Virus record (IMG/VR): IMGVR_UViG_3300028800_000169
Span: 1-42,003 of that record
From: a virus
Direction: 5' to 3' (one strand)
Length of the DNA: 42,003 nt
This document shows, one piece after another, positions 1 to 42,003 of this stretch. Positions within the stretch are counted from its first letter, which is position 1. Each line of letters opens with the position of its first letter. Below the pieces are notes generated by a model. The model had not been told where the DNA came from and did not search any database. It saw only the letters and a program-made list of their open reading frames with translations. The translations under genes and the position numbers were made by a program.

Positions 1-208
<208 letters not shown>

Positions 209-261
209 CTGCATAATCAGTGCATCATGTTTGCAAGGAAGTTTCAGATCCACTGCAAAGA

Positions 262-2637
262 TTAAACCAACTGAACAGCTAACGTCTCTGGGTTTGAATC
301 CAAGGTGAAATCAGCATTCGTGATCCGGCTGCGAATGCGAAGGGTGAAGCTCTGCGCTGTACCACCCAAATAAGCTAAAACCTCAATACCAGTGAGATCT
401 AATGTGATTTCACCTGCTCCTACCGTGGCAGATCCAAGCACGTTTTCTTGCCCGTCCAAGAATTCCAGCATTGTAGAAACGGAAATCGTAATCGTGTCGC
501 TGGCAATATCACCAATCGCATCCAGTAGTGTCCAACCAATCGTCACGGGCTGGCCTGACGAAAAGGTGGGACAAACTCCAACTCCATTGATTGTAGGGTG
601 CATTTTACGCGCAGCCACCCCGGAAATTAAATAGCTAATGGGTGTGGCGTCCAATAATCCAAAGGTCAAAAGCCGTGGGTTCACCTTAACAATAGCAGTG
701 TTGGTAGGCTGGAAAAATGGATGCTTTAAGGCCATCAAGGAAGCCTGGCGGATAATAAACACCTCAGCGTCGGCCGCATGGTCCACCGCAGCCGTGCCAC
801 AACGCGCCCGAATGCAGGATAGACCATATTGCGAAGGGCCAACCAGGTTCCAATCGAACACGGAAAAAATCTCATCGTCCAGGAACACCAATAACTGGTT
901 AACCAACCCATCAAAAAAGGTTTGCTGGTCAAGATCCTGATCCACGCTATCGAGCGTCACAACCAGTGACATTGTATCATCCACAATAGCCACAGACGCG
1001 CTAAAATCAGCCGATAGCGTGCCGTGCAAGGCCGGAGTGGTGAAGACAGCCAATTGTTCAAAACTATCCGGCAAACCGCCGTAATTACGCGAAAGCAACA
1101 CTTGCCAGCCCAAGACGGATGCATCCCGCCGCGCAGCCAAGACAGCCAGATTGCCTCCCAACTCCACAGGAAGCTCCACAATGCGCACTGCTTGCATGCC
1201 ATCAGCGACCGGGGTTTCCAAGTCATCAGAAACTGGCACCGGATCAGCGTTAGATAATAAAGGATTCCCCGGCGTCGGATAGAGGTAACTGCGATCCACC
1301 ACGGCCACGATAGAGAAGTCTGGCACTGAAGGCTTGTCATTCGTGCGTTCCTGCACCCGAAACACCAGCGAGGCTAAATTGCGATCCGTTTCGAGAATGA
1401 AAAGCTGTCCAGGGGCCAAGCCCTCAAAAACCTTTTGATCATAAAGCAGAGAAAGTTTCACAGTGATCTCAGGCAGTGCGTTCGCCCTCCCCGCCGCCGT
1501 TGCTACAGCCAAAGCTAAGGCGAACTTAGTCAGCCACGGGCAATCAACCACTAAAGGCTCAACCAGGTAATCATTAATCTCCCGGTTTCCAGCCGAATAA
1601 AAAGGCACATAATTATCAACCAGCTCCCGCCGCACATCGGTATACGTGACCCTCGTTTCAGAGGCGCAGTTTGACCAATCATCTGCCGTGATATCCGGCT
1701 TTGCCGTCAACATCTCCGGAGTCACAATCAGCAAAGCCGTATAATCAGGCGGCGGCCGCACCAAGCCGATCCCAAGGGTGTCATTAGTCATGTCAGCGTA
1801 ACCATGGAAATAATCCAAGGCGGACAAAATCAAATCCTTAGCCGGCTGCTCTCGGTTAATGAGCGGGGAAAAACCGAACCCTTCCGTGTTCAATTGGGCG
1901 GCTGTGGCCGCCATCATTGAGGTGTTCAAGAACGAATCCGGCAGATTAAGGCCACAGCGGGGATTCTGAAGCAAGTCGCCAATGACCGCAATCGGGTTGC
2001 AGTCATTAGAAATAACTGGATTAATTGCGACGCCCAAAGGGGTTTTCATCCAGGACGGCTGAGGCCATCGCCCCACAACCACTTCAATATTTGGGAAATT
2101 GGTCTGGTTCAACCCAAGGTCAATGTTCTGAAAAACGATGTAGCAAAACCCCCGATAGGCCGGGTGGTTAACTCCACTGCTCAAAAGCGTGGCATCCGGC
2201 GTCTGTGTGTCCGTACCCCAATACAGCCGCGCCGAAAACGGAAAATATGGGTTTGTTAAATTTGAGAGGTCAACGTAATCAGTCGTGTTTACGCCAATAA
2301 CCGAGCGAAAAAGCGTCGGCGCTGTAAAGGGAGCGGGATTGCCATAGACCAAATAGTTATTCATGTAGACGGCAAAAAGCGCATCCACTGGTCCACTACA
2401 GATTAAACCTCCGATTGAGGCATAATATTCAAAGCCAATAACATTATCTCCCGCCTTTCCAGATCCACTGGTAACCGCCGCCGCATGAACATTTATTTTA
2501 TCCGACAGCCACGTCACCGCAATGCGCTGCTGTCCTGCGCAATAAGGCACGGGCACCGCCTGCTGATTTGTAACAGCTCGGGACTCCCGAATGCCCGCCG
2601 TGGTTGGCGGTGTGGATGGTTTTTCGCTTCCGCCCAT
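262..2637 (-). CDS. Tail tip / host-specificity protein (Phage-tail_3-like)
   Basis: This 791-residue protein is the last gene of the late operon. Its N-terminal 200 residues (motifs PVPYCAGQQRIAV, GFEYYASIGGLICSGPVDALF, PAYRGFCYIVFQN) have the pattern of the lambda J / GTA gp15 tail-tip superfamily that builds the hub ring and reads the host surface. The middle has a hub-like beta-rich section and the C-terminus is Ig/FN3-like beta sequence. It starts with TAATG overlap on the NlpC/P60 gene, giving the classic order hub, NlpC/P60 peptidase, tip. Family assignment comes from order and residue pattern; the exact receptor is unknown. Confidence 0.75.
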   Translation of the reverse strand: MGGSEKPSTPPTTAGIRESRAVTNQQAVPVPYCAGQQRIAVTWLSDKINVHAAAVTSGSGKAGDNVIGFEYYASIGGLICSGPVDALFAVYMNNYLVYGNPAPFTAPTLFRSVIGVNTTDYVDLSNLTNPYFPFSARLYWGTDTQTPDATLLSSGVNHPAYRGFCYIVFQNIDLGLNQTNFPNIEVVVGRWPQPSWMKTPLGVAINPVISNDCNPIAVIGDLLQNPRCGLNLPDSFLNTSMMAATAAQLNTEGFGFSPLINREQPAKDLILSALDYFHGYADMTNDTLGIGLVRPPPDYTALLIVTPEMLTAKPDITADDWSNCASETRVTYTDVRRELVDNYVPFYSAGNREINDYLVEPLVVDCPWLTKFALALAVATAAGRANALPEITVKLSLLYDQKVFEGLAPGQLFILETDRNLASLVFRVQERTNDKPSVPDFSIVAVVDRSYLYPTPGNPLLSNADPVPVSDDLETPVADGMQAVRIVELPVELGGNLAVLAARRDASVLGWQVLLSRNYGGLPDSFEQLAVFTTPALHGTLSADFSASVAIVDDTMSLVVTLDSVDQDLDQQTFFDGLVNQLLVFLDDEIFSVFDWNLVGPSQYGLSCIRARCGTAAVDHAADAEVFIIRQASLMALKHPFFQPTNTAIVKVNPRLLTFGLLDATPISYLISGVAARKMHPTINGVGVCPTFSSGQPVTIGWTLLDAIGDIASDTITISVSTMLEFLDGQENVLGSATVGAGEITLDLTGIEVLAYLGGTAQSFTLRIRSRITNADFTLDSNPETLAVQLV

Positions 2638-3116
2638 TATATTACCTTTGGTTGAATTGGCCTGAAAATGTGGGTTAAAATCCTTAGATAAGAGGCGTCC
2701 GAAATCAAAGAAAACAACACGCCCCGCCTCATCCAGGCATGGACAAATTGCCCGCCCAAAAGCATCACCCCCACATGATGTTCCACAGCGCTCAATTTAA
2801 AGCACAATAGGTCACCCGCCTTCACGCAATTCGTAATTCCTAATTCGCAATTAGTAATTTCCTCAAAGCATTTGCTTTGAGCCAGCCACCCCATCACCAG
2901 GCTTGTCTTTAAGTGCCTTCCGCCATCGAGCGTGTAGCGCGGGAATTCATAGGAATTAAACAAGCCGCATTCCTTGTAAATCTCCGCTGCCAAATGAATG
3001 CAATCCACGCCGCCACCCTTGATGGCCGCGCCTTTCACAAAGCGCGTGCCCTTCCAGGATTCCGCAGCAACCGTCAACCGGGCCTGTTTCATGGGTCTGT
3101 CAAAAAAGTTTTCCAT
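2637..3116 (-). CDS. NlpC/P60-family tail peptidase
   Basis: A 159-aa papain-like cysteine peptidase of the tail tip, probably cutting peptidoglycan during DNA entry. The catalytic Cys39 lies in GGGVDCIHLA; a His (113/114) lies in EHHVGVMLLGG and another at 126 in FVHAW, with AGDLLCF before them, the usual NlpC/P60 spacing. It overlaps the tip gene by one base. Residues about 86-97 (EITNCELGITNC) are encoded by a copy of the dispersed AATTCGTAATTC repeat at 2828-2859, so a repeat has entered the coding sequence without breaking the frame. Confidence 0.85.
   Translation of the reverse strand: MENFFDRPMKQARLTVAAESWKGTRFVKGAAIKGGGVDCIHLAAEIYKECGLFNSYEFPRYTLDGGRHLKTSLVMGWLAQSKCFEEITNCELGITNCVKAGDLLCFKLSAVEHHVGVMLLGGQFVHAWMRRGVLFSLISDASYLRILTHIFRPIQPKVI
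2828..2859. repeat. AATTCGTAATTC-family dispersed repeat (in CDS)
   Basis: Short AT-rich unit with internal repetition (AATTCGTAATTCCTAATTCG). Other copies lie at 9910-9940, 10993-11026, 16213-16244, 25261-25293 and 26716-26749. This copy is inside the NlpC/P60 gene; the others sit at gene junctions. Confidence 0.8.
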
Positions 3117-4597
3117 TATTTCTTTCCTCCCGGCGACGTGGCTTGCTGCGCAACCAACGCCGGATTGGTTGCCGGCACGGCCGGGAACCCGCCAAAATTT
3201 AAATAATTATGGAACTTCGTCTGGCAGGTTGCCGCCGACCCATCGCAGCCCGGAATCACCTGGATGCGGTCCCCCACCTGAGCCTTAAAGAGCGGCGCAT
3301 TCAATGTCAGCTTCAGGTTGTTGGGATTTGGATCATCTCCGTTATCAACAACCGAATCCAGTATCGTGCGCATTTCACAATCAGCGCCCACGCCTGAATC
3401 AAGCCAGCCCTGCGCAAACCAATGATTGTAAGTCCTGCTGGACAGCCACAAATCCAGCGCGACATGGATGCTGGGAGGGTAGGAGGTTGAATCAATCGCA
3501 AGAATCACGGCAGTCGAGTCATACGCCCCGCGCATAAGCTTGCAGGTAGCCTTGTCATACAATGCCCAAGGGCAGTTGGGTCCGATATAGGGCCCAGGAA
3601 TCTTATTCGCCAGCGCCCAGACCAAACTCTGGCAGGTGGCCTTGATCTGATCCCCAGCATCCTCGACCGAAACCACACGCCCAAAGAAATCCCGCGCGCG
3701 ATCATCCAGATCGGAAAAGGTGATTGAGAAAATCTCCACCCATAGCGGCTTGGGAAACTGAATCGGAAGCATCAAGGCAAAGGGATGATCCGCGCTATAT
3801 TTGGCATCGATCTCCGTTTGAGAAGCCTCAAGCTTCAGGTCGCGCGTGAGCGAGCCATGCTCCATTTGCCATGGGGTAAACAAAATGCCCTGGGAAACCA
3901 CAGGCGCGGCGAAATTCGTGTAATACCAGTCGCAGATCATCGGAGCTTCCGCATAAAAGTGGTAAAGAAAAATCCGCTGCTCACCCGTCTCAATGGCCGT
4001 GTATTCCTCAGGCAATTCCAATACCTTGATTGTCCGCCGCTGCCAGCCTTCTGCCGGAAAGGTGGCGCTCTCCGTGTCATCCGCCAGCCGCACATAATGC
4101 AGCCGGAAGACGCTCAACCGGGCCGCGTCCACGCCAGAGAGCATTAGCAGCACGCTATCAATCGTCACAGTTTCCGTGCCATCCCCATTATCCACAACGC
4201 CGGTAATCGCCGCCGCGTTGGACAGTTGCCCTGGCAGGCTGAAATAAAGATGGACATCAGGGTGATCCTGCCAGGTGGCCGAAAGACCCTGCCTGGCAAT
4301 TTTAAAGCTGCTCATGCTCTGGGCCGAAACCACCTGCATGGTTTCAATAGGCGCGGGAAGCCAGAAGCCCACCAGCCGCCCGTTGAGCGCCTCCGTAAAG
4401 GCGTCAAAGGCCGCAATCGTGTCATCGCCCCGCAGATCGCAGGTCACCTCGTAGCCCTGCGCCACAAAGTCAGCCATCCCGGTGAAATACTCCGCGCCAA
4501 AGCCCAATTGGACCTCTTTCAAATCATAGGTGAAGGACTTATTAACCGGATCGCTCCAGTTAATCGGGAAGGTGAAGATGGGACGGTCGAGATACAT
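3116..4597 (-). CDS. Tail hub protein, DUF2163 / BR0599 family
   Basis: A 493-aa protein with the N-terminal DUF2163-type fold and, at the C-terminus, the BR0599 signature: CPWALYDKATCKL and then PGCDGSAATCQTKFHNYLNF-GGFP, in which the conserved cysteines coordinate the domain. Proteins of this family (GTA gp14-like) form the tail hub between distal tail protein and tip. It lies directly upstream of NlpC/P60 with one-base overlap (start at 4597, only 3 nt after the preceding stop). This gene trio is diagnostic of siphovirus-type tails in Mu-like phages such as B3 and D3112. Confidence 0.88.
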   Translation of the reverse strand: MYLDRPIFTFPINWSDPVNKSFTYDLKEVQLGFGAEYFTGMADFVAQGYEVTCDLRGDDTIAAFDAFTEALNGRLVGFWLPAPIETMQVVSAQSMSSFKIARQGLSATWQDHPDVHLYFSLPGQLSNAAAITGVVDNGDGTETVTIDSVLLMLSGVDAARLSVFRLHYVRLADDTESATFPAEGWQRRTIKVLELPEEYTAIETGEQRIFLYHFYAEAPMICDWYYTNFAAPVVSQGILFTPWQMEHGSLTRDLKLEASQTEIDAKYSADHPFALMLPIQFPKPLWVEIFSITFSDLDDRARDFFGRVVSVEDAGDQIKATCQSLVWALANKIPGPYIGPNCPWALYDKATCKLMRGAYDSTAVILAIDSTSYPPSIHVALDLWLSSRTYNHWFAQGWLDSGVGADCEMRTILDSVVDNGDDPNPNNLKLTLNAPLFKAQVGDRIQVIPGCDGSAATCQTKFHNYLNFGGFPAVPATNPALVAQQATSPGGKK

Positions 4598-4600
4598 GGC

Positions 4601-5023
4601 TTAAAAAACAACCAGGGAAACAACCGTTCCAGATGAAGGGGCGCTTCCTATTAAAACGTCGCAATAGTTTACAGTCTTATTACTAACAGTCCCGCTGGCA
4701 AGAGTCAAATAAGAGGTATTGGGCCTTGGGGACGAAAAAGTGAAGCGCATGGTTAAGCTCGGCGGCAGGCCCGTCAAGCCCCCCGAAGCGCCCGCCCCTG
4801 TTGTGACCCAGGTCGAACCGGTATAGCGCATCTGCGCATTCACCGCGCAAGTAATGAGGCTCTCCGTCGCCAGCGTTAAGTAAGCCTGGGCGTCATCCAC
4901 ATTGCTCTGCATGTTTTGATATTCAAAGAACATGGTGTCAATTAACTCCGCAAACTGCGCCTGCGTGGGCACAAGGCCGGTTTGAAAGTAGCTTTTAAGA
5001 ACGGATTGCGTTTGTGGAATCAT
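4601..5023 (-). CDS. Small tail-tip associated protein
   Basis: 140 aa. The N-terminus (LKSYFQTGLVPTQAQFAELI) is a pattern often seen at the start of phage tail-fibre or tail-accessory proteins, followed by a Gly/Ser/Thr-rich beta segment. It sits between the distal tail protein and the hub gene, 4 nt after the former's stop. No enzyme motif is visible; role as a structural adaptor is inferred from position. Confidence 0.6.
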   Translation of the reverse strand: MIPQTQSVLKSYFQTGLVPTQAQFAELIDTMFFEYQNMQSNVDDAQAYLTLATESLITCAVNAQMRYTGSTWVTTGAGASGGLTGLPPSLTMRFTFSSPRPNTSYLTLASGTVSNKTVNYCDVLIGSAPSSGTVVSLVVF

Positions 5024-5027
5024 AGGA

Positions 5028-5678
5028 TTAAGTGACGTTAAAAGTCGAACCGATGGACATCGAACCGATGCCTGAGCCGGATCCCGGAGGCGGAGGAACC
5101 CCGCCCAGTTGAGCCGCCTGCCCCGGAGTTTCCTCCAAGAGAGTCAACTGGAGCGCCCCGCGCTGGCCCGTGGCAAGCGACATGTCATTGGTTGTAAGCT
5201 TGCCGTAAAGCAGCGGCCAGACCAGCGTATTGGCAGGGGAAGCCGAGCTCACGGCCGCATTGAGCGTGAGCGCCGATCCCACGACGGCCGTGACCTGGCG
5301 CAAATCAAATGAAAGTGGATAAAGAAAGCAAATCCAGTCTCCCACTTTCCACGGCCAGAAGGCGCTCTGCAAAACCACTGCCGTCCCGCTGCAAGGACTG
5401 GCCAGCACCGAAGCCCGCCCCCAATACGGCGCGCAAGCCAGGCCCGCTTTCTTAGCCGCGCGCACCTGGTCATCCAGCTCATTTTGCGCCGGAACCGTCC
5501 AGGGCGTGACCGTCCAGGTGAGCTGGACTCGAGGCAAGGAGCGCATCGCCGATCGCGCCTCGATCCCCGTGAGACCGGTGACAACCTCATTAGCCCAAGT
5601 CCGCTGCCATTGAAGCGGCGTCTGCCAGTTAGGCTGCTGGGGCAAAAAGACATGGCCATTGACGCATTGAACGCTCAT
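5028..5678 (-). CDS. Distal tail protein-like
   Basis: 216 aa, beta-rich and Trp-rich (WQTPLQWQRTW, WTVTPWTVPAQN), ending in a Gly/Ser/Pro-rich tail. Position immediately downstream of the tape measure and upstream of the hub matches the distal tail (Dit-like) protein of siphophages. I do not recognise a named family, so the role rests on gene order. Confidence 0.6.
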   Translation of the reverse strand: MSVQCVNGHVFLPQQPNWQTPLQWQRTWANEVVTGLTGIEARSAMRSLPRVQLTWTVTPWTVPAQNELDDQVRAAKKAGLACAPYWGRASVLASPCSGTAVVLQSAFWPWKVGDWICFLYPLSFDLRQVTAVVGSALTLNAAVSSASPANTLVWPLLYGKLTTNDMSLATGQRGALQLTLLEETPGQAAQLGGVPPPPGSGSGIGSMSIGSTFNVT

Positions 5679-5704
5679 GGTTTTAAACGAAGATTATTAA
5701 CCGG

Positions 5705-5762
5705 TCCCAACATGCGACGAGAGTCGCATGGCACCCGCTCAATTAGCTAACCCGTGGCGGGA
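5705..5762. repeat. 58-bp hairpin repeat, copy 1
   Basis: Starts TCCCAACATGCGACGAGAGT and ends CTAACCCGTGGCGGGA. The first half is a perfect 8-bp stem (CATGCGAC/GTCGCATG) closed by GAGA. Identical-length copies are at 21462-21519 and 26762-26819, same orientation, with a variable middle. It fills the junction between the tape measure and distal tail genes. Confidence 0.85.
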
Positions 5763-5779
5763 AGTTTCTTGTTGCTTAA

Positions 5780-5816
5780 CTAATCAGTCCAATCCGCCTG
5801 ATCAGTCCGATCAAGT
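5780..5816. repeat. GATCAGTCCGATC-family dispersed repeat
   Basis: Contains CTGATCAGTCCGATCAAGTC and variants. Related tracts: 11580-11606, 19975-20015 (in the portal gene), 30431-30452, 33517-33552 (in the transposase gene) and 37515-37550. The 3' end of the tape-measure gene enters it. Confidence 0.7.
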
Positions 5817-8366
5817 CTTCAATCCCAAGCTGCGTTTTCCTTCCTTGACAATGTGCAGCACGTGCGCGACGCCCTCGCTCTGCATCCACTGCTTATAGGC
5901 GGGCGCGCTGTTGAAGTAGACCACATGCACTTGCGGCGCCGCCGCCGTGCTCGCACTGCTGCGCGGCTGAGCCAATCCTTGGCTTGGAACCTGGCCAACA
6001 AAACCACCGCTGACAATATTATCCAGGTTATCAAAAAATCCGACACCGAACCGGTTTAACGTTGGAGCCGGAATCACGTATTCACCGCGATGCACAACAC
6101 CTGCAGGCTCATTGATTGCACCATCGCCCGTGTAACCGCCTTTAGAAAAGGCGGCCGCAGCCCACACTTCAATAGGCGCCATCGCCGAAGCTTCACCGTC
6201 AGTGGCGATATCCGTCATGATCGCCGCCGGCGCCATGAGCGCCGTAATAGCATCCGACTGCACAGCAACCCCCAGCAATTGAGCCTCCTGTTGAGCCTGC
6301 CCAAAGAGGGCCATCATGGTTTGGCTCACAATCCATTGGAGCGCCATGCGGATGATACCCTCAATAATTGACGATAAAACATCGTCCGCGATATTGGTAA
6401 GCGCCTGTTTCCAGGTCTCCGTTCCCATGATGACGCCTGTCAAATTATGGGAAACACTGGAAACCGCCGTGTTAATGGCTCCCGAAATGGTTTGTGCCAC
6501 CTGTTTTGCCAGCGTGCCCCACTGAGCAATCATGTCAGTCACCGAGTTGCGAATAGCTCCCGAAAAAGTCAGATTGCGCATTTGCTTTTGCACGTCAAGC
6601 TGCTGTTTCATCAACCCCAGCCGTTCCTGCTCAGCCTTCAGGCGGACATCTTCGTTTGAGGATTGTGTCAACTCAGTCTGACGGCTGATCTGCTCATTAA
6701 GCTCGGAATTGATGGCCGCCAGCACCACCTTCAGTTTCTCAGCTTGCTCCTCAAGCCCGAGATTAGAATCGCTTTCCACCAGCGCCTGTTGCGCCTGCAA
6801 ATTAGCCAGCCGCTTTTTTGCCTGTTCATCGTAGACCGCCTGGCGTTTGGCGGCATAGGTTTTTGTCAGTTCATAGACCGCTTGGGCATGCAGCTCCTCA
6901 TCGGTCACTTCAATATCAAGCTTCCGGCGCAGTGCCGCCTCTTCCTGGTCAAGCAAGGCAATCTTCCCTTGGGTGGCTTGCGCATAGGCTTTGTCAATTT
7001 GATCCAGGAGCTTACTTGCCTCATCGCTTACTGGCGCGGACTGATCATTTTTATTTCCATCAGTTCCATCGTTCCTCCCCTTATGCGGGGAGCTTGGTTT
7101 TTTATCAAACATGTTTTGCATGGAATCCGCAAAACCTTGCATCAACAGAAGATCCCTAGTCATTGTATCTTCCGCCACACTACTGAAGTTTCCCCAGCTC
7201 TTGGCGGCAAAGTCCGCCACAGCCTTCGAAGCAGTGTTAAGATTAGAAACAACTATCTTGGACGCCGAAACTGATGCCTCACCAATTTTATCAAATCCCT
7301 GAGAAGCGTCTCCCATGGCTTTAGAAAACTGGCCAGTTGAAAAATCCAGCATCACCTGACCTAGTTGACCAACTCCAGTGCCCAGTTGTATGACACTATC
7401 CACAACGCTTTTCATTGTGTTCACCCAAACCCCAAAAAGTTGAATAACTAACTGGACATTGTAAATAAGCTGATTAAAAACGATGCCGCAGAGTCCCCCG
7501 ATATTCGTGCCCAAAATCATGAAATTCGTGCTCGCAAAAAGCACAACAACAGAAATGCCTTTAAAAAGATCAACAAGTCCCGAGGCAAAATCGCTAAGCG
7601 CGCCGCTCTGCCTTTGAGCATTCTGAAGCCAGGTGACCAAATCCTTAAGAGTGGGAAGCACGCCATTAGCCACCTCGCGCCACATGGCGGAGAGGGTTAA
7701 TTTCAGGCTGGCAATCTGCTCCTCAAATTCCAACGCTTCCTTACTTTGTTTCGCTGTAACCAAGGTTCCCCCCGCCTCAGCCTCATCACGCATCTTGCGC
7801 AAGCCCTCCGCCCCCTGGTTTAAGATCGGGATCAATTCCCGGCCTGATCGTCCAAAAAGCTCCATCGCCACATAGGTCTTTTGAGGTCCATCTGGCATCG
7901 CCTTAAACTTGTCCATCACCTGTTGCAGGATCTGGTTAACAGGAAGAATCTTTCCATAATCATCAGTGAGGCTCACACCGAGATCCCGAAATATCTTTGC
8001 CAGATCCCCACCTGTCTTCAATGCCGAGAAAATTTTATCCGAGAACATCCCAAGGCTGACATTAAGCTCTTCAAAACTCACCTTGCTTTTCTCAGCGGTG
8101 GCCTGCAACGCGCTCAGCGTCTCCACTGAAAGCCCGGTCTTTTGCGCCAGCTTGTCAAGAGCCGCTTCAGATTCAATAGCCTTTTCCGTAAAGTCGACAA
8201 TGGCTCCCACCGTGAACGCGGCCGCGAGCTGCCCGGCGATTTCCCCAAGGAAGGAGCTGGCGCCGCTGACTTTCTCCATGCCCTGCGCCAACTGGCCAAA
8301 GAGCGCCTGGATTTGCTGCGCCGCGGCTTCGGTTTGGGCGTTGACATTAAGTGTGATTCCAGCCAT
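5811..8366 (-). CDS. Tape measure protein
   Basis: 851 aa. It fixes tail length during polymerisation. The N-terminal half is Ala/Gln-rich helical with hydrophobic stretches near residues 40-60 and 270-350; a coiled-coil region (about 440-600) is rich in QEEAALRRKLD-type heptads; the C-terminus contains the common tape-measure motif SKGGYTGDGAINEPAGVVHR followed by GEYVIPAP. It directly follows the frameshifted tail chaperone gene, the universal order in long-tailed phages. An 851-residue measure predicts a tail of roughly 120-130 nm by the usual 0.15 nm per residue rule. Confidence 0.92.
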   Translation of the reverse strand: MAGITLNVNAQTEAAAQQIQALFGQLAQGMEKVSGASSFLGEIAGQLAAAFTVGAIVDFTEKAIESEAALDKLAQKTGLSVETLSALQATAEKSKVSFEELNVSLGMFSDKIFSALKTGGDLAKIFRDLGVSLTDDYGKILPVNQILQQVMDKFKAMPDGPQKTYVAMELFGRSGRELIPILNQGAEGLRKMRDEAEAGGTLVTAKQSKEALEFEEQIASLKLTLSAMWREVANGVLPTLKDLVTWLQNAQRQSGALSDFASGLVDLFKGISVVVLFASTNFMILGTNIGGLCGIVFNQLIYNVQLVIQLFGVWVNTMKSVVDSVIQLGTGVGQLGQVMLDFSTGQFSKAMGDASQGFDKIGEASVSASKIVVSNLNTASKAVADFAAKSWGNFSSVAEDTMTRDLLLMQGFADSMQNMFDKKPSSPHKGRNDGTDGNKNDQSAPVSDEASKLLDQIDKAYAQATQGKIALLDQEEAALRRKLDIEVTDEELHAQAVYELTKTYAAKRQAVYDEQAKKRLANLQAQQALVESDSNLGLEEQAEKLKVVLAAINSELNEQISRQTELTQSSNEDVRLKAEQERLGLMKQQLDVQKQMRNLTFSGAIRNSVTDMIAQWGTLAKQVAQTISGAINTAVSSVSHNLTGVIMGTETWKQALTNIADDVLSSIIEGIIRMALQWIVSQTMMALFGQAQQEAQLLGVAVQSDAITALMAPAAIMTDIATDGEASAMAPIEVWAAAAFSKGGYTGDGAINEPAGVVHRGEYVIPAPTLNRFGVGFFDNLDNIVSGGFVGQVPSQGLAQPRSSASTAAAPQVHVVYFNSAPAYKQWMQSEGVAHVLHIVKEGKRSLGLKT

Positions 8367-8390
8367 GGGTTTAAATTATGAATTATGTCT

Positions 8391-8478
8391 CACACGAAGC
8401 CACGAAGGACACGAAGCCTGAATGCATTTTTGTTTGGTTCATTTCTTCGTGCCTTCGTGCCTTCGTGCCTTCGTGTGG
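8391..8478. repeat. CACGAAG-family inverted repeat pair
   Basis: CACACGAAGCCACGAAGGAC at 8391-8416 faces CTTCGTGCCTTCGTG units at 8445-8478, which can fold as a long imperfect stem with a loop of about 28 nt between the tail chaperone extension and the tape measure. Same family: 25848-25873, 29557-29583, 29698-29722 and 29979-30005. Confidence 0.75.
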
Positions 8479-8480
8479 AA

Positions 8481-8769
8481 TTATTTTTCCGCCCGTCGTA
8501 ATTGTTCCCTGAACTCGTTAAGCAGCCCTGCCCCTTCCTTGCCGCCCCAGGCGGCGGCGGCCGCCGTATAGGCCACCTCCGAATCAAGGAGCGCCTGGCG
8601 CAAGCGCCGGCGCTGGTTTTCCACCACTAAGAGCCGGAATTGGGCAAGGGTGAAGTCGCCAAGGGCTTCAAAACTAAGCCCGGTGTCGGCAACAACCTCT
8701 CCAGCGATGGAGCCAAACGATCGACAATCTGCTTGATCGCCTTCTCCTCGAAGCCGGGCGTCAGTTTTT
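8481..8769 (-). CDS. Tail assembly chaperone, -1 frame extension (gpT-like)
   Basis: An open reading frame without its own good start overlaps the end of the 8627-9070 gene in the -1 frame and ends at TAA 8481-8483. Its product reads like a genuine T-domain: FEALGDFTLAQFRLLVVENQ followed by an Arg-rich helix and GAGLLNEFREQLRRAEK. Long-tailed phages make a G and a G-T fusion chaperone by programmed -1 frameshifting just upstream of the tape measure, exactly this position. The frame is open for more than 200 nt before the stop of the first frame. No canonical X-XXY-YYZ heptamer was found; the A5 run at 8765-8769 is one possible slip site, so the start given is approximate. Confidence 0.75.
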
Positions 8770-9070
8770 CGCGCCGCGCCGCGGCCCTCTGGGCGGAGCG
8801 CATCATAAAATCCGCGTTGAGCTCCTCGCCGATCTTCAAGATCTCCTCCTGGCTCTTGGCACTCAAGCTGTCTGCCCAGCCTTCTGGCATTTCACAGAAG
8901 AGCTCAATCAGCCCTGATTCATTATTCGCCGAAGCCAGGCGCAAATATGTTTGCGACTGTTTCAATTTCATGGCTCGGATTTTAACCTTCTCCTCAACCC
9001 CGCTATCCAAAAGGGCAAAATACTCCACGCCGCCCAGCACCACTGTCAAATCATTCTTCTCAGTTATCAT
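8627..9070 (-). CDS. Tail assembly chaperone (gpG-like)
   Basis: 147 aa, charged and helical after a beta start (LTVVLGGVEYFALLDS). It lies between the tail tube genes and the tape measure, as does lambda gpG. Such chaperones coat the tape measure before tube polymerisation. The C-terminus after about residue 120 (LVLKPLATSPLPNSGS) looks non-structured, consistent with the real product mostly being read in two frames as described for 8481-8769. Confidence 0.8.
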   Translation of the reverse strand: MITEKNDLTVVLGGVEYFALLDSGVEEKVKIRAMKLKQSQTYLRLASANNESGLIELFCEMPEGWADSLSAKSQEEILKIGEELNADFMMRSAQRAAARREKLTPGFEEKAIKQIVDRLAPSLERLLPTPGLVLKPLATSPLPNSGS

Positions 9071-9076
9071 ATTTTT

Positions 9077-9115
9077 CTTTTCGTTTATTTCGCTTTTTTC
9101 GCGGTTAATTGCAGT
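9077..9115. repeat. TTTCGCTTATTTCGCGGTTA-family repeat
   Basis: Spacer between the chaperone and the tube gene. Sister tracts at 24845-24886 and 36983-37018, always at gene junctions. Confidence 0.65.
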
Positions 9116-9118
9116 TTC

Positions 9119-9901
9119 TTATTCCCTTTCCTGCGCCACCACCGGCCCGGTCGCCAGCAGCGTCAAGGTGAAGTCGCTAAACTTCTGCCCGTCATTCTCC
9201 CCAAAGTCGCTGGTGAGGATCTCGGCCGGGAAGGTGAGAATTTCCTTTGGCCCCACGTTGTTTTGATCCTCCAGGTAAACCGTGGCGATCCCGCGCGCAT
9301 ACGCTTCGCTCAGGAGCGTGTATTGCTTGATCGTCGAGGCCACGCAACTGTAAGTGGCCGTGAAAACGGTGCCACTTGGAAATTGGGGGAGAAAACCCCA
9401 GGTAATCATTCCAGAGCCGCAATCAACCCAGGGCCCGATCCAAGCCGGGTCTCCCCAGCCGTTCGAAGGCGAATCAAAGAGCAGATCTGAGTTCGCCGAG
9501 TTAGCCACTGTCAACGCAGTTAAATTGAGGATGCCCAAAGAGGTGATGGATCCATGCGCAAAACCCACATAGCCAACATCAAGATTTTGCGGCGTTAAAA
9601 CCATTGTGGCATTGGTGGCGGCCGCCTGGTCCACCTCCGTCTCCGTTGCCAAATTCAGCAGCCGAAGGGCCGGGCCGCTGCGCTCATCGCACTTGAAACT
9701 CCAGCGCGGATCCACTTTGCCAACCTCCTCATGAGTGACCCGGAAAAAACCCTTTTGGGCCGTGAGCTGCTGGGTGCGATCAATCTTGGGCTCCTGTTTT
9801 ACCAGGAGCACGTTGCCCAGATCCACCTGGGCCGCGCCAATGCGTTGAAAGAAGAGCCGGCCGGTGAGTTTTTCGCGGGCGGCGATAATGCCAATATTCA
9901 T
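9119..9901 (-). CDS. Major tail tube protein, paralogue B
   Basis: 260 aa starting MNIGIIAAREKLTGRLFF. It is clearly paralogous to the next gene (10076-10798): both share GNVLLVKQEPKIDR-QQLTAQKGF and then VTHEE, and both end with a DFGENDGQKF/DYGDNDGQKY block. Tube proteins stack as hexameric rings along the tail. The ATG at 9901 was chosen by alignment with the paralogue; the frame is open further upstream into a signal-peptide-like ORF (see 9902-10006). Two tube paralogues in tandem suggest a main and a decorated or minor tube subunit. Confidence 0.8.
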   Translation of the reverse strand: MNIGIIAAREKLTGRLFFQRIGAAQVDLGNVLLVKQEPKIDRTQQLTAQKGFFRVTHEEVGKVDPRWSFKCDERSGPALRLLNLATETEVDQAAATNATMVLTPQNLDVGYVGFAHGSITSLGILNLTALTVANSANSDLLFDSPSNGWGDPAWIGPWVDCGSGMITWGFLPQFPSGTVFTATYSCVASTIKQYTLLSEAYARGIATVYLEDQNNVGPKEILTFPAEILTSDFGENDGQKFSDFTLTLLATGPVVAQERE

Positions 9902-10006
9902 AGGATGATAATTACGAATTACGAATTTTGAATTACGAAAAGGCTGAGCGGACGCGCTTAACACGCCCGCCAGCAAAAGCCCCATTATTAAGTTTTTAAG
10001 CTTCAT
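9902..10006 (-). other. Signal-peptide ORF joined in frame to the tube gene
   Basis: From ATG 10006 the frame encodes MKLKNLIMGLLLAGVLSASA then QPF, a textbook Sec signal peptide, followed by residues RNSKFVIRNYHP that come from the AATTCGTAATTC repeat at 9910-9940, and then runs straight into the tube protein. It looks like the 5' remnant of a secreted-protein gene joined to the tube gene by a repeat. Whether it is translated is unknown. Confidence 0.5.
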
Positions 10007-10045
10007 TTTATGTTGAGCGGCCGGGTTTGCGGATTCCGGCCGCTC

Positions 10046-10075
10046 CGAAATCCACAATCCCCAATCCGCAATGGT
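10046..10075. repeat. CAATCCGCAATC-family repeat
   Basis: Reads AATCCACAATCCCCAATCCG. Other copies at 15714-15745, 21310-21345 (inside portal gene), 30227-30262 (end of the duplicated HTH gene) and 31828-31842. Confidence 0.7.
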
Positions 10076-10798
10076 CTAGCTAATTTCCAGCGCGTTAACC
10101 ACCGGAGCCGTTATCGCCAGGAGCATCAACGTGGGTTCGTTGTATTTCTGGCCGTCGTTGTCGCCGTAATCCGAGATATACACCTCGCCTGTGAACGTGA
10201 CGCGCTCGCGCGGCAGGCTGGTAGCCTGGTCAAACGTATCCAATTGAACCGAGACCTGGCGAAAAGTCCTGGTGAGCTCAGTGTATTGCTTGAAGGTTTG
10301 AGCCGTGCTGGTGTAAGTGCCTGCAATGCTTGAGCTGGCGGCAATCGTCCCGCTGGGCACGATGTAGATCATTCCGCTGCCGGCATCGTAGGTGTAGTCG
10401 GTATTGAGCGTTTTTCCCGTGACAGCGAACGCCGTCAAGCCCATCGCTCCCACATAATAGCTGTAACCGGGCGAAACGCTGGACAAGCTCCATGCCGTCG
10501 CCGTGCCGGCGCTCTGCGTAACCGTGGTGGCCGCCGACGACAAGTGCAAAAGCGCCAGCGCGTCATCATGCAGCTCGTCAAACTTGATCGTGTAGCGCAG
10601 ATCCACCTTGCTGGGCTCCTCATGCGTGACCTGAACGAAGCCCTTCTGCGCAGTCAATTGCTGCGCCCGGTCAATCTTGGGCTCCTGTTTGACCAGGAGC
10701 ACGTTGCCCCAGTTACGGAACTGCGTGGGTGTGGTGAGGTCGGCAAGATACAGCTTGCCGGTTACTTTTCTTCGGGTGCGAAAATCTCCAATGTTCAT
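10076..10798 (-). CDS. Major tail tube protein, paralogue A
   Basis: 240 aa starting MNIGDFRTRRKVTGKLYLAD. It shares the LLVKQEPKIDRAQQLTAQKG block and the C-terminal DNDGQK block with the 9119-9901 gene. Being first of the pair and lacking any N-terminal extension, it is probably the principal tube subunit. Upstream are the small 10827-10973 gene and the tail terminator-like gene. Confidence 0.8.
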   Translation of the reverse strand: MNIGDFRTRRKVTGKLYLADLTTPTQFRNWGNVLLVKQEPKIDRAQQLTAQKGFVQVTHEEPSKVDLRYTIKFDELHDDALALLHLSSAATTVTQSAGTATAWSLSSVSPGYSYYVGAMGLTAFAVTGKTLNTDYTYDAGSGMIYIVPSGTIAASSSIAGTYTSTAQTFKQYTELTRTFRQVSVQLDTFDQATSLPRERVTFTGEVYISDYGDNDGQKYNEPTLMLLAITAPVVNALEIS

Positions 10799-10826
10799 AA
10801 GTTTAAATTACGGATTACGGATTTGG

Positions 10827-10973
10827 TTAGCCGGCTACTTCAGTGGCCAGTTCCTCGCCGATCAAAAAATCAGCGAACTCAGTTTTAAGCGTGAGGATCA
10901 CCGGCTTTTTGTCTTCCACGACGTGAAATTTACCGTCGATCATTTGCGACTTTGTCAATTGCACTTTTTTCAT
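10827..10973 (-). CDS. Small conserved tail-region protein
   Basis: A 48-aa ORF found by hand: starts MKKVQLTKSQMIDGKFHVVE and ends LIGEELATEVAG. It has ordinary composition and sits exactly between the tail terminator-like and tube genes, leaving only repeat tracts on either side. No family recognised. Confidence 0.6.
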   Translation of the reverse strand: MKKVQLTKSQMIDGKFHVVEDKKPVILTLKTEFADFLIGEELATEVAG

Positions 10974-10992
10974 GATTTTTGTTTTTTTGTTT

Positions 10993-11026
10993 GAATTAGT
11001 AATTCGTAATTCCTAATTCGTAATTA
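10993..11026. repeat. AATTCGTAATTC-family repeat
   Basis: GAATTAGTAATTCGTAATTC followed by another AATTCGTAATT unit, at the junction between 10827-10973 and 11024-11578; the stop region of the latter lies at its edge. Confidence 0.75.
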
Positions 11027-11578
11027 TCTGCACGTGAACACCCGGTCCCCGGCATCCACATGCCAGGTCATTTGCCAGCCCAGCCGTCCCGGCAGGTTCG
11101 CCCGGTCCTTGTCCACCAGCTTGAAGGGCTGACCCGATTGCGGCCGCGTGCGCAGCAGGCGCGGGGCAAAGCTGAAATTCTGGGCGATCAATTGGTTTTC
11201 CAGCAGGTCCTTCATCACCAGCACACCGGGATGCGCGGGATCGCCGCTGCCCGTGGAGGCCTGCTGGCGCTTGCCCTGATCGCGATCGCAGATCAAAAGC
11301 TCCAGGATGCGCGTGCAATGCACTGTGAGTGAATTGCCCTGGCGCTCGTCCGTGTATTCCTCGCCGCTGGGGATGATCAGGCAGACCCGGTTCTGAAAGG
11401 AGCGCAACTCCTGAAAGGCCTTCACCAGGTCCGGCGACGAATAGAACTGCACGTTTTCAAAGAGCGGCACAGCGGGCGTATCCCCCGCCTGGGGAACCAG
11501 CACCAGCCCGATCAAGAAATCTTGCATGGCCTGCATGATATCCACGGTCCCCAGGTAATCGTTATTTGGTGTGTTCAT
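11024..11578 (-). CDS. Tail terminator / DUF1834 (Mu gp37)-like protein
   Basis: 184 aa; starts MNTPNNDYLGTVDIMQAMQD and includes a beta-rich middle (NRVCLIIPSGEEYTDERQGN) and the C-terminal GWQMTWHVDAGDRVF. Position after the DUF1320-like connector and before the tube genes is that of Mu gp37 and similar tail completion proteins. Assignment mostly by order. Confidence 0.6.
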   Translation of the reverse strand: MNTPNNDYLGTVDIMQAMQDFLIGLVLVPQAGDTPAVPLFENVQFYSSPDLVKAFQELRSFQNRVCLIIPSGEEYTDERQGNSLTVHCTRILELLICDRDQGKRQQASTGSGDPAHPGVLVMKDLLENQLIAQNFSFAPRLLRTRPQSGQPFKLVDKDRANLPGRLGWQMTWHVDAGDRVFTCR

Positions 11579-11605
11579 TTGATCAGTCAGATCGGTCGGA
11601 TCAGT

Positions 11606-11977
11606 CTAATATTTCCTCTTGCTTCCCCAGCGCCCCGGCGCGCTCGCCAGGCTGGGATCCACCGGGGTTTGAACCAGCAAGTCCGGAAACTTCCCGTCAC
11701 GGATGGCTTCCAGTTCCTTCATGGCCGCATTAAAGGTGGCTGTGTGCTGGTCGGGGATCGGCCCGACCTTGGCATAGACCTCAAAGAACACCAGGGAACG
11801 CACCAGACGCTTGCGCCGCTTGGGATCAACCAGATATTTAGTCGCGTAATCTGTCACCTTCTGGTCTTGCTCATCCACGATGGATTGCAGCGTGTCCGTT
11901 GAACCGCCGTTAACCAGGGCATCCGAAAGACTGGATTGTTCATCGGCCGCAAAAAAATCAGTGGGTTTAAAGGGCAT
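11606..11977 (-). CDS. Head-tail connector, DUF1320 (Mu gp36)-like
   Basis: 123 aa from ATG 11977 (MPFKPTDFFAADEQSSLSDA); the frame is open upstream but those residues overlap the fibre gene's end. The helical pattern (DTLQSIVDEQDQKVTDYATK, then RSLVFFEVYAK) fits the DUF1320 connector family that seals the head to the tail. It follows the fibre gene by 11 nt. Confidence 0.65.
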   Translation of the reverse strand: MPFKPTDFFAADEQSSLSDALVNGGSTDTLQSIVDEQDQKVTDYATKYLVDPKRRKRLVRSLVFFEVYAKVGPIPDQHTATFNAAMKELEAIRDGKFPDLLVQTPVDPSLASAPGRWGSKRKY

Positions 11978-11988
11978 AGGCTTGCGAA

Positions 11989-14900
11989 TTAATAATTCTG
12001 CGTATGGATTATAAAATCGCAGCTTTGCAGGGAGTTTGTTGAATAGCGGTTGGAGTAGCAAACAATTTGAACCAGAACGGCGGCGGTAGTGTCTGCTGAA
12101 GCGGATTGAGGGGCAATAGGCGCTGCGCCCCAGGCTCCAAAGCCATTGAATGAATTCCCCATTTGAGACTTTGGATTTGACATGTTTTCAATCCAATCAA
12201 CCGTCCTGCCGTTGAAAATAGGCATGGCGGTGGAAGGGTTAAAGTAAGATATGGCGACCACGAGTCCGTTAAGATAGACCGAATAATTTAAGTAGGCGTT
12301 TGTGTTGATATTGCCATACCACAGGCAATTTATTGTCAAAGTTCCATTGCTTCCGAGCGCATTGGCCGGAAGGACCACGCTGGCCACCGTTGTTGTGGAG
12401 GACTGATTTGTGAACCAGACTGGGGTGTGGATGTGGAACTCGCCATTATTCCACGTGGTTGAATTCGTCCCGTAGGTGGCTGTGACCTGTCCGAAAAAGT
12501 TTGTCTGTCCGCCAATGGTCTGCTTCACCAATCCGCCATTGCTATCAATGGTTACCGTGTTTCCGTTGGTTCCTCTGACCTGCAGAACGCCGTTGGTCCA
12601 AAGGAGATTCTGTGTCCACATGGAGTTGGTATCGCCGCCCTGGCTGCTCAGGAGCGATCCCGCGACCGGCGAGTTGGTTGTGCCGGTCCCGCCCAGGCTC
12701 ATTGGCAGCACAGCCGAGAGCGTGTCGGCATTGGTCGCGTGGGTTGCCTGCTGCGCGTTAATGGAGTTAGTCACGGCGCTTGTAACCTGCGAGCCGGTGA
12801 TGCTTCCAATCAAATTGGTCGCGCTCTGCGCGTAGGTGGCGTTGGTGACAATGCTGCTAACCTGCGAGCCCGTGATCTTGCCCACCAAGTTGGTTGCGTT
12901 AATTGAGTTAGTTGCCAGCGTGGCCGTGGCGGCGTTATTGGTCGGGGTTGGACTGTTGGACAAATAGTTCATCTGCTCATTTTCACTCCACGCTCCGCTG
13001 AGGTTCACCACAGCCGGAAAGTTGCTTAACTGATAAGGGAAAAAAAGCAGGTCCGTCTCAACGTCCGTATCTCCAGCCGGGTCATAATCAACCCTGTAAA
13101 GCTTAATAAGCAGGTGCGTCTCATCGACTGAGATTCGGAAAAGCGGATCCCCGGAGGCGTTGGCGATATCCATTCGATCCCATTCCATTGACCCCGAGGC
13201 CGTCTCCACGTAAGCCCCGGCCACTTGAGCGTCAATTGAAGAATCATGTGAATTTGTGGCTCCATTGGATGTGCCCAAGAGAATGGTCGATTGAAGGTTG
13301 AAATTAGTCAGGCTTCCCGTGTTGGTGATCGTGGAATAAAAGAGCACATTGGTCAAAGAAGTCACAAGGAGCGGGTTTATATAGGTACCCAAAACTTGCG
13401 TCTGAGGCCCAAGGCCAAACAAAGAGCAGTTGGAGTTAGTAACGCGAATCAGGTAACAAAAAACCGAGTCAAGATAACCCGGCGCGGTTGACGCCCCGAT
13501 ATTGATATCCCCGCCAAAATTCCGGTAAGCGCTGCCACCGATCAAATTAAAATGGTCAAGGACCGCATTGGTTTCAAAATAAATTCCGCAGCCCGTGCAG
13601 CCAGAGGCCCAGACTTCGGTGTCCTGGAAGATGTCACAGCTTCCCGTTGCAATCTCAATTCCATTTCCAGAGCAACTGTCAAAAAAGCTTGTGCTTAAGA
13701 AGATTTCCCGGTTCTTGGTTCCATCGGCGGCGCATTGCGAGCGGAACCCCGTGGCAAAGCCCGCGACCGAGGAATCAGTCACGCGGAAGCCGCCCATTCT
13801 TCCGCCCACCAGGATTCCCGTCCCGGTGCGCGTGTTCTCGCAGCTGCCCCAAAGCTCGCAGTGGCTCACCCAGCCATCGTAGTTGAACATCGCCGAGCTC
13901 ACGACGGCCAGGGGGGAAACGTAGGCCCCATCCACGTAGATAGCCGTGTTCAGGCAGGTGCCGTTGACAGAATCAACCAGGCACTTGTCCTGCGCCTCCA
14001 GACGGATGCCATCCCAAAGGCGAATAGAGTCCGTGTTGTGCCCGGATTCAAATTCACCCAGGTCAACGTGGTCAACGCAGAACTCACGGGTGAATCGCGC
14101 ATGGATGGCCGCGCCGCTGGTTCTCTGGACAAGAGAGTCAATGGTCAAGTTACTCACCCGGCAGCCGATGAGCCCCGGCGCGTCCACGGGGTCAGCGGGC
14201 AGGGCGAAATACAGGATGTCCCCGTAATCGGAGGCCGCCAGGAGCCGCGTGGCTTTACCCGCGCCATTAATCCAGACATTGGTATTGTTGATGCGCAGGG
14301 TGGAGGTGAGCAGATAGGTTCCGGCAGGCAAATGCAGTTCGCCTCCTCCGTGGGCCTCGAGATTGGTGATCGCCGATTGAATAACGGCGGTGGCATCGGT
14401 AATGCCATCATGGGGCGCGGAAACATACGAAACAAACGCGGACGCATTGGTAAGGCTGGCCAGATAGCGCGGATCATTGGTCCCAATCTTGGTGTTAACT
14501 TGCGTCTGGAACGAATTGGACTGAACCAGGTCCTTGGCGCTGGCATCCGCCGCAGCCGCCAGTTGCGCAGCCAACGCCGCGCCATTGATATCCTTCGTGT
14601 TGATCTGCGCCTGGAGCGCGTTAGAGCTGGTTGTAGTTGCCGCTGTGTTGGCGGTGATTTGGACTTGCAGGCCATTGGATGTGCTTTGGCTCCAGCTTTG
14701 CGCCATGCCAGCCGCGTCAAATTGCGTGGGATCCACGGGCGCGGGCTGAGCCACCGAAATCGTGACAATCCCCGAGCCGTCCACCGGGCTGATAACCACA
14801 TTGGTGGATCCAGATACAATCTTCGCCACCACGCCATATAAATTTGTGTAAGTGTAAATTTTGTAGCCCGTGCTTAGGGTGATGGCATTCACGACTGTGT

Positions 14901-15435
14901 TTGTCGGATACACCTGGAGCGCGATCTTCCCTGGGATCTTGGCAAAGCTGTAATGGTAGTTAAAAGGCAGCAAGGGGACGATGACCGAGTTCGTCACGGT
15001 GCGCGTGATTGCCCCACTCACGGCAATGTTTGTTCCAGTTCCGTCCACCGTAATCCCATCATCATCCGGAGTGATGATCAGCGTGCGCGGCTCGGTCTCG
15101 CCCGTGAAGTTGACCAGGTTGAATTGCACCTGGACAAAATTAGTCTGGGCCCATGCCGGCAGCGCGAAGAGCAGGAGCAAAAGCACAAGACTGGCTGCTT
15201 TTCCAAGCTGGCTGCGGCTCTCCCGATCCACGGCCCTGGTGATATGCACGCTGTAGGCAACCTCGCTGCGCTCGCCAGGCTTGGTCTTAAACTCCACCAG
15301 GTCGCCCGTGCGCAGCACCTTGATCCCCGTCTTGCGAAGATCCTTGATGTGGACAAAGACGTCCGGAGCCTTGTCGACCGTGATAAAGCCGTAGCCCGCC
15401 AACTCGTTAAACCATTTTACAACACCGTGAATCAT
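11989..15435 (-). CDS. Cold-shock domain fused to a pectate-lyase-fold tail fibre
   Basis: 1148 aa from ATG 15435; the first 27 codons of the longer ORF are antisense repeat and are excluded. Residues 1-66 are a cold-shock domain (GVVKWFNELAGYGFI, RNP1; DVFVHI, RNP2). Residue 69 is a GTG Val, then comes a Sec signal-like stretch (SLVLLLLLFALPAWAQ). From about residue 330 is a right-handed beta-helix of the pectate lyase 3 type (HDGITDATAVIQSAI, LHLPAGTYLLTSTLRI), then a tail-fibre C-terminus with SQVTSAVTNSINAQQATHA repeats and LGGTGTTN. It appears to be a nucleic-acid-binding gene joined to a secreted or fibre gene. It lies, oddly, among head-tail connector genes. Confidence 0.75.
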   Translation of the reverse strand: MIHGVVKWFNELAGYGFITVDKAPDVFVHIKDLRKTGIKVLRTGDLVEFKTKPGERSEVAYSVHITRAVDRESRSQLGKAASLVLLLLLFALPAWAQTNFVQVQFNLVNFTGETEPRTLIITPDDDGITVDGTGTNIAVSGAITRTVTNSVIVPLLPFNYHYSFAKIPGKIALQVYPTNTVVNAITLSTGYKIYTYTNLYGVVAKIVSGSTNVVISPVDGSGIVTISVAQPAPVDPTQFDAAGMAQSWSQSTSNGLQVQITANTAATTTSSNALQAQINTKDINGAALAAQLAAAADASAKDLVQSNSFQTQVNTKIGTNDPRYLASLTNASAFVSYVSAPHDGITDATAVIQSAITNLEAHGGGELHLPAGTYLLTSTLRINNTNVWINGAGKATRLLAASDYGDILYFALPADPVDAPGLIGCRVSNLTIDSLVQRTSGAAIHARFTREFCVDHVDLGEFESGHNTDSIRLWDGIRLEAQDKCLVDSVNGTCLNTAIYVDGAYVSPLAVVSSAMFNYDGWVSHCELWGSCENTRTGTGILVGGRMGGFRVTDSSVAGFATGFRSQCAADGTKNREIFLSTSFFDSCSGNGIEIATGSCDIFQDTEVWASGCTGCGIYFETNAVLDHFNLIGGSAYRNFGGDINIGASTAPGYLDSVFCYLIRVTNSNCSLFGLGPQTQVLGTYINPLLVTSLTNVLFYSTITNTGSLTNFNLQSTILLGTSNGATNSHDSSIDAQVAGAYVETASGSMEWDRMDIANASGDPLFRISVDETHLLIKLYRVDYDPAGDTDVETDLLFFPYQLSNFPAVVNLSGAWSENEQMNYLSNSPTPTNNAATATLATNSINATNLVGKITGSQVSSIVTNATYAQSATNLIGSITGSQVTSAVTNSINAQQATHATNADTLSAVLPMSLGGTGTTNSPVAGSLLSSQGGDTNSMWTQNLLWTNGVLQVRGTNGNTVTIDSNGGLVKQTIGGQTNFFGQVTATYGTNSTTWNNGEFHIHTPVWFTNQSSTTTVASVVLPANALGSNGTLTINCLWYGNINTNAYLNYSVYLNGLVVAISYFNPSTAMPIFNGRTVDWIENMSNPKSQMGNSFNGFGAWGAAPIAPQSASADTTAAVLVQIVCYSNRYSTNSLQSCDFIIHTQNY

Positions 15436-15454
15436 AATTAAGGAATATTTAATT

Positions 15455-15514
15455 GGTGGGGCGGTGCTGCCGCGCCGCCCTGATATTAGGGCTGAGGAGC
15501 ACCTCAGCCCCACC
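15455..15514. repeat. 60-bp GGTGGGGCGGTGCTGC repeat, full-length copy
   Basis: Full unit with two arms: GGTGGGGCGGTGCTGCCGCG, a central TGATATTAGGGCTGAGG, and CACCTCAGCCCCACC. It differs by one base from the copy at 31754-31813 inside the transposase gene. Shorter copies are at 17652-17680, 19615-19640, 21553-21580 and 23346-23371. Confidence 0.85.
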
Positions 15515-15522
15515 ATGCGTGT

Positions 15523-15690
15523 TTAGTTTGTCGGCACCGATTCAGGTTTCTCGGGTTTTCCTGGTTTGGCCTCACTAGCCACGCCGCGCTTGATGATGGC
15601 CGCGCCCAGCTCGTCTTCCACTTTGACGACCGATCCCGCCTTGTAATGCGCGCCCGCGTGGATCGTGTTCTGTTCGAATTTAATTTTCAT
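15523..15690 (-). CDS. Small head-completion-region protein
   Basis: A 55-aa ORF found by hand: starts MKIKFEQNTIHAGAHYKAGS, continues VVKVEDELGAAIIKRGVA and ends in a Lys/Pro/Glu-rich tail. The pattern of a short beta strand, Gly-x-Tyr-x-x-Gly-x-Val, then an AxxLIxxGxA helix is common in small phage proteins found next to the capsid gene (Mu gp35 / DUF7210-like). Located between the capsid region and the fibre. Family name is tentative. Confidence 0.7.
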   Translation of the reverse strand: MKIKFEQNTIHAGAHYKAGSVVKVEDELGAAIIKRGVASEAKPGKPEKPESVPTN

Positions 15691-15713
15691 ATTTTTTAGC
15701 TTTCGTTTGTTTC

Positions 15714-15745
15714 AATCCGTAATCCGCAATCGCCAATCCGCAATT
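15714..15745. repeat. CAATCCGCAATC-family repeat
   Basis: AATCCGTAATCCGCAATCGC then CAATCCGCAATTG, between 15523-15690 and the following gene. Confidence 0.75.
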
Positions 15746-15748
15746 GAA

Positions 15749-16210
15749 TCAGGGGAAATACCCGCCAATCACCTTCTGGATCGTGAGCGAATTGGTCTGC
15801 GAGGTCACAATCTGATCCAGCCGCCACCACCGCGCATTATTGAGCACGGCGGGACCAATGAGGGTGTAGCCCACAACCGGGTTCGTCCCATTGGCGGAGT
15901 TAGTGACCGTGATTGGCAGCGTAGTGCTGAAGTTAGTGCCATCCACGCTCACATTAAATCCAAAGACCACGTTGCTGGTGCCTGAATTAGTTCCCACCAG
16001 CATCGGCGCCAGCGCGTAGCCCCGCCCGCTCCAGATCTGCACCGGTGGGTTGGTTGTGCCGAAGTTGTTGGTCGAAGGACCCGCGATCACCAGGTTGGTG
16101 ATCCCAAAGCTCTTAACCACCTGCGCTTGCGACGGCGCTGTCATAAACAGCAAGCCCGCAATGATGAGCATCCAAAGGATGCCGAATGTTTTTTTGTTTC
16201 GATTTTTCAT
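15749..16210 (-). CDS. Secreted-type structural protein of unknown function
   Basis: 153 aa. The N-terminus has a clear Sec signal peptide (basic MKNRNKKTFG, hydrophobic ILWMLIIAGLLFM, then APSQAQ cleavage). The mature part is beta-rich with many Asn/Thr/Gly residues (SNVVFGFNVSVDGTNFS) and resembles phage fibre or host surface proteins. It lies directly downstream of the capsid gene. A signal peptide is unusual for a virion component assembled in the cytoplasm. Confidence 0.6.
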   Translation of the reverse strand: MKNRNKKTFGILWMLIIAGLLFMTAPSQAQVVKSFGITNLVIAGPSTNNFGTTNPPVQIWSGRGYALAPMLVGTNSGTSNVVFGFNVSVDGTNFSTTLPITVTNSANGTNPVVGYTLIGPAVLNNARWWRLDQIVTSQTNSLTIQKVIGGYFP

Positions 16211-16212
16211 AA

Positions 16213-16244
16213 AATTCGTAATTCGTAATTACTAATTCGCAATT
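16213..16244. repeat. AATTCGTAATTC-family repeat
   Basis: AATTCGTAATTCGTAATTAC then TAATTCGCAATT, filling the junction just upstream of the 15749-16210 gene. Confidence 0.75.
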
Positions 16245-16247
16245 GGC

Positions 16248-17180
16248 TTAAAGCACGTTCTGGAGGATGTAGCCCGCTTCCGGACCGACCAGTTTCTCGG
16301 AAACGAAATGTTTCGCCGCGTGGAAATCCGAATAGCGATCGGGCATGCGATAGGAGTCAACTGCCACCTCCGCATTTCCGGTCATCTCCGTCCAGTTGAA
16401 GGTGCGCCCGAAGTTGGGAGCCTGGAGATCCTGCGAGGCTTCCGTGTGCGCCAGGATCATGTTTGGACCCCACAGGTTGTTGGGATCTTCTGTCTGGCCT
16501 TCCGCCGCATTGTTTTGCAGCGTGCCAGCCACGATGAAGTTGCCGGCCGGGACACCAAAGACAGCCGCCAGCAAATCCTCTGTCAGAATGCCGGTCTGCG
16601 TGTATTTGATCAGGTCGATCAATTTGGGATGGCGCTTGAGCGCGTTGAACACGTCGCGATTGACTGTGATCATGTTGACTTCCAAACCAATTTGCTTGCG
16701 CACGAGTTCCTTGGCCGCATCGACATCCAGCACCGGGTTGGAGGATTGGTAATCCGCCCAGGAGACGGAAACAGGGGCCGTTGGAACCGTCCCGCCAAAG
16801 ACCAGGTTCTTCACCCGCAGCTCGTGATTCTTCATCACAATGTTCATCGACCTCAAGACCGCCGACTTGTCGGCGTCAAAGAACGTGGCGTATTTTTTGC
16901 GCTCCACATCGTCGATGGGAACGACATGGCCGTAATCGTTGCAGGAGTAGCTATCGCCTGAAATGCGCATCTGGCTCTGGCTGTAGGCAGCGCCTGGCGC
17001 GCGCTGGATGTCCGTCGGGAAATCCAGCATATTGACACGGTCAAAGACGTAGAAGCTTGCCGATTGCAAGCCTGAGTAGAAAGTCGGGAAGAGCCGCCGG
17101 CCCACAAAGGCTTTGGCGTCTTCCATGAATTTAGTCGCGATCCCGCTCATCAGCGGGTTGAATGTAGGAGTTGCGTTCAT
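16248..17180 (-). CDS. Major capsid protein
   Basis: 310 aa, about the length of HK97-fold capsids in Mu-like siphophages. Features: MSGIATKFMEDAKAFVGRRL at the N-terminus, FPTDIQRAPGAAYSQSQ, VRKQIGLEVNMITVNRDVFN, the LTEDLLAAVFGV helix and a C-terminus with DFHAAKHFVSEKLVGPEAGY. It follows the protease/scaffold and decoration genes in the standard order. No cleavage propeptide is obvious. Confidence 0.85.
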   Translation of the reverse strand: MNATPTFNPLMSGIATKFMEDAKAFVGRRLFPTFYSGLQSASFYVFDRVNMLDFPTDIQRAPGAAYSQSQMRISGDSYSCNDYGHVVPIDDVERKKYATFFDADKSAVLRSMNIVMKNHELRVKNLVFGGTVPTAPVSVSWADYQSSNPVLDVDAAKELVRKQIGLEVNMITVNRDVFNALKRHPKLIDLIKYTQTGILTEDLLAAVFGVPAGNFIVAGTLQNNAAEGQTEDPNNLWGPNMILAHTEASQDLQAPNFGRTFNWTEMTGNAEVAVDSYRMPDRYSDFHAAKHFVSEKLVGPEAGYILQNVL

Positions 17181-17225
17181 TTGTTTTTCAGAATTTTAAA
17201 ATTTCAGCGTTTCAGATTTTTCGAT

Positions 17226-17621
17226 TTAAAGGCTAATCTCGAGCGCGTCGATGATCTCAATCACATCGCCATCAGCGCTGGCCGCTCCAGGGGCGATCTT
17301 GATTCCAACCGTGCGGTTTCCAGTCGCACCCGCGCCCACCTTACCCCCAGCCAACGGCACAACCTGGTCAGGCGTATTGATCACGCCACCAGCGATCACC
17401 TTCATAGTTCCGCCCTTGCCAAAAAGCCGGACCGTGAATTGATTGGAGTTAGGCAGTTGGTTGAAGATCGTGCCGATCGGCAAGGTGGTCGCGGCCGTGG
17501 CAAGGCGAATCGTCTCTTTGCCAGGAACGATTTCAACCACGTAATTTTGCTTGCCCGCCAGATCCGCCGTCACTTCGGCGCTAAAGGCTTTGTATGGGCT
17601 GTCAGTAAAAGTTTGCATCAT
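17226..17621 (-). CDS. Capsid decoration protein (DUF2190-like)
   Basis: 131 aa, short beta-rich and Gly/Ala-rich (TLPIGTIFNQLP, KVGAGATGNRTVGIKIAPGA, DGDVIEIIDALEISL). Size, composition and position between the protease/scaffold gene and the capsid gene fit a capsid cement protein. Confidence 0.65.
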   Translation of the reverse strand: MMQTFTDSPYKAFSAEVTADLAGKQNYVVEIVPGKETIRLATAATTLPIGTIFNQLPNSNQFTVRLFGKGGTMKVIAGGVINTPDQVVPLAGGKVGAGATGNRTVGIKIAPGAASADGDVIEIIDALEISL

Positions 17622-17651
17622 AATTTTATTTCAGTTTTTGTTTCGATTTAA

Positions 17652-17680
17652 ATGGTGGGGCGGTGCTGCTGCGCCGCGCT
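17652..17680. repeat. GGTGGGGCGGTGCTGC repeat, short copy
   Basis: GGTGGGGCGGTGCTGCTGCG followed by CCGC, at the junction between the decoration and protease/scaffold genes. Confidence 0.75.
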
Positions 17681-17686
17681 GAAAAT

Positions 17687-18949
17687 TCAGTTTCCCAGCT
17701 TGTCGCGCCAATCCTCGTAGAGTTTGGGCATCGAGCGGGCGAGCTGCTCTTGGGCCTTGGCTTCAGTGATATTCTGCTTGTCGGCAATTGCCTTGGCCTT
17801 GACCACAAATTCATGCTCCTTCTTGCCGCCCTGCTGGCTGCCAGAATCGCCGCCGTTATTAGCGCCGGTGACAACCGTCAAGAGCGCCGGGTTGACTGGC
17901 AAAGCCTCAATAATGGCTTTTGCCTGGACAGGAGCGGCAATGACCAGCTCTTCGTAATGAGTGATCAGCGCCGTGTCCTTGGGCGCGATCTTACCAGCGG
18001 CCACAGCCAGTCCGACAATCGCCTTGGCGCTGTCTTTGGCATGGGTCACCGCCGCCTGTTCCAAGGTAATGAGCTTGGCTTTCAGGGCTGTGAGTTCGTT
18101 GTCCTTGGCGGTCATTGCCGCCTTTTCTTCGTCTGTCATACTTTCTTTTGCTTTCGTAGCGGCGGCATCGCCGCCCTTGTTTTCGCCTCGTTCCCCGACC
18201 TCCTCAGTCAAGGACTTCAGCATAAATTCAGGGGTCACTCCCAGGAGCTCCGCAATCGCTTTGCAGCATTTGTCGCGGGCGGCCGTGGTGATGATCTTGT
18301 CTTCGCAGTCAGTGCAAGCCGCCAGGGCTTCGCCAAAGGCTTCGACCAGGTTCTCAACCTTGGGCTTGGTTAAATCGTCGCTGGTCTCCTCTTCCACCAC
18401 TTTGCCCTTGGCCCAGACTGGCGCGATCTTGCGGAAGGCAGCGCGGTTGACAAGACCTCCCATGTTGATTTCCGCGCCGTAAACCTCGCCCGACTTGTCA
18501 TCAATAAAGGTGGAAGGCGAAAAGCGCCGATACGCATGGCCGGTAACCGCCTTTTGGCCGGGTTCAGTCCATTCGAGCTTGGCGCGAACGCCACCGCTCT
18601 TGGAATCATCGCCACCCCAATAGAATTCCGTGGGATGGGCCGAGGCGTCGGCGTCCTTGTGGTCGAAATCAAAAAAGGGAAGGTCACCTTCGCCATTAGC
18701 CGCCTTGGCGCGCAGATCCGCCAACGCCTTTGCCAGGACGCTCGCCGTGCCCGCGTGGACCTTGACCTTTAAATTCACCGCCTTGCCATCGCGCGACGCG
18801 GAAATCATATGTTCCCCAGGGGGCAGATATTGGATCTCGGCCGGTGCGGACTTATCCGCGCCCAGTTCCACTGTCGGTAGCGCCATCGCCAGCCGTGCCA
18901 GCACGATTCCCGGTGTCACCTGTCCTTTGCTTGAAAGTTTCTTTTTCAT
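17687..18949 (-). CDS. Mu I-type head maturation protease and scaffold
   Basis: 420 aa. Residues 1-180 have the Mu I protease pattern (IQYLPPGEHMISAS, FFDFDHKDADASAHPTEFYW, YRRFSPSTFIDD, GLVNRAAFR). The C-terminal part (about 250-350) is a coiled coil scaffold (MTDEEKAAMTAKDNELTALK) ending in a Lys-rich tail. In Mu the same gene encodes protease I and, from an internal start, scaffold Z. An internal ATG at the MTDEEK segment could serve the same purpose here. It cleaves itself and the capsid interior during maturation. Confidence 0.85.
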   Translation of the reverse strand: MKKKLSSKGQVTPGIVLARLAMALPTVELGADKSAPAEIQYLPPGEHMISASRDGKAVNLKVKVHAGTASVLAKALADLRAKAANGEGDLPFFDFDHKDADASAHPTEFYWGGDDSKSGGVRAKLEWTEPGQKAVTGHAYRRFSPSTFIDDKSGEVYGAEINMGGLVNRAAFRKIAPVWAKGKVVEEETSDDLTKPKVENLVEAFGEALAACTDCEDKIITTAARDKCCKAIAELLGVTPEFMLKSLTEEVGERGENKGGDAAATKAKESMTDEEKAAMTAKDNELTALKAKLITLEQAAVTHAKDSAKAIVGLAVAAGKIAPKDTALITHYEELVIAAPVQAKAIIEALPVNPALLTVVTGANNGGDSGSQQGGKKEHEFVVKAKAIADKQNITEAKAQEQLARSMPKLYEDWRDKLGN

Positions 18950-18954
18950 GATTT

Positions 18955-19000
18955 TTTTTGTTTCAGCGTTTTAGCTTTTCAGCGTTTCAGCTTTTTTCTT
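18955..19000. repeat. TTTCAGCGTTTTAGC-family repeat
   Basis: TTTCAGCGTTTTAGCTTTTC then AGCGTTTCAGC. Other copies at 17185-17220, 21751-21786, 24108-24143 and 26099-26134. Confidence 0.75.
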
Positions 19001-19596
19001 CAAAGTCCCAGATCCCGGATCTGCCGATCCACGACTTCCTGCCCGCGTTTCTCCACCGCCGCCTGCAAAAGCTCCGTCCTGGGGAGCGCGTCCGGATCGG
19101 CGTCCTGGGTGACCGACGGAGTCAAGATGTATTCGATCGTGATCCCGCCGTTTGCGGCAGCGATCGCCAATGCGGCGCCGCGCTGGGTTTTCACAAGAAA
19201 AAGCGTGAATCCCGTTTCCTGTTCAAAGGTTGAAGCCGCACGGCCGTAAGCCTCTGGCGTTTGCGGAATGGTGAGCGCCCCGGCCCGCTTGGCCGTGATG
19301 GTTCCCCCGAAAACCTTCTGCGCAATGCGTGGATCATTAATTGACACTGAGACCACCAAGCCAGAGGCATCGACAATGGGCGCTTGCACGGAGTTAGCGA
19401 CCTGCAACCAGAAATGCTCGCGCTTGCCACCCAGCTTATTTGACTGGTTGCGATCGCGAATCTGGTAATGCTGCTTGAGCTGGTTTCCCAGCTCGCGGCC
19501 GCAAGCCAGCATCATTTGCCGGGGATTGCGCGCCTGCCCGTGAAGCTGCTCCAGCTTGTTCACCGTCCCGTGATCGTCAAAATGAATCGTGAGCAT
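19000..19596 (-). CDS. Phage virion morphogenesis protein (Mu gpG-like)
   Basis: 198 aa. The core motif VFGGTITAKRAGALTIPQTP is typical of Mu G / tail-S family proteins, preceded by a helical region (MMLACGRELGNQLKQHYQIR). Such proteins complete the head or tail junction. It overlaps the portal stop by one base (TGATG). In Mu the F gene lies between portal and G; here F is missing from this place (see 40063-41550). Confidence 0.75.
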   Translation of the reverse strand: MLTIHFDDHGTVNKLEQLHGQARNPRQMMLACGRELGNQLKQHYQIRDRNQSNKLGGKREHFWLQVANSVQAPIVDASGLVVSVSINDPRIAQKVFGGTITAKRAGALTIPQTPEAYGRAASTFEQETGFTLFLVKTQRGAALAIAAANGGITIEYILTPSVTQDADPDALPRTELLQAAVEKRGQEVVDRQIRDLGL

Positions 19597-21470
19597 CAGG
19601 CTTTCCCCTTATTCGGTGGGGCGGTGCTGCTGCGCCGCCCACTTATTGCCCCAGCCCCTCTGCGCATCACGCCCTTGGCCACGCCATTGACCAGCGCCGT
19701 GCCCATGGCGTTTTCCAGCGCCGTTTGCAGGGAGGTGGTATCGAGCCTTTTGAAAATCTCAGGAAAATGGTGATTGGCTTTTTCGATGGCTTGAAGAAAT
19801 TCAGCATCCGAAACCTTGCCCGACTTGGCCAGGACCACCAGCTTTTGAAACACGGGTTTCACACCCGAAAGCCATTTCGCCTGAACTCCAGTTAAGTCTT
19901 CCAGCACGTTTTCGGCAAGCTGCTCTGAAGCATCCTTGGCCTGCACCGGCTGCTTGGGCGGTTGATCCGCCAGATCAGTCGGATCGGTCTTATCCGTCGG
20001 ATCGGTCGGATCATTGGGTCCAGGCTGCGCCTGGCCGCCAATGGTGGCTTCGCCGGCATCTGGCATGGGCACATCGTGCCGCCCGTAAAGGTAGCCCACC
20101 GGAAACTTAAGCCCCATCACCGAAAGCACCTGGTCGCGCTGCGCCATCGCCAAGCCATCCTTGATTTCCTTGGTGCCCAGTTTGGCCACCGGGCAGTTAT
20201 CGGCATTGCCATAATTAAGAGTGCAAAGGGACGGAATAAACTGGTCATTCACCGCCTCCATCACCCAATCACCCGCCGCTTCCAGAAGATCCCCGCGAAC
20301 CCCTTCCTGCACTTCGCCCAAGGCACGGCTTCCGGAAGCGCCCACATCGGTTGTCAAGGTCTGCCCCAGCACGACGATGTCGCAAATCTTGTCAGCGAAG
20401 GTAAGTAGGAACGCCTGGGGATTATCCGAGCCCGCCTTGCCAGCTTCCTTGAATTCCATCTTGGTCCCGGCCGGGAATGCCGCCCATCCCGCCGAGCCCA
20501 TGTTCTCCATCATGTCAGACACAAGGGCCAATAAATTGGGTTTGGTCTGGTCATACTCAACCCAGCGGAATGGCTGGCCAAACAATTGCGCGAAATTAAG
20601 CATCCATTCCTGGGAGAAATTGGCCGCAATCCACCAACCCGCCAGCGTGCGAAGCATCGCCCCGGCCAAGGGATGGCCACTCTTGCGCTTCATCATCGAA
20701 ATGAGAAATTTATTATCCGGAAAATGGGCGAACTGCTGAACCTGCGGCTGCAAGGGCTGATACTCGACCGGCTCCGCGTTGACCTGCGTATTGATCTGGG
20801 TGGTATCCAGCATCAAGTCAGCGCCGATGCCAGGATATCCGTAATAGCGGGGATGAATCCAGCGCGTGTCCGCAGGAACAATCCCGTCCGCCGATCGCAT
20901 CCAGTCAATTTCCAGAACCGACAAGCCCTTGCCGTAGGCATCCATCAAATCGTAAAGCGTCCCGCCCCAGTTATTGCGGTCGCGCTTAGGATCGGCCTTC
21001 ATCCCGCGCAGCGCCTTCTCAACAAACTGCGCCTTGTCCTCATCGGCCGGCAAAGCCGGTTTGCCTTTTTCCGCGTAGGGCTCAACCGAAAGCTCCATCG
21101 ACTTGACCGCGCTCTTTAACTCATTGAGGTCTTTACTGAGATGCGGCCAGGTTTCCTCCATCAGGTCAAATAACTGCCACTGCGCTAAAAGCATCCCGCC
21201 AAAAACCCCGCGCAAAATGGATTCAATTATATCCGGCGTGTAACCGCGAACCATGGCCGACATCCACCGATCGCGCGCCTGGGGAACGATGTAGGGGAGA
21301 AGGGGATTATTCGATTGCGGATTGGCGATTGCGGATTGCGGATTAGCAGAAGAGGAACGGCCAGCGCCAGGAGCCGGAGCCGGGGTGAGCGGCGGCATTG
21401 TCTTAGGAGCCAGCTTGGCCGGCTTCTGACCTCTACCCTTTGACTTTTGACTTGTGACGGGTCCCAACAT
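19596..21470 (-). CDS. Portal protein, DUF935 (Mu gp29) family
   Basis: Up to 624 aa; the true start may be the ATG at 21398. The conserved part runs from about residue 60 (YTPDIIESILRGVFGGMLLA, WIHPRYYGYPGIG, GHPLAGAMLRTLAGWWIAAN, GQTLTTDVGASGSRALGEVQ) and matches the Mu-like portal family that forms the DNA-entry dodecamer. Three dispersed repeat families are read in frame: SSANPQSAIANPQSNN near residue 50, NDPTDPTDKTDPTDL near 490, and the C-terminal AGAISGRRSSTAPP. All fall in places where a loop or tail would tolerate insertion. Confidence 0.88.
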   Translation of the reverse strand: MLGPVTSQKSKGRGQKPAKLAPKTMPPLTPAPAPGAGRSSSANPQSAIANPQSNNPLLPYIVPQARDRWMSAMVRGYTPDIIESILRGVFGGMLLAQWQLFDLMEETWPHLSKDLNELKSAVKSMELSVEPYAEKGKPALPADEDKAQFVEKALRGMKADPKRDRNNWGGTLYDLMDAYGKGLSVLEIDWMRSADGIVPADTRWIHPRYYGYPGIGADLMLDTTQINTQVNAEPVEYQPLQPQVQQFAHFPDNKFLISMMKRKSGHPLAGAMLRTLAGWWIAANFSQEWMLNFAQLFGQPFRWVEYDQTKPNLLALVSDMMENMGSAGWAAFPAGTKMEFKEAGKAGSDNPQAFLLTFADKICDIVVLGQTLTTDVGASGSRALGEVQEGVRGDLLEAAGDWVMEAVNDQFIPSLCTLNYGNADNCPVAKLGTKEIKDGLAMAQRDQVLSVMGLKFPVGYLYGRHDVPMPDAGEATIGGQAQPGPNDPTDPTDKTDPTDLADQPPKQPVQAKDASEQLAENVLEDLTGVQAKWLSGVKPVFQKLVVLAKSGKVSDAEFLQAIEKANHHFPEIFKRLDTTSLQTALENAMGTALVNGVAKGVMRRGAGAISGRRSSTAPPNKGKA

Positions 21471-21519
21471 GCGACGAGAGTCGCATGCCTAACCCCTCCA
21501 AGGCTAACCCGTGGCGGGA
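21462..21519. repeat. 58-bp hairpin repeat, copy 2
   Basis: Same ends and the same CATGCGAC-GAGA-GTCGCATG stem as copies at 5705 and 26762; the longer portal ORF starts at the ATG formed by its antisense strand. Confidence 0.85.
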
Positions 21520-21769
21520 TGATTCGCTGACCCTTCCTAAAAACCAGATACGGTAGGTCGGTGCTGCTGCGCCGCCCAAACTTTGTTTTATCTCCGGTTT
21601 GACCAATTCCTAGACCCGTATGCAAAGCGTTTGCAAAGACACGGAGACGAACTTTGGCACTCAGGAGCCATGATGACGCCATTAAAACGGTATGAGGCAT
21701 TCTAGGCGGCATTCCTAGGCCTTTGCATGATCAGTGAAAGGCGCATATTGCTTTCAGCGTTTTAGCGTT
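21520..21769. other. Portal-terminase spacer, repeats only
   Basis: About 300 bases between the portal and terminase genes (21471-21769) contain no convincing gene. They hold the 58-bp element, a short GGTCGGTGCTGCTGCGCCGCC copy (21557-21580), a near-palindrome around 21700-21722 (GGCATTCTAGGCGGCATTCC then TAGGCC), and the TTTCAGCGTTTTAGC family that forms the end of the terminase gene. The minus-strand ORF here has repeat-like composition and is not called. Confidence 0.6.
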
Positions 21770-23407
21770 TCAGCTTTTCAGCGTTTGCCTCACCAGGTGT
21801 CTCGGCCTGAAGCTGGCCATCCCCGCATGGTTGTTCCCCAGGATAATTCCTTCAGTCGTCGTCAGCGCCGCCCCCAGTCCGTAGCTTCCAGCCCTGATCG
21901 ACAGCGCCAGGGCCGTGGCTCGATCCGCGTGGCCATCGGCATTGTGAGATGCTCTGTAAGTCACAGCGCCGCCAGGCGTGGTCACCCTGTTCACCGAGTG
22001 AAGGTCTTCACGGATGGAGCGCAGGATCGGAATCCGGTTTGAGCGCCTCTCAAAAGCCATGCGCATTTTACTAAAAAGTTCCACCTTGAGCAGGTTGGTG
22101 AAGGTGCAGAGTTCAATCTTTCCGAACTTGTTTGCGTCGGGCTTCCATTCCCCAAACGCCTTCACCAGGTAATCTCCCATTCCAATTCCAGGCCCCGTGT
22201 AATCCAGGCAAACCCGCCGCGCCCGCTGGATGCGAGGCGAAAGAATCTCCACCTGATCCGGCGTGGACATGGCTTTTAACTCCAGCACTTCGCAGGTTTG
22301 CTGGATATCGCCCAGTTGCAAATTAGACCATGCGACCGTCAAATCGTGCTTTCGGCCAAAATCGATCCCGATATCAATAGGAGGACCGCTACGCGCCATC
22401 CAAAACTCAGGCGACATGGTAGCCGTGGCCTCCAGGGATTCGCACCCAGCAATCAGTTCATAGGGCAATAACACCGCCTGCGAATCCAGGAACTGGCATT
22501 CGAATTCTTGGGCCCATCCCTCCGGATCATCCATTCCGGCATAAAGCTCATACAGGTTGACAGGCAAGCCCTGCGCAACAGCGTCGTAGATTGTGACCAG
22601 GTGGCAACTCCAGCGCATTTGCGCTTCCTGGGAGGTGAGCTTGGTGGTCTTTGGCAGCCCGGCCACCACGGCATCGATGCGCTCGCGAACATGGACCGGT
22701 ATGATGCTTTCCGCCTGCTTCTTGACCTCCTGATCGCTCTTGCCGTAATTCTTTTGCCAGATCTCGTGAAACTTATTGCCCACACCGTTAGGCGTCGAAA
22801 TCAGCCGGCCTTTCTTCACGCCGCCGCGCAAGGGATTATTAATCGACGGATAGATGGCCCTCCAGGTCGCATCGAAGTCCTCAAAGAAAGCCGCTTCAGT
22901 CAATAAAAAATTACAGGAGTAACCGCGAACGGTATCCGGCTTTCCAGGAACAGCCATAACCCGCGATCCGTGCGGAAACACAATGGTGGCCGATTTTAAC
23001 AGCGTCTCCGATCCGCCTTCGCGCTCCTCAATAAAATCGTCGATTGCCAGCTTGTAGGCTTCGGTCCATTGCTTCCATTTCTCCAGGGATTCTAAAGATT
23101 GACGTTCCGAAGGCGCAGCCAGGAGCCAATCCACCTTGCTTCCTTCCAGCTCGTGCTTGTAACAATCGGCGATTCCTTCTTCGCCCGAGGCGTAGTCTTT
23201 TCCCGTCTGGCGGGCCTGCAACCCAATCTTGAAGCGTGAATCGTCTTCCGCCCATGCCTTTTGGTAAGGCAATAAAAAATCATGCGGCGATGAGGGAACG
23301 TGGATATTAACCGCTGATTTCACGGATGGCGCAGATGCCAAAACCGGTGGGGCGGAGCTGCCGCTCCGCCCTGACTTGGCCTTCCCTGGGGCCTTCTCTT
23401 TCACCAC
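21770..23407 (-). CDS. Terminase large subunit (Mu gp28-like)
   Basis: About 545 aa, starting with GTG (23407, or 23404 which gives a GTGA overlap with the preceding small gene). ATPase: IGLQARQTGKD (residues 62-71) as Walker A; NFLLTEAAFFED (166-177) as Walker B, where the usual Asp before Glu171 is Thr170. Nuclease: D348 in IDIGIDFGRKHD, D401 in VCLDYTGPGIG and D494 in DGHADRATALAL, the RNase H-like triad. It packages DNA into proheads. The N-terminus (KSGRSGSSAPP) and the last residues (VRQTLKS) come from dispersed repeats. Confidence 0.9.
   Translation of the reverse strand: MVKEKAPGKAKSGRSGSSAPPVLASAPSVKSAVNIHVPSSPHDFLLPYQKAWAEDDSRFKIGLQARQTGKDYASGEEGIADCYKHELEGSKVDWLLAAPSERQSLESLEKWKQWTEAYKLAIDDFIEEREGGSETLLKSATIVFPHGSRVMAVPGKPDTVRGYSCNFLLTEAAFFEDFDATWRAIYPSINNPLRGGVKKGRLISTPNGVGNKFHEIWQKNYGKSDQEVKKQAESIIPVHVRERIDAVVAGLPKTTKLTSQEAQMRWSCHLVTIYDAVAQGLPVNLYELYAGMDDPEGWAQEFECQFLDSQAVLLPYELIAGCESLEATATMSPEFWMARSGPPIDIGIDFGRKHDLTVAWSNLQLGDIQQTCEVLELKAMSTPDQVEILSPRIQRARRVCLDYTGPGIGMGDYLVKAFGEWKPDANKFGKIELCTFTNLLKVELFSKMRMAFERRSNRIPILRSIREDLHSVNRVTTPGGAVTYRASHNADGHADRATALALSIRAGSYGLGAALTTTEGIILGNNHAGMASFRPRHLVRQTLKS
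23346..23371. repeat. GGTGGGGCGG repeat, short copy in terminase 5' end
   Basis: GGTGGGGCGGAGCTGCCGCT variant; translated in antisense as part of the terminase N-terminus. Confidence 0.65.
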
Positions 23408-23547
23408 GCCACCTCAACTGTCCAAAAAATCCAACCCAGATTTATCCGCCAGTGCGAGGTATCACATTCAGGATCATCGCAGGTTCCACAGGTTACCGCC
23501 AGAACCGGTGTCACAAGCAACATGTCAAAATGAAATTCAATAGACAT
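23401..23547 (-). CDS. Small protein between terminase subunits
   Basis: A 48-aa ORF found by hand: starts MSIEFHFDMLLVTPVLAVTC and ends LGWIFWTVEVAW, with cysteines at 20, 23 and 28. Its ATG overlaps the small terminase stop (TAATG) and its TGA overlaps the GTG start of the large terminase (GTGA), so it is part of a translationally coupled chain, strong evidence that it is real. Function unknown. Confidence 0.75.
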   Translation of the reverse strand: MSIEFHFDMLLVTPVLAVTCGTCDDPECDTSHWRINLGWIFWTVEVAW

Positions 23548-24098
23548 TACGACATTCCAAAAACCTGTTTAATCTTCGCCTGCTTCTCTTCAGGCGTGAG
23601 CCTCTCATCAGCCAGCACCTTCTTGGTCTTATCGGCCTGGTCTTCCAGGAACTTCATGCGCCGATCAAAGCGCCGCTGATCCGCCCGCTTGAGCATCAGG
23701 CGAGCCGCCGCCGTCCGGTTCTTGGGATCGTCCTTCATCAAGGTCTTCTGAATGACCTCCTGGCCGATCAGCTCCATGGCCGCGTCCAAGGTGGCTTCGT
23801 CGCTTCGGCCCGCGAGCTTGGCATGAACCGCCTCCAGCATCTTCGCCGTGGCCTCCACTTCCAGGAGCTGCTCTTCGGTGCGGATCCGCGTGGCGATATT
23901 GCCGATCGTCCCAATCGAAGGTTGTTCGCCATCCCATTCCCCGCCGCGCCATGCCGCCGCCGCCAGGCTCACTTGCTTTAGCGAAAGTTTTGGATCGGAC
24001 AAAAGAAGATAAAGCGCCTCCCGCTGTTCATCCGTCAGCGACGCCTCATAAGAATCGCTCCTCAGCTTGTCGCCGTTGGGATTAGGTTTGGCTTTCAT
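23547..24098 (-). CDS. Terminase small subunit (DUF3486 / Mu gp27-like)
   Basis: 183 aa. The N-terminal half contains a helix-turn-helix-like region (LSLKQVSLAAAAWRGGEWDG then SIGTIGNIATRIR); the C-terminal half is helical and basic (ADQRRFDRRMKFLEDQADKT). Size and place immediately upstream of the gp28-like gene match Mu gp27, which recognises the packaging start at the phage left end. Confidence 0.75.
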   Translation of the reverse strand: MKAKPNPNGDKLRSDSYEASLTDEQREALYLLLSDPKLSLKQVSLAAAAWRGGEWDGEQPSIGTIGNIATRIRTEEQLLEVEATAKMLEAVHAKLAGRSDEATLDAAMELIGQEVIQKTLMKDDPKNRTAAARLMLKRADQRRFDRRMKFLEDQADKTKKVLADERLTPEEKQAKIKQVFGMS

Positions 24099-24147
24099 CT
24101 GTATTCTTTTTCAGCATTTCAGGATTTCAGCTTTTCAGCTTTTTCCC

Positions 24148-24411
24148 TCACATTCCCCGGCTCGCCAGCTCATCGACGCCATCGGCCGTGATCTTCCAGA
24201 TGCGAAATTCCGGCGTGCGCTTGGGCACTTCCTCCAGAAACCCCGCGCTCATCAGATAGCGTATGTGCCCTTCCATGTCCTCGCTGGAGACATTGATCAT
24301 GGTCATGGAGCGCACGCACGTCTCCAAAGTCAGTTGCGTCATGCCGCGCGGAAAGCGCTTGGCGGATTGCAAAATCGTATCACGGATCAGTTGGGTGTCG
24401 GCAGGGTTCAT
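24148..24411 (-). CDS. Winged-helix protein (Mu gp26-like)
   Basis: 87 aa. MTQLTLETCVRSM, then SEDMEGHIRYLMSAGFLEEV and FRIWKITADGVDELASRG form a compact winged helix with recognition helix and wing. In Mu the gene before gp27 (gp26) is a small winged-helix protein of this kind. It overlaps the previous gene by ATGA. Confidence 0.7.
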   Translation of the reverse strand: MNPADTQLIRDTILQSAKRFPRGMTQLTLETCVRSMTMINVSSEDMEGHIRYLMSAGFLEEVPKRTPEFRIWKITADGVDELASRGM

Positions 24412-24845
24412 GAGTGGGACTTGGGTTGAGAGTTGTTCTGTAGTGACTGCAATTGCGCCTGGATCGAGATCATGCTCGCCGTGGTGGACCTAAGAACGCC
24501 GGTCATTTCAGCCAGGGAGACGGAGACTCCTTTAATTTCCTTGGTCATGTCATCGCGCAGATCATCGATCTTGTCATAGACCACCTTGCGATGGCCGGAG
24601 GCGGCTGCGTCCGAATCCTTGCGCCCCTGTTTCAAATCGAGCAATTCGCGCTCAATATTTGTCATGCGTTCCTTGCAAATTTGTTCCGTCACGCACTCCC
24701 CAACATTCTTGATATGCAATGGCTGCGGGGTGATCTCCCGCGTCTCCTTGCCCTTGGGCAAAAGCGACTTGATAGCCACCCCAATTCCAAGCAAGAAGGC
24801 CAGGCATCCGAGCCACGCCGCAATTTCAACAGGAGCCGAGTTCAT
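24408..24845 (-). CDS. Membrane-anchored coiled-coil protein (DUF2730-like)
   Basis: 145 aa with an N-terminal membrane segment (VEIAAWLGCLAFLLGIGVAI) and a long coiled coil from about residue 55 (TNIERELLDLKQGRKDSD, VVYDKIDDLRDDMTKEIKGV). The place before the gp26/gp27-like genes and the architecture fit Mu gp25 (DUF2730). A role as an inner-membrane spanin partner is also conceivable, but the overlapping pair at 24878-25259 is a better candidate. Confidence 0.6.
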   Translation of the reverse strand: MNSAPVEIAAWLGCLAFLLGIGVAIKSLLPKGKETREITPQPLHIKNVGECVTEQICKERMTNIERELLDLKQGRKDSDAAASGHRKVVYDKIDDLRDDMTKEIKGVSVSLAEMTGVLRSTTASMISIQAQLQSLQNNSQPKSHS

Positions 24846-24886
24846 TTCTTATTTCGCTTATTTCGCTTATTTCGCGGTTAATTCTG
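24845..24886. repeat. TTTCGCTTATTTCGC-family repeat
   Basis: Tandem TTATTTCGC units then GCGGTTAATTC; the end of the spanin-like gene lies inside it. Confidence 0.7.
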
Positions 24887-25138
24887 CTTGCCCTGCGCTT
24901 CCTGAATCTTATCCGCCACAGCCCGCCGATAGCGCTGATAGCGCGCCTCTGGCATGAACACCCCGTCCACCGGAACCGTGAAGACCTGGTTTGAGCGGAC
25001 AAAGGTCTCAGTTTGATCCGAGCTTATCACTTGAATCTGCGGCCCTTTGCAGGCGCTCAAGCTCATCAAGATCAGCGGTAGAATGAGCAGTGGCATCAGT
25101 GCTGTTTTGAGTGGCAATGTCCGAATCAATTTCTTCAT
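24878..25138 (-). CDS. Outer-membrane lipoprotein, o-spanin-like
   Basis: 86 aa from ATG 25138. A basic, hydrophobic leader ends in the lipobox LSAC (LPLILMSLSAC), giving a mature lipoprotein with a helical, charged tail (MPEARYQRYRRAVADKIQEA). Its 5' half lies inside the neighbouring 25008-25259 gene in another frame, as Rz1 does in Rz. It would fuse inner and outer membranes in the last lysis step. Called by architecture, since spanins show little sequence conservation. Confidence 0.65.
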   Translation of the reverse strand: MKKLIRTLPLKTALMPLLILPLILMSLSACKGPQIQVISSDQTETFVRSNQVFTVPVDGVFMPEARYQRYRRAVADKIQEAQGKQN

Positions 25139-25259
25139 AGCGTGTTTTGTTCTGGGGACCGGGTTTGGCGGCGGCATCGTTCTGATCCGCCTTGCGCTTC
25201 ACCCACCAGGCGGTAAGCCCAAGCGCCGAGGCGATGATGGCGAGAATGGAAGCGGTCAT
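25008..25259 (-). CDS. Inner-membrane protein, i-spanin-like
   Basis: 83 aa with an N-terminal membrane anchor (MTASILAIIASALGLTAWWV) followed by a charged periplasmic tail (DLDELERLQRAADSSDK). It overlaps the lipoprotein gene by 131 bp in a different frame. This type of overlap is the hallmark of Rz/Rz1 spanin pairs. It is shorter than most i-spanins. Confidence 0.6.
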   Translation of the reverse strand: MTASILAIIASALGLTAWWVKRKADQNDAAAKPGPQNKTRYEEIDSDIATQNSTDATAHSTADLDELERLQRAADSSDKLGSN

Positions 25260-25260
25260 A

Positions 25261-25293
25261 AATTCCTAATTCGTAATTCTTAATTCGTAATTA
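25261..25293. repeat. AATTCGTAATTC-family repeat
   Basis: AATTCCTAATTCGTAATTCT then TAATTCGTAATTATTC, exactly between the i-spanin-like start and the upstream gene's stop. Confidence 0.75.
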
Positions 25294-26088
25294 TTCTTTC
25301 CCAATCCCCGCCTCAATCCCATCGCGCAAGGAGGTCAACAGCTTTTCCGCGAACGGACTGGCGTCAATCTTCGCGGCCACCATCTTTTGCCAGTTCACTT
25401 CGTAGATTGAAATCGCCGCCAAAATAGCCGCTTGCGCAGCCGTGTCGTGCAGCTCATTGACTGAGATATTCGACAGCGTCGACTTAAGCGCGGTTGGATC
25501 AAACGACTTATCCGCCAAGGCGACCGTCAGCACCGTGTCCGCCGCCCGCAGATATTCCACCGAATTGGAATCATACATCTCCGCCGCGACGGAAGCCCCA
25601 GCCGCCAGAGTCGCCAGCGTGTTAGCCACAAAGTCCCAGTTCACCGACGCACTGCTCACCGACGCACTCACTCCATTAGTGGTGGGCTCCGGCTCCGGCC
25701 CAATGGGATGAATCATTGAGGTGGGCGTGGAAGCGCAGCCAGTGAAGAGCACAACCAAAAACAACACCACCGTGGTAGCGATCCCCAGCGGCAAATAGAG
25801 CCGGTTGCTGATAAAACCAGAAGTCGATTTTGGAATGTCAGAAATCTTCGTGCCCTTCGTGTCTTCGTGTGAGGAATTCCCGTTCTCCGCGAAGCTTTGC
25901 AGCGCCTTGAATCCAAACGCGCCACCGACAAGCCCCACCTGGCTCCAGTCCAGGGGCAGCATCCTGCCCGCCTTGATTGAAAGCGCGGCCCACACGCCAA
26001 CGACGGTCACAACCACCATCATGGTAAGCACCCGTATCATGGACGGCTGGCCGTCCCCGTCAGAAAAAAGTTCGTTTAATTTATTCAT
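25291..26088 (-). CDS. Holin-like protein fused to a lipoprotein
   Basis: 265 aa. Residues 1-70 (MNKLNELFSDGDGQPS, a membrane helix MVVVTVVGVWAALSI, then LVGGAFGFKALQSFAE) match a widespread phage protein of about 75 aa in lysis cassettes. Residues 72-82 (SSHEDTKGTK) are a CACGAAG-family repeat (25848-25873). After it come a second hydrophobic segment and lipobox (VLFLVVLFTGC) and a helical domain. The layout looks like two genes joined by a repeat that removed stop and start signals. Function in lysis is inferred from neighbours. Confidence 0.6.
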   Translation of the reverse strand: MNKLNELFSDGDGQPSMIRVLTMMVVVTVVGVWAALSIKAGRMLPLDWSQVGLVGGAFGFKALQSFAENGNSSHEDTKGTKISDIPKSTSGFISNRLYLPLGIATTVVLFLVVLFTGCASTPTSMIHPIGPEPEPTTNGVSASVSSASVNWDFVANTLATLAAGASVAAEMYDSNSVEYLRAADTVLTVALADKSFDPTALKSTLSNISVNELHDTAAQAAILAAISIYEVNWQKMVAAKIDASPFAEKLLTSLRDGIEAGIGKE

Positions 26089-26371
26089 GGAATTTTTTAT
26101 TTCAGCATTTTAGCTTTTCAGCTTTTCAGCGTTTGACTGAAAGGGCATTCCGTCCGCCAGGTGTTGGGACACAAAGCGTCCGGCGCGAAGGCCGCGCTCC
26201 AGACGGACGGAAAGAGGGGAAAAAGGGTTGCTGACAGGTCGGAGACAGCGCGTTAAATTCCGTCCATGACAACATTCATTCAACGCGCCGAATCCTTCCT
26301 GTGCCCGGCTCTTAACCGGAAAGTCAGACTTGTTTGCAATTGGGCTGTTCATCAGTCAGGCGATCAAGTGT
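26089..26371. other. Spacer before the lysis genes; candidate structured element
   Basis: Holds a TTTCAGCGTTTTAGC-family tract (26099-26134) and a hairpin-prone block, TTCCGTCCG near 26148 facing CGGACGGAA near 26205, enclosing a GC-rich CCGGCGCGAAGGCCGCG core. Being upstream of the whole late block it could carry the late promoter, but I see no convincing -35/-10 pair. The minus ORF across it has no protein-like pattern. Confidence 0.45.
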
Positions 26372-26770
26372 TCAACGGTCGGGAGTCTTGTTCTGGCTGG
26401 GAGGAATGCGGCATTCGTTCTCAAACCGGCATTCTGGGCATGGGTGTGCGCACAGATTGGGACCGCTGCAAACACCCTCTGCCAGCTCCAGTCTTAGCGA
26501 AAGACAATCCGAATCCTTGAACTCGGGCAGCTTGGAGAGGTCCACCTCCCAGGTAAGGCACAGGTGGGACTGGTTCTTGCGCTTGAGAAAAAGCGAAAGT
26601 TTGGAAGGCATCCCCGCCGGGCGGATCATCAACTGGCGGCGGCCCTCGCATTCCTCGACGTGGATGCGGCACTGCCCAGCGAAGGTGGTTTGTGAGATCT
26701 CAATAGGAATCCCCCCATTCGTAATTCCTAATTCGTCATTCGTAATTGCTGTTTTTGTGCGTCCCAACAT
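26372..26770 (-). CDS. Cys-rich protein of unknown function
   Basis: 132 aa as an ORF, but the first 20 or so residues (MLGRTKTAITNDELGITNG) derive from the 58-bp element and the AATTCGTAATTC repeat, so the native start is unclear and probably near 26700. The remainder looks genuine: QCRIHVEECEGRRQLMIRPA, a hydrophobic core, and a Cys cluster CSGPNLCAHPCPECRFENEC able to bind zinc. It sits between the late block and the repressor operon; a regulatory role is possible but not shown. Confidence 0.5.
   Translation of the reverse strand: MLGRTKTAITNDELGITNGGIPIEISQTTFAGQCRIHVEECEGRRQLMIRPAGMPSKLSLFLKRKNQSHLCLTWEVDLSKLPEFKDSDCLSLRLELAEGVCSGPNLCAHPCPECRFENECRIPPSQNKTPDR
26716..26749. repeat. AATTCGTAATTC-family repeat
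   Basis: CATTCGTAATTCCTAATTCG then TCATTCGTAATT, at the 5' end of the Cys-rich gene, next to the 58-bp element. Confidence 0.75.
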
Positions 26771-26819
26771 GCGACGAGAGTCGCATGCCTCCCCCTCGAA
26801 AGGCTAACCCGTGGCGGGA
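26762..26819. repeat. 58-bp hairpin repeat, copy 3
   Basis: Same length, orientation and stem as copies at 5705 and 21462; located between the Ig-protein stop and the Cys-rich gene. Confidence 0.85.
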
Positions 26820-26844
26820 TCTTTCGGGAACCCTTTGGAAAGAC

Positions 26845-27720
26845 TTACTTCAGCGTGAATGTTCCAGACTGGGATCCAGACTTAATTTCATCAGTCAGAA
26901 CGAAAGTTCCTGCGCTCCGGGACTTGAAATGCAACTCAACCCAAGTGGATTGGTTAATCTGCATGCTGCCATCTTTCCCGGTCCACTCAGAAATATAAGC
27001 ATCCCAACCAACGGGAGGCAGATAAGTCGATCCCACAATGGAATAAAAGTTTGCACTAACGAACGGGCCATCAACAAAAGAAGTTAGGGTAAATTTTCCT
27101 GTTTTTTGAAAATCACCAGAAGCAGCGGTGACTTTAAACGTCAGGCATCGGTCATCAATCGAAGGAACGGCTAGCTGCTTTGGGTTACCGTAATAGGTCA
27201 CTCGCGCAACCTTGCTTGTCATACAACCATCCACCACGCAGAAATACGGAAATTGAAACCCCGAAAAGTGCCTATTAAAAGTCAGCGTCGGTCTTGTGTA
27301 ACCATCTAGTCTTATTTGCCAGTCACCGTTTTGGAAATACCATTGATAAGTTTGATGTTTGCCAAATGCTAAACAGGTAAGACTGACGGTTGCGCCCTGA
27401 GAAGCAGATCGTGAAACCGGTTGTTTTAGAAAGTGCCGATAAAAACTTCCGCTCACACGGTAATAATAATGATTGGGAGTCGGTGCGTAATCGATAAAAA
27501 CGTTGGTAATTAATGCTGGAGACCAAACAAAACCAATTGTCTCCCAGGAGTTGCTATCAATTGACCGATCAATTTGAATCTCAGTAGTAGCGTTGGTCAT
27601 CCATCGCAATCGAGTGATTGCCCCATTGGTAGCGCAATCCTCCCAAAATTTTATATGTCCACAGAAACCGGAAACCGCTGATAAGCCGAATAGCACGATC
27701 AAAGCAACGAGTTTTTTCAT
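26845..27720 (-). CDS. Secreted Ig-like protein, probable lysogeny-expressed moron
   Basis: 291 aa from ATG 27720, 2 nt after the repressor stop; a longer start at 27735 overlaps the repressor. Signal peptide MKKLVALIVLFGLSAVSGFC. Residues about 30-90 are FN3-like (TRLRWMTNATTEIQIDRSID, NHYYYRVSG); about 98-170 are an Ig-like domain with SQGATVSLTCLAFG and TYQWYFQNGDWQ (Cys and Trp core); the remainder is beta-rich. It would be transcribed together with the repressor, hence made in the lysogen and exported. A surface role such as superinfection exclusion or adhesion is inference. Confidence 0.65.
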   Translation of the reverse strand: MKKLVALIVLFGLSAVSGFCGHIKFWEDCATNGAITRLRWMTNATTEIQIDRSIDSNSWETIGFVWSPALITNVFIDYAPTPNHYYYRVSGSFYRHFLKQPVSRSASQGATVSLTCLAFGKHQTYQWYFQNGDWQIRLDGYTRPTLTFNRHFSGFQFPYFCVVDGCMTSKVARVTYYGNPKQLAVPSIDDRCLTFKVTAASGDFQKTGKFTLTSFVDGPFVSANFYSIVGSTYLPPVGWDAYISEWTGKDGSMQINQSTWVELHFKSRSAGTFVLTDEIKSGSQSGTFTLK

Positions 27721-27722
27721 AG

Positions 27723-28103
27723 TTATTTTTTCCATTTATCCAACGGGAATTTTTCCCGCAATTCGATTAAGGTCCAACTAACTTTGTCTGGATCATTTTG
27801 ACAGTTATCTAGAAACGCTTGCAAGTAATTATGGCAATCCTGGACCTTGGTTGATGTCCGATATTCCGTTTGAGGTTCCTGTAAGGTAACACCTGATGTT
27901 GTATTTGCAACATGTCGGTGTTCGATTTCTTCCGCCTTATCCAAAATCCATTGCTGCACATCGGTTTCAGATTCCGGCGTCAGATGAATCAAAGTGGAAA
28001 AATAGCTGCGATTAATACCCAGCAAGTCGGCAAACTCTTGCTGAGTCAGTTTAGAACGCTTCCAAGCGTCTGTTAGTTTTTTAACATTTTCTTGTTGACC
28101 CAT
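27723..28103 (-). CDS. XRE-type HTH repressor
   Basis: 126 aa. Helix-turn-helix at residues 19-40 (LTQQEFADLLGINRSYFSTL), then a mostly acidic C-terminal part of unknown fold without an autocleavage Ser/Lys site. It is divergent from the early genes with only 25 bp between start codons, the place of the c repressor in Mu-like phages. Two GTTA-N6-TAAC palindromes (28072-28085 within this gene, 28115-28128 between the starts) are the probable operators, giving autoregulation. Confidence 0.8.
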   Translation of the reverse strand: MGQQENVKKLTDAWKRSKLTQQEFADLLGINRSYFSTLIHLTPESETDVQQWILDKAEEIEHRHVANTTSGVTLQEPQTEYRTSTKVQDCHNYLQAFLDNCQNDPDKVSWTLIELREKFPLDKWKK

Positions 28104-28128
28104 GTTGGTTTTGTGTTAATTTTCTAAC
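28072..28128. promoter_or_regulatory. Divergent control region: early promoter and two operators
   Basis: Two 14-bp palindromes, GTTAGTTTTTTAAC (28072-28085) and GTTAATTTTCTAAC (28115-28128), share GTTA-N6-TAAC with centres 43 bp apart. A sigma70-like early promoter for the plus strand is TTGACC (28095-28100), 16-bp spacer, TAATTT (28117-28122); the downstream operator covers the -10 box. The predicted transcription start falls at about 28129, the A of the first ATG, so the early mRNA may be leaderless. A larger near-palindrome, CATGTTGG (28101) facing CTAACATG (28124), links both start codons. Confidence 0.65.
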
Positions 28129-28515
28129 ATGTTACGCGAAACATTAACCGAAGCGAGCCAAACCTACCGGCCAACTCCCCTGGCGGAGCTGATTCAGGAA
28201 TACAGCGTATTCGATGGCAAACTCCACCCCAGCGCTTGGCACATGGAGCTGAGCTATCCCCAATGGCGCGAATGGGCGCTGCGCCAGGAGGTCTCCCACA
28301 TCTGCATCCCCTTTCCTCAACGCGACAAGGATCGGTTGTCTCAGCTGCTCTTTGGAAAGCTTCCCGGCCCGATGGAATGCAACCTCACCAAGGACGAGGC
28401 AGAGGCGATGTATGAGTTTCATTTCAGAGTCTTACGTCAAGGCACTGAACCCAGCCTCCTGAATCGCTTCTACACACCGTCACTTCAATCTCCATGCCCA
28501 GTGTGTGCAAAATGA
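28129..28515 (+). CDS. First early gene, unknown function
   Basis: 128 aa, acidic/aromatic (SAWHMELSYPQWREWALRQE, CIPFPQRDKDRLSQLLFG) with a C-terminal CPVCAK. It starts 25 bp from the repressor start under the putative early promoter. No family recognised. Its 3' 92 bp overlap a convergent ORF (28424-28654). Confidence 0.65.
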   Translation: MLRETLTEASQTYRPTPLAELIQEYSVFDGKLHPSAWHMELSYPQWREWALRQEVSHICIPFPQRDKDRLSQLLFGKLPGPMECNLTKDEAEAMYEFHFRVLRQGTEPSLLNRFYTPSLQSPCPVCAK

Positions 28516-28654
28516 ACTTGTCGCCTTTAACAACGGGCTTTTCACATCTGAATTTCGGCATTCCTAAAAATTCGCCTTTTCCGGCGTTTTTTAGAAATTC
28601 CAAGTCCGTCACATCGGCGAAGAACTCACCATTTTTAAAAATTTGATCGCGCAT
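28424..28654 (-). CDS. Possible small minus-strand gene in the early region
   Basis: 76 aa from ATG 28654, which shares the CATG with the Ner-like gene on the other strand. Protein-like sequence: GEFFADVTDLEFLKNAGKGE, then FRCEKPVVKGDKFILHTLGM and EIEVTVCRSD. It covers bases 28516-28652 where the plus strand has no gene. If real, it interrupts the early operon with a convergent/divergent unit. Confidence is limited because no family is recognised. Confidence 0.45.
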   Translation of the reverse strand: MRDQIFKNGEFFADVTDLEFLKNAGKGEFLGMPKFRCEKPVVKGDKFILHTLGMEIEVTVCRSDSGGWVQCLDVRL

Positions 28655-28823
28655 GAAACGTAACGTTACCCGAAACATTCCACACCGTCAACGAATCCAC
28701 GGGATCGTGGCTGACGCCAAGTCGCTGGGGGTATCTCGCGTTCATCTCTGGAAGGTGATTCGCGGCCACCGGGAAAGCCGCTCCCTTCTTCGCCGCTATA
28801 ACGAACTCAAGGAGTCCAAATGA
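28653..28823 (+). CDS. Ner-like small HTH regulator
   Basis: A 56-aa ORF found by hand: the HTH is IVADAKSLGVSRVHLWKVIR followed by GHRESRSLLRRYNELK. Small basic HTH proteins of this type (Ner in Mu) shut down early and repressor promoters. It overlaps the next gene by ATGA and a perfect 10-bp palindrome lies within its first codons (28660-28669). Confidence 0.75.
   Translation: MKRNVTRNIPHRQRIHGIVADAKSLGVSRVHLWKVIRGHRESRSLLRRYNELKESK
28660..28669. promoter_or_regulatory. Perfect palindrome GTAACGTTAC
   Basis: Lies at the point where the minus ORF (28654) and Ner-like ORF (28653) diverge. It contains inverted GTTAC/GTAAC half-sites related to the TAAC half of the operators at 28072 and 28115. 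Possible Ner or repressor site; overlap with coding sequence lowers certainty. Confidence 0.4.
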
Positions 28824-29278
28824 ACACTAAGCCTGGAAAGAATCCCGCACCTGGCGCAGACGCTCCATTTCTTCCCACTCCCGCGCGCCAATCGAAAGCC
28901 AGGAAACAATCAAAAGCCAATGCAAGTGGCGCTCCTTCTGCCAGTCGCGCACCCGGCACGGCTAGTAAGGCAGGCAAAGGGAAATCACCAGTTTCCTGGA
29001 AAACTCAACCCGGCGTCGTTTCAAATAATCTGCAACGTCTGATCGACAGGGGATTTCAACGAGAGGCGGAGGCAAGGAAGCGGGAGGAGCGCCGTCATAG
29101 AAGAGCCACCGCCCCAATGCGTCGCGCGCTTGCTTCTCTTGAGCAAGCAGCTCTTCCAGCGGCATGTCCGGCCTGTCCGCTTTGCCAAGCCGCCCGTGCA
29201 ATCCATCAAGCCAAAGCAAAACTTCGCGGGTTGTCATGCCCGCCAGTCTGCCAATCCAAAACCAAGGAGTCAAAATGA
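28820..29278 (+). CDS. Basic low-complexity early protein
   Basis: 152 aa. The N-terminal 60 residues are Lys/Ala/Ser/Pro-rich (PARQSKARKQSKANASGAPS); residues 85-105 are Arg/Glu-rich; the end has a CPACPLC motif. Both ends are joined by ATGA overlaps preceded by nearly identical AAGGAGTC(C/A)AAATGA ribosome-binding segments, the main reason to call it. The opposite strand carries an ORF with a more protein-like composition (28962-29237), so this call is not certain. Confidence 0.55.
   Translation: MNTKPGKNPAPGADAPFLPTPARQSKARKQSKANASGAPSASRAPGTASKAGKGKSPVSWKTQPGVVSNNLQRLIDRGFQREAEARKREERRHRRATAPMRRALASLEQAALPAACPACPLCQAARAIHQAKAKLRGLSCPPVCQSKTKESK
28962..29237 (-). CDS. Alternative antisense ORF
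   Basis: 91 aa from ATG 29237: MTTREVLLWLDGLHGRLGKA, then MPLEELLAQEKQARDALGRW and a basic C-terminus. The composition is more typical of a folded protein than the plus-strand frame, but it lies entirely antisense to a gene with good translational coupling. Reported as a competing reading. Confidence 0.25.
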   Translation of the reverse strand: MTTREVLLWLDGLHGRLGKADRPDMPLEELLAQEKQARDALGRWLFYDGAPPASLPPPLVEIPCRSDVADYLKRRRVEFSRKLVISLCLPY

Positions 29279-29556
29279 ACGCTCAACAAAACAAAAAGAC
29301 CGCTCTAAATAAAAGCCTCCCCGTCAGCGAACTGATTTGCGAGATCGACCTCTTTGCCCACTGCGCCATGAGGCGAATGAACGAGGCAAACCAACTCAAG
29401 GCTGAGGACAATGAGCGCTGGCATGATGAAAGACGGGAAATGCACACCTTCCTCTTTTGCGCCGGCAGCCTGGCTGAAAAATGCGGCCTCGCCTCCTTTG
29501 TCTACAGCGATCACAAGATTGCCAGCCAGCTCCAACCCGCCGTGGAGGCGCTATGA
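29275..29556 (+). CDS. Small early protein, unknown
   Basis: 93 aa from ATG 29275 (MNAQQNKKTALNKSLPVSEL). Helical, with FAHCAMRRMNEANQLKAEDN and AGSLAEKCGLASFVYSDHK. ATGA overlaps join it to both neighbours. No family recognised. Confidence 0.65.
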   Translation: MNAQQNKKTALNKSLPVSELICEIDLFAHCAMRRMNEANQLKAEDNERWHDERREMHTFLFCAGSLAEKCGLASFVYSDHKIASQLQPAVEAL

Positions 29557-29747
29557 TCACACGAAGCCACGAAGTCACGAACACGAGCATGTTAATAGAG
29601 TTGCGCCGCGCACTGGCCACTCTAGAGAGCGTGAAGCGCAAAAACCCACATATCGATGATTCGGTTTCTGGGGAAGTCAGTTTGCGAATTAAAAAACTTC
29701 GTGCCTTCGTGTCTTCGTGTGACCAACTCCTAAATCCCCATGAATAA
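29553..29747 (+). CDS. Small protein bracketed by an inverted repeat pair
   Basis: 64 aa from ATG 29553. The first 12 residues (MITRSHEVTNTS) are encoded by a CACGAAG repeat (29557-29583) and the last ones (LRAFVSSCDQLL) by its inverted copy (29698-29722). The middle is a helical stretch, MLIELRRALATLESVKRKNP. So the gene's coding ends are repeat DNA on both sides. Confidence 0.6.
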   Translation: MITRSHEVTNTSMLIELRRALATLESVKRKNPHIDDSVSGEVSLRIKKLRAFVSSCDQLLNPHE

Positions 29748-30267
29748 CTGCGAACGCCCAAACACCAACGGCCAACTCTCCTTCGATCTGCGCCTGCCCG
29801 CTGGCCGGCCCCTGGTCCCGATCGAAGCCGTCATGGTTTTGATCGACCGCGACGAGGACGACATCTTGAACCTGGTCGAGCTGGGCAAGCTGCGCTGGGC
29901 GTTCGACATTTCCTCCCCTGGCACCAAGCGGCGCGAACTGCGCATTCACCGGGAGAGCGTTTTGGAATATCTGAGTTCCTCACACGAAGCCACGAAGGAC
30001 ACGAATCTAATTTCCGGCATACTTCCCAAACCCACTCTGGTTCAAGCCCACGCCACCATTCGCGGCACCGAGCTGGGCCGGCGCTTTAGTTGCTGCCAGT
30101 GGCTGGTTGCCAACTTAATTGACACGGGCGAGCTTTCCCTTGCGCCCATCCCGGTGACCTGCAAGGTCAGCCCCTTTATCGACCACGCCAGCGCCCTGGC
30201 CTTCCTGCTACGCCGCTGCCTGAATAATGCCCAATCCGCAATCCGAAATCCCCAATCCGCAATATGA
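29740..30267 (+). CDS. Duplicated DNA-binding-like domain protein
   Basis: 175 aa. Two related domains: residues 19-78 (RPLVPIEAVMVLIDRDEDDI ... LVELGKLRWAFDIS ... ELRIHRESVLEYL) and about 98-160 (ATIRGTELGRRF ... WLVANLIDTGELSLAPIPV ... SPFIDHASALAFLLRR). They share the pattern helix, LIDxGEL wing, then SxLxFL helix, like MerR/excisionase-type winged helices. The linker SSSHEATKDTN is a CACGAAG repeat and the C-terminus NNAQSAIRNPQSAI is a CAATCCGCAATC repeat. A DNA-binding role is likely but not specific. Confidence 0.6.
   Translation: MNNCERPNTNGQLSFDLRLPAGRPLVPIEAVMVLIDRDEDDILNLVELGKLRWAFDISSPGTKRRELRIHRESVLEYLSSSHEATKDTNLISGILPKPTLVQAHATIRGTELGRRFSCCQWLVANLIDTGELSLAPIPVTCKVSPFIDHASALAFLLRRCLNNAQSAIRNPQSAI
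30227..30262. repeat. CAATCCGCAATC-family repeat at a gene end
   Basis: CCAATCCGCAATCCGAAATC then CCCAATCCGCAATA; encodes the last residues of the preceding protein and abuts the next ATG. Confidence 0.75.
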
Positions 30268-30431
30268 ACGCTAAACCAACTCTCAAACGCCCCGTGGTTT
30301 TGCTGACCCTCGCTGAGGCGTCCGATTATATCCAGGCACTGCCAAAAGCCGAGGCGATGCAATTTGTCGTCGGCTTTAACTCGCTCCAGATCTGGAGCCT
30401 CCTTCAGGCCCAAAACCTAAAAAACAATTAG
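30264..30431 (+). CDS. Small early protein
   Basis: A 55-aa ORF found by hand: MNAKPTLKRPVVLLTLAEAS, then DYIQALPKAEAMQFVVGFNS, ending LLQAQNLKNN. ATGA overlap with the previous stop supports it. Unknown function. Confidence 0.65.
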   Translation: MNAKPTLKRPVVLLTLAEASDYIQALPKAEAMQFVVGFNSLQIWSLLQAQNLKNN

Positions 30432-30462
30432 TCCCATCCGACTGATCCGTCTGAAACATTTT

Positions 30463-31287
30463 ATGCAAATTGAACAAAAAGACCCCGCAACACTCCGAGC
30501 CCATCCCGCCATCAAGCATTTCCCCAGGTGGGATAAGGAAAGCGCCGAGTGGATCGCCTTCGTGGAAGACATCCGCGAGCACGGCATCAAGAACCCGATC
30601 AAGATCACCGCCGCTGGCGTGGTGATCGACGGCGAGACCCGCCGCCAGGCCGCCAAGCAATTGGCCCAGGAACAAGTGCCGACGATCACCGTGCCCGACG
30701 ATGAAGTCAACGCCATCATTCTGCGCGAGCTGCTCTTGCGCCGTAATCTCACCAAAAGCGCCCTGGCTTATCTGTCGTTTCCCGTCATGGCCCCGGCCTT
30801 CGAAGAGGCGAGAAAAAGAAACCTAGCGTGCCTGGCGTTGGGCAAAAATCTCAACGGGAGTGCATTGCGTGCACTCCCGAGCTCAAAAAGGGTCGAAGAC
30901 ATGGCCGAATCCATCGGAATTGGACGCCGCCTTTTCTTCCAAGCTGCCGAGCTGCACGAGATCTTTGCCAAGCGTCCAGAGCTGCGCGAGCAGTTTGAGC
31001 CGGGCATTCTGGCGGGTGATTCGGGATTAGGCGCGGTCATTGCCGGGATCGCCGGCAAGGACTCCACAATTAACCAGCCAAAAGTGACCATAGGCCAGCT
31101 CGCCCTCTTCACCGAAGCGCTTGATAAAGTGGAGGTGCGCTTTAAATACTGGCAAAAGTTCAAGCCCGCTGAGCGCGATCAGGCCGTTATCACGATCCGC
31201 CGCACCGTCTCCCACATGCCCGCCGAGCTGCGCGCCGAATGGCTCAAAGCCCTGAAAGCTGCCAATAAGGAGGAATCCGCACAATGA
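30463..31287 (+). CDS. ParB-like nuclease/partition domain protein
   Basis: 274 aa. N-terminal ParB/sulfiredoxin-type domain: HPAIKHFPRWDKESAEWIAF, IREHGIKNPIKIT and the signature VVIDGETRRQAAKQL (box II-like) at about residues 52-66. A middle HTH-like part (VEDMAESIGIGRRLFFQAAE) follows, then a helical C-terminus. ParB-like proteins occur in many transposable phages upstream of the transposase; the fold binds CTP in chromosomal ParB, but here the role is unknown. Confidence 0.75.
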   Translation: MQIEQKDPATLRAHPAIKHFPRWDKESAEWIAFVEDIREHGIKNPIKITAAGVVIDGETRRQAAKQLAQEQVPTITVPDDEVNAIILRELLLRRNLTKSALAYLSFPVMAPAFEEARKRNLACLALGKNLNGSALRALPSSKRVEDMAESIGIGRRLFFQAAELHEIFAKRPELREQFEPGILAGDSGLGAVIAGIAGKDSTINQPKVTIGQLALFTEALDKVEVRFKYWQKFKPAERDQAVITIRRTVSHMPAELRAEWLKALKAANKEESAQ

Positions 31288-31712
31288 GCGAAATAAAACA
31301 ACCAGCGCCTTGTCCCTGCTGCTGCATGTTCCTGAACGGGGCAGATTGTGTATTGCCACTTAAGGATCGCACGCCGCCTGCATGCCCAAAAACTCCAACA
31401 GCGAGTCCTGGAGGGGATAACCCATACTATTCATATGGCTCTCCGTTCTCTCCGTTGTCTCCTGTGAAAAAACAGGATTACTGGCGCAAGGCGCTGGAGA
31501 ATTTCTCCAAGCTCTTTTCCTCCATGTCGCAGTTCATCCGCGAGCTCTCGAGCTCCGAGCTGCGCTTTCTGCTGGAATGCGCCGAGCAGGCCACGCCCAC
31601 CAACTGCGACTATCACACTTTTGACGCCGCCCAGTTCGTTAAACAAACCTGCACGATGGAACTCCAAACCCGCGATTTCCACGCCGCCGTAAAACAGCAA
31701 AAATCGGAATAA
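31284..31712 (+). CDS. Cys-rich early protein
   Basis: 142 aa, ATGA overlap with the ParB-like gene. Cys cluster CPCCCMFLNGADCVL, a Pro/Ser-rich stretch with a short CTCTCCGTT tandem (SPFSPLSPV), then a helical C-terminus (ELSSSELRFLLECAEQATPT). Unknown function; possible metal site at the N-terminus. Confidence 0.6.
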   Translation: MSEIKQPAPCPCCCMFLNGADCVLPLKDRTPPACPKTPTASPGGDNPYYSYGSPFSPLSPVKKQDYWRKALENFSKLFSSMSQFIRELSSSELRFLLECAEQATPTNCDYHTFDAAQFVKQTCTMELQTRDFHAAVKQQKSE

Positions 31713-31717
31713 ACAAT

Positions 31718-33685
31718 ATGGATATTTCCTCACACGAATCCGAGGTTAACGATGGTGGGGCGGTGCTGCCGCGCCGCCCTGATATTAAGGCTGAGGAGCA
31801 CCTCAGCCCCACCCAGCAATCTCTTGTCAATCCGCAATCGGTTGCCCCTCATGCCGCCCCCGATGTCTTCGGACCGGCTGACATCGAGCGCCTCACCGAC
31901 GCCGAGCAGCGCAAGCAGCTTGTCCTGGAATATCGACGCCTCATGTCCAGTGAAGACTTGAGCGGACGCAAAGCCGCCCGGCGCATGGGCCTGCCCCACG
32001 GAAACCTCTGGCGCTGGGATGAGGCGTTCACCAAGTTCGGCTTTGCCGGTCTTTTGGACAACTGCCACAAGTCCGGCCGCAAGCCGCAATTCCCTCCGCT
32101 GACCCCCGAAGAGGAAAAGGCCTTGAGCCAGCTTTTCATGAAGACCAACAAGGACGAGGAATCCGGCTCCATGATGACGGCCACCAAGTTCTTTGCGCTG
32201 GCGCCCGACACCCGCGACGAAGTGCGCAATGCCATCCTGCCGGTCATTGAGGGCGGCTCCGTCCCCCAGACCATCAAGCGCGTGCTGGAGCGAATCACCC
32301 CCACGCATGTTCGCGCCTACCGCCAGCCGGACATGTGCGCCACGCGCGATTTCTCCGGGCAGGTCGGCGCCTTTGCCGACGACAAAATCAACCGCCGCCG
32401 TGTGATTGAATCGGACGACGGCACGCTCAATTTCGCCTGCTGGATTCCCTGGGAACTGGGCGGCGACCCGTGCAGCGACAAGTTCAAGGTGCGCCTGGGG
32501 CGCTGGCAATTTCTGCCCGCCATTGAAGCCGGATGGAGCCACATGTATTTGGGCTATGCCCTGATCTGCCGTCCACGCGGCAGCTACCGGGCTGACGACA
32601 TCCGCGCCCTCATCTGGATGCTCGCCAAGAGCCACGGCCTGCCCGACATGTTCCGCTTTGAGCGCGGTTCGTGGGAAAGCAACCAGATTGTTGACTTGCT
32701 CAAAAAGATGGGAGTCACGCTCAATACTGTCTGGCAGTCCAACCAGAAGCCCTACGTTGAAGGCGGTTTTTCTAGCCTGTGGACTTATCTTTCGGTGATT
32801 GACGGTCAAGTTGGCCGTTACCGTGGGGAGCAGGAAACGGAAAACCTGCTGGTGACCAAATGCCGCGCCGGGCGCTTAGATCCCCGTGAGAAGTTCCCCA
32901 GCCTGGTCCAGTGCATCAAGGCTGTGAACGGCTCTCTAGCCATGCGCAACAGCGACACGATCCGCAGCATCTACGGGCAGTGGGTTCCCGAGGTGCGCCA
33001 TGCTCAACTCAAGGAGGAGCGCCCCTGGCGTCAGCTCGCGCCTGAAATGGAGTTTCTTTTCTCGCCGTTTGTGCGCGAATGGACGGTTGCCAAAGGCACG
33101 GTGGGCGGCAAAGTCCCCATTCTTGAAGACTACTCCGCGCCGTTCTATTTTGAGGCGGATGACCTCTGGCGCTGGAACGGCCACAAAGTCCGCGTTTACT
33201 TCGACCCCATTGCCACGCCCTGCATGGCCACTATCGTGGCCATGGAAGAATACAACGGCTACCGGCCCGAGGAAATCATCTGCCGCGCCACCTTGACCCC
33301 CAGCCCGCTCCCGCATTTTTGCCGCGCTGCCGTGGGCTGGAGCGAAGAGGAGCAAATCAAGCAAACCGGCTGGCGCGCCGCCGCCCTGGGTGCGATGCGC
33401 AGGGATCTCCTTGCCCTGGACACACGCGGCCAGGTCAAAGCCGCCGTGAGCGAATCGCGCGACGGCCAGGGCGGCTTCAGCCGCATCGAATCGGGCGCAG
33501 CGGCGTCTGCCAATACGTCCGATCAGTCCAATGCGACCGCTCCGTCCAAACTGTCCGTTCCCTCCCGTTCCCGCTCCACGACGCCGCTGCCCACGCCCGA
33601 GCAATCCAGAAACCGAAACGATCTCTTAGCTAAGCAGGCCGCTTTTGCCCGCAAGGCTAGACAGGAAGCCGAGTCAACCTATTAG
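31718..33685 (+). CDS. MuA-like transposase
   Basis: 655 aa, as long as MuA (663). HTH at residues 82-105 (LSGRKAARRMGLPHGNLWRW). RNase H-fold core: D233/D234 in ESDDGTLNFACW, a second acid in MFRFERGSWES (E315 or E320) where Mu has Asp, and E348 in NQKPYVEGGF. A beta-barrel domain follows (FEADDLWRWNGHKVRVYFDP), then a Ser/Thr-rich tail with a GATCAGTCC repeat. It binds the terminal repeats, pairs the ends and joins them to target DNA. Residues 13-35 are encoded by a 60-bp dispersed repeat (31754-31813). Confidence 0.85.
   Translation: MDISSHESEVNDGGAVLPRRPDIKAEEHLSPTQQSLVNPQSVAPHAAPDVFGPADIERLTDAEQRKQLVLEYRRLMSSEDLSGRKAARRMGLPHGNLWRWDEAFTKFGFAGLLDNCHKSGRKPQFPPLTPEEEKALSQLFMKTNKDEESGSMMTATKFFALAPDTRDEVRNAILPVIEGGSVPQTIKRVLERITPTHVRAYRQPDMCATRDFSGQVGAFADDKINRRRVIESDDGTLNFACWIPWELGGDPCSDKFKVRLGRWQFLPAIEAGWSHMYLGYALICRPRGSYRADDIRALIWMLAKSHGLPDMFRFERGSWESNQIVDLLKKMGVTLNTVWQSNQKPYVEGGFSSLWTYLSVIDGQVGRYRGEQETENLLVTKCRAGRLDPREKFPSLVQCIKAVNGSLAMRNSDTIRSIYGQWVPEVRHAQLKEERPWRQLAPEMEFLFSPFVREWTVAKGTVGGKVPILEDYSAPFYFEADDLWRWNGHKVRVYFDPIATPCMATIVAMEEYNGYRPEEIICRATLTPSPLPHFCRAAVGWSEEEQIKQTGWRAAALGAMRRDLLALDTRGQVKAAVSESRDGQGGFSRIESGAAASANTSDQSNATAPSKLSVPSRSRSTTPLPTPEQSRNRNDLLAKQAAFARKARQEAESTY
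31754..31813. repeat. 60-bp GGTGGGGCGGTGCTGC repeat inside the transposase gene
   Basis: Differs by one base from the copy at 15455-15514 (TATTAAGG for TATTAGGG) and is read in frame. Confidence 0.9.
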
Positions 33686-33701
33686 TCAACAATTAAAGAT
33701 C

Positions 33702-34796
33702 ATGAACACAGAAAACGCCCAAACTGAAACCCCCAAATCACCCACGCCCGATTCGTATCTGCGGCTGGATGAAAAAACCGTCGAGCGGCGCACCGCCAAT
33801 TATCCCGATGCCGTGCGCGAGCCCATCCTCTGGCTCGCTGCCTTCACCCGCGAGAAGTGCGGCAAGAACCTTTCCAGCCTGGAGGCCAAATGCCGCAAGC
33901 TCAAACTCAAGTGCGACTACACTTACTTCTACCGGATTTTCACTGGAAAATATTTTCAGGTGGATCCCGCCAATGGCCAGCTCATTGGCTCCGTCCCCAA
34001 TTTGCTGCGCCACATCGAAGTGCTGCGCAAGCAGGATCGCATCGACTGGCGAGCCGGCAAGATGCCCTTCATCACGACGCCCACGGCGGAGCTGATCTTT
34101 AACTTGATTGATAAGAAATGCCAGCCCGGCCGCGTGAACCGATTTGGCAGCATCATCGGCCCCACCGGCAGCCAGAAATCAAGCTGCTTCAAGGAATACA
34201 AGAGTTTGCATGATTACTGCGTCCATATTGAAGCGCCTGAGAAACCGCGCATGGGCCAGTTCCTCACCGACCTGGCGGTCGCCTATGGCGAGCCCCGCAG
34301 CCTCAACCAATCCAAGAAAATCTTTGCCATCCACTCCACGGTCAACGAAAAGAAATGCATCATCGTTGACAACGTCCAGCGCCTCTACCTTGAGAAGAAC
34401 GGCGGCGAGCAGACCATCTTCAACTTCCTGCAAAAGCTCCAGGACGACACCGGCTGCACGATCATCATGAGCTACACGCCCGATTTCGTGCGCACCCTTC
34501 AAAACGGCGTCGATCGCGGCTACTTCGAGCAATTCATCGGGCGCATGGGCGGACTCAACCGCTCCCTGGTCCTGCCCGATTACACCCCGGCTGAGGACCT
34601 GCTTTGCATCGCCAATGCCTACGGTCTGCAAGACGCCGAAAAGCACGTCAATTACCTGGACAAAATTGCCCACGAACCCGGCCGCATCCGCATTGTGTTC
34701 GAGGATTTGCAGGACGCCAAGCAGCTCGCCGACAGCGAGGACAAGCCCTTGACCATCGACCATCTGCGCCTCGTGCGCGGCGAGGAGGTAAAATGA
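33702..34796 (+). CDS. MuB-like AAA+ ATPase
   Basis: 364 aa from ATG 33702; 13 nt after the transposase region. N-terminal HTH-like and helical part, then a P-loop GPTGSQKS (153-160) with Gln where Gly normally precedes Lys, Walker B CIIVDNVQRLYL (219-230), and sensor-type TIIMSYTPDF. It follows the transposase as MuB follows MuA and would bind target DNA and give target immunity. The P-loop change may affect nucleotide use. Confidence 0.8.
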   Translation: MNTENAQTETPKSPTPDSYLRLDEKTVERRTANYPDAVREPILWLAAFTREKCGKNLSSLEAKCRKLKLKCDYTYFYRIFTGKYFQVDPANGQLIGSVPNLLRHIEVLRKQDRIDWRAGKMPFITTPTAELIFNLIDKKCQPGRVNRFGSIIGPTGSQKSSCFKEYKSLHDYCVHIEAPEKPRMGQFLTDLAVAYGEPRSLNQSKKIFAIHSTVNEKKCIIVDNVQRLYLEKNGGEQTIFNFLQKLQDDTGCTIIMSYTPDFVRTLQNGVDRGYFEQFIGRMGGLNRSLVLPDYTPAEDLLCIANAYGLQDAEKHVNYLDKIAHEPGRIRIVFEDLQDAKQLADSEDKPLTIDHLRLVRGEEVK

Positions 34797-35128
34797 AATA
34801 CATTTACCACGTTGTTTACCGTTTCAGCATGGCCCGTGGGGATTCAGGCGACGGATCAATTGAGATTACAACCACAAGCCCCATCACCAGAGAAGACCAG
34901 ATTAAAGAAATCTCAGATTTCATTAGCAGGGAGGTGCAGTCAAAAAGCCTGATCATCACCAACTTCATCCTATTGCGCACGGAACCGGTTTTAGAATCTG
35001 ATGACCTTGCGTGGCGAATTGAACTCGCTATCAATAGTTTTTTTCCTTCTTTGGACGGCACCGACCTCACCAGGAATCAGCAACTGGCGCTCACCCAGTG
35101 CATTCTTAACAAAGTGAGGGAACCATGA
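34793..35128 (+). CDS. Small conserved phage protein
   Basis: 111 aa from ATG 34793 (MKYIYHVVYRFSMARGDSGD), ATGA overlap with the ATPase. Beta-alpha-beta start with GSIEITTTSPITREDQIKEI and ISREVQSKSLIITNFILL. The N-terminal 65 residues look like a compact widespread phage domain. Function unknown. Confidence 0.65.
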   Translation: MKYIYHVVYRFSMARGDSGDGSIEITTTSPITREDQIKEISDFISREVQSKSLIITNFILLRTEPVLESDDLAWRIELAINSFFPSLDGTDLTRNQQLALTQCILNKVREP

Positions 35129-35349
35129 GTGTTTGCACACTGCCACAGGATTTAGCAACCGTGGAGCCCTGCAATGTCTGCCACACCGCTGAGCACTTGG
35201 TCTGGAAGCGCTGGGAAGGCACGACCTGGTGGATCAAATGCCAGGGCTGCGGCCAGCTTGGGGGAACCAGTTTCAACCAGGACACCGCCGCCCAGAAATG
35301 GAACGAGCACGTCGCCTCCAACCGCCGCGTTTTCGGGAGGGCACAATGA
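35125..35349 (+). CDS. Lar-like restriction-alleviation zinc protein
   Basis: 74 aa with two zinc knuckles, PCNVC and CQGCG, followed by TAAQKWNEHV; this CxxC...CxxCG...AxxxWN pattern is that of the Lar family, which eases type I restriction in E. coli phages. ATGA overlap with both neighbours. It would act soon after entry. Other small zinc proteins share the motif. Confidence 0.6.
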   Translation: MSVCTLPQDLATVEPCNVCHTAEHLVWKRWEGTTWWIKCQGCGQLGGTSFNQDTAAQKWNEHVASNRRVFGRAQ

Positions 35350-35771
35350 ACGCTATCACCAAACCCACTCTTCACGCGCTGCGCGTCCACATCGCCACCC
35401 CTGAAGGCAAGCCCCTTTGCAGCATCGCCCAAAAAGTGACCACCTGGCAAACCGATCTGGCCGAGCCCAACTGCAAGCTCTGCGCCCGCCGCAAAGCCAA
35501 AAAAGAGCGTAGCAGTCGAGGTGACGAGACTCAAACTGCAAAGTTCATAGTGCAAATTACAGCCAGAGCGCCAATTGGTCTGACTGTCATGTTTCTAAGA
35601 AATGGCTTCAGCCTCTGCCCTGACAACGACGCCACCTTGTTTCCCGACGAGGCCAGCGCCCAAACCGCAATCAATAATCATCCCAATCTCACTCAATTCG
35701 CACCTAAAATCATGCCAGTAAATGTGAAACCAAAACCAACCACAAAGAGCACAAAGGACACAAAGATATGA
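35346..35771 (+). CDS. Early protein with repeat-derived C-terminus
   Basis: 141 aa from ATG 35346. First part: LRVHIATPEGKPLCSIAQKV then EPNCKLCARRKAKKE, a CxxC zinc-like piece; the second part (FIVQITARAPIGLTVMFLRN) differs in composition and may have been a separate gene. The C-terminus KPTTKSTKDTKI is encoded by the arm of an inverted repeat (35738-35800). No family recognised. Confidence 0.55.
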   Translation: MNAITKPTLHALRVHIATPEGKPLCSIAQKVTTWQTDLAEPNCKLCARRKAKKERSSRGDETQTAKFIVQITARAPIGLTVMFLRNGFSLCPDNDATLFPDEASAQTAINNHPNLTQFAPKIMPVNVKPKPTTKSTKDTKI

Positions 35772-35800
35772 ACTCTGTGCTCTCTGTGATCTCTGTGGTT
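35738..35800. repeat. ACCACAGAGA-family inverted repeat (hairpin)
   Basis: AACCACAAAGAGCACAAAGG (from 35738) faces CTCTGTGCTCTCTGTGATCT then CTGTGGTT (to 35800), forming a long imperfect hairpin that ends in AAAAAC. Lies between two early genes; could attenuate transcription. Confidence 0.7.
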
Positions 35801-35816
35801 AAAAACTCCTAATCAT

Positions 35817-36341
35817 ATGACCTCCCTTACCGAAATCGAACTGTACACCAAATCTTACGCCGACGCCCGCGAAGAGCTCACCAAGGTTGTCAACCGCGTG
35901 AACCAGCTTCAGGAAAAGATTCACGCCCGCTACCTTCGCGACATTAAGCGACTGCTGGCCAAAGCCGCTGAGCGCCAAGTCAAGCTCGCCGCCCTGATCG
36001 AAGGTTCTCCCACGCTCTTCACCAAGCCGCGCACCCTGATTGTCCACGGGATCAAAATCGGATTCCGCAAAGGCAAGGGCGGCATCGAATGGGACGACGA
36101 CGCCCAAGTCGTGAAATTGATCAAGAAGCTTTTCCCTGAGCAAGCCGATCTCCTGATCCACACCGAAGAGACGCCCGTCAAAAACGCCCTCTCCGAACTG
36201 CCCGCCGCCGATTTGAAGCGCCTGGGCATCACCGTCGAGGACACCGGGGACGTGGTTGTGATCAAGCCCGTTGACAGCGCCGTGGACAAGATTGTGAAGG
36301 CCCTCCTCAAAAACGCCACCGAAGAAAAGGAGGCCGCATGA
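35817..36341 (+). CDS. Gam-like host-nuclease inhibitor
   Basis: 174 aa. Long N-terminal coiled coil (YTKSYADAREELTKVVNRVN), then the Gam core, SPTLFTKPRTLIVHGIKIGF and RKGKGGIEWDDDAQVVKLIK, and a C-terminus with LGITVEDTGDVVVIKP. Mu Gam binds DNA ends as a Ku-like dimer and blocks RecBCD. Length matches Mu Gam (174 aa). Confidence 0.8.
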   Translation: MTSLTEIELYTKSYADAREELTKVVNRVNQLQEKIHARYLRDIKRLLAKAAERQVKLAALIEGSPTLFTKPRTLIVHGIKIGFRKGKGGIEWDDDAQVVKLIKKLFPEQADLLIHTEETPVKNALSELPAADLKRLGITVEDTGDVVVIKPVDSAVDKIVKALLKNATEEKEAA

Positions 36342-36550
36342 GCATTACTCCCCTTCATCCTTCGTTTGAAGACGCACGATCTCTGAGCTGGATAGTTCAT
36401 ACCAGCGTGGATGATGCGAAAACGACCATTGCCAATGCCAGCAAAGAGCAATGTGAGGCAGCCTTAACGTATCTGCAAACCAAGAACAAACATCACAAGA
36501 CCCGCATCAAGATGATTCAAGCGCGCCTCAAGCGACTGTCAAAAGTTTAG
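36338..36550 (+). CDS. Small early protein
   Basis: 70 aa, ATGA overlap with Gam. Ends in a basic helix (KHHKTRIKMIQARLKRLSKV). Unknown function. Confidence 0.6.
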   Translation: MSITPLHPSFEDARSLSWIVHTSVDDAKTTIANASKEQCEAALTYLQTKNKHHKTRIKMIQARLKRLSKV

Positions 36551-36592
36551 CGAAAATTAGTGAAGATTAGCGGTTAAAAAACGCCCAAACCT

Positions 36593-36973
36593 ATGAACCC
36601 AAAAGGAAATCGCAAAGAAGTAATGGATCTGGCAGCCCAACGCCAACAGCGCGCCATCGCCTGGATCCGCTCCCTGCCGACTGGAGAATTCACCAGGATG
36701 GCGATCGCCAAAAACATAGGCTGCACCTACAACGAATCCAAATTCGTCATCTGGGCGCTCCTGTCAAAAGGGCTGATTGAAAAAGTCAATAACAGCAAGC
36801 CTAGAACCTACGGACTCATTGGCCGCGCCATAAAGGCAACACCCGCCAAAGTCGCCACTCCCATCATCGATCCCAGAACAGACAGGGAGAAATCATATTG
36901 GCAGTTTCGATCGGCGCTAAATATTTTACCCGTCGAAAGTCTGGCCAGCCGTTTCACCAACCGAGGGAATTAA
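36593..36973 (+). CDS. Winged-helix early protein
   Basis: 126 aa; RAIAWIRSLPTGEFTRMAIA then KNIGCTYNESKFVIWALLSK and GLIEKVNNSKPRTYGLIG make a winged helix in residues 20-76. The rest is low-complexity. A regulatory role is likely. Confidence 0.6.
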   Translation: MNPKGNRKEVMDLAAQRQQRAIAWIRSLPTGEFTRMAIAKNIGCTYNESKFVIWALLSKGLIEKVNNSKPRTYGLIGRAIKATPAKVATPIIDPRTDREKSYWQFRSALNILPVESLASRFTNRGN

Positions 36974-36982
36974 TCATGAGCA

Positions 36983-37018
36983 TTCTTCTTTCGCTTATTT
37001 CGCGTGTTTCGCGGTTAT
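36983..37018. repeat. TTTCGCTTATTTCGC-family repeat
   Basis: CTTTCGCTTATTTCGCGTGT then TTCGCGGTTA, leading directly to the next ATG at 37017. Confidence 0.65.
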
Positions 37019-37556
37019 GACTCCCCTTCAATCCAAATTCTATTTCCGCCTCTGGAACGCCGCCTGCAAGGCCAATGAATGGCGCATGCAGAACTGCCGA
37101 CTTCAGAACGCCGATCCCGAGGCCGGCCGCTCCGACATGGCCACCGCCGTCCTCAGCGCAGCCGCCCAGCTCGCCGCCGCCGAACACCGGGGCGTGCAGC
37201 TCAACGATCTGCGCCACGCCGTTCACATCGCCGCCGTCAACCGCAACTGTGGCCACGACGATATCAGCACCAAGCAATTTGGCCGCGTCAAGGCGTTGCT
37301 CCAGCTCCTGATCAATCCCGATGATTTAGCCGCCATGAACGAATGGCTGCACCCGGAGCTGGATCAGCGCCGCCAGGCCATCGGCCGCATCCGCCAGGTT
37401 CCCTACGCCTACGCCGCCGCGATCAGCAAGCAGCGCTTTGGCACCGCCAACTGGGAAAGCCTAAACGACCACGACCTTTACCAGTTAGCCATGACCACCA
37501 GCGCCCGCAACCGTTCCCATCAGTCAAATAAGTCCCATCAATCCGACCCCTATTAA
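37017..37556 (+). CDS. Conserved early protein (possibly Mu gp16/GemA-position)
   Basis: 179 aa. Helical: QLNDLRHAVHIAAVNRNCGH then DISTKQFGRVKALLQLLINP and RQVPYAYAAAISKQRFGTAN. The HAVHIAA and LLQLL elements and its place after Gam recall the DUF1018/GemA group, but the match is weak. The C-terminus SHQSNKSHQSDPY is made by a GATCAGTCC-type repeat (37515-37550). Confidence 0.5.
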   Translation: MTPLQSKFYFRLWNAACKANEWRMQNCRLQNADPEAGRSDMATAVLSAAAQLAAAEHRGVQLNDLRHAVHIAAVNRNCGHDDISTKQFGRVKALLQLLINPDDLAAMNEWLHPELDQRRQAIGRIRQVPYAYAAAISKQRFGTANWESLNDHDLYQLAMTTSARNRSHQSNKSHQSDPY

Positions 37557-37558
37557 TT

Positions 37559-37879
37559 ATGAATCTAACATTCCCAAATTATCATACAAACTTCGGCCTG
37601 CCTTTTTTCTGGCGTGATGAAGTCAGTGGCATTCTAGAATTAGCCGTCACGGCTTATCTGGGTTACCGCTGCAACACGGGCCCGGAACCGACACCCGATC
37701 AGGTTTCTCTTTTGCGCGAGTATTTTCGGCACTGGATCAATGCCCCCTGCTGGAGCGAGAACGAGGGTTTTGAGGAAGAAATGGCTCACCTCAAAAGCTC
37801 CATCGATGGTTTGACATCCTGCGATCAGCTCGCCGCCTGGATCAAGGAAGCACTCGAAATTGGATTAGACCCATTATGA
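37559..37879 (+). CDS. Unknown early protein
   Basis: 106 aa: FFWRDEVSGILELAVTAYLG, DQVSLLREYFRHWINAPCWS, DGLTSCDQLAAWIKEALEIG. Well-structured helical sequence, ATGA overlap with the DUF3820 gene. No family recognised. Confidence 0.6.
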   Translation: MNLTFPNYHTNFGLPFFWRDEVSGILELAVTAYLGYRCNTGPEPTPDQVSLLREYFRHWINAPCWSENEGFEEEMAHLKSSIDGLTSCDQLAAWIKEALEIGLDPL

Positions 37880-38238
37880 ACCCGCTCCCTCCACTCACTG
37901 GCGACGACAAACTCACCTTTGGCAAATGGGAAAACACCCCGCTTAAAAACGTGCCCTCCCATTACCTTGATTGGCTCCTGGGAAAAGCCTTCATCGCCGA
38001 GCGTTTCCCCCGCCTGCACGCCTATTGCAAAACCCGCCGCCAAGCCGAACAAGCGCCGACATCGGTCCAAGCCGTCCGATCCGCACCGAAAGCTCCAACG
38101 GAGCGCCCCATCCCAGCCCAGGGCAACGCCCTGGGAACTGTGCCCCCTCCTGTCAAAAGCCCTGAAGGGGCGAAACAAACCCCCTATCAAGCCAAAATTC
38201 AAGACCTGATCGCCCAAATGAGAAAGGAAGCCAAATAA
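37876..38238 (+). CDS. DUF3820-family protein with an inserted repeat
   Basis: 120 aa. The first 50 residues, LTFGKWENTPLKNVPSHYLD then WLL, are a DUF3820 domain (FGKYKG-PL-DVP-YL-WLL pattern), often found beside exonucleases and in phage early regions. Residues about 75-100 are translated from a GC-rich dispersed repeat (GCTCCAACGGAGCG ... CCCAGGGCAACGCCCTGGG ... AGCCCTGAAGGGGCG, 38093-38174) with palindromic pieces. The last 20 residues are a normal helix. Confidence 0.7.
   Translation: MNPLPPLTGDDKLTFGKWENTPLKNVPSHYLDWLLGKAFIAERFPRLHAYCKTRRQAEQAPTSVQAVRSAPKAPTERPIPAQGNALGTVPPPVKSPEGAKQTPYQAKIQDLIAQMRKEAK
38093..38174. repeat. GC-rich palindromic repeat in the DUF3820 gene
   Basis: Three small palindromes in series: GCTCCAACGGAGCG, CCCAGGGCAACGCCCTGGG and GCCCTGAAGGGGC. 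The last is a widely spread bacterial intergenic repeat type; here it is in frame. Confidence 0.65.
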
Positions 38239-38507
38239 TGCCAACCATCATCACCATCGGATATCGGAGATTCCTTCTCAAAGACACCGCTAATCTCAAC
38301 GTGCTGCTCAAGTGCTTCGAAGGCGCCATTGCCCTGGAATACGACCACATCGGCACCAAGAAAGTCTTTTATCCAGATACCGATAGAACCGTTGATGTCA
38401 GCGTCGAAATTGTCAGCAAGAAACAGGTTCTCCTTGCCAAGCCCCGAATTGCAATCCCTGAAAAAGCCAGCGCGGATTGCCACGGAAAAGACATCACTGG
38501 CCAATAA
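38238..38507 (+). CDS. Unknown early protein
   Basis: 89 aa, TAATG overlap with the previous gene. [20 protein letters not shown] then [20 protein letters not shown]; the pattern of a short beta-rich phage protein. Upstream of thymidylate synthase. Confidence 0.6.
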
Positions 38508-38527
38508 CTGATAAAAACAAATACACC

Positions 38528-39373
38528 ATGCAACAATACCTCGAACTCCTAGACCACTTATTAACTCACGGAAAAGACCGTCCAGATCGCACCGGCGTCG
38601 GCACGCGTGGCGTGTTCGGCTACCAGATGCGCTTCAACCTTCAGGAAGGATTTCCCCTCCTGACCACCAAGAAGGTTCATGTCAAATCGATCATTCACGA
38701 GCTGCTCTGGTTTTTGAGCGGGTCTGGCAATATTGCCTATCTCAAAAAAAACGGCGTCACGATCTGGGATGAATGGGCCGATGCGGACGGTGACCTTGGC
38801 CCTGTGTATGGAGTGCAATGGCGGCACTGGAGATACAATCAACAGGTTCGTAAGTCCTTGGGAGTGGTCGAAGTCCAAATCGGTGAGGTTGACCAGATTG
38901 CCAACTTGATTCGGGATTTGAAATCCAATCCGTTCAGCCGCCGCCACATTGTCAGTGCCTGGAATCCCCCGTTGATTCCTTTGATGAAACTCCCCCCCTG
39001 CCACACGCTCTGGCAGTGCTACGTGGAAGAGGTGGATAAGCATACCGTTCCCACTCTGCATCTCCACCTTTATGCCCGATCTATTGATTCGTTTCTGGGA
39101 TTGCCTTTCAACATTGCCAGCTATGCCTTCCTGCTCACCATGCTGGCGCATGTGACCGACATGGACCCTGGAGATCTGATCATCAGCTTCGGGGATTTGC
39201 ACCTGTATAAGAATCATTTTGCCCAGGCTAAAGAGCAGCTCAGCCGTGAGCCGCGCCGGCTTCCCCTGTTGTGTTTGCCTCGCCGTGAGAGCATCGACCA
39301 ATTCAGTTACGATGATTTTGAAATCATAGGCTACAATCCCCATCCCGCAATCAAGGCCCCCATCGCGGTGTAA
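38528..39373 (+). CDS. thyA: Thymidylate synthase ThyA
   Basis: 281 aa from ATG 38528 (the frame opens upstream). Folate-dependent methylation of dUMP to dTMP. Signatures: [60 protein letters not shown], the catalytic Cys158 in [14 protein letters not shown], and GDLHLYKNH. Slightly longer than E. coli ThyA (264). It would secure dTTP during replicative transposition. Confidence 0.95.
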
Positions 39374-39377
39374 TAAT

Positions 39378-39737
39378 ATGAGCACTGCCAGCCAAATTGA
39401 CTTGCCTCTGTTCAAGGCCGATCCCAAGAGCCCAAACTTTTCTTTTATGATCGAGCTATTGACCGGCAAGGACTGGCAGACCTCCCGCGAGCTGCTCACT
39501 CGGATCGGACGGCCCGACACCGATGGCAATCGCCGCAGCCTTCGGGCCGTGGCCGAGGCCAGCGAGGGCCGCATTGCGGGCGGGCAGAAGGGTTACAAAC
39601 TGGTCGAACAAATGACCGCCGAAGAATTCCATCATTACCGAAACTGGATGCTCAGTCAGACCACCAAAATGGAGCGTCGCATCCTTCAATCCGACAAAGT
39701 CTTTTACGGTCGCAAGCCCGTCCCCGCAACACTATGA
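39378..39737 (+). CDS. Winged-helix protein
   Basis: 119 aa; IELLTGKDWQTSRELLTRIG then RSLRAVAEASEGRIAGGQKG and YKLVEQMTAEEFHHYRNWM form an N-terminal HTH with wing plus a C-terminal helix. Joined to the next gene by ATGA. Such a protein after replication genes suggests a regulatory or replication-initiation accessory role. Confidence 0.6.
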   Translation: MSTASQIDLPLFKADPKSPNFSFMIELLTGKDWQTSRELLTRIGRPDTDGNRRSLRAVAEASEGRIAGGQKGYKLVEQMTAEEFHHYRNWMLSQTTKMERRILQSDKVFYGRKPVPATL

Positions 39738-40051
39738 GCCCAAACGAAACTATTGTTACCACAATCAATAATAACTCCCCTGAATGGAAGGTTCACACAT
39801 CGCGTTTATTGATTGAAATTGTTCAAAGCACAAATCAGCCAATTCTCAAACATCCTCTTAATATTTTCGGAAAAATACTAGCAAAAGTGGGCGAACGTGC
39901 TGCCGAAATAAACGATCTTCAATTAAATGCGCTGATGTGCCGTCTTACAATTTACACCATTGCCGATCCATACAGTTCATATTATGATCCTAAGGCAGTA
40001 GAGGAAATTATTCGCGCAGCAGATAGGGAACGCAAGATGAAGGTCGAATAA
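39734..40051 (+). CDS. Unknown protein, AT-richer than its neighbours
   Basis: 105 aa: WKVHTSRLLIEIVQSTNQPI, LNIFGKILAKVGERAAEIND, YYDPKAVEEIIRAADRERKM. Its codons are clearly AT-richer than the flanking genes, suggesting separate acquisition. ATGA overlap upstream, 11 nt before the F-like gene. Confidence 0.6.
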   Translation: MSPNETIVTTINNNSPEWKVHTSRLLIEIVQSTNQPILKHPLNIFGKILAKVGERAAEINDLQLNALMCRLTIYTIADPYSSYYDPKAVEEIIRAADRERKMKVE

Positions 40052-40062
40052 CTCTAATCTAA

Positions 40063-41550
40063 ATGCAATTCGTCACGCCCATGCCATTCCAGGAAGCGAT
40101 CGACAAGCTCGGTGCCAAAACGATCGTGACCAGCACGCTTAACTCCCAGGAATGGTCTGACGTGCCCGTGGGCTTGCGCGATCGCGCCTTCTTTTCGGCC
40201 ACCATCGAAAACGCCCGCTTCCTCCAGAGCGCCAAGGATTCCATTGCCGATTTTCTCGCCAATTCACGCGATGAAAAAGGTATGCTCGTCACTGGAAGCC
40301 GCGCCGAGTTCGTCCGCCAGTTAAGCGACTTTGCCCTCAAGAGCGGCATGGGGCCGCTGGATCCCGACGATGCCGGCACCCTGAAGGACATCACCAGCCA
40401 GACCCGTTTGAGCCTGATCTTCAATACCCAGGTGCAAGCCGCCGAGGATTACGGCTATTGGAAGCAAGGCATGGATCCCGATCTACTCGATGAATTTCCC
40501 GCCCAACGTTTCATCCGCGTGATGGATGTCAAACAGCCCCGAATTATCCATGCCCAGAATGAAAACGTGGTTCGCCTCAAGACGGATCTGCCTTTCTGGC
40601 TGGGTCTAAACAGCCCCGCGATCGGCGGCTTTGGCGTTCCATGGGGACCGTGGGGATTCAACAGCGGCATGGGCGTTGAAGACGTGGACCGCACCGAAGC
40701 CGAGGCCACCCATTTGATTGCACCCGGTCAAAAGCTCCAGCCCGTTGAAAAAGATCTCAACGATCACCTGGAAGCCAGCACCACCGGCCTGGACGACGAT
40801 ATCGTTAACCAGCTCAAAGCTGCCTTTGGCGACCAGGTTGAATTTGACGAAGAGACCGAAACCATCCGCTGGACCGGCAATGTGCCTGAAGAAACTTCTA
40901 GTCCTGGCGAACTGGCTCCGTCTCCAAAACCGAGCACAACGCCCGTCTCAGACGCAATTGATATACAGGTGAAGGGACTTTTGAAGGCGCAAATCCAAAA
41001 CGCCTTGGATGCCATTGACGAAGTTCACGACGATGGCACGTTGCCAGAGGTTCCAGTGCGATCCACCACAATGAATGCTTACGGTTACATGCGCCCAAAA
41101 AACAGCCCATTCGGTAGAACAGTCGATGAATTAGCGGTGCGCAAAACCGGCCCATGGCCGGAGCTGACCACTGTTCACGAAATCGGTCACATGCTGGATT
41201 TGGAAGTCATCGGGGCAAAAGGCAGCTTTGCAACTGAATCACTTAATCCGGTGATCAAGGAAGTTCTGGAGGTCGCTAAAGGATCAGACTCGATCAATGA
41301 GTTAAAAACCCTTTTGGCTGGAGCTACTAGCCAGCGAAAAATTGACTATTACGGCTATCTGCTTGGAGACGCGGAGATATGGGCAAGGGCTTATGCACAA
41401 TTCATTGCTGAGGAATCCTCCAGCTTGATTCTTAAATCACAACTCGAAAGAGCAATAGAGTCTGATCCCTTTCGACAATGGACCAAAACTGATTTTGCCC
41501 CCATCTCGGCCGCAATCAAAAAAATGTTTTCAACCCTCGGATGGCTATGA
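40063..41550 (+). CDS. Mu F-type minor head protein with C-terminal zinc peptidase domain
   Basis: 495 aa. Residues 60-220 match the Mu F minor head family: TRLSLIFNTQVQAAEDYGYW, RFIRVMDVKQPRIIHAQ and DLPFWLGLN (the usual Thr-Arg-x-x-His then DPFW). After a linker, residues 300-490 form a zincin-like domain: HExxH in TVHEIGHMLDLEV (H372-H376) and, 60 residues on, GDAEIWARAYAQFIAE (E438), recalling polyvalent-protein metallopeptidases in which the distal Glu is the third ligand. F proteins enter the cell with DNA in some phages, so the domain may be an injected effector. Unexpectedly it lies far from the other head genes and on the other strand. Confidence 0.75.
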   Translation: MQFVTPMPFQEAIDKLGAKTIVTSTLNSQEWSDVPVGLRDRAFFSATIENARFLQSAKDSIADFLANSRDEKGMLVTGSRAEFVRQLSDFALKSGMGPLDPDDAGTLKDITSQTRLSLIFNTQVQAAEDYGYWKQGMDPDLLDEFPAQRFIRVMDVKQPRIIHAQNENVVRLKTDLPFWLGLNSPAIGGFGVPWGPWGFNSGMGVEDVDRTEAEATHLIAPGQKLQPVEKDLNDHLEASTTGLDDDIVNQLKAAFGDQVEFDEETETIRWTGNVPEETSSPGELAPSPKPSTTPVSDAIDIQVKGLLKAQIQNALDAIDEVHDDGTLPEVPVRSTTMNAYGYMRPKNSPFGRTVDELAVRKTGPWPELTTVHEIGHMLDLEVIGAKGSFATESLNPVIKEVLEVAKGSDSINELKTLLAGATSQRKIDYYGYLLGDAEIWARAYAQFIAEESSSLILKSQLERAIESDPFRQWTKTDFAPISAAIKKMFSTLGWL

Positions 41551-41738
41551 TTGATTTTGACGCATTCTCCAAGCTGGTCGATGAAATCATGAGTTTAGGC
41601 TATGACGAAAAAACCGCATGCCGATATGCCCGGCTGATCGGAGATCGCCCCTTAACTGATGAAAAAGGCCAGATCCTCGTAATGGAAGACAATAAGGTCC
41701 TGGCCAAGCTCAAGCTGAAGTTCTTCCAGGAACAATGA
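41541..41738 (+). CDS. Small partner of the F/zincin gene
   Basis: 65 aa (ATG 41541; ATG 41547 gives an ATGA overlap and 63 aa). Acidic/helical: FSKLVDEIMSLGYDEKTACR, then YARLIGDRP and MEDNKVLAKLKLKFFQ. Tight overlap with the peptidase gene suggests co-production; an inhibitor or chaperone role is speculation. It is the last gene before the right end. Confidence 0.6.
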   Translation: MAMIDFDAFSKLVDEIMSLGYDEKTACRYARLIGDRPLTDEKGQILVMEDNKVLAKLKLKFFQEQ

Positions 41739-41750
41739 ACGCGCTCTGCC

Positions 41751-41841
41751 AACCTTTTGAAGTGCCCATGCAAGCCGCCTGCATGGCTTATGCAGAGCCT
41801 ATTCAGCCAGTGTCTCAGATCAGCAAAATCCACCCTTTTCA
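41751..41841. repeat. Right phage terminus: inverted ACCCTTTTCA motif
   Basis: ACCCTTTTCA at 41832-41841 is the exact inverse of the three left motifs and ends in CA, and an 8-of-10 variant AACCTTTTGA lies at 41751-41760. The outermost position, orientation and distance past the last gene fit attR with transposase sites R1 and R2. With TG at 141 this gives an element of 41,701 bp. Confidence 0.65.
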
Positions 41842-42003
41842 ACCTTTCTCATTCCACTCCAAAATTGCGCTGTTTTCAGAAAGCCTGAAACACCGCCTCT
41901 TTCCTTCGTAAGTCCTTGATATCCTGCCTCGTCTGGTTTCTTCTTAGCTGTTCCAACCTTTCCCTCTGTCTTCGGTATCTTGAGGCGCATGACGAAAGCG
42001 CCA
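41842..42003. other. Right flank, not nifH
   Basis: 162 bases beyond the putative right end. On neither strand is there NifH-like coding. The minus strand has a short open frame (MRLKIPKTEGKVGTAKKKPD ...) that I cannot assign. No five-base match to the left junction (AAACA, 136-140) occurs directly after the CA. Confidence 0.4.

Follow-up and report, generated by a model that had tools for sequence, protein, structure and literature searches.

Two kinds of dispersed repeat at the gene junctions of a Mu-like phage of Limisphaerales bacteria

The gaps between the genes of a Mu-like phage, a virus of Limisphaerales bacteria, are probably filled by two kinds of dispersed repeat, GC-rich hairpins and direct-repeat arrays, that are common to the phage and its host group; a probability of roughly 0.6 is assigned to this reading. 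The window analysed is the whole 42,003-nt record (IMGVR_UViG_3300028800_000169).

Repeat families of the phage

TRF (score at least 35; periods 6–10, 14, 16 and 18) detected 30 non-overlapping arrays in the 42 kb, compared with a mean of 1.65 in dinucleotide-preserving shuffles. Every one of the nine repeat families named in an initial annotation was recovered, but they are not of one kind, as two are hairpins and the remaining ones are direct-repeat arrays. An Rfam search returned zero matches, and a literature search on the repeat sequences themselves returned nothing relevant.

The annotation had also held that repeats occupy most loose junctions, which is a fair but incomplete description. 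According to an approximate map of the genes, 31 of the 45 elements fall in junctions or overlap them, with about 35% of non-coding bases covered, and the other 14 sit within genes, in frame and mostly close to gene ends, examples being the TerL N-terminus (23346), the MuA N-terminus (31753) and the portal gene (21312 and 19973). By the same map, in which several starts are off or guessed (some were corrected later) and distances to genes are approximate, 18 of the 25 arrays in junctions begin at most 5 nt from a neighbouring stop codon or overlap it.

Three of the array families are AATTCGT, CAATCCG and TTTCAGC. AATTCGT forms six full arrays and one short one. Four of the full arrays are plus-strand and 32 bp long: 2828–2859, within gene 2637–3116; 10994–11025, overlapping the stop codon of gene 11024–11578; 16213–16244, which fills junction 16210/16248; and 25261–25292, which constitutes the entire junction 25259/25291. 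The others lie at 9910–9939 (minus strand), directly preceding the start codon of the gene that ends at 9119, and at 26717–26747 (plus strand), adjoining a copy of the 58-bp hairpin. The four CAATCCG arrays are found at 10045–10072 (plus strand); at 15713–15744 (plus strand, 32 bp), 4 nt past the stop of gene 15749–16210; at 21312–21344 (minus strand), within the portal gene about 42 aa from its N-terminus; and at 30232–30263 (plus strand, 32 bp), where the array supplies the final codons of gene 29740–30267. TTTCAGC, always on the plus strand, has one degenerate array (17186–17220, filling junction 17180/17226) and four of exactly 35 bp, at 18961–18995 (junction 18949/19000), 21752–21786 (overlapping the 3′ end of the terminase gene), 24109–24143 (junction 24098/24148) and 26100–26134 (upstream of gene 25291–26088).

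CACGAAG has six copies and includes two inverted pairs, at 8392–8475 (8392–8418 and 8445–8475; the junction that follows the start of the tape-measure gene) and 29560–29720 (29560–29582 and 29697–29720). CACAGAG is represented by one inverted pair, CACAAAG/CACAGAG, at 35741–35797. Seven copies of GATCAGTC include plus-strand arrays at 5783–5813, overlapping the stop of tape-measure gene 5811–8366; at 11581–11606, filling junction 11578/11606; at 19973–20013, in frame within the portal gene; and at 33510–33549, within the MuA gene close to its 3′ end. The three plus-strand arrays of TTTCGCTTA lie at 9078–9102 (followed by GCGGTTAA), 24848–24875 (28 bp, with 2 nt to the neighbouring gene on either side) and 36985–37012 (junction 36973/37017).

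The first hairpin family, of 58 bp, has three copies (5704–5787; 21461–21544, containing the portal start codon; 26761–26844). An exact search with its core found no match in genome_contigs or viral_contigs, and this family could be an ordinary phage element.

The second, GC-rich family has the layout GGTGGGGC-stem-TGCT-stem-GCCC and six copies. Four are single plus-strand hairpins, at 17654–17679, 19615–19640 (3′ end of the portal gene), 21552–21577 and 23346–23371 (terminase N-terminus, with the compensated stem GGAGC/GCTCC). The other two are head-to-head dimers, at 15454–15514 and, 98% identical to it, at 31753–31813 within the MuA N-terminus; further dimers occur in a host-order genome, G023. 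A short palindrome bears a GTAG/GWRG tag at its 5′ foot, in the window in the form G-GTGG-GGCGGTGC-TGCT-GCGCCGCC, and the GTAG tag is present at many host-order loci. Stem variants are compensated (GGTGC/GCGCC, GGAGC/GCTCC, TGAGG/CCTCA) at a constant loop position. On these sequence features the GC hairpins fit the GTAG-type REP/REPIN class.

Fixed length and unit design of the arrays

Arrays in the window are not open-ended in length: those of period 7 measure 32 bp (six of nine exactly), those of period 8 measure 35 bp (four exactly) and those of period 9–10 about 24–28 bp. The period-7 design is four repeats of a 4-nt core and a 3-nt spacer, closed by a further core, and the period 9–10 design is three cores of 6–7 nt. 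The same lengths recur in G023, where 1.5 Mb contains 175 period-7 arrays with a mode of 32 bp (68 at 31–33 bp) and dozens of consensus sequences; a shuffle gave 12 such arrays and 150 kb of Escherichia coli a single one. Its period-10 arrays have a mode of 27. The broad, monotonic lengths and near-identical units of slippage microsatellites are not seen. A unit number that varies between sites, reported as 2 to 26 for heptameric/STRR repeats (a trait described for that class more than a strict criterion of it), is likewise not seen in the window and G023, where lengths peak at 32 bp.

Cores are better conserved than spacers in AATTCGT, where the AATT positions reach 0.88–1.00 and spacer positions fall to 0.71. 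Between AATTCGT copies there is no register memory (0.843 in register, 0.851 shifted), which does not favour simple copying from one parent array. CAATCCG (p about 0.01) and TTTCAGC (0.04–0.08) favour such copying only weakly. AATTCGT arrays also occur in many cyanobacterial plasmids, where their length is great and varies (33–75 bp) and their units are near-perfect; they are longer and more perfect than the arrays described here.

Host-order chromosomes and turnover at orthologous junctions

The true host genome was not found, and matching of the families was therefore at the level of the host order, Limisphaerales. Several families named in the initial annotation are indeed present in host-order chromosomes, while reversed-pattern controls are virtually nil for each: AATTCGT in 40 of 320 Limisphaerales genomes, CAATCCG in 37 of 50 (up to 68 matches in one), CACGAA-type arrays in 17 of 50, and TTTCAGC with 32 matches in the single genome G023. 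A scan of 800 kb of G023 found none of the GATCAGTC, TTTCGCTTA, CACAGAG and 58-bp families. By a crude ORF map, only 45 of 97 period-7 arrays in G023 are intergenic, compared with 16% expected; as in the heptameric/STRR class, these tandem arrays, built of units of about 7 nt, are dispersed and enriched at junctions between genes. A blanket comparison of all arrays with all loci was discarded, being dominated by coding period-9 repeats. The GC hairpin occurs at 65 loci in genome_contigs, spread over many Limisphaerales genomes; informative titles are Verrucomicrobiota, mostly Limisphaerales/subdivision 3, and two read only 'bacterium'.

Comparison of orthologous junctions, as the annotation had proposed, revealed that two related host-order genomes differ in the repeats they hold. 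At one junction with shared flanks, G023 carries a 32-bp AACTNAA array, and G237 a different hairpin with an AACCAGC array. The one clean presence/absence case is a period-7 array immediately before the carB start, present in G023 and absent from G237. A stretch of 99% homology was also seen to end exactly at the boundary of an array. Repeats are gained and lost at junctions in host-order genomes. No clear target-site duplication was seen at the divergence of the compared genomes.

Phage relatives, from 61% TerL identity downward, carry few or none of the window families and instead have other arrays in the same style, and even the nearest TerL relatives are too divergent for most junctions to be aligned. 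A search of viral_contigs for MuA and tape-measure relatives yielded none. The pattern expected of ordinary regulatory elements, absence from the host with conserved position among related phages, was looked for within the limits of the data and did not emerge; the repeats do not look conserved in position.

Possible modes of spread and related repeat systems

The GC hairpins would be REP elements, single or in head-to-head dimers (REPINs), placed most likely by host RAYT transposases acting in trans. Like the GTAG REP/REPIN elements described with RAYTs (PMC3733652, PMC2817692), they combine a GTRG tag, an 8-bp stem and a short loop with compensated stem changes and head-to-head dimers; the hairpin likewise recurs in many Limisphaerales genomes, and RAYTs are present in the host order. 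GTAG repeats with a mostly GTGG tag, as in the phage, have been reported from the Verrucomicrobium O. terrae (PMC3733652, PMC2817692). Unlike the known elements, the GC family is phage-borne and also lies within terminase and MuA genes, and the RAYTs here are flanked by GTAG hairpins of other types (several genes), the GC family appearing once, about 1.3 kb off.

Direct-repeat arrays, being non-palindromic and without a hairpin, need a different explanation. The annotation's mechanism adding repeats in phage and host is supported as to host-order presence and turnover, but not as one mechanism for all nine families. The RAYT-like or reverse-transcriptase gene that it suggested looking for was found as RAYT in all 13 Limisphaerales genomes tested and as RVT_1 in five of eight array-bearing genomes. 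It is very improbable that RAYT alone spreads all nine families: despite the ubiquity of its genes and the REP form of the GC hairpins, REP recognition requires a tagged hairpin, and for the direct-repeat arrays of periods 7–8, which lack one, RAYT was rejected. Equally doubtful is the proposal that telomerase-like or defence reverse transcriptases write tandem-repeat DNA from a short RNA template, which is then inserted. DRT10 synthesises tandem repeats of 9 nt from an A-B-A′ template whose A is 4 nt long (PMC12632851), a form resembling the core-and-spacer design closed by a core, and G023 is among the genomes with RVT_1. Variable spacers, however, mismatch a single template, and the three draft genomes in which RVT_1 was not found (G003, G276 and G014) all bear arrays, G003 with 55 CAATCCG matches; on these data, whose weight is limited by the incompleteness of drafts, a reverse transcriptase does not accompany arrays wherever they occur. 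We know of no genomic insertion of DRT10-like cDNA.

Polymerase slippage would make the arrays local microsatellites, grown from chance duplications without the need for a mobile step, heptamers being the length that the polymerase footprint favours. Among long simple repeats, those of seven nucleotides are the most frequent in many bacteria, and slippage has been proposed for them (PMC4692102, PMC4679880); the cyanobacterial-plasmid AATTCGT arrays behave as it predicts, and the lack of register memory in AATTCGT agrees with it. It is nonetheless unlikely here, given degenerate units and length peaks of 32, 35 and 27 bp regardless of sequence in the window and G023, the recurrence of one consensus not only at many unrelated sites but in unrelated phages (29–66% GC) and in another phylum, and a whole array present in or missing from a gene leader. 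Rather less likely still are regulatory sites that bind a protein or RNA factor (in translation, termination or partition) and are kept by selection. Adjacency to stop and start codons, the lower variability of cores and the interpretation given to similar Beggiatoaceae, Xanthomonas and Geobacter arrays (PMC4679880, PMC4692102, PMC2700814) speak for such sites; many different consensus sequences per genome, in-frame copies within genes, absence from the same junction in relatives and near absence of the families from phage relatives speak against them.

In the preferred reading, the non-palindromic arrays would be ready-made units of fixed length, gained and lost whole in host chromosomes and resident phages. 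We infer that whole-unit gain proceeds through copying or insertion and that selection causes the positions, arrays presumably persisting where they are harmless: just past a stop codon, ahead of the following ribosome site, or within dispensable ends of genes if they keep the frame. It is a tentative further possibility that unrecognised, widespread machinery inserts whole arrays of cores and spacers closed by a core, at sequence-independent fixed length, into junctions in several phyla, with phages ferrying arrays between genomes. Phage pick-up and transfer would account for identical heptamer families occurring in Verrucomicrobiota, Cyanobacteria and Bacteroidota.

The direct-repeat arrays belong to the poorly explained heptameric repeat/STRR class of cyanobacteria, Geobacter, Xanthomonas and Beggiatoaceae. 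Geobacter metallireducens has multicopy elements of four or five tandem heptanucleotides (GGGACCG, MTYCTGA) or four octanucleotides (GTTGCTYN), which, like the phage arrays, lie between and within genes (PMC2700814). They comprise few families and were interpreted as regulator sites, whereas the phage has many families and the host order has dozens, of one fixed length, with junction turnover. Nostoc and Xanthomonas STRR heptamers (GGGGAYT/GGGAATC) share with the phage arrays a period of 7, dispersal, proximity to stop codons and a preferred unit number; that number is four and has been attributed to a G-quadruplex need (PMC4692102), but here sequences that are not G-rich keep to a preferred length. 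The TAACTGA direct repeats of Beggiatoaceae are similarly heptamers at gene junctions, in 2–6 copies and scattered over distant phyla, the transfer mechanism not being known (PMC4679880); they are one heptamer, whereas many families occur here, in a phage as well.

Heptameric direct repeats have so far been noted piecemeal and explained separately, by G-quadruplexes, regulator sites or slippage, and the spreading mode of fixed-length arrays with 7–10-letter units has been explained by nobody. The occurrence, in both a phage and its host order, of many families with equal fixed lengths and turnover between related genomes points to a single general process. Given the length rule and the sites of presence or absence, unit-wise and whole-array change can be tested directly against each other, and the phage shows that repeats of the heptameric type can travel on a virus.

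Two kinds of repeat

All of the repeat families named by the initial annotation exist in the window, where TRF detects 30 arrays at a score threshold of 35, compared with 1.65 per shuffle. They split into palindromic elements (kind 1) and non-palindromic direct repeats (kind 2). Kind 1 includes a GC hairpin, GGTGGGGC-stem-TGCT-stem-GCCC, whose stems vary between copies yet remain complementary; it occurs at six places and forms a head-to-head dimer at two of them. The other palindrome of this kind, 58 bp long with a GAGA loop on its 8-bp stem, is present at three places and may be a phage translation-control element. One arm of this hairpin (CATGCGAC-GAGA-GTCGCATG) at 21461-21487 holds the portal gene start codon, and the copy at 26761-26787 could provide the start of ORF 26372-26770.

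Kind 2 comprises arrays of period 7 (AATTCGT, CAATCCG), period 8 (TTTCAGC, CACGAAG) and period 9 (GATCAGTC, TTTCGCTTA, CACAGAG), and their lengths are fixed. Six of the nine period-7 arrays in the window are exactly 32 bp, and all four clean TTTCAGC arrays are exactly 35 bp. The Limisphaerales genome G023 (L145, MJ-time_bin-1719) contains 175 period-7 arrays in the 1.5 Mb scanned, with dozens of different consensus heptamers, against 12 in the shuffled genome and 1 in 150 kb of E. coli. Their length again peaks at 32 bp, with 35 arrays of exactly that size and 68 in the range 31–33 bp; there are further peaks at 35 bp for period 8 and 27 bp for period 10. A 32-bp array corresponds to five 4-nt cores and four 3-nt spacers, the spacers being more variable than the cores. 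As one length is kept regardless of sequence, a G-quadruplex requirement cannot generally account for the preferred unit number.

Period 9–10 elements at 9078-9110, 24848-24883, 36985-37017, 36543-36576 and 23313-23339 share a terminal GGTTAA/AACC cap, in the form AACC(GCGAAA)TAA(GCGAAA)TAA(GCGAAA), of about 28 bp. Period 8–10 arrays also form inverted pairs at 8392/8445, 29560/29697 and 35741/35769 (spans 8392-8475, 29560-29720 and 35741-35797), with partners tens to about 140 bp apart; CACGAA-type arrays are likewise paired in inverted orientation in several Limisphaerales genomes.

Kind 1 adds a new member to the GTAG REP class, within which its carriage by a phage is unusual. Kind 2 belongs with known heptameric and octameric tandem repeats. 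Its counterparts are heptamers in cyanobacteria and Xanthomonas (PMC4692102), tandem elements built of heptamers or octamers in Geobacter metallireducens (PMC2700814), and TAACTGA repeats in Beggiatoaceae (PMC4679880). It differs from all of these in its number of families, its single sequence-independent length and its carriage by phage.

Distribution across phage and host order

The record is a 42,003-base virus contig from IMG/VR, and its PHROGs matches identify it as a Mu-like transposable phage: these include major head protein, head maturation protease, portal, terminase and tape measure, together with a MuA-like transposase, a MuB-like transposition protein and thymidylate synthase. In genome_contigs the GC hairpin pattern matched 65 loci. 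Where titles were informative they named Verrucomicrobiota, in most cases Limisphaerales or "subdivision 3"; two read just "bacterium". This places the host most likely within Limisphaerales, the families being matched to the order and not to the exact host.

AATTCGT arrays, searched with one mismatch allowed, were found in 40 of 320 Limisphaerales genomes, CAATCCG arrays in 37 of 50 (maximum 68 in one genome) and CACGAA-type arrays in 17 of 50, each with zero hits to the reversed-pattern control. TTTCAGC gave 32 matches in G023 and one control hit, in a different genome; many of these arrays are nested within a longer repeat, TTTGGTCCCAT-[array]-GAGTTCCAGCCCCGC (L207, L211, L227, L393, L396, L398). 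The first-scanned 800 kb of G023 gave no match to GATCAGTC, TTTCGCTTA, CACAGAG or the 58-bp element. Unrelated phages of 29–66% GC carry AATTCGT arrays too, as do 38 of 72,556 plasmids; the plasmids listed are mostly cyanobacterial, with Bernardetia and Bacteroides representing Bacteroidota, and the cyanobacterial-plasmid arrays are longer and variable in length.

Of the 45 window elements placed on an approximate gene map, 31 fall in junctions or overlap them, and 14 lie within genes, in frame and mostly close to gene ends. Among 25 junction arrays, 18 overlap a stop codon or begin ≤5 nt from one. These positions match what would be expected if an insertion survives only when it leaves the reading frame and the following ribosome site intact. 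On a crude ORF map, 45 of 97 G023 arrays of 29–35 bp are intergenic, versus 16% expected.

Turnover and mechanism

The window's families are almost missing from related phages, which carry same-style arrays of other sequence. In the host-order relatives G023 and G237, one junction has shared flanks but different contents: a 32-bp AACTNAA array in G023, a hairpin together with an AACCAGC array in G237. A period-7 array lies directly upstream of the start of carB, identified from its first codons, in G023 but not in G237, and 99% homology between the two breaks off precisely at an array start. At these sites, at least, the arrays do not behave as conserved regulatory elements. One G023 junction (L214:13700-13990) holds several different arrays end to end, a cluster that is entirely different in G237.

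Because of their fixed length and the presence/absence sites, the arrays are best read as being gained and lost as whole units. AATTCGT copies show no register memory between them, and no target duplication was read at arrays at the divergence of the genomes compared. DRT10, a reverse transcriptase, makes 9-nt tandem repeats (PMC12632851), but a Pfam search matched no reverse transcriptase in three of eight array-bearing draft genomes, so a DRT10-like source is unlikely to be required. For the GC hairpins, a REP/RAYT explanation fits, with RAYT, the REP-associated transposase, as candidate agent, given the tag, palindrome, compensated stems, dimers, RAYT genes in the host order, GTAG flanks and the precedent of O. 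terrae, a Verrucomicrobium in which GTGG-tagged REPs were previously described (PMC3733652). RAYT genes were found in 13 of 13 genomes, some with flanking GTAG hairpins. Limisphaerales RAYT genes at L239, L240, L241, L244, L246, L253 and L255 have inverted GTAG-tagged hairpins on both sides, as typical REPtrons.

The original interpretation holds in part: a seeding of gene junctions shared by phage and host has good support as far as the host order is concerned, but it involves at least two processes, one known in kind and the other unexplained.
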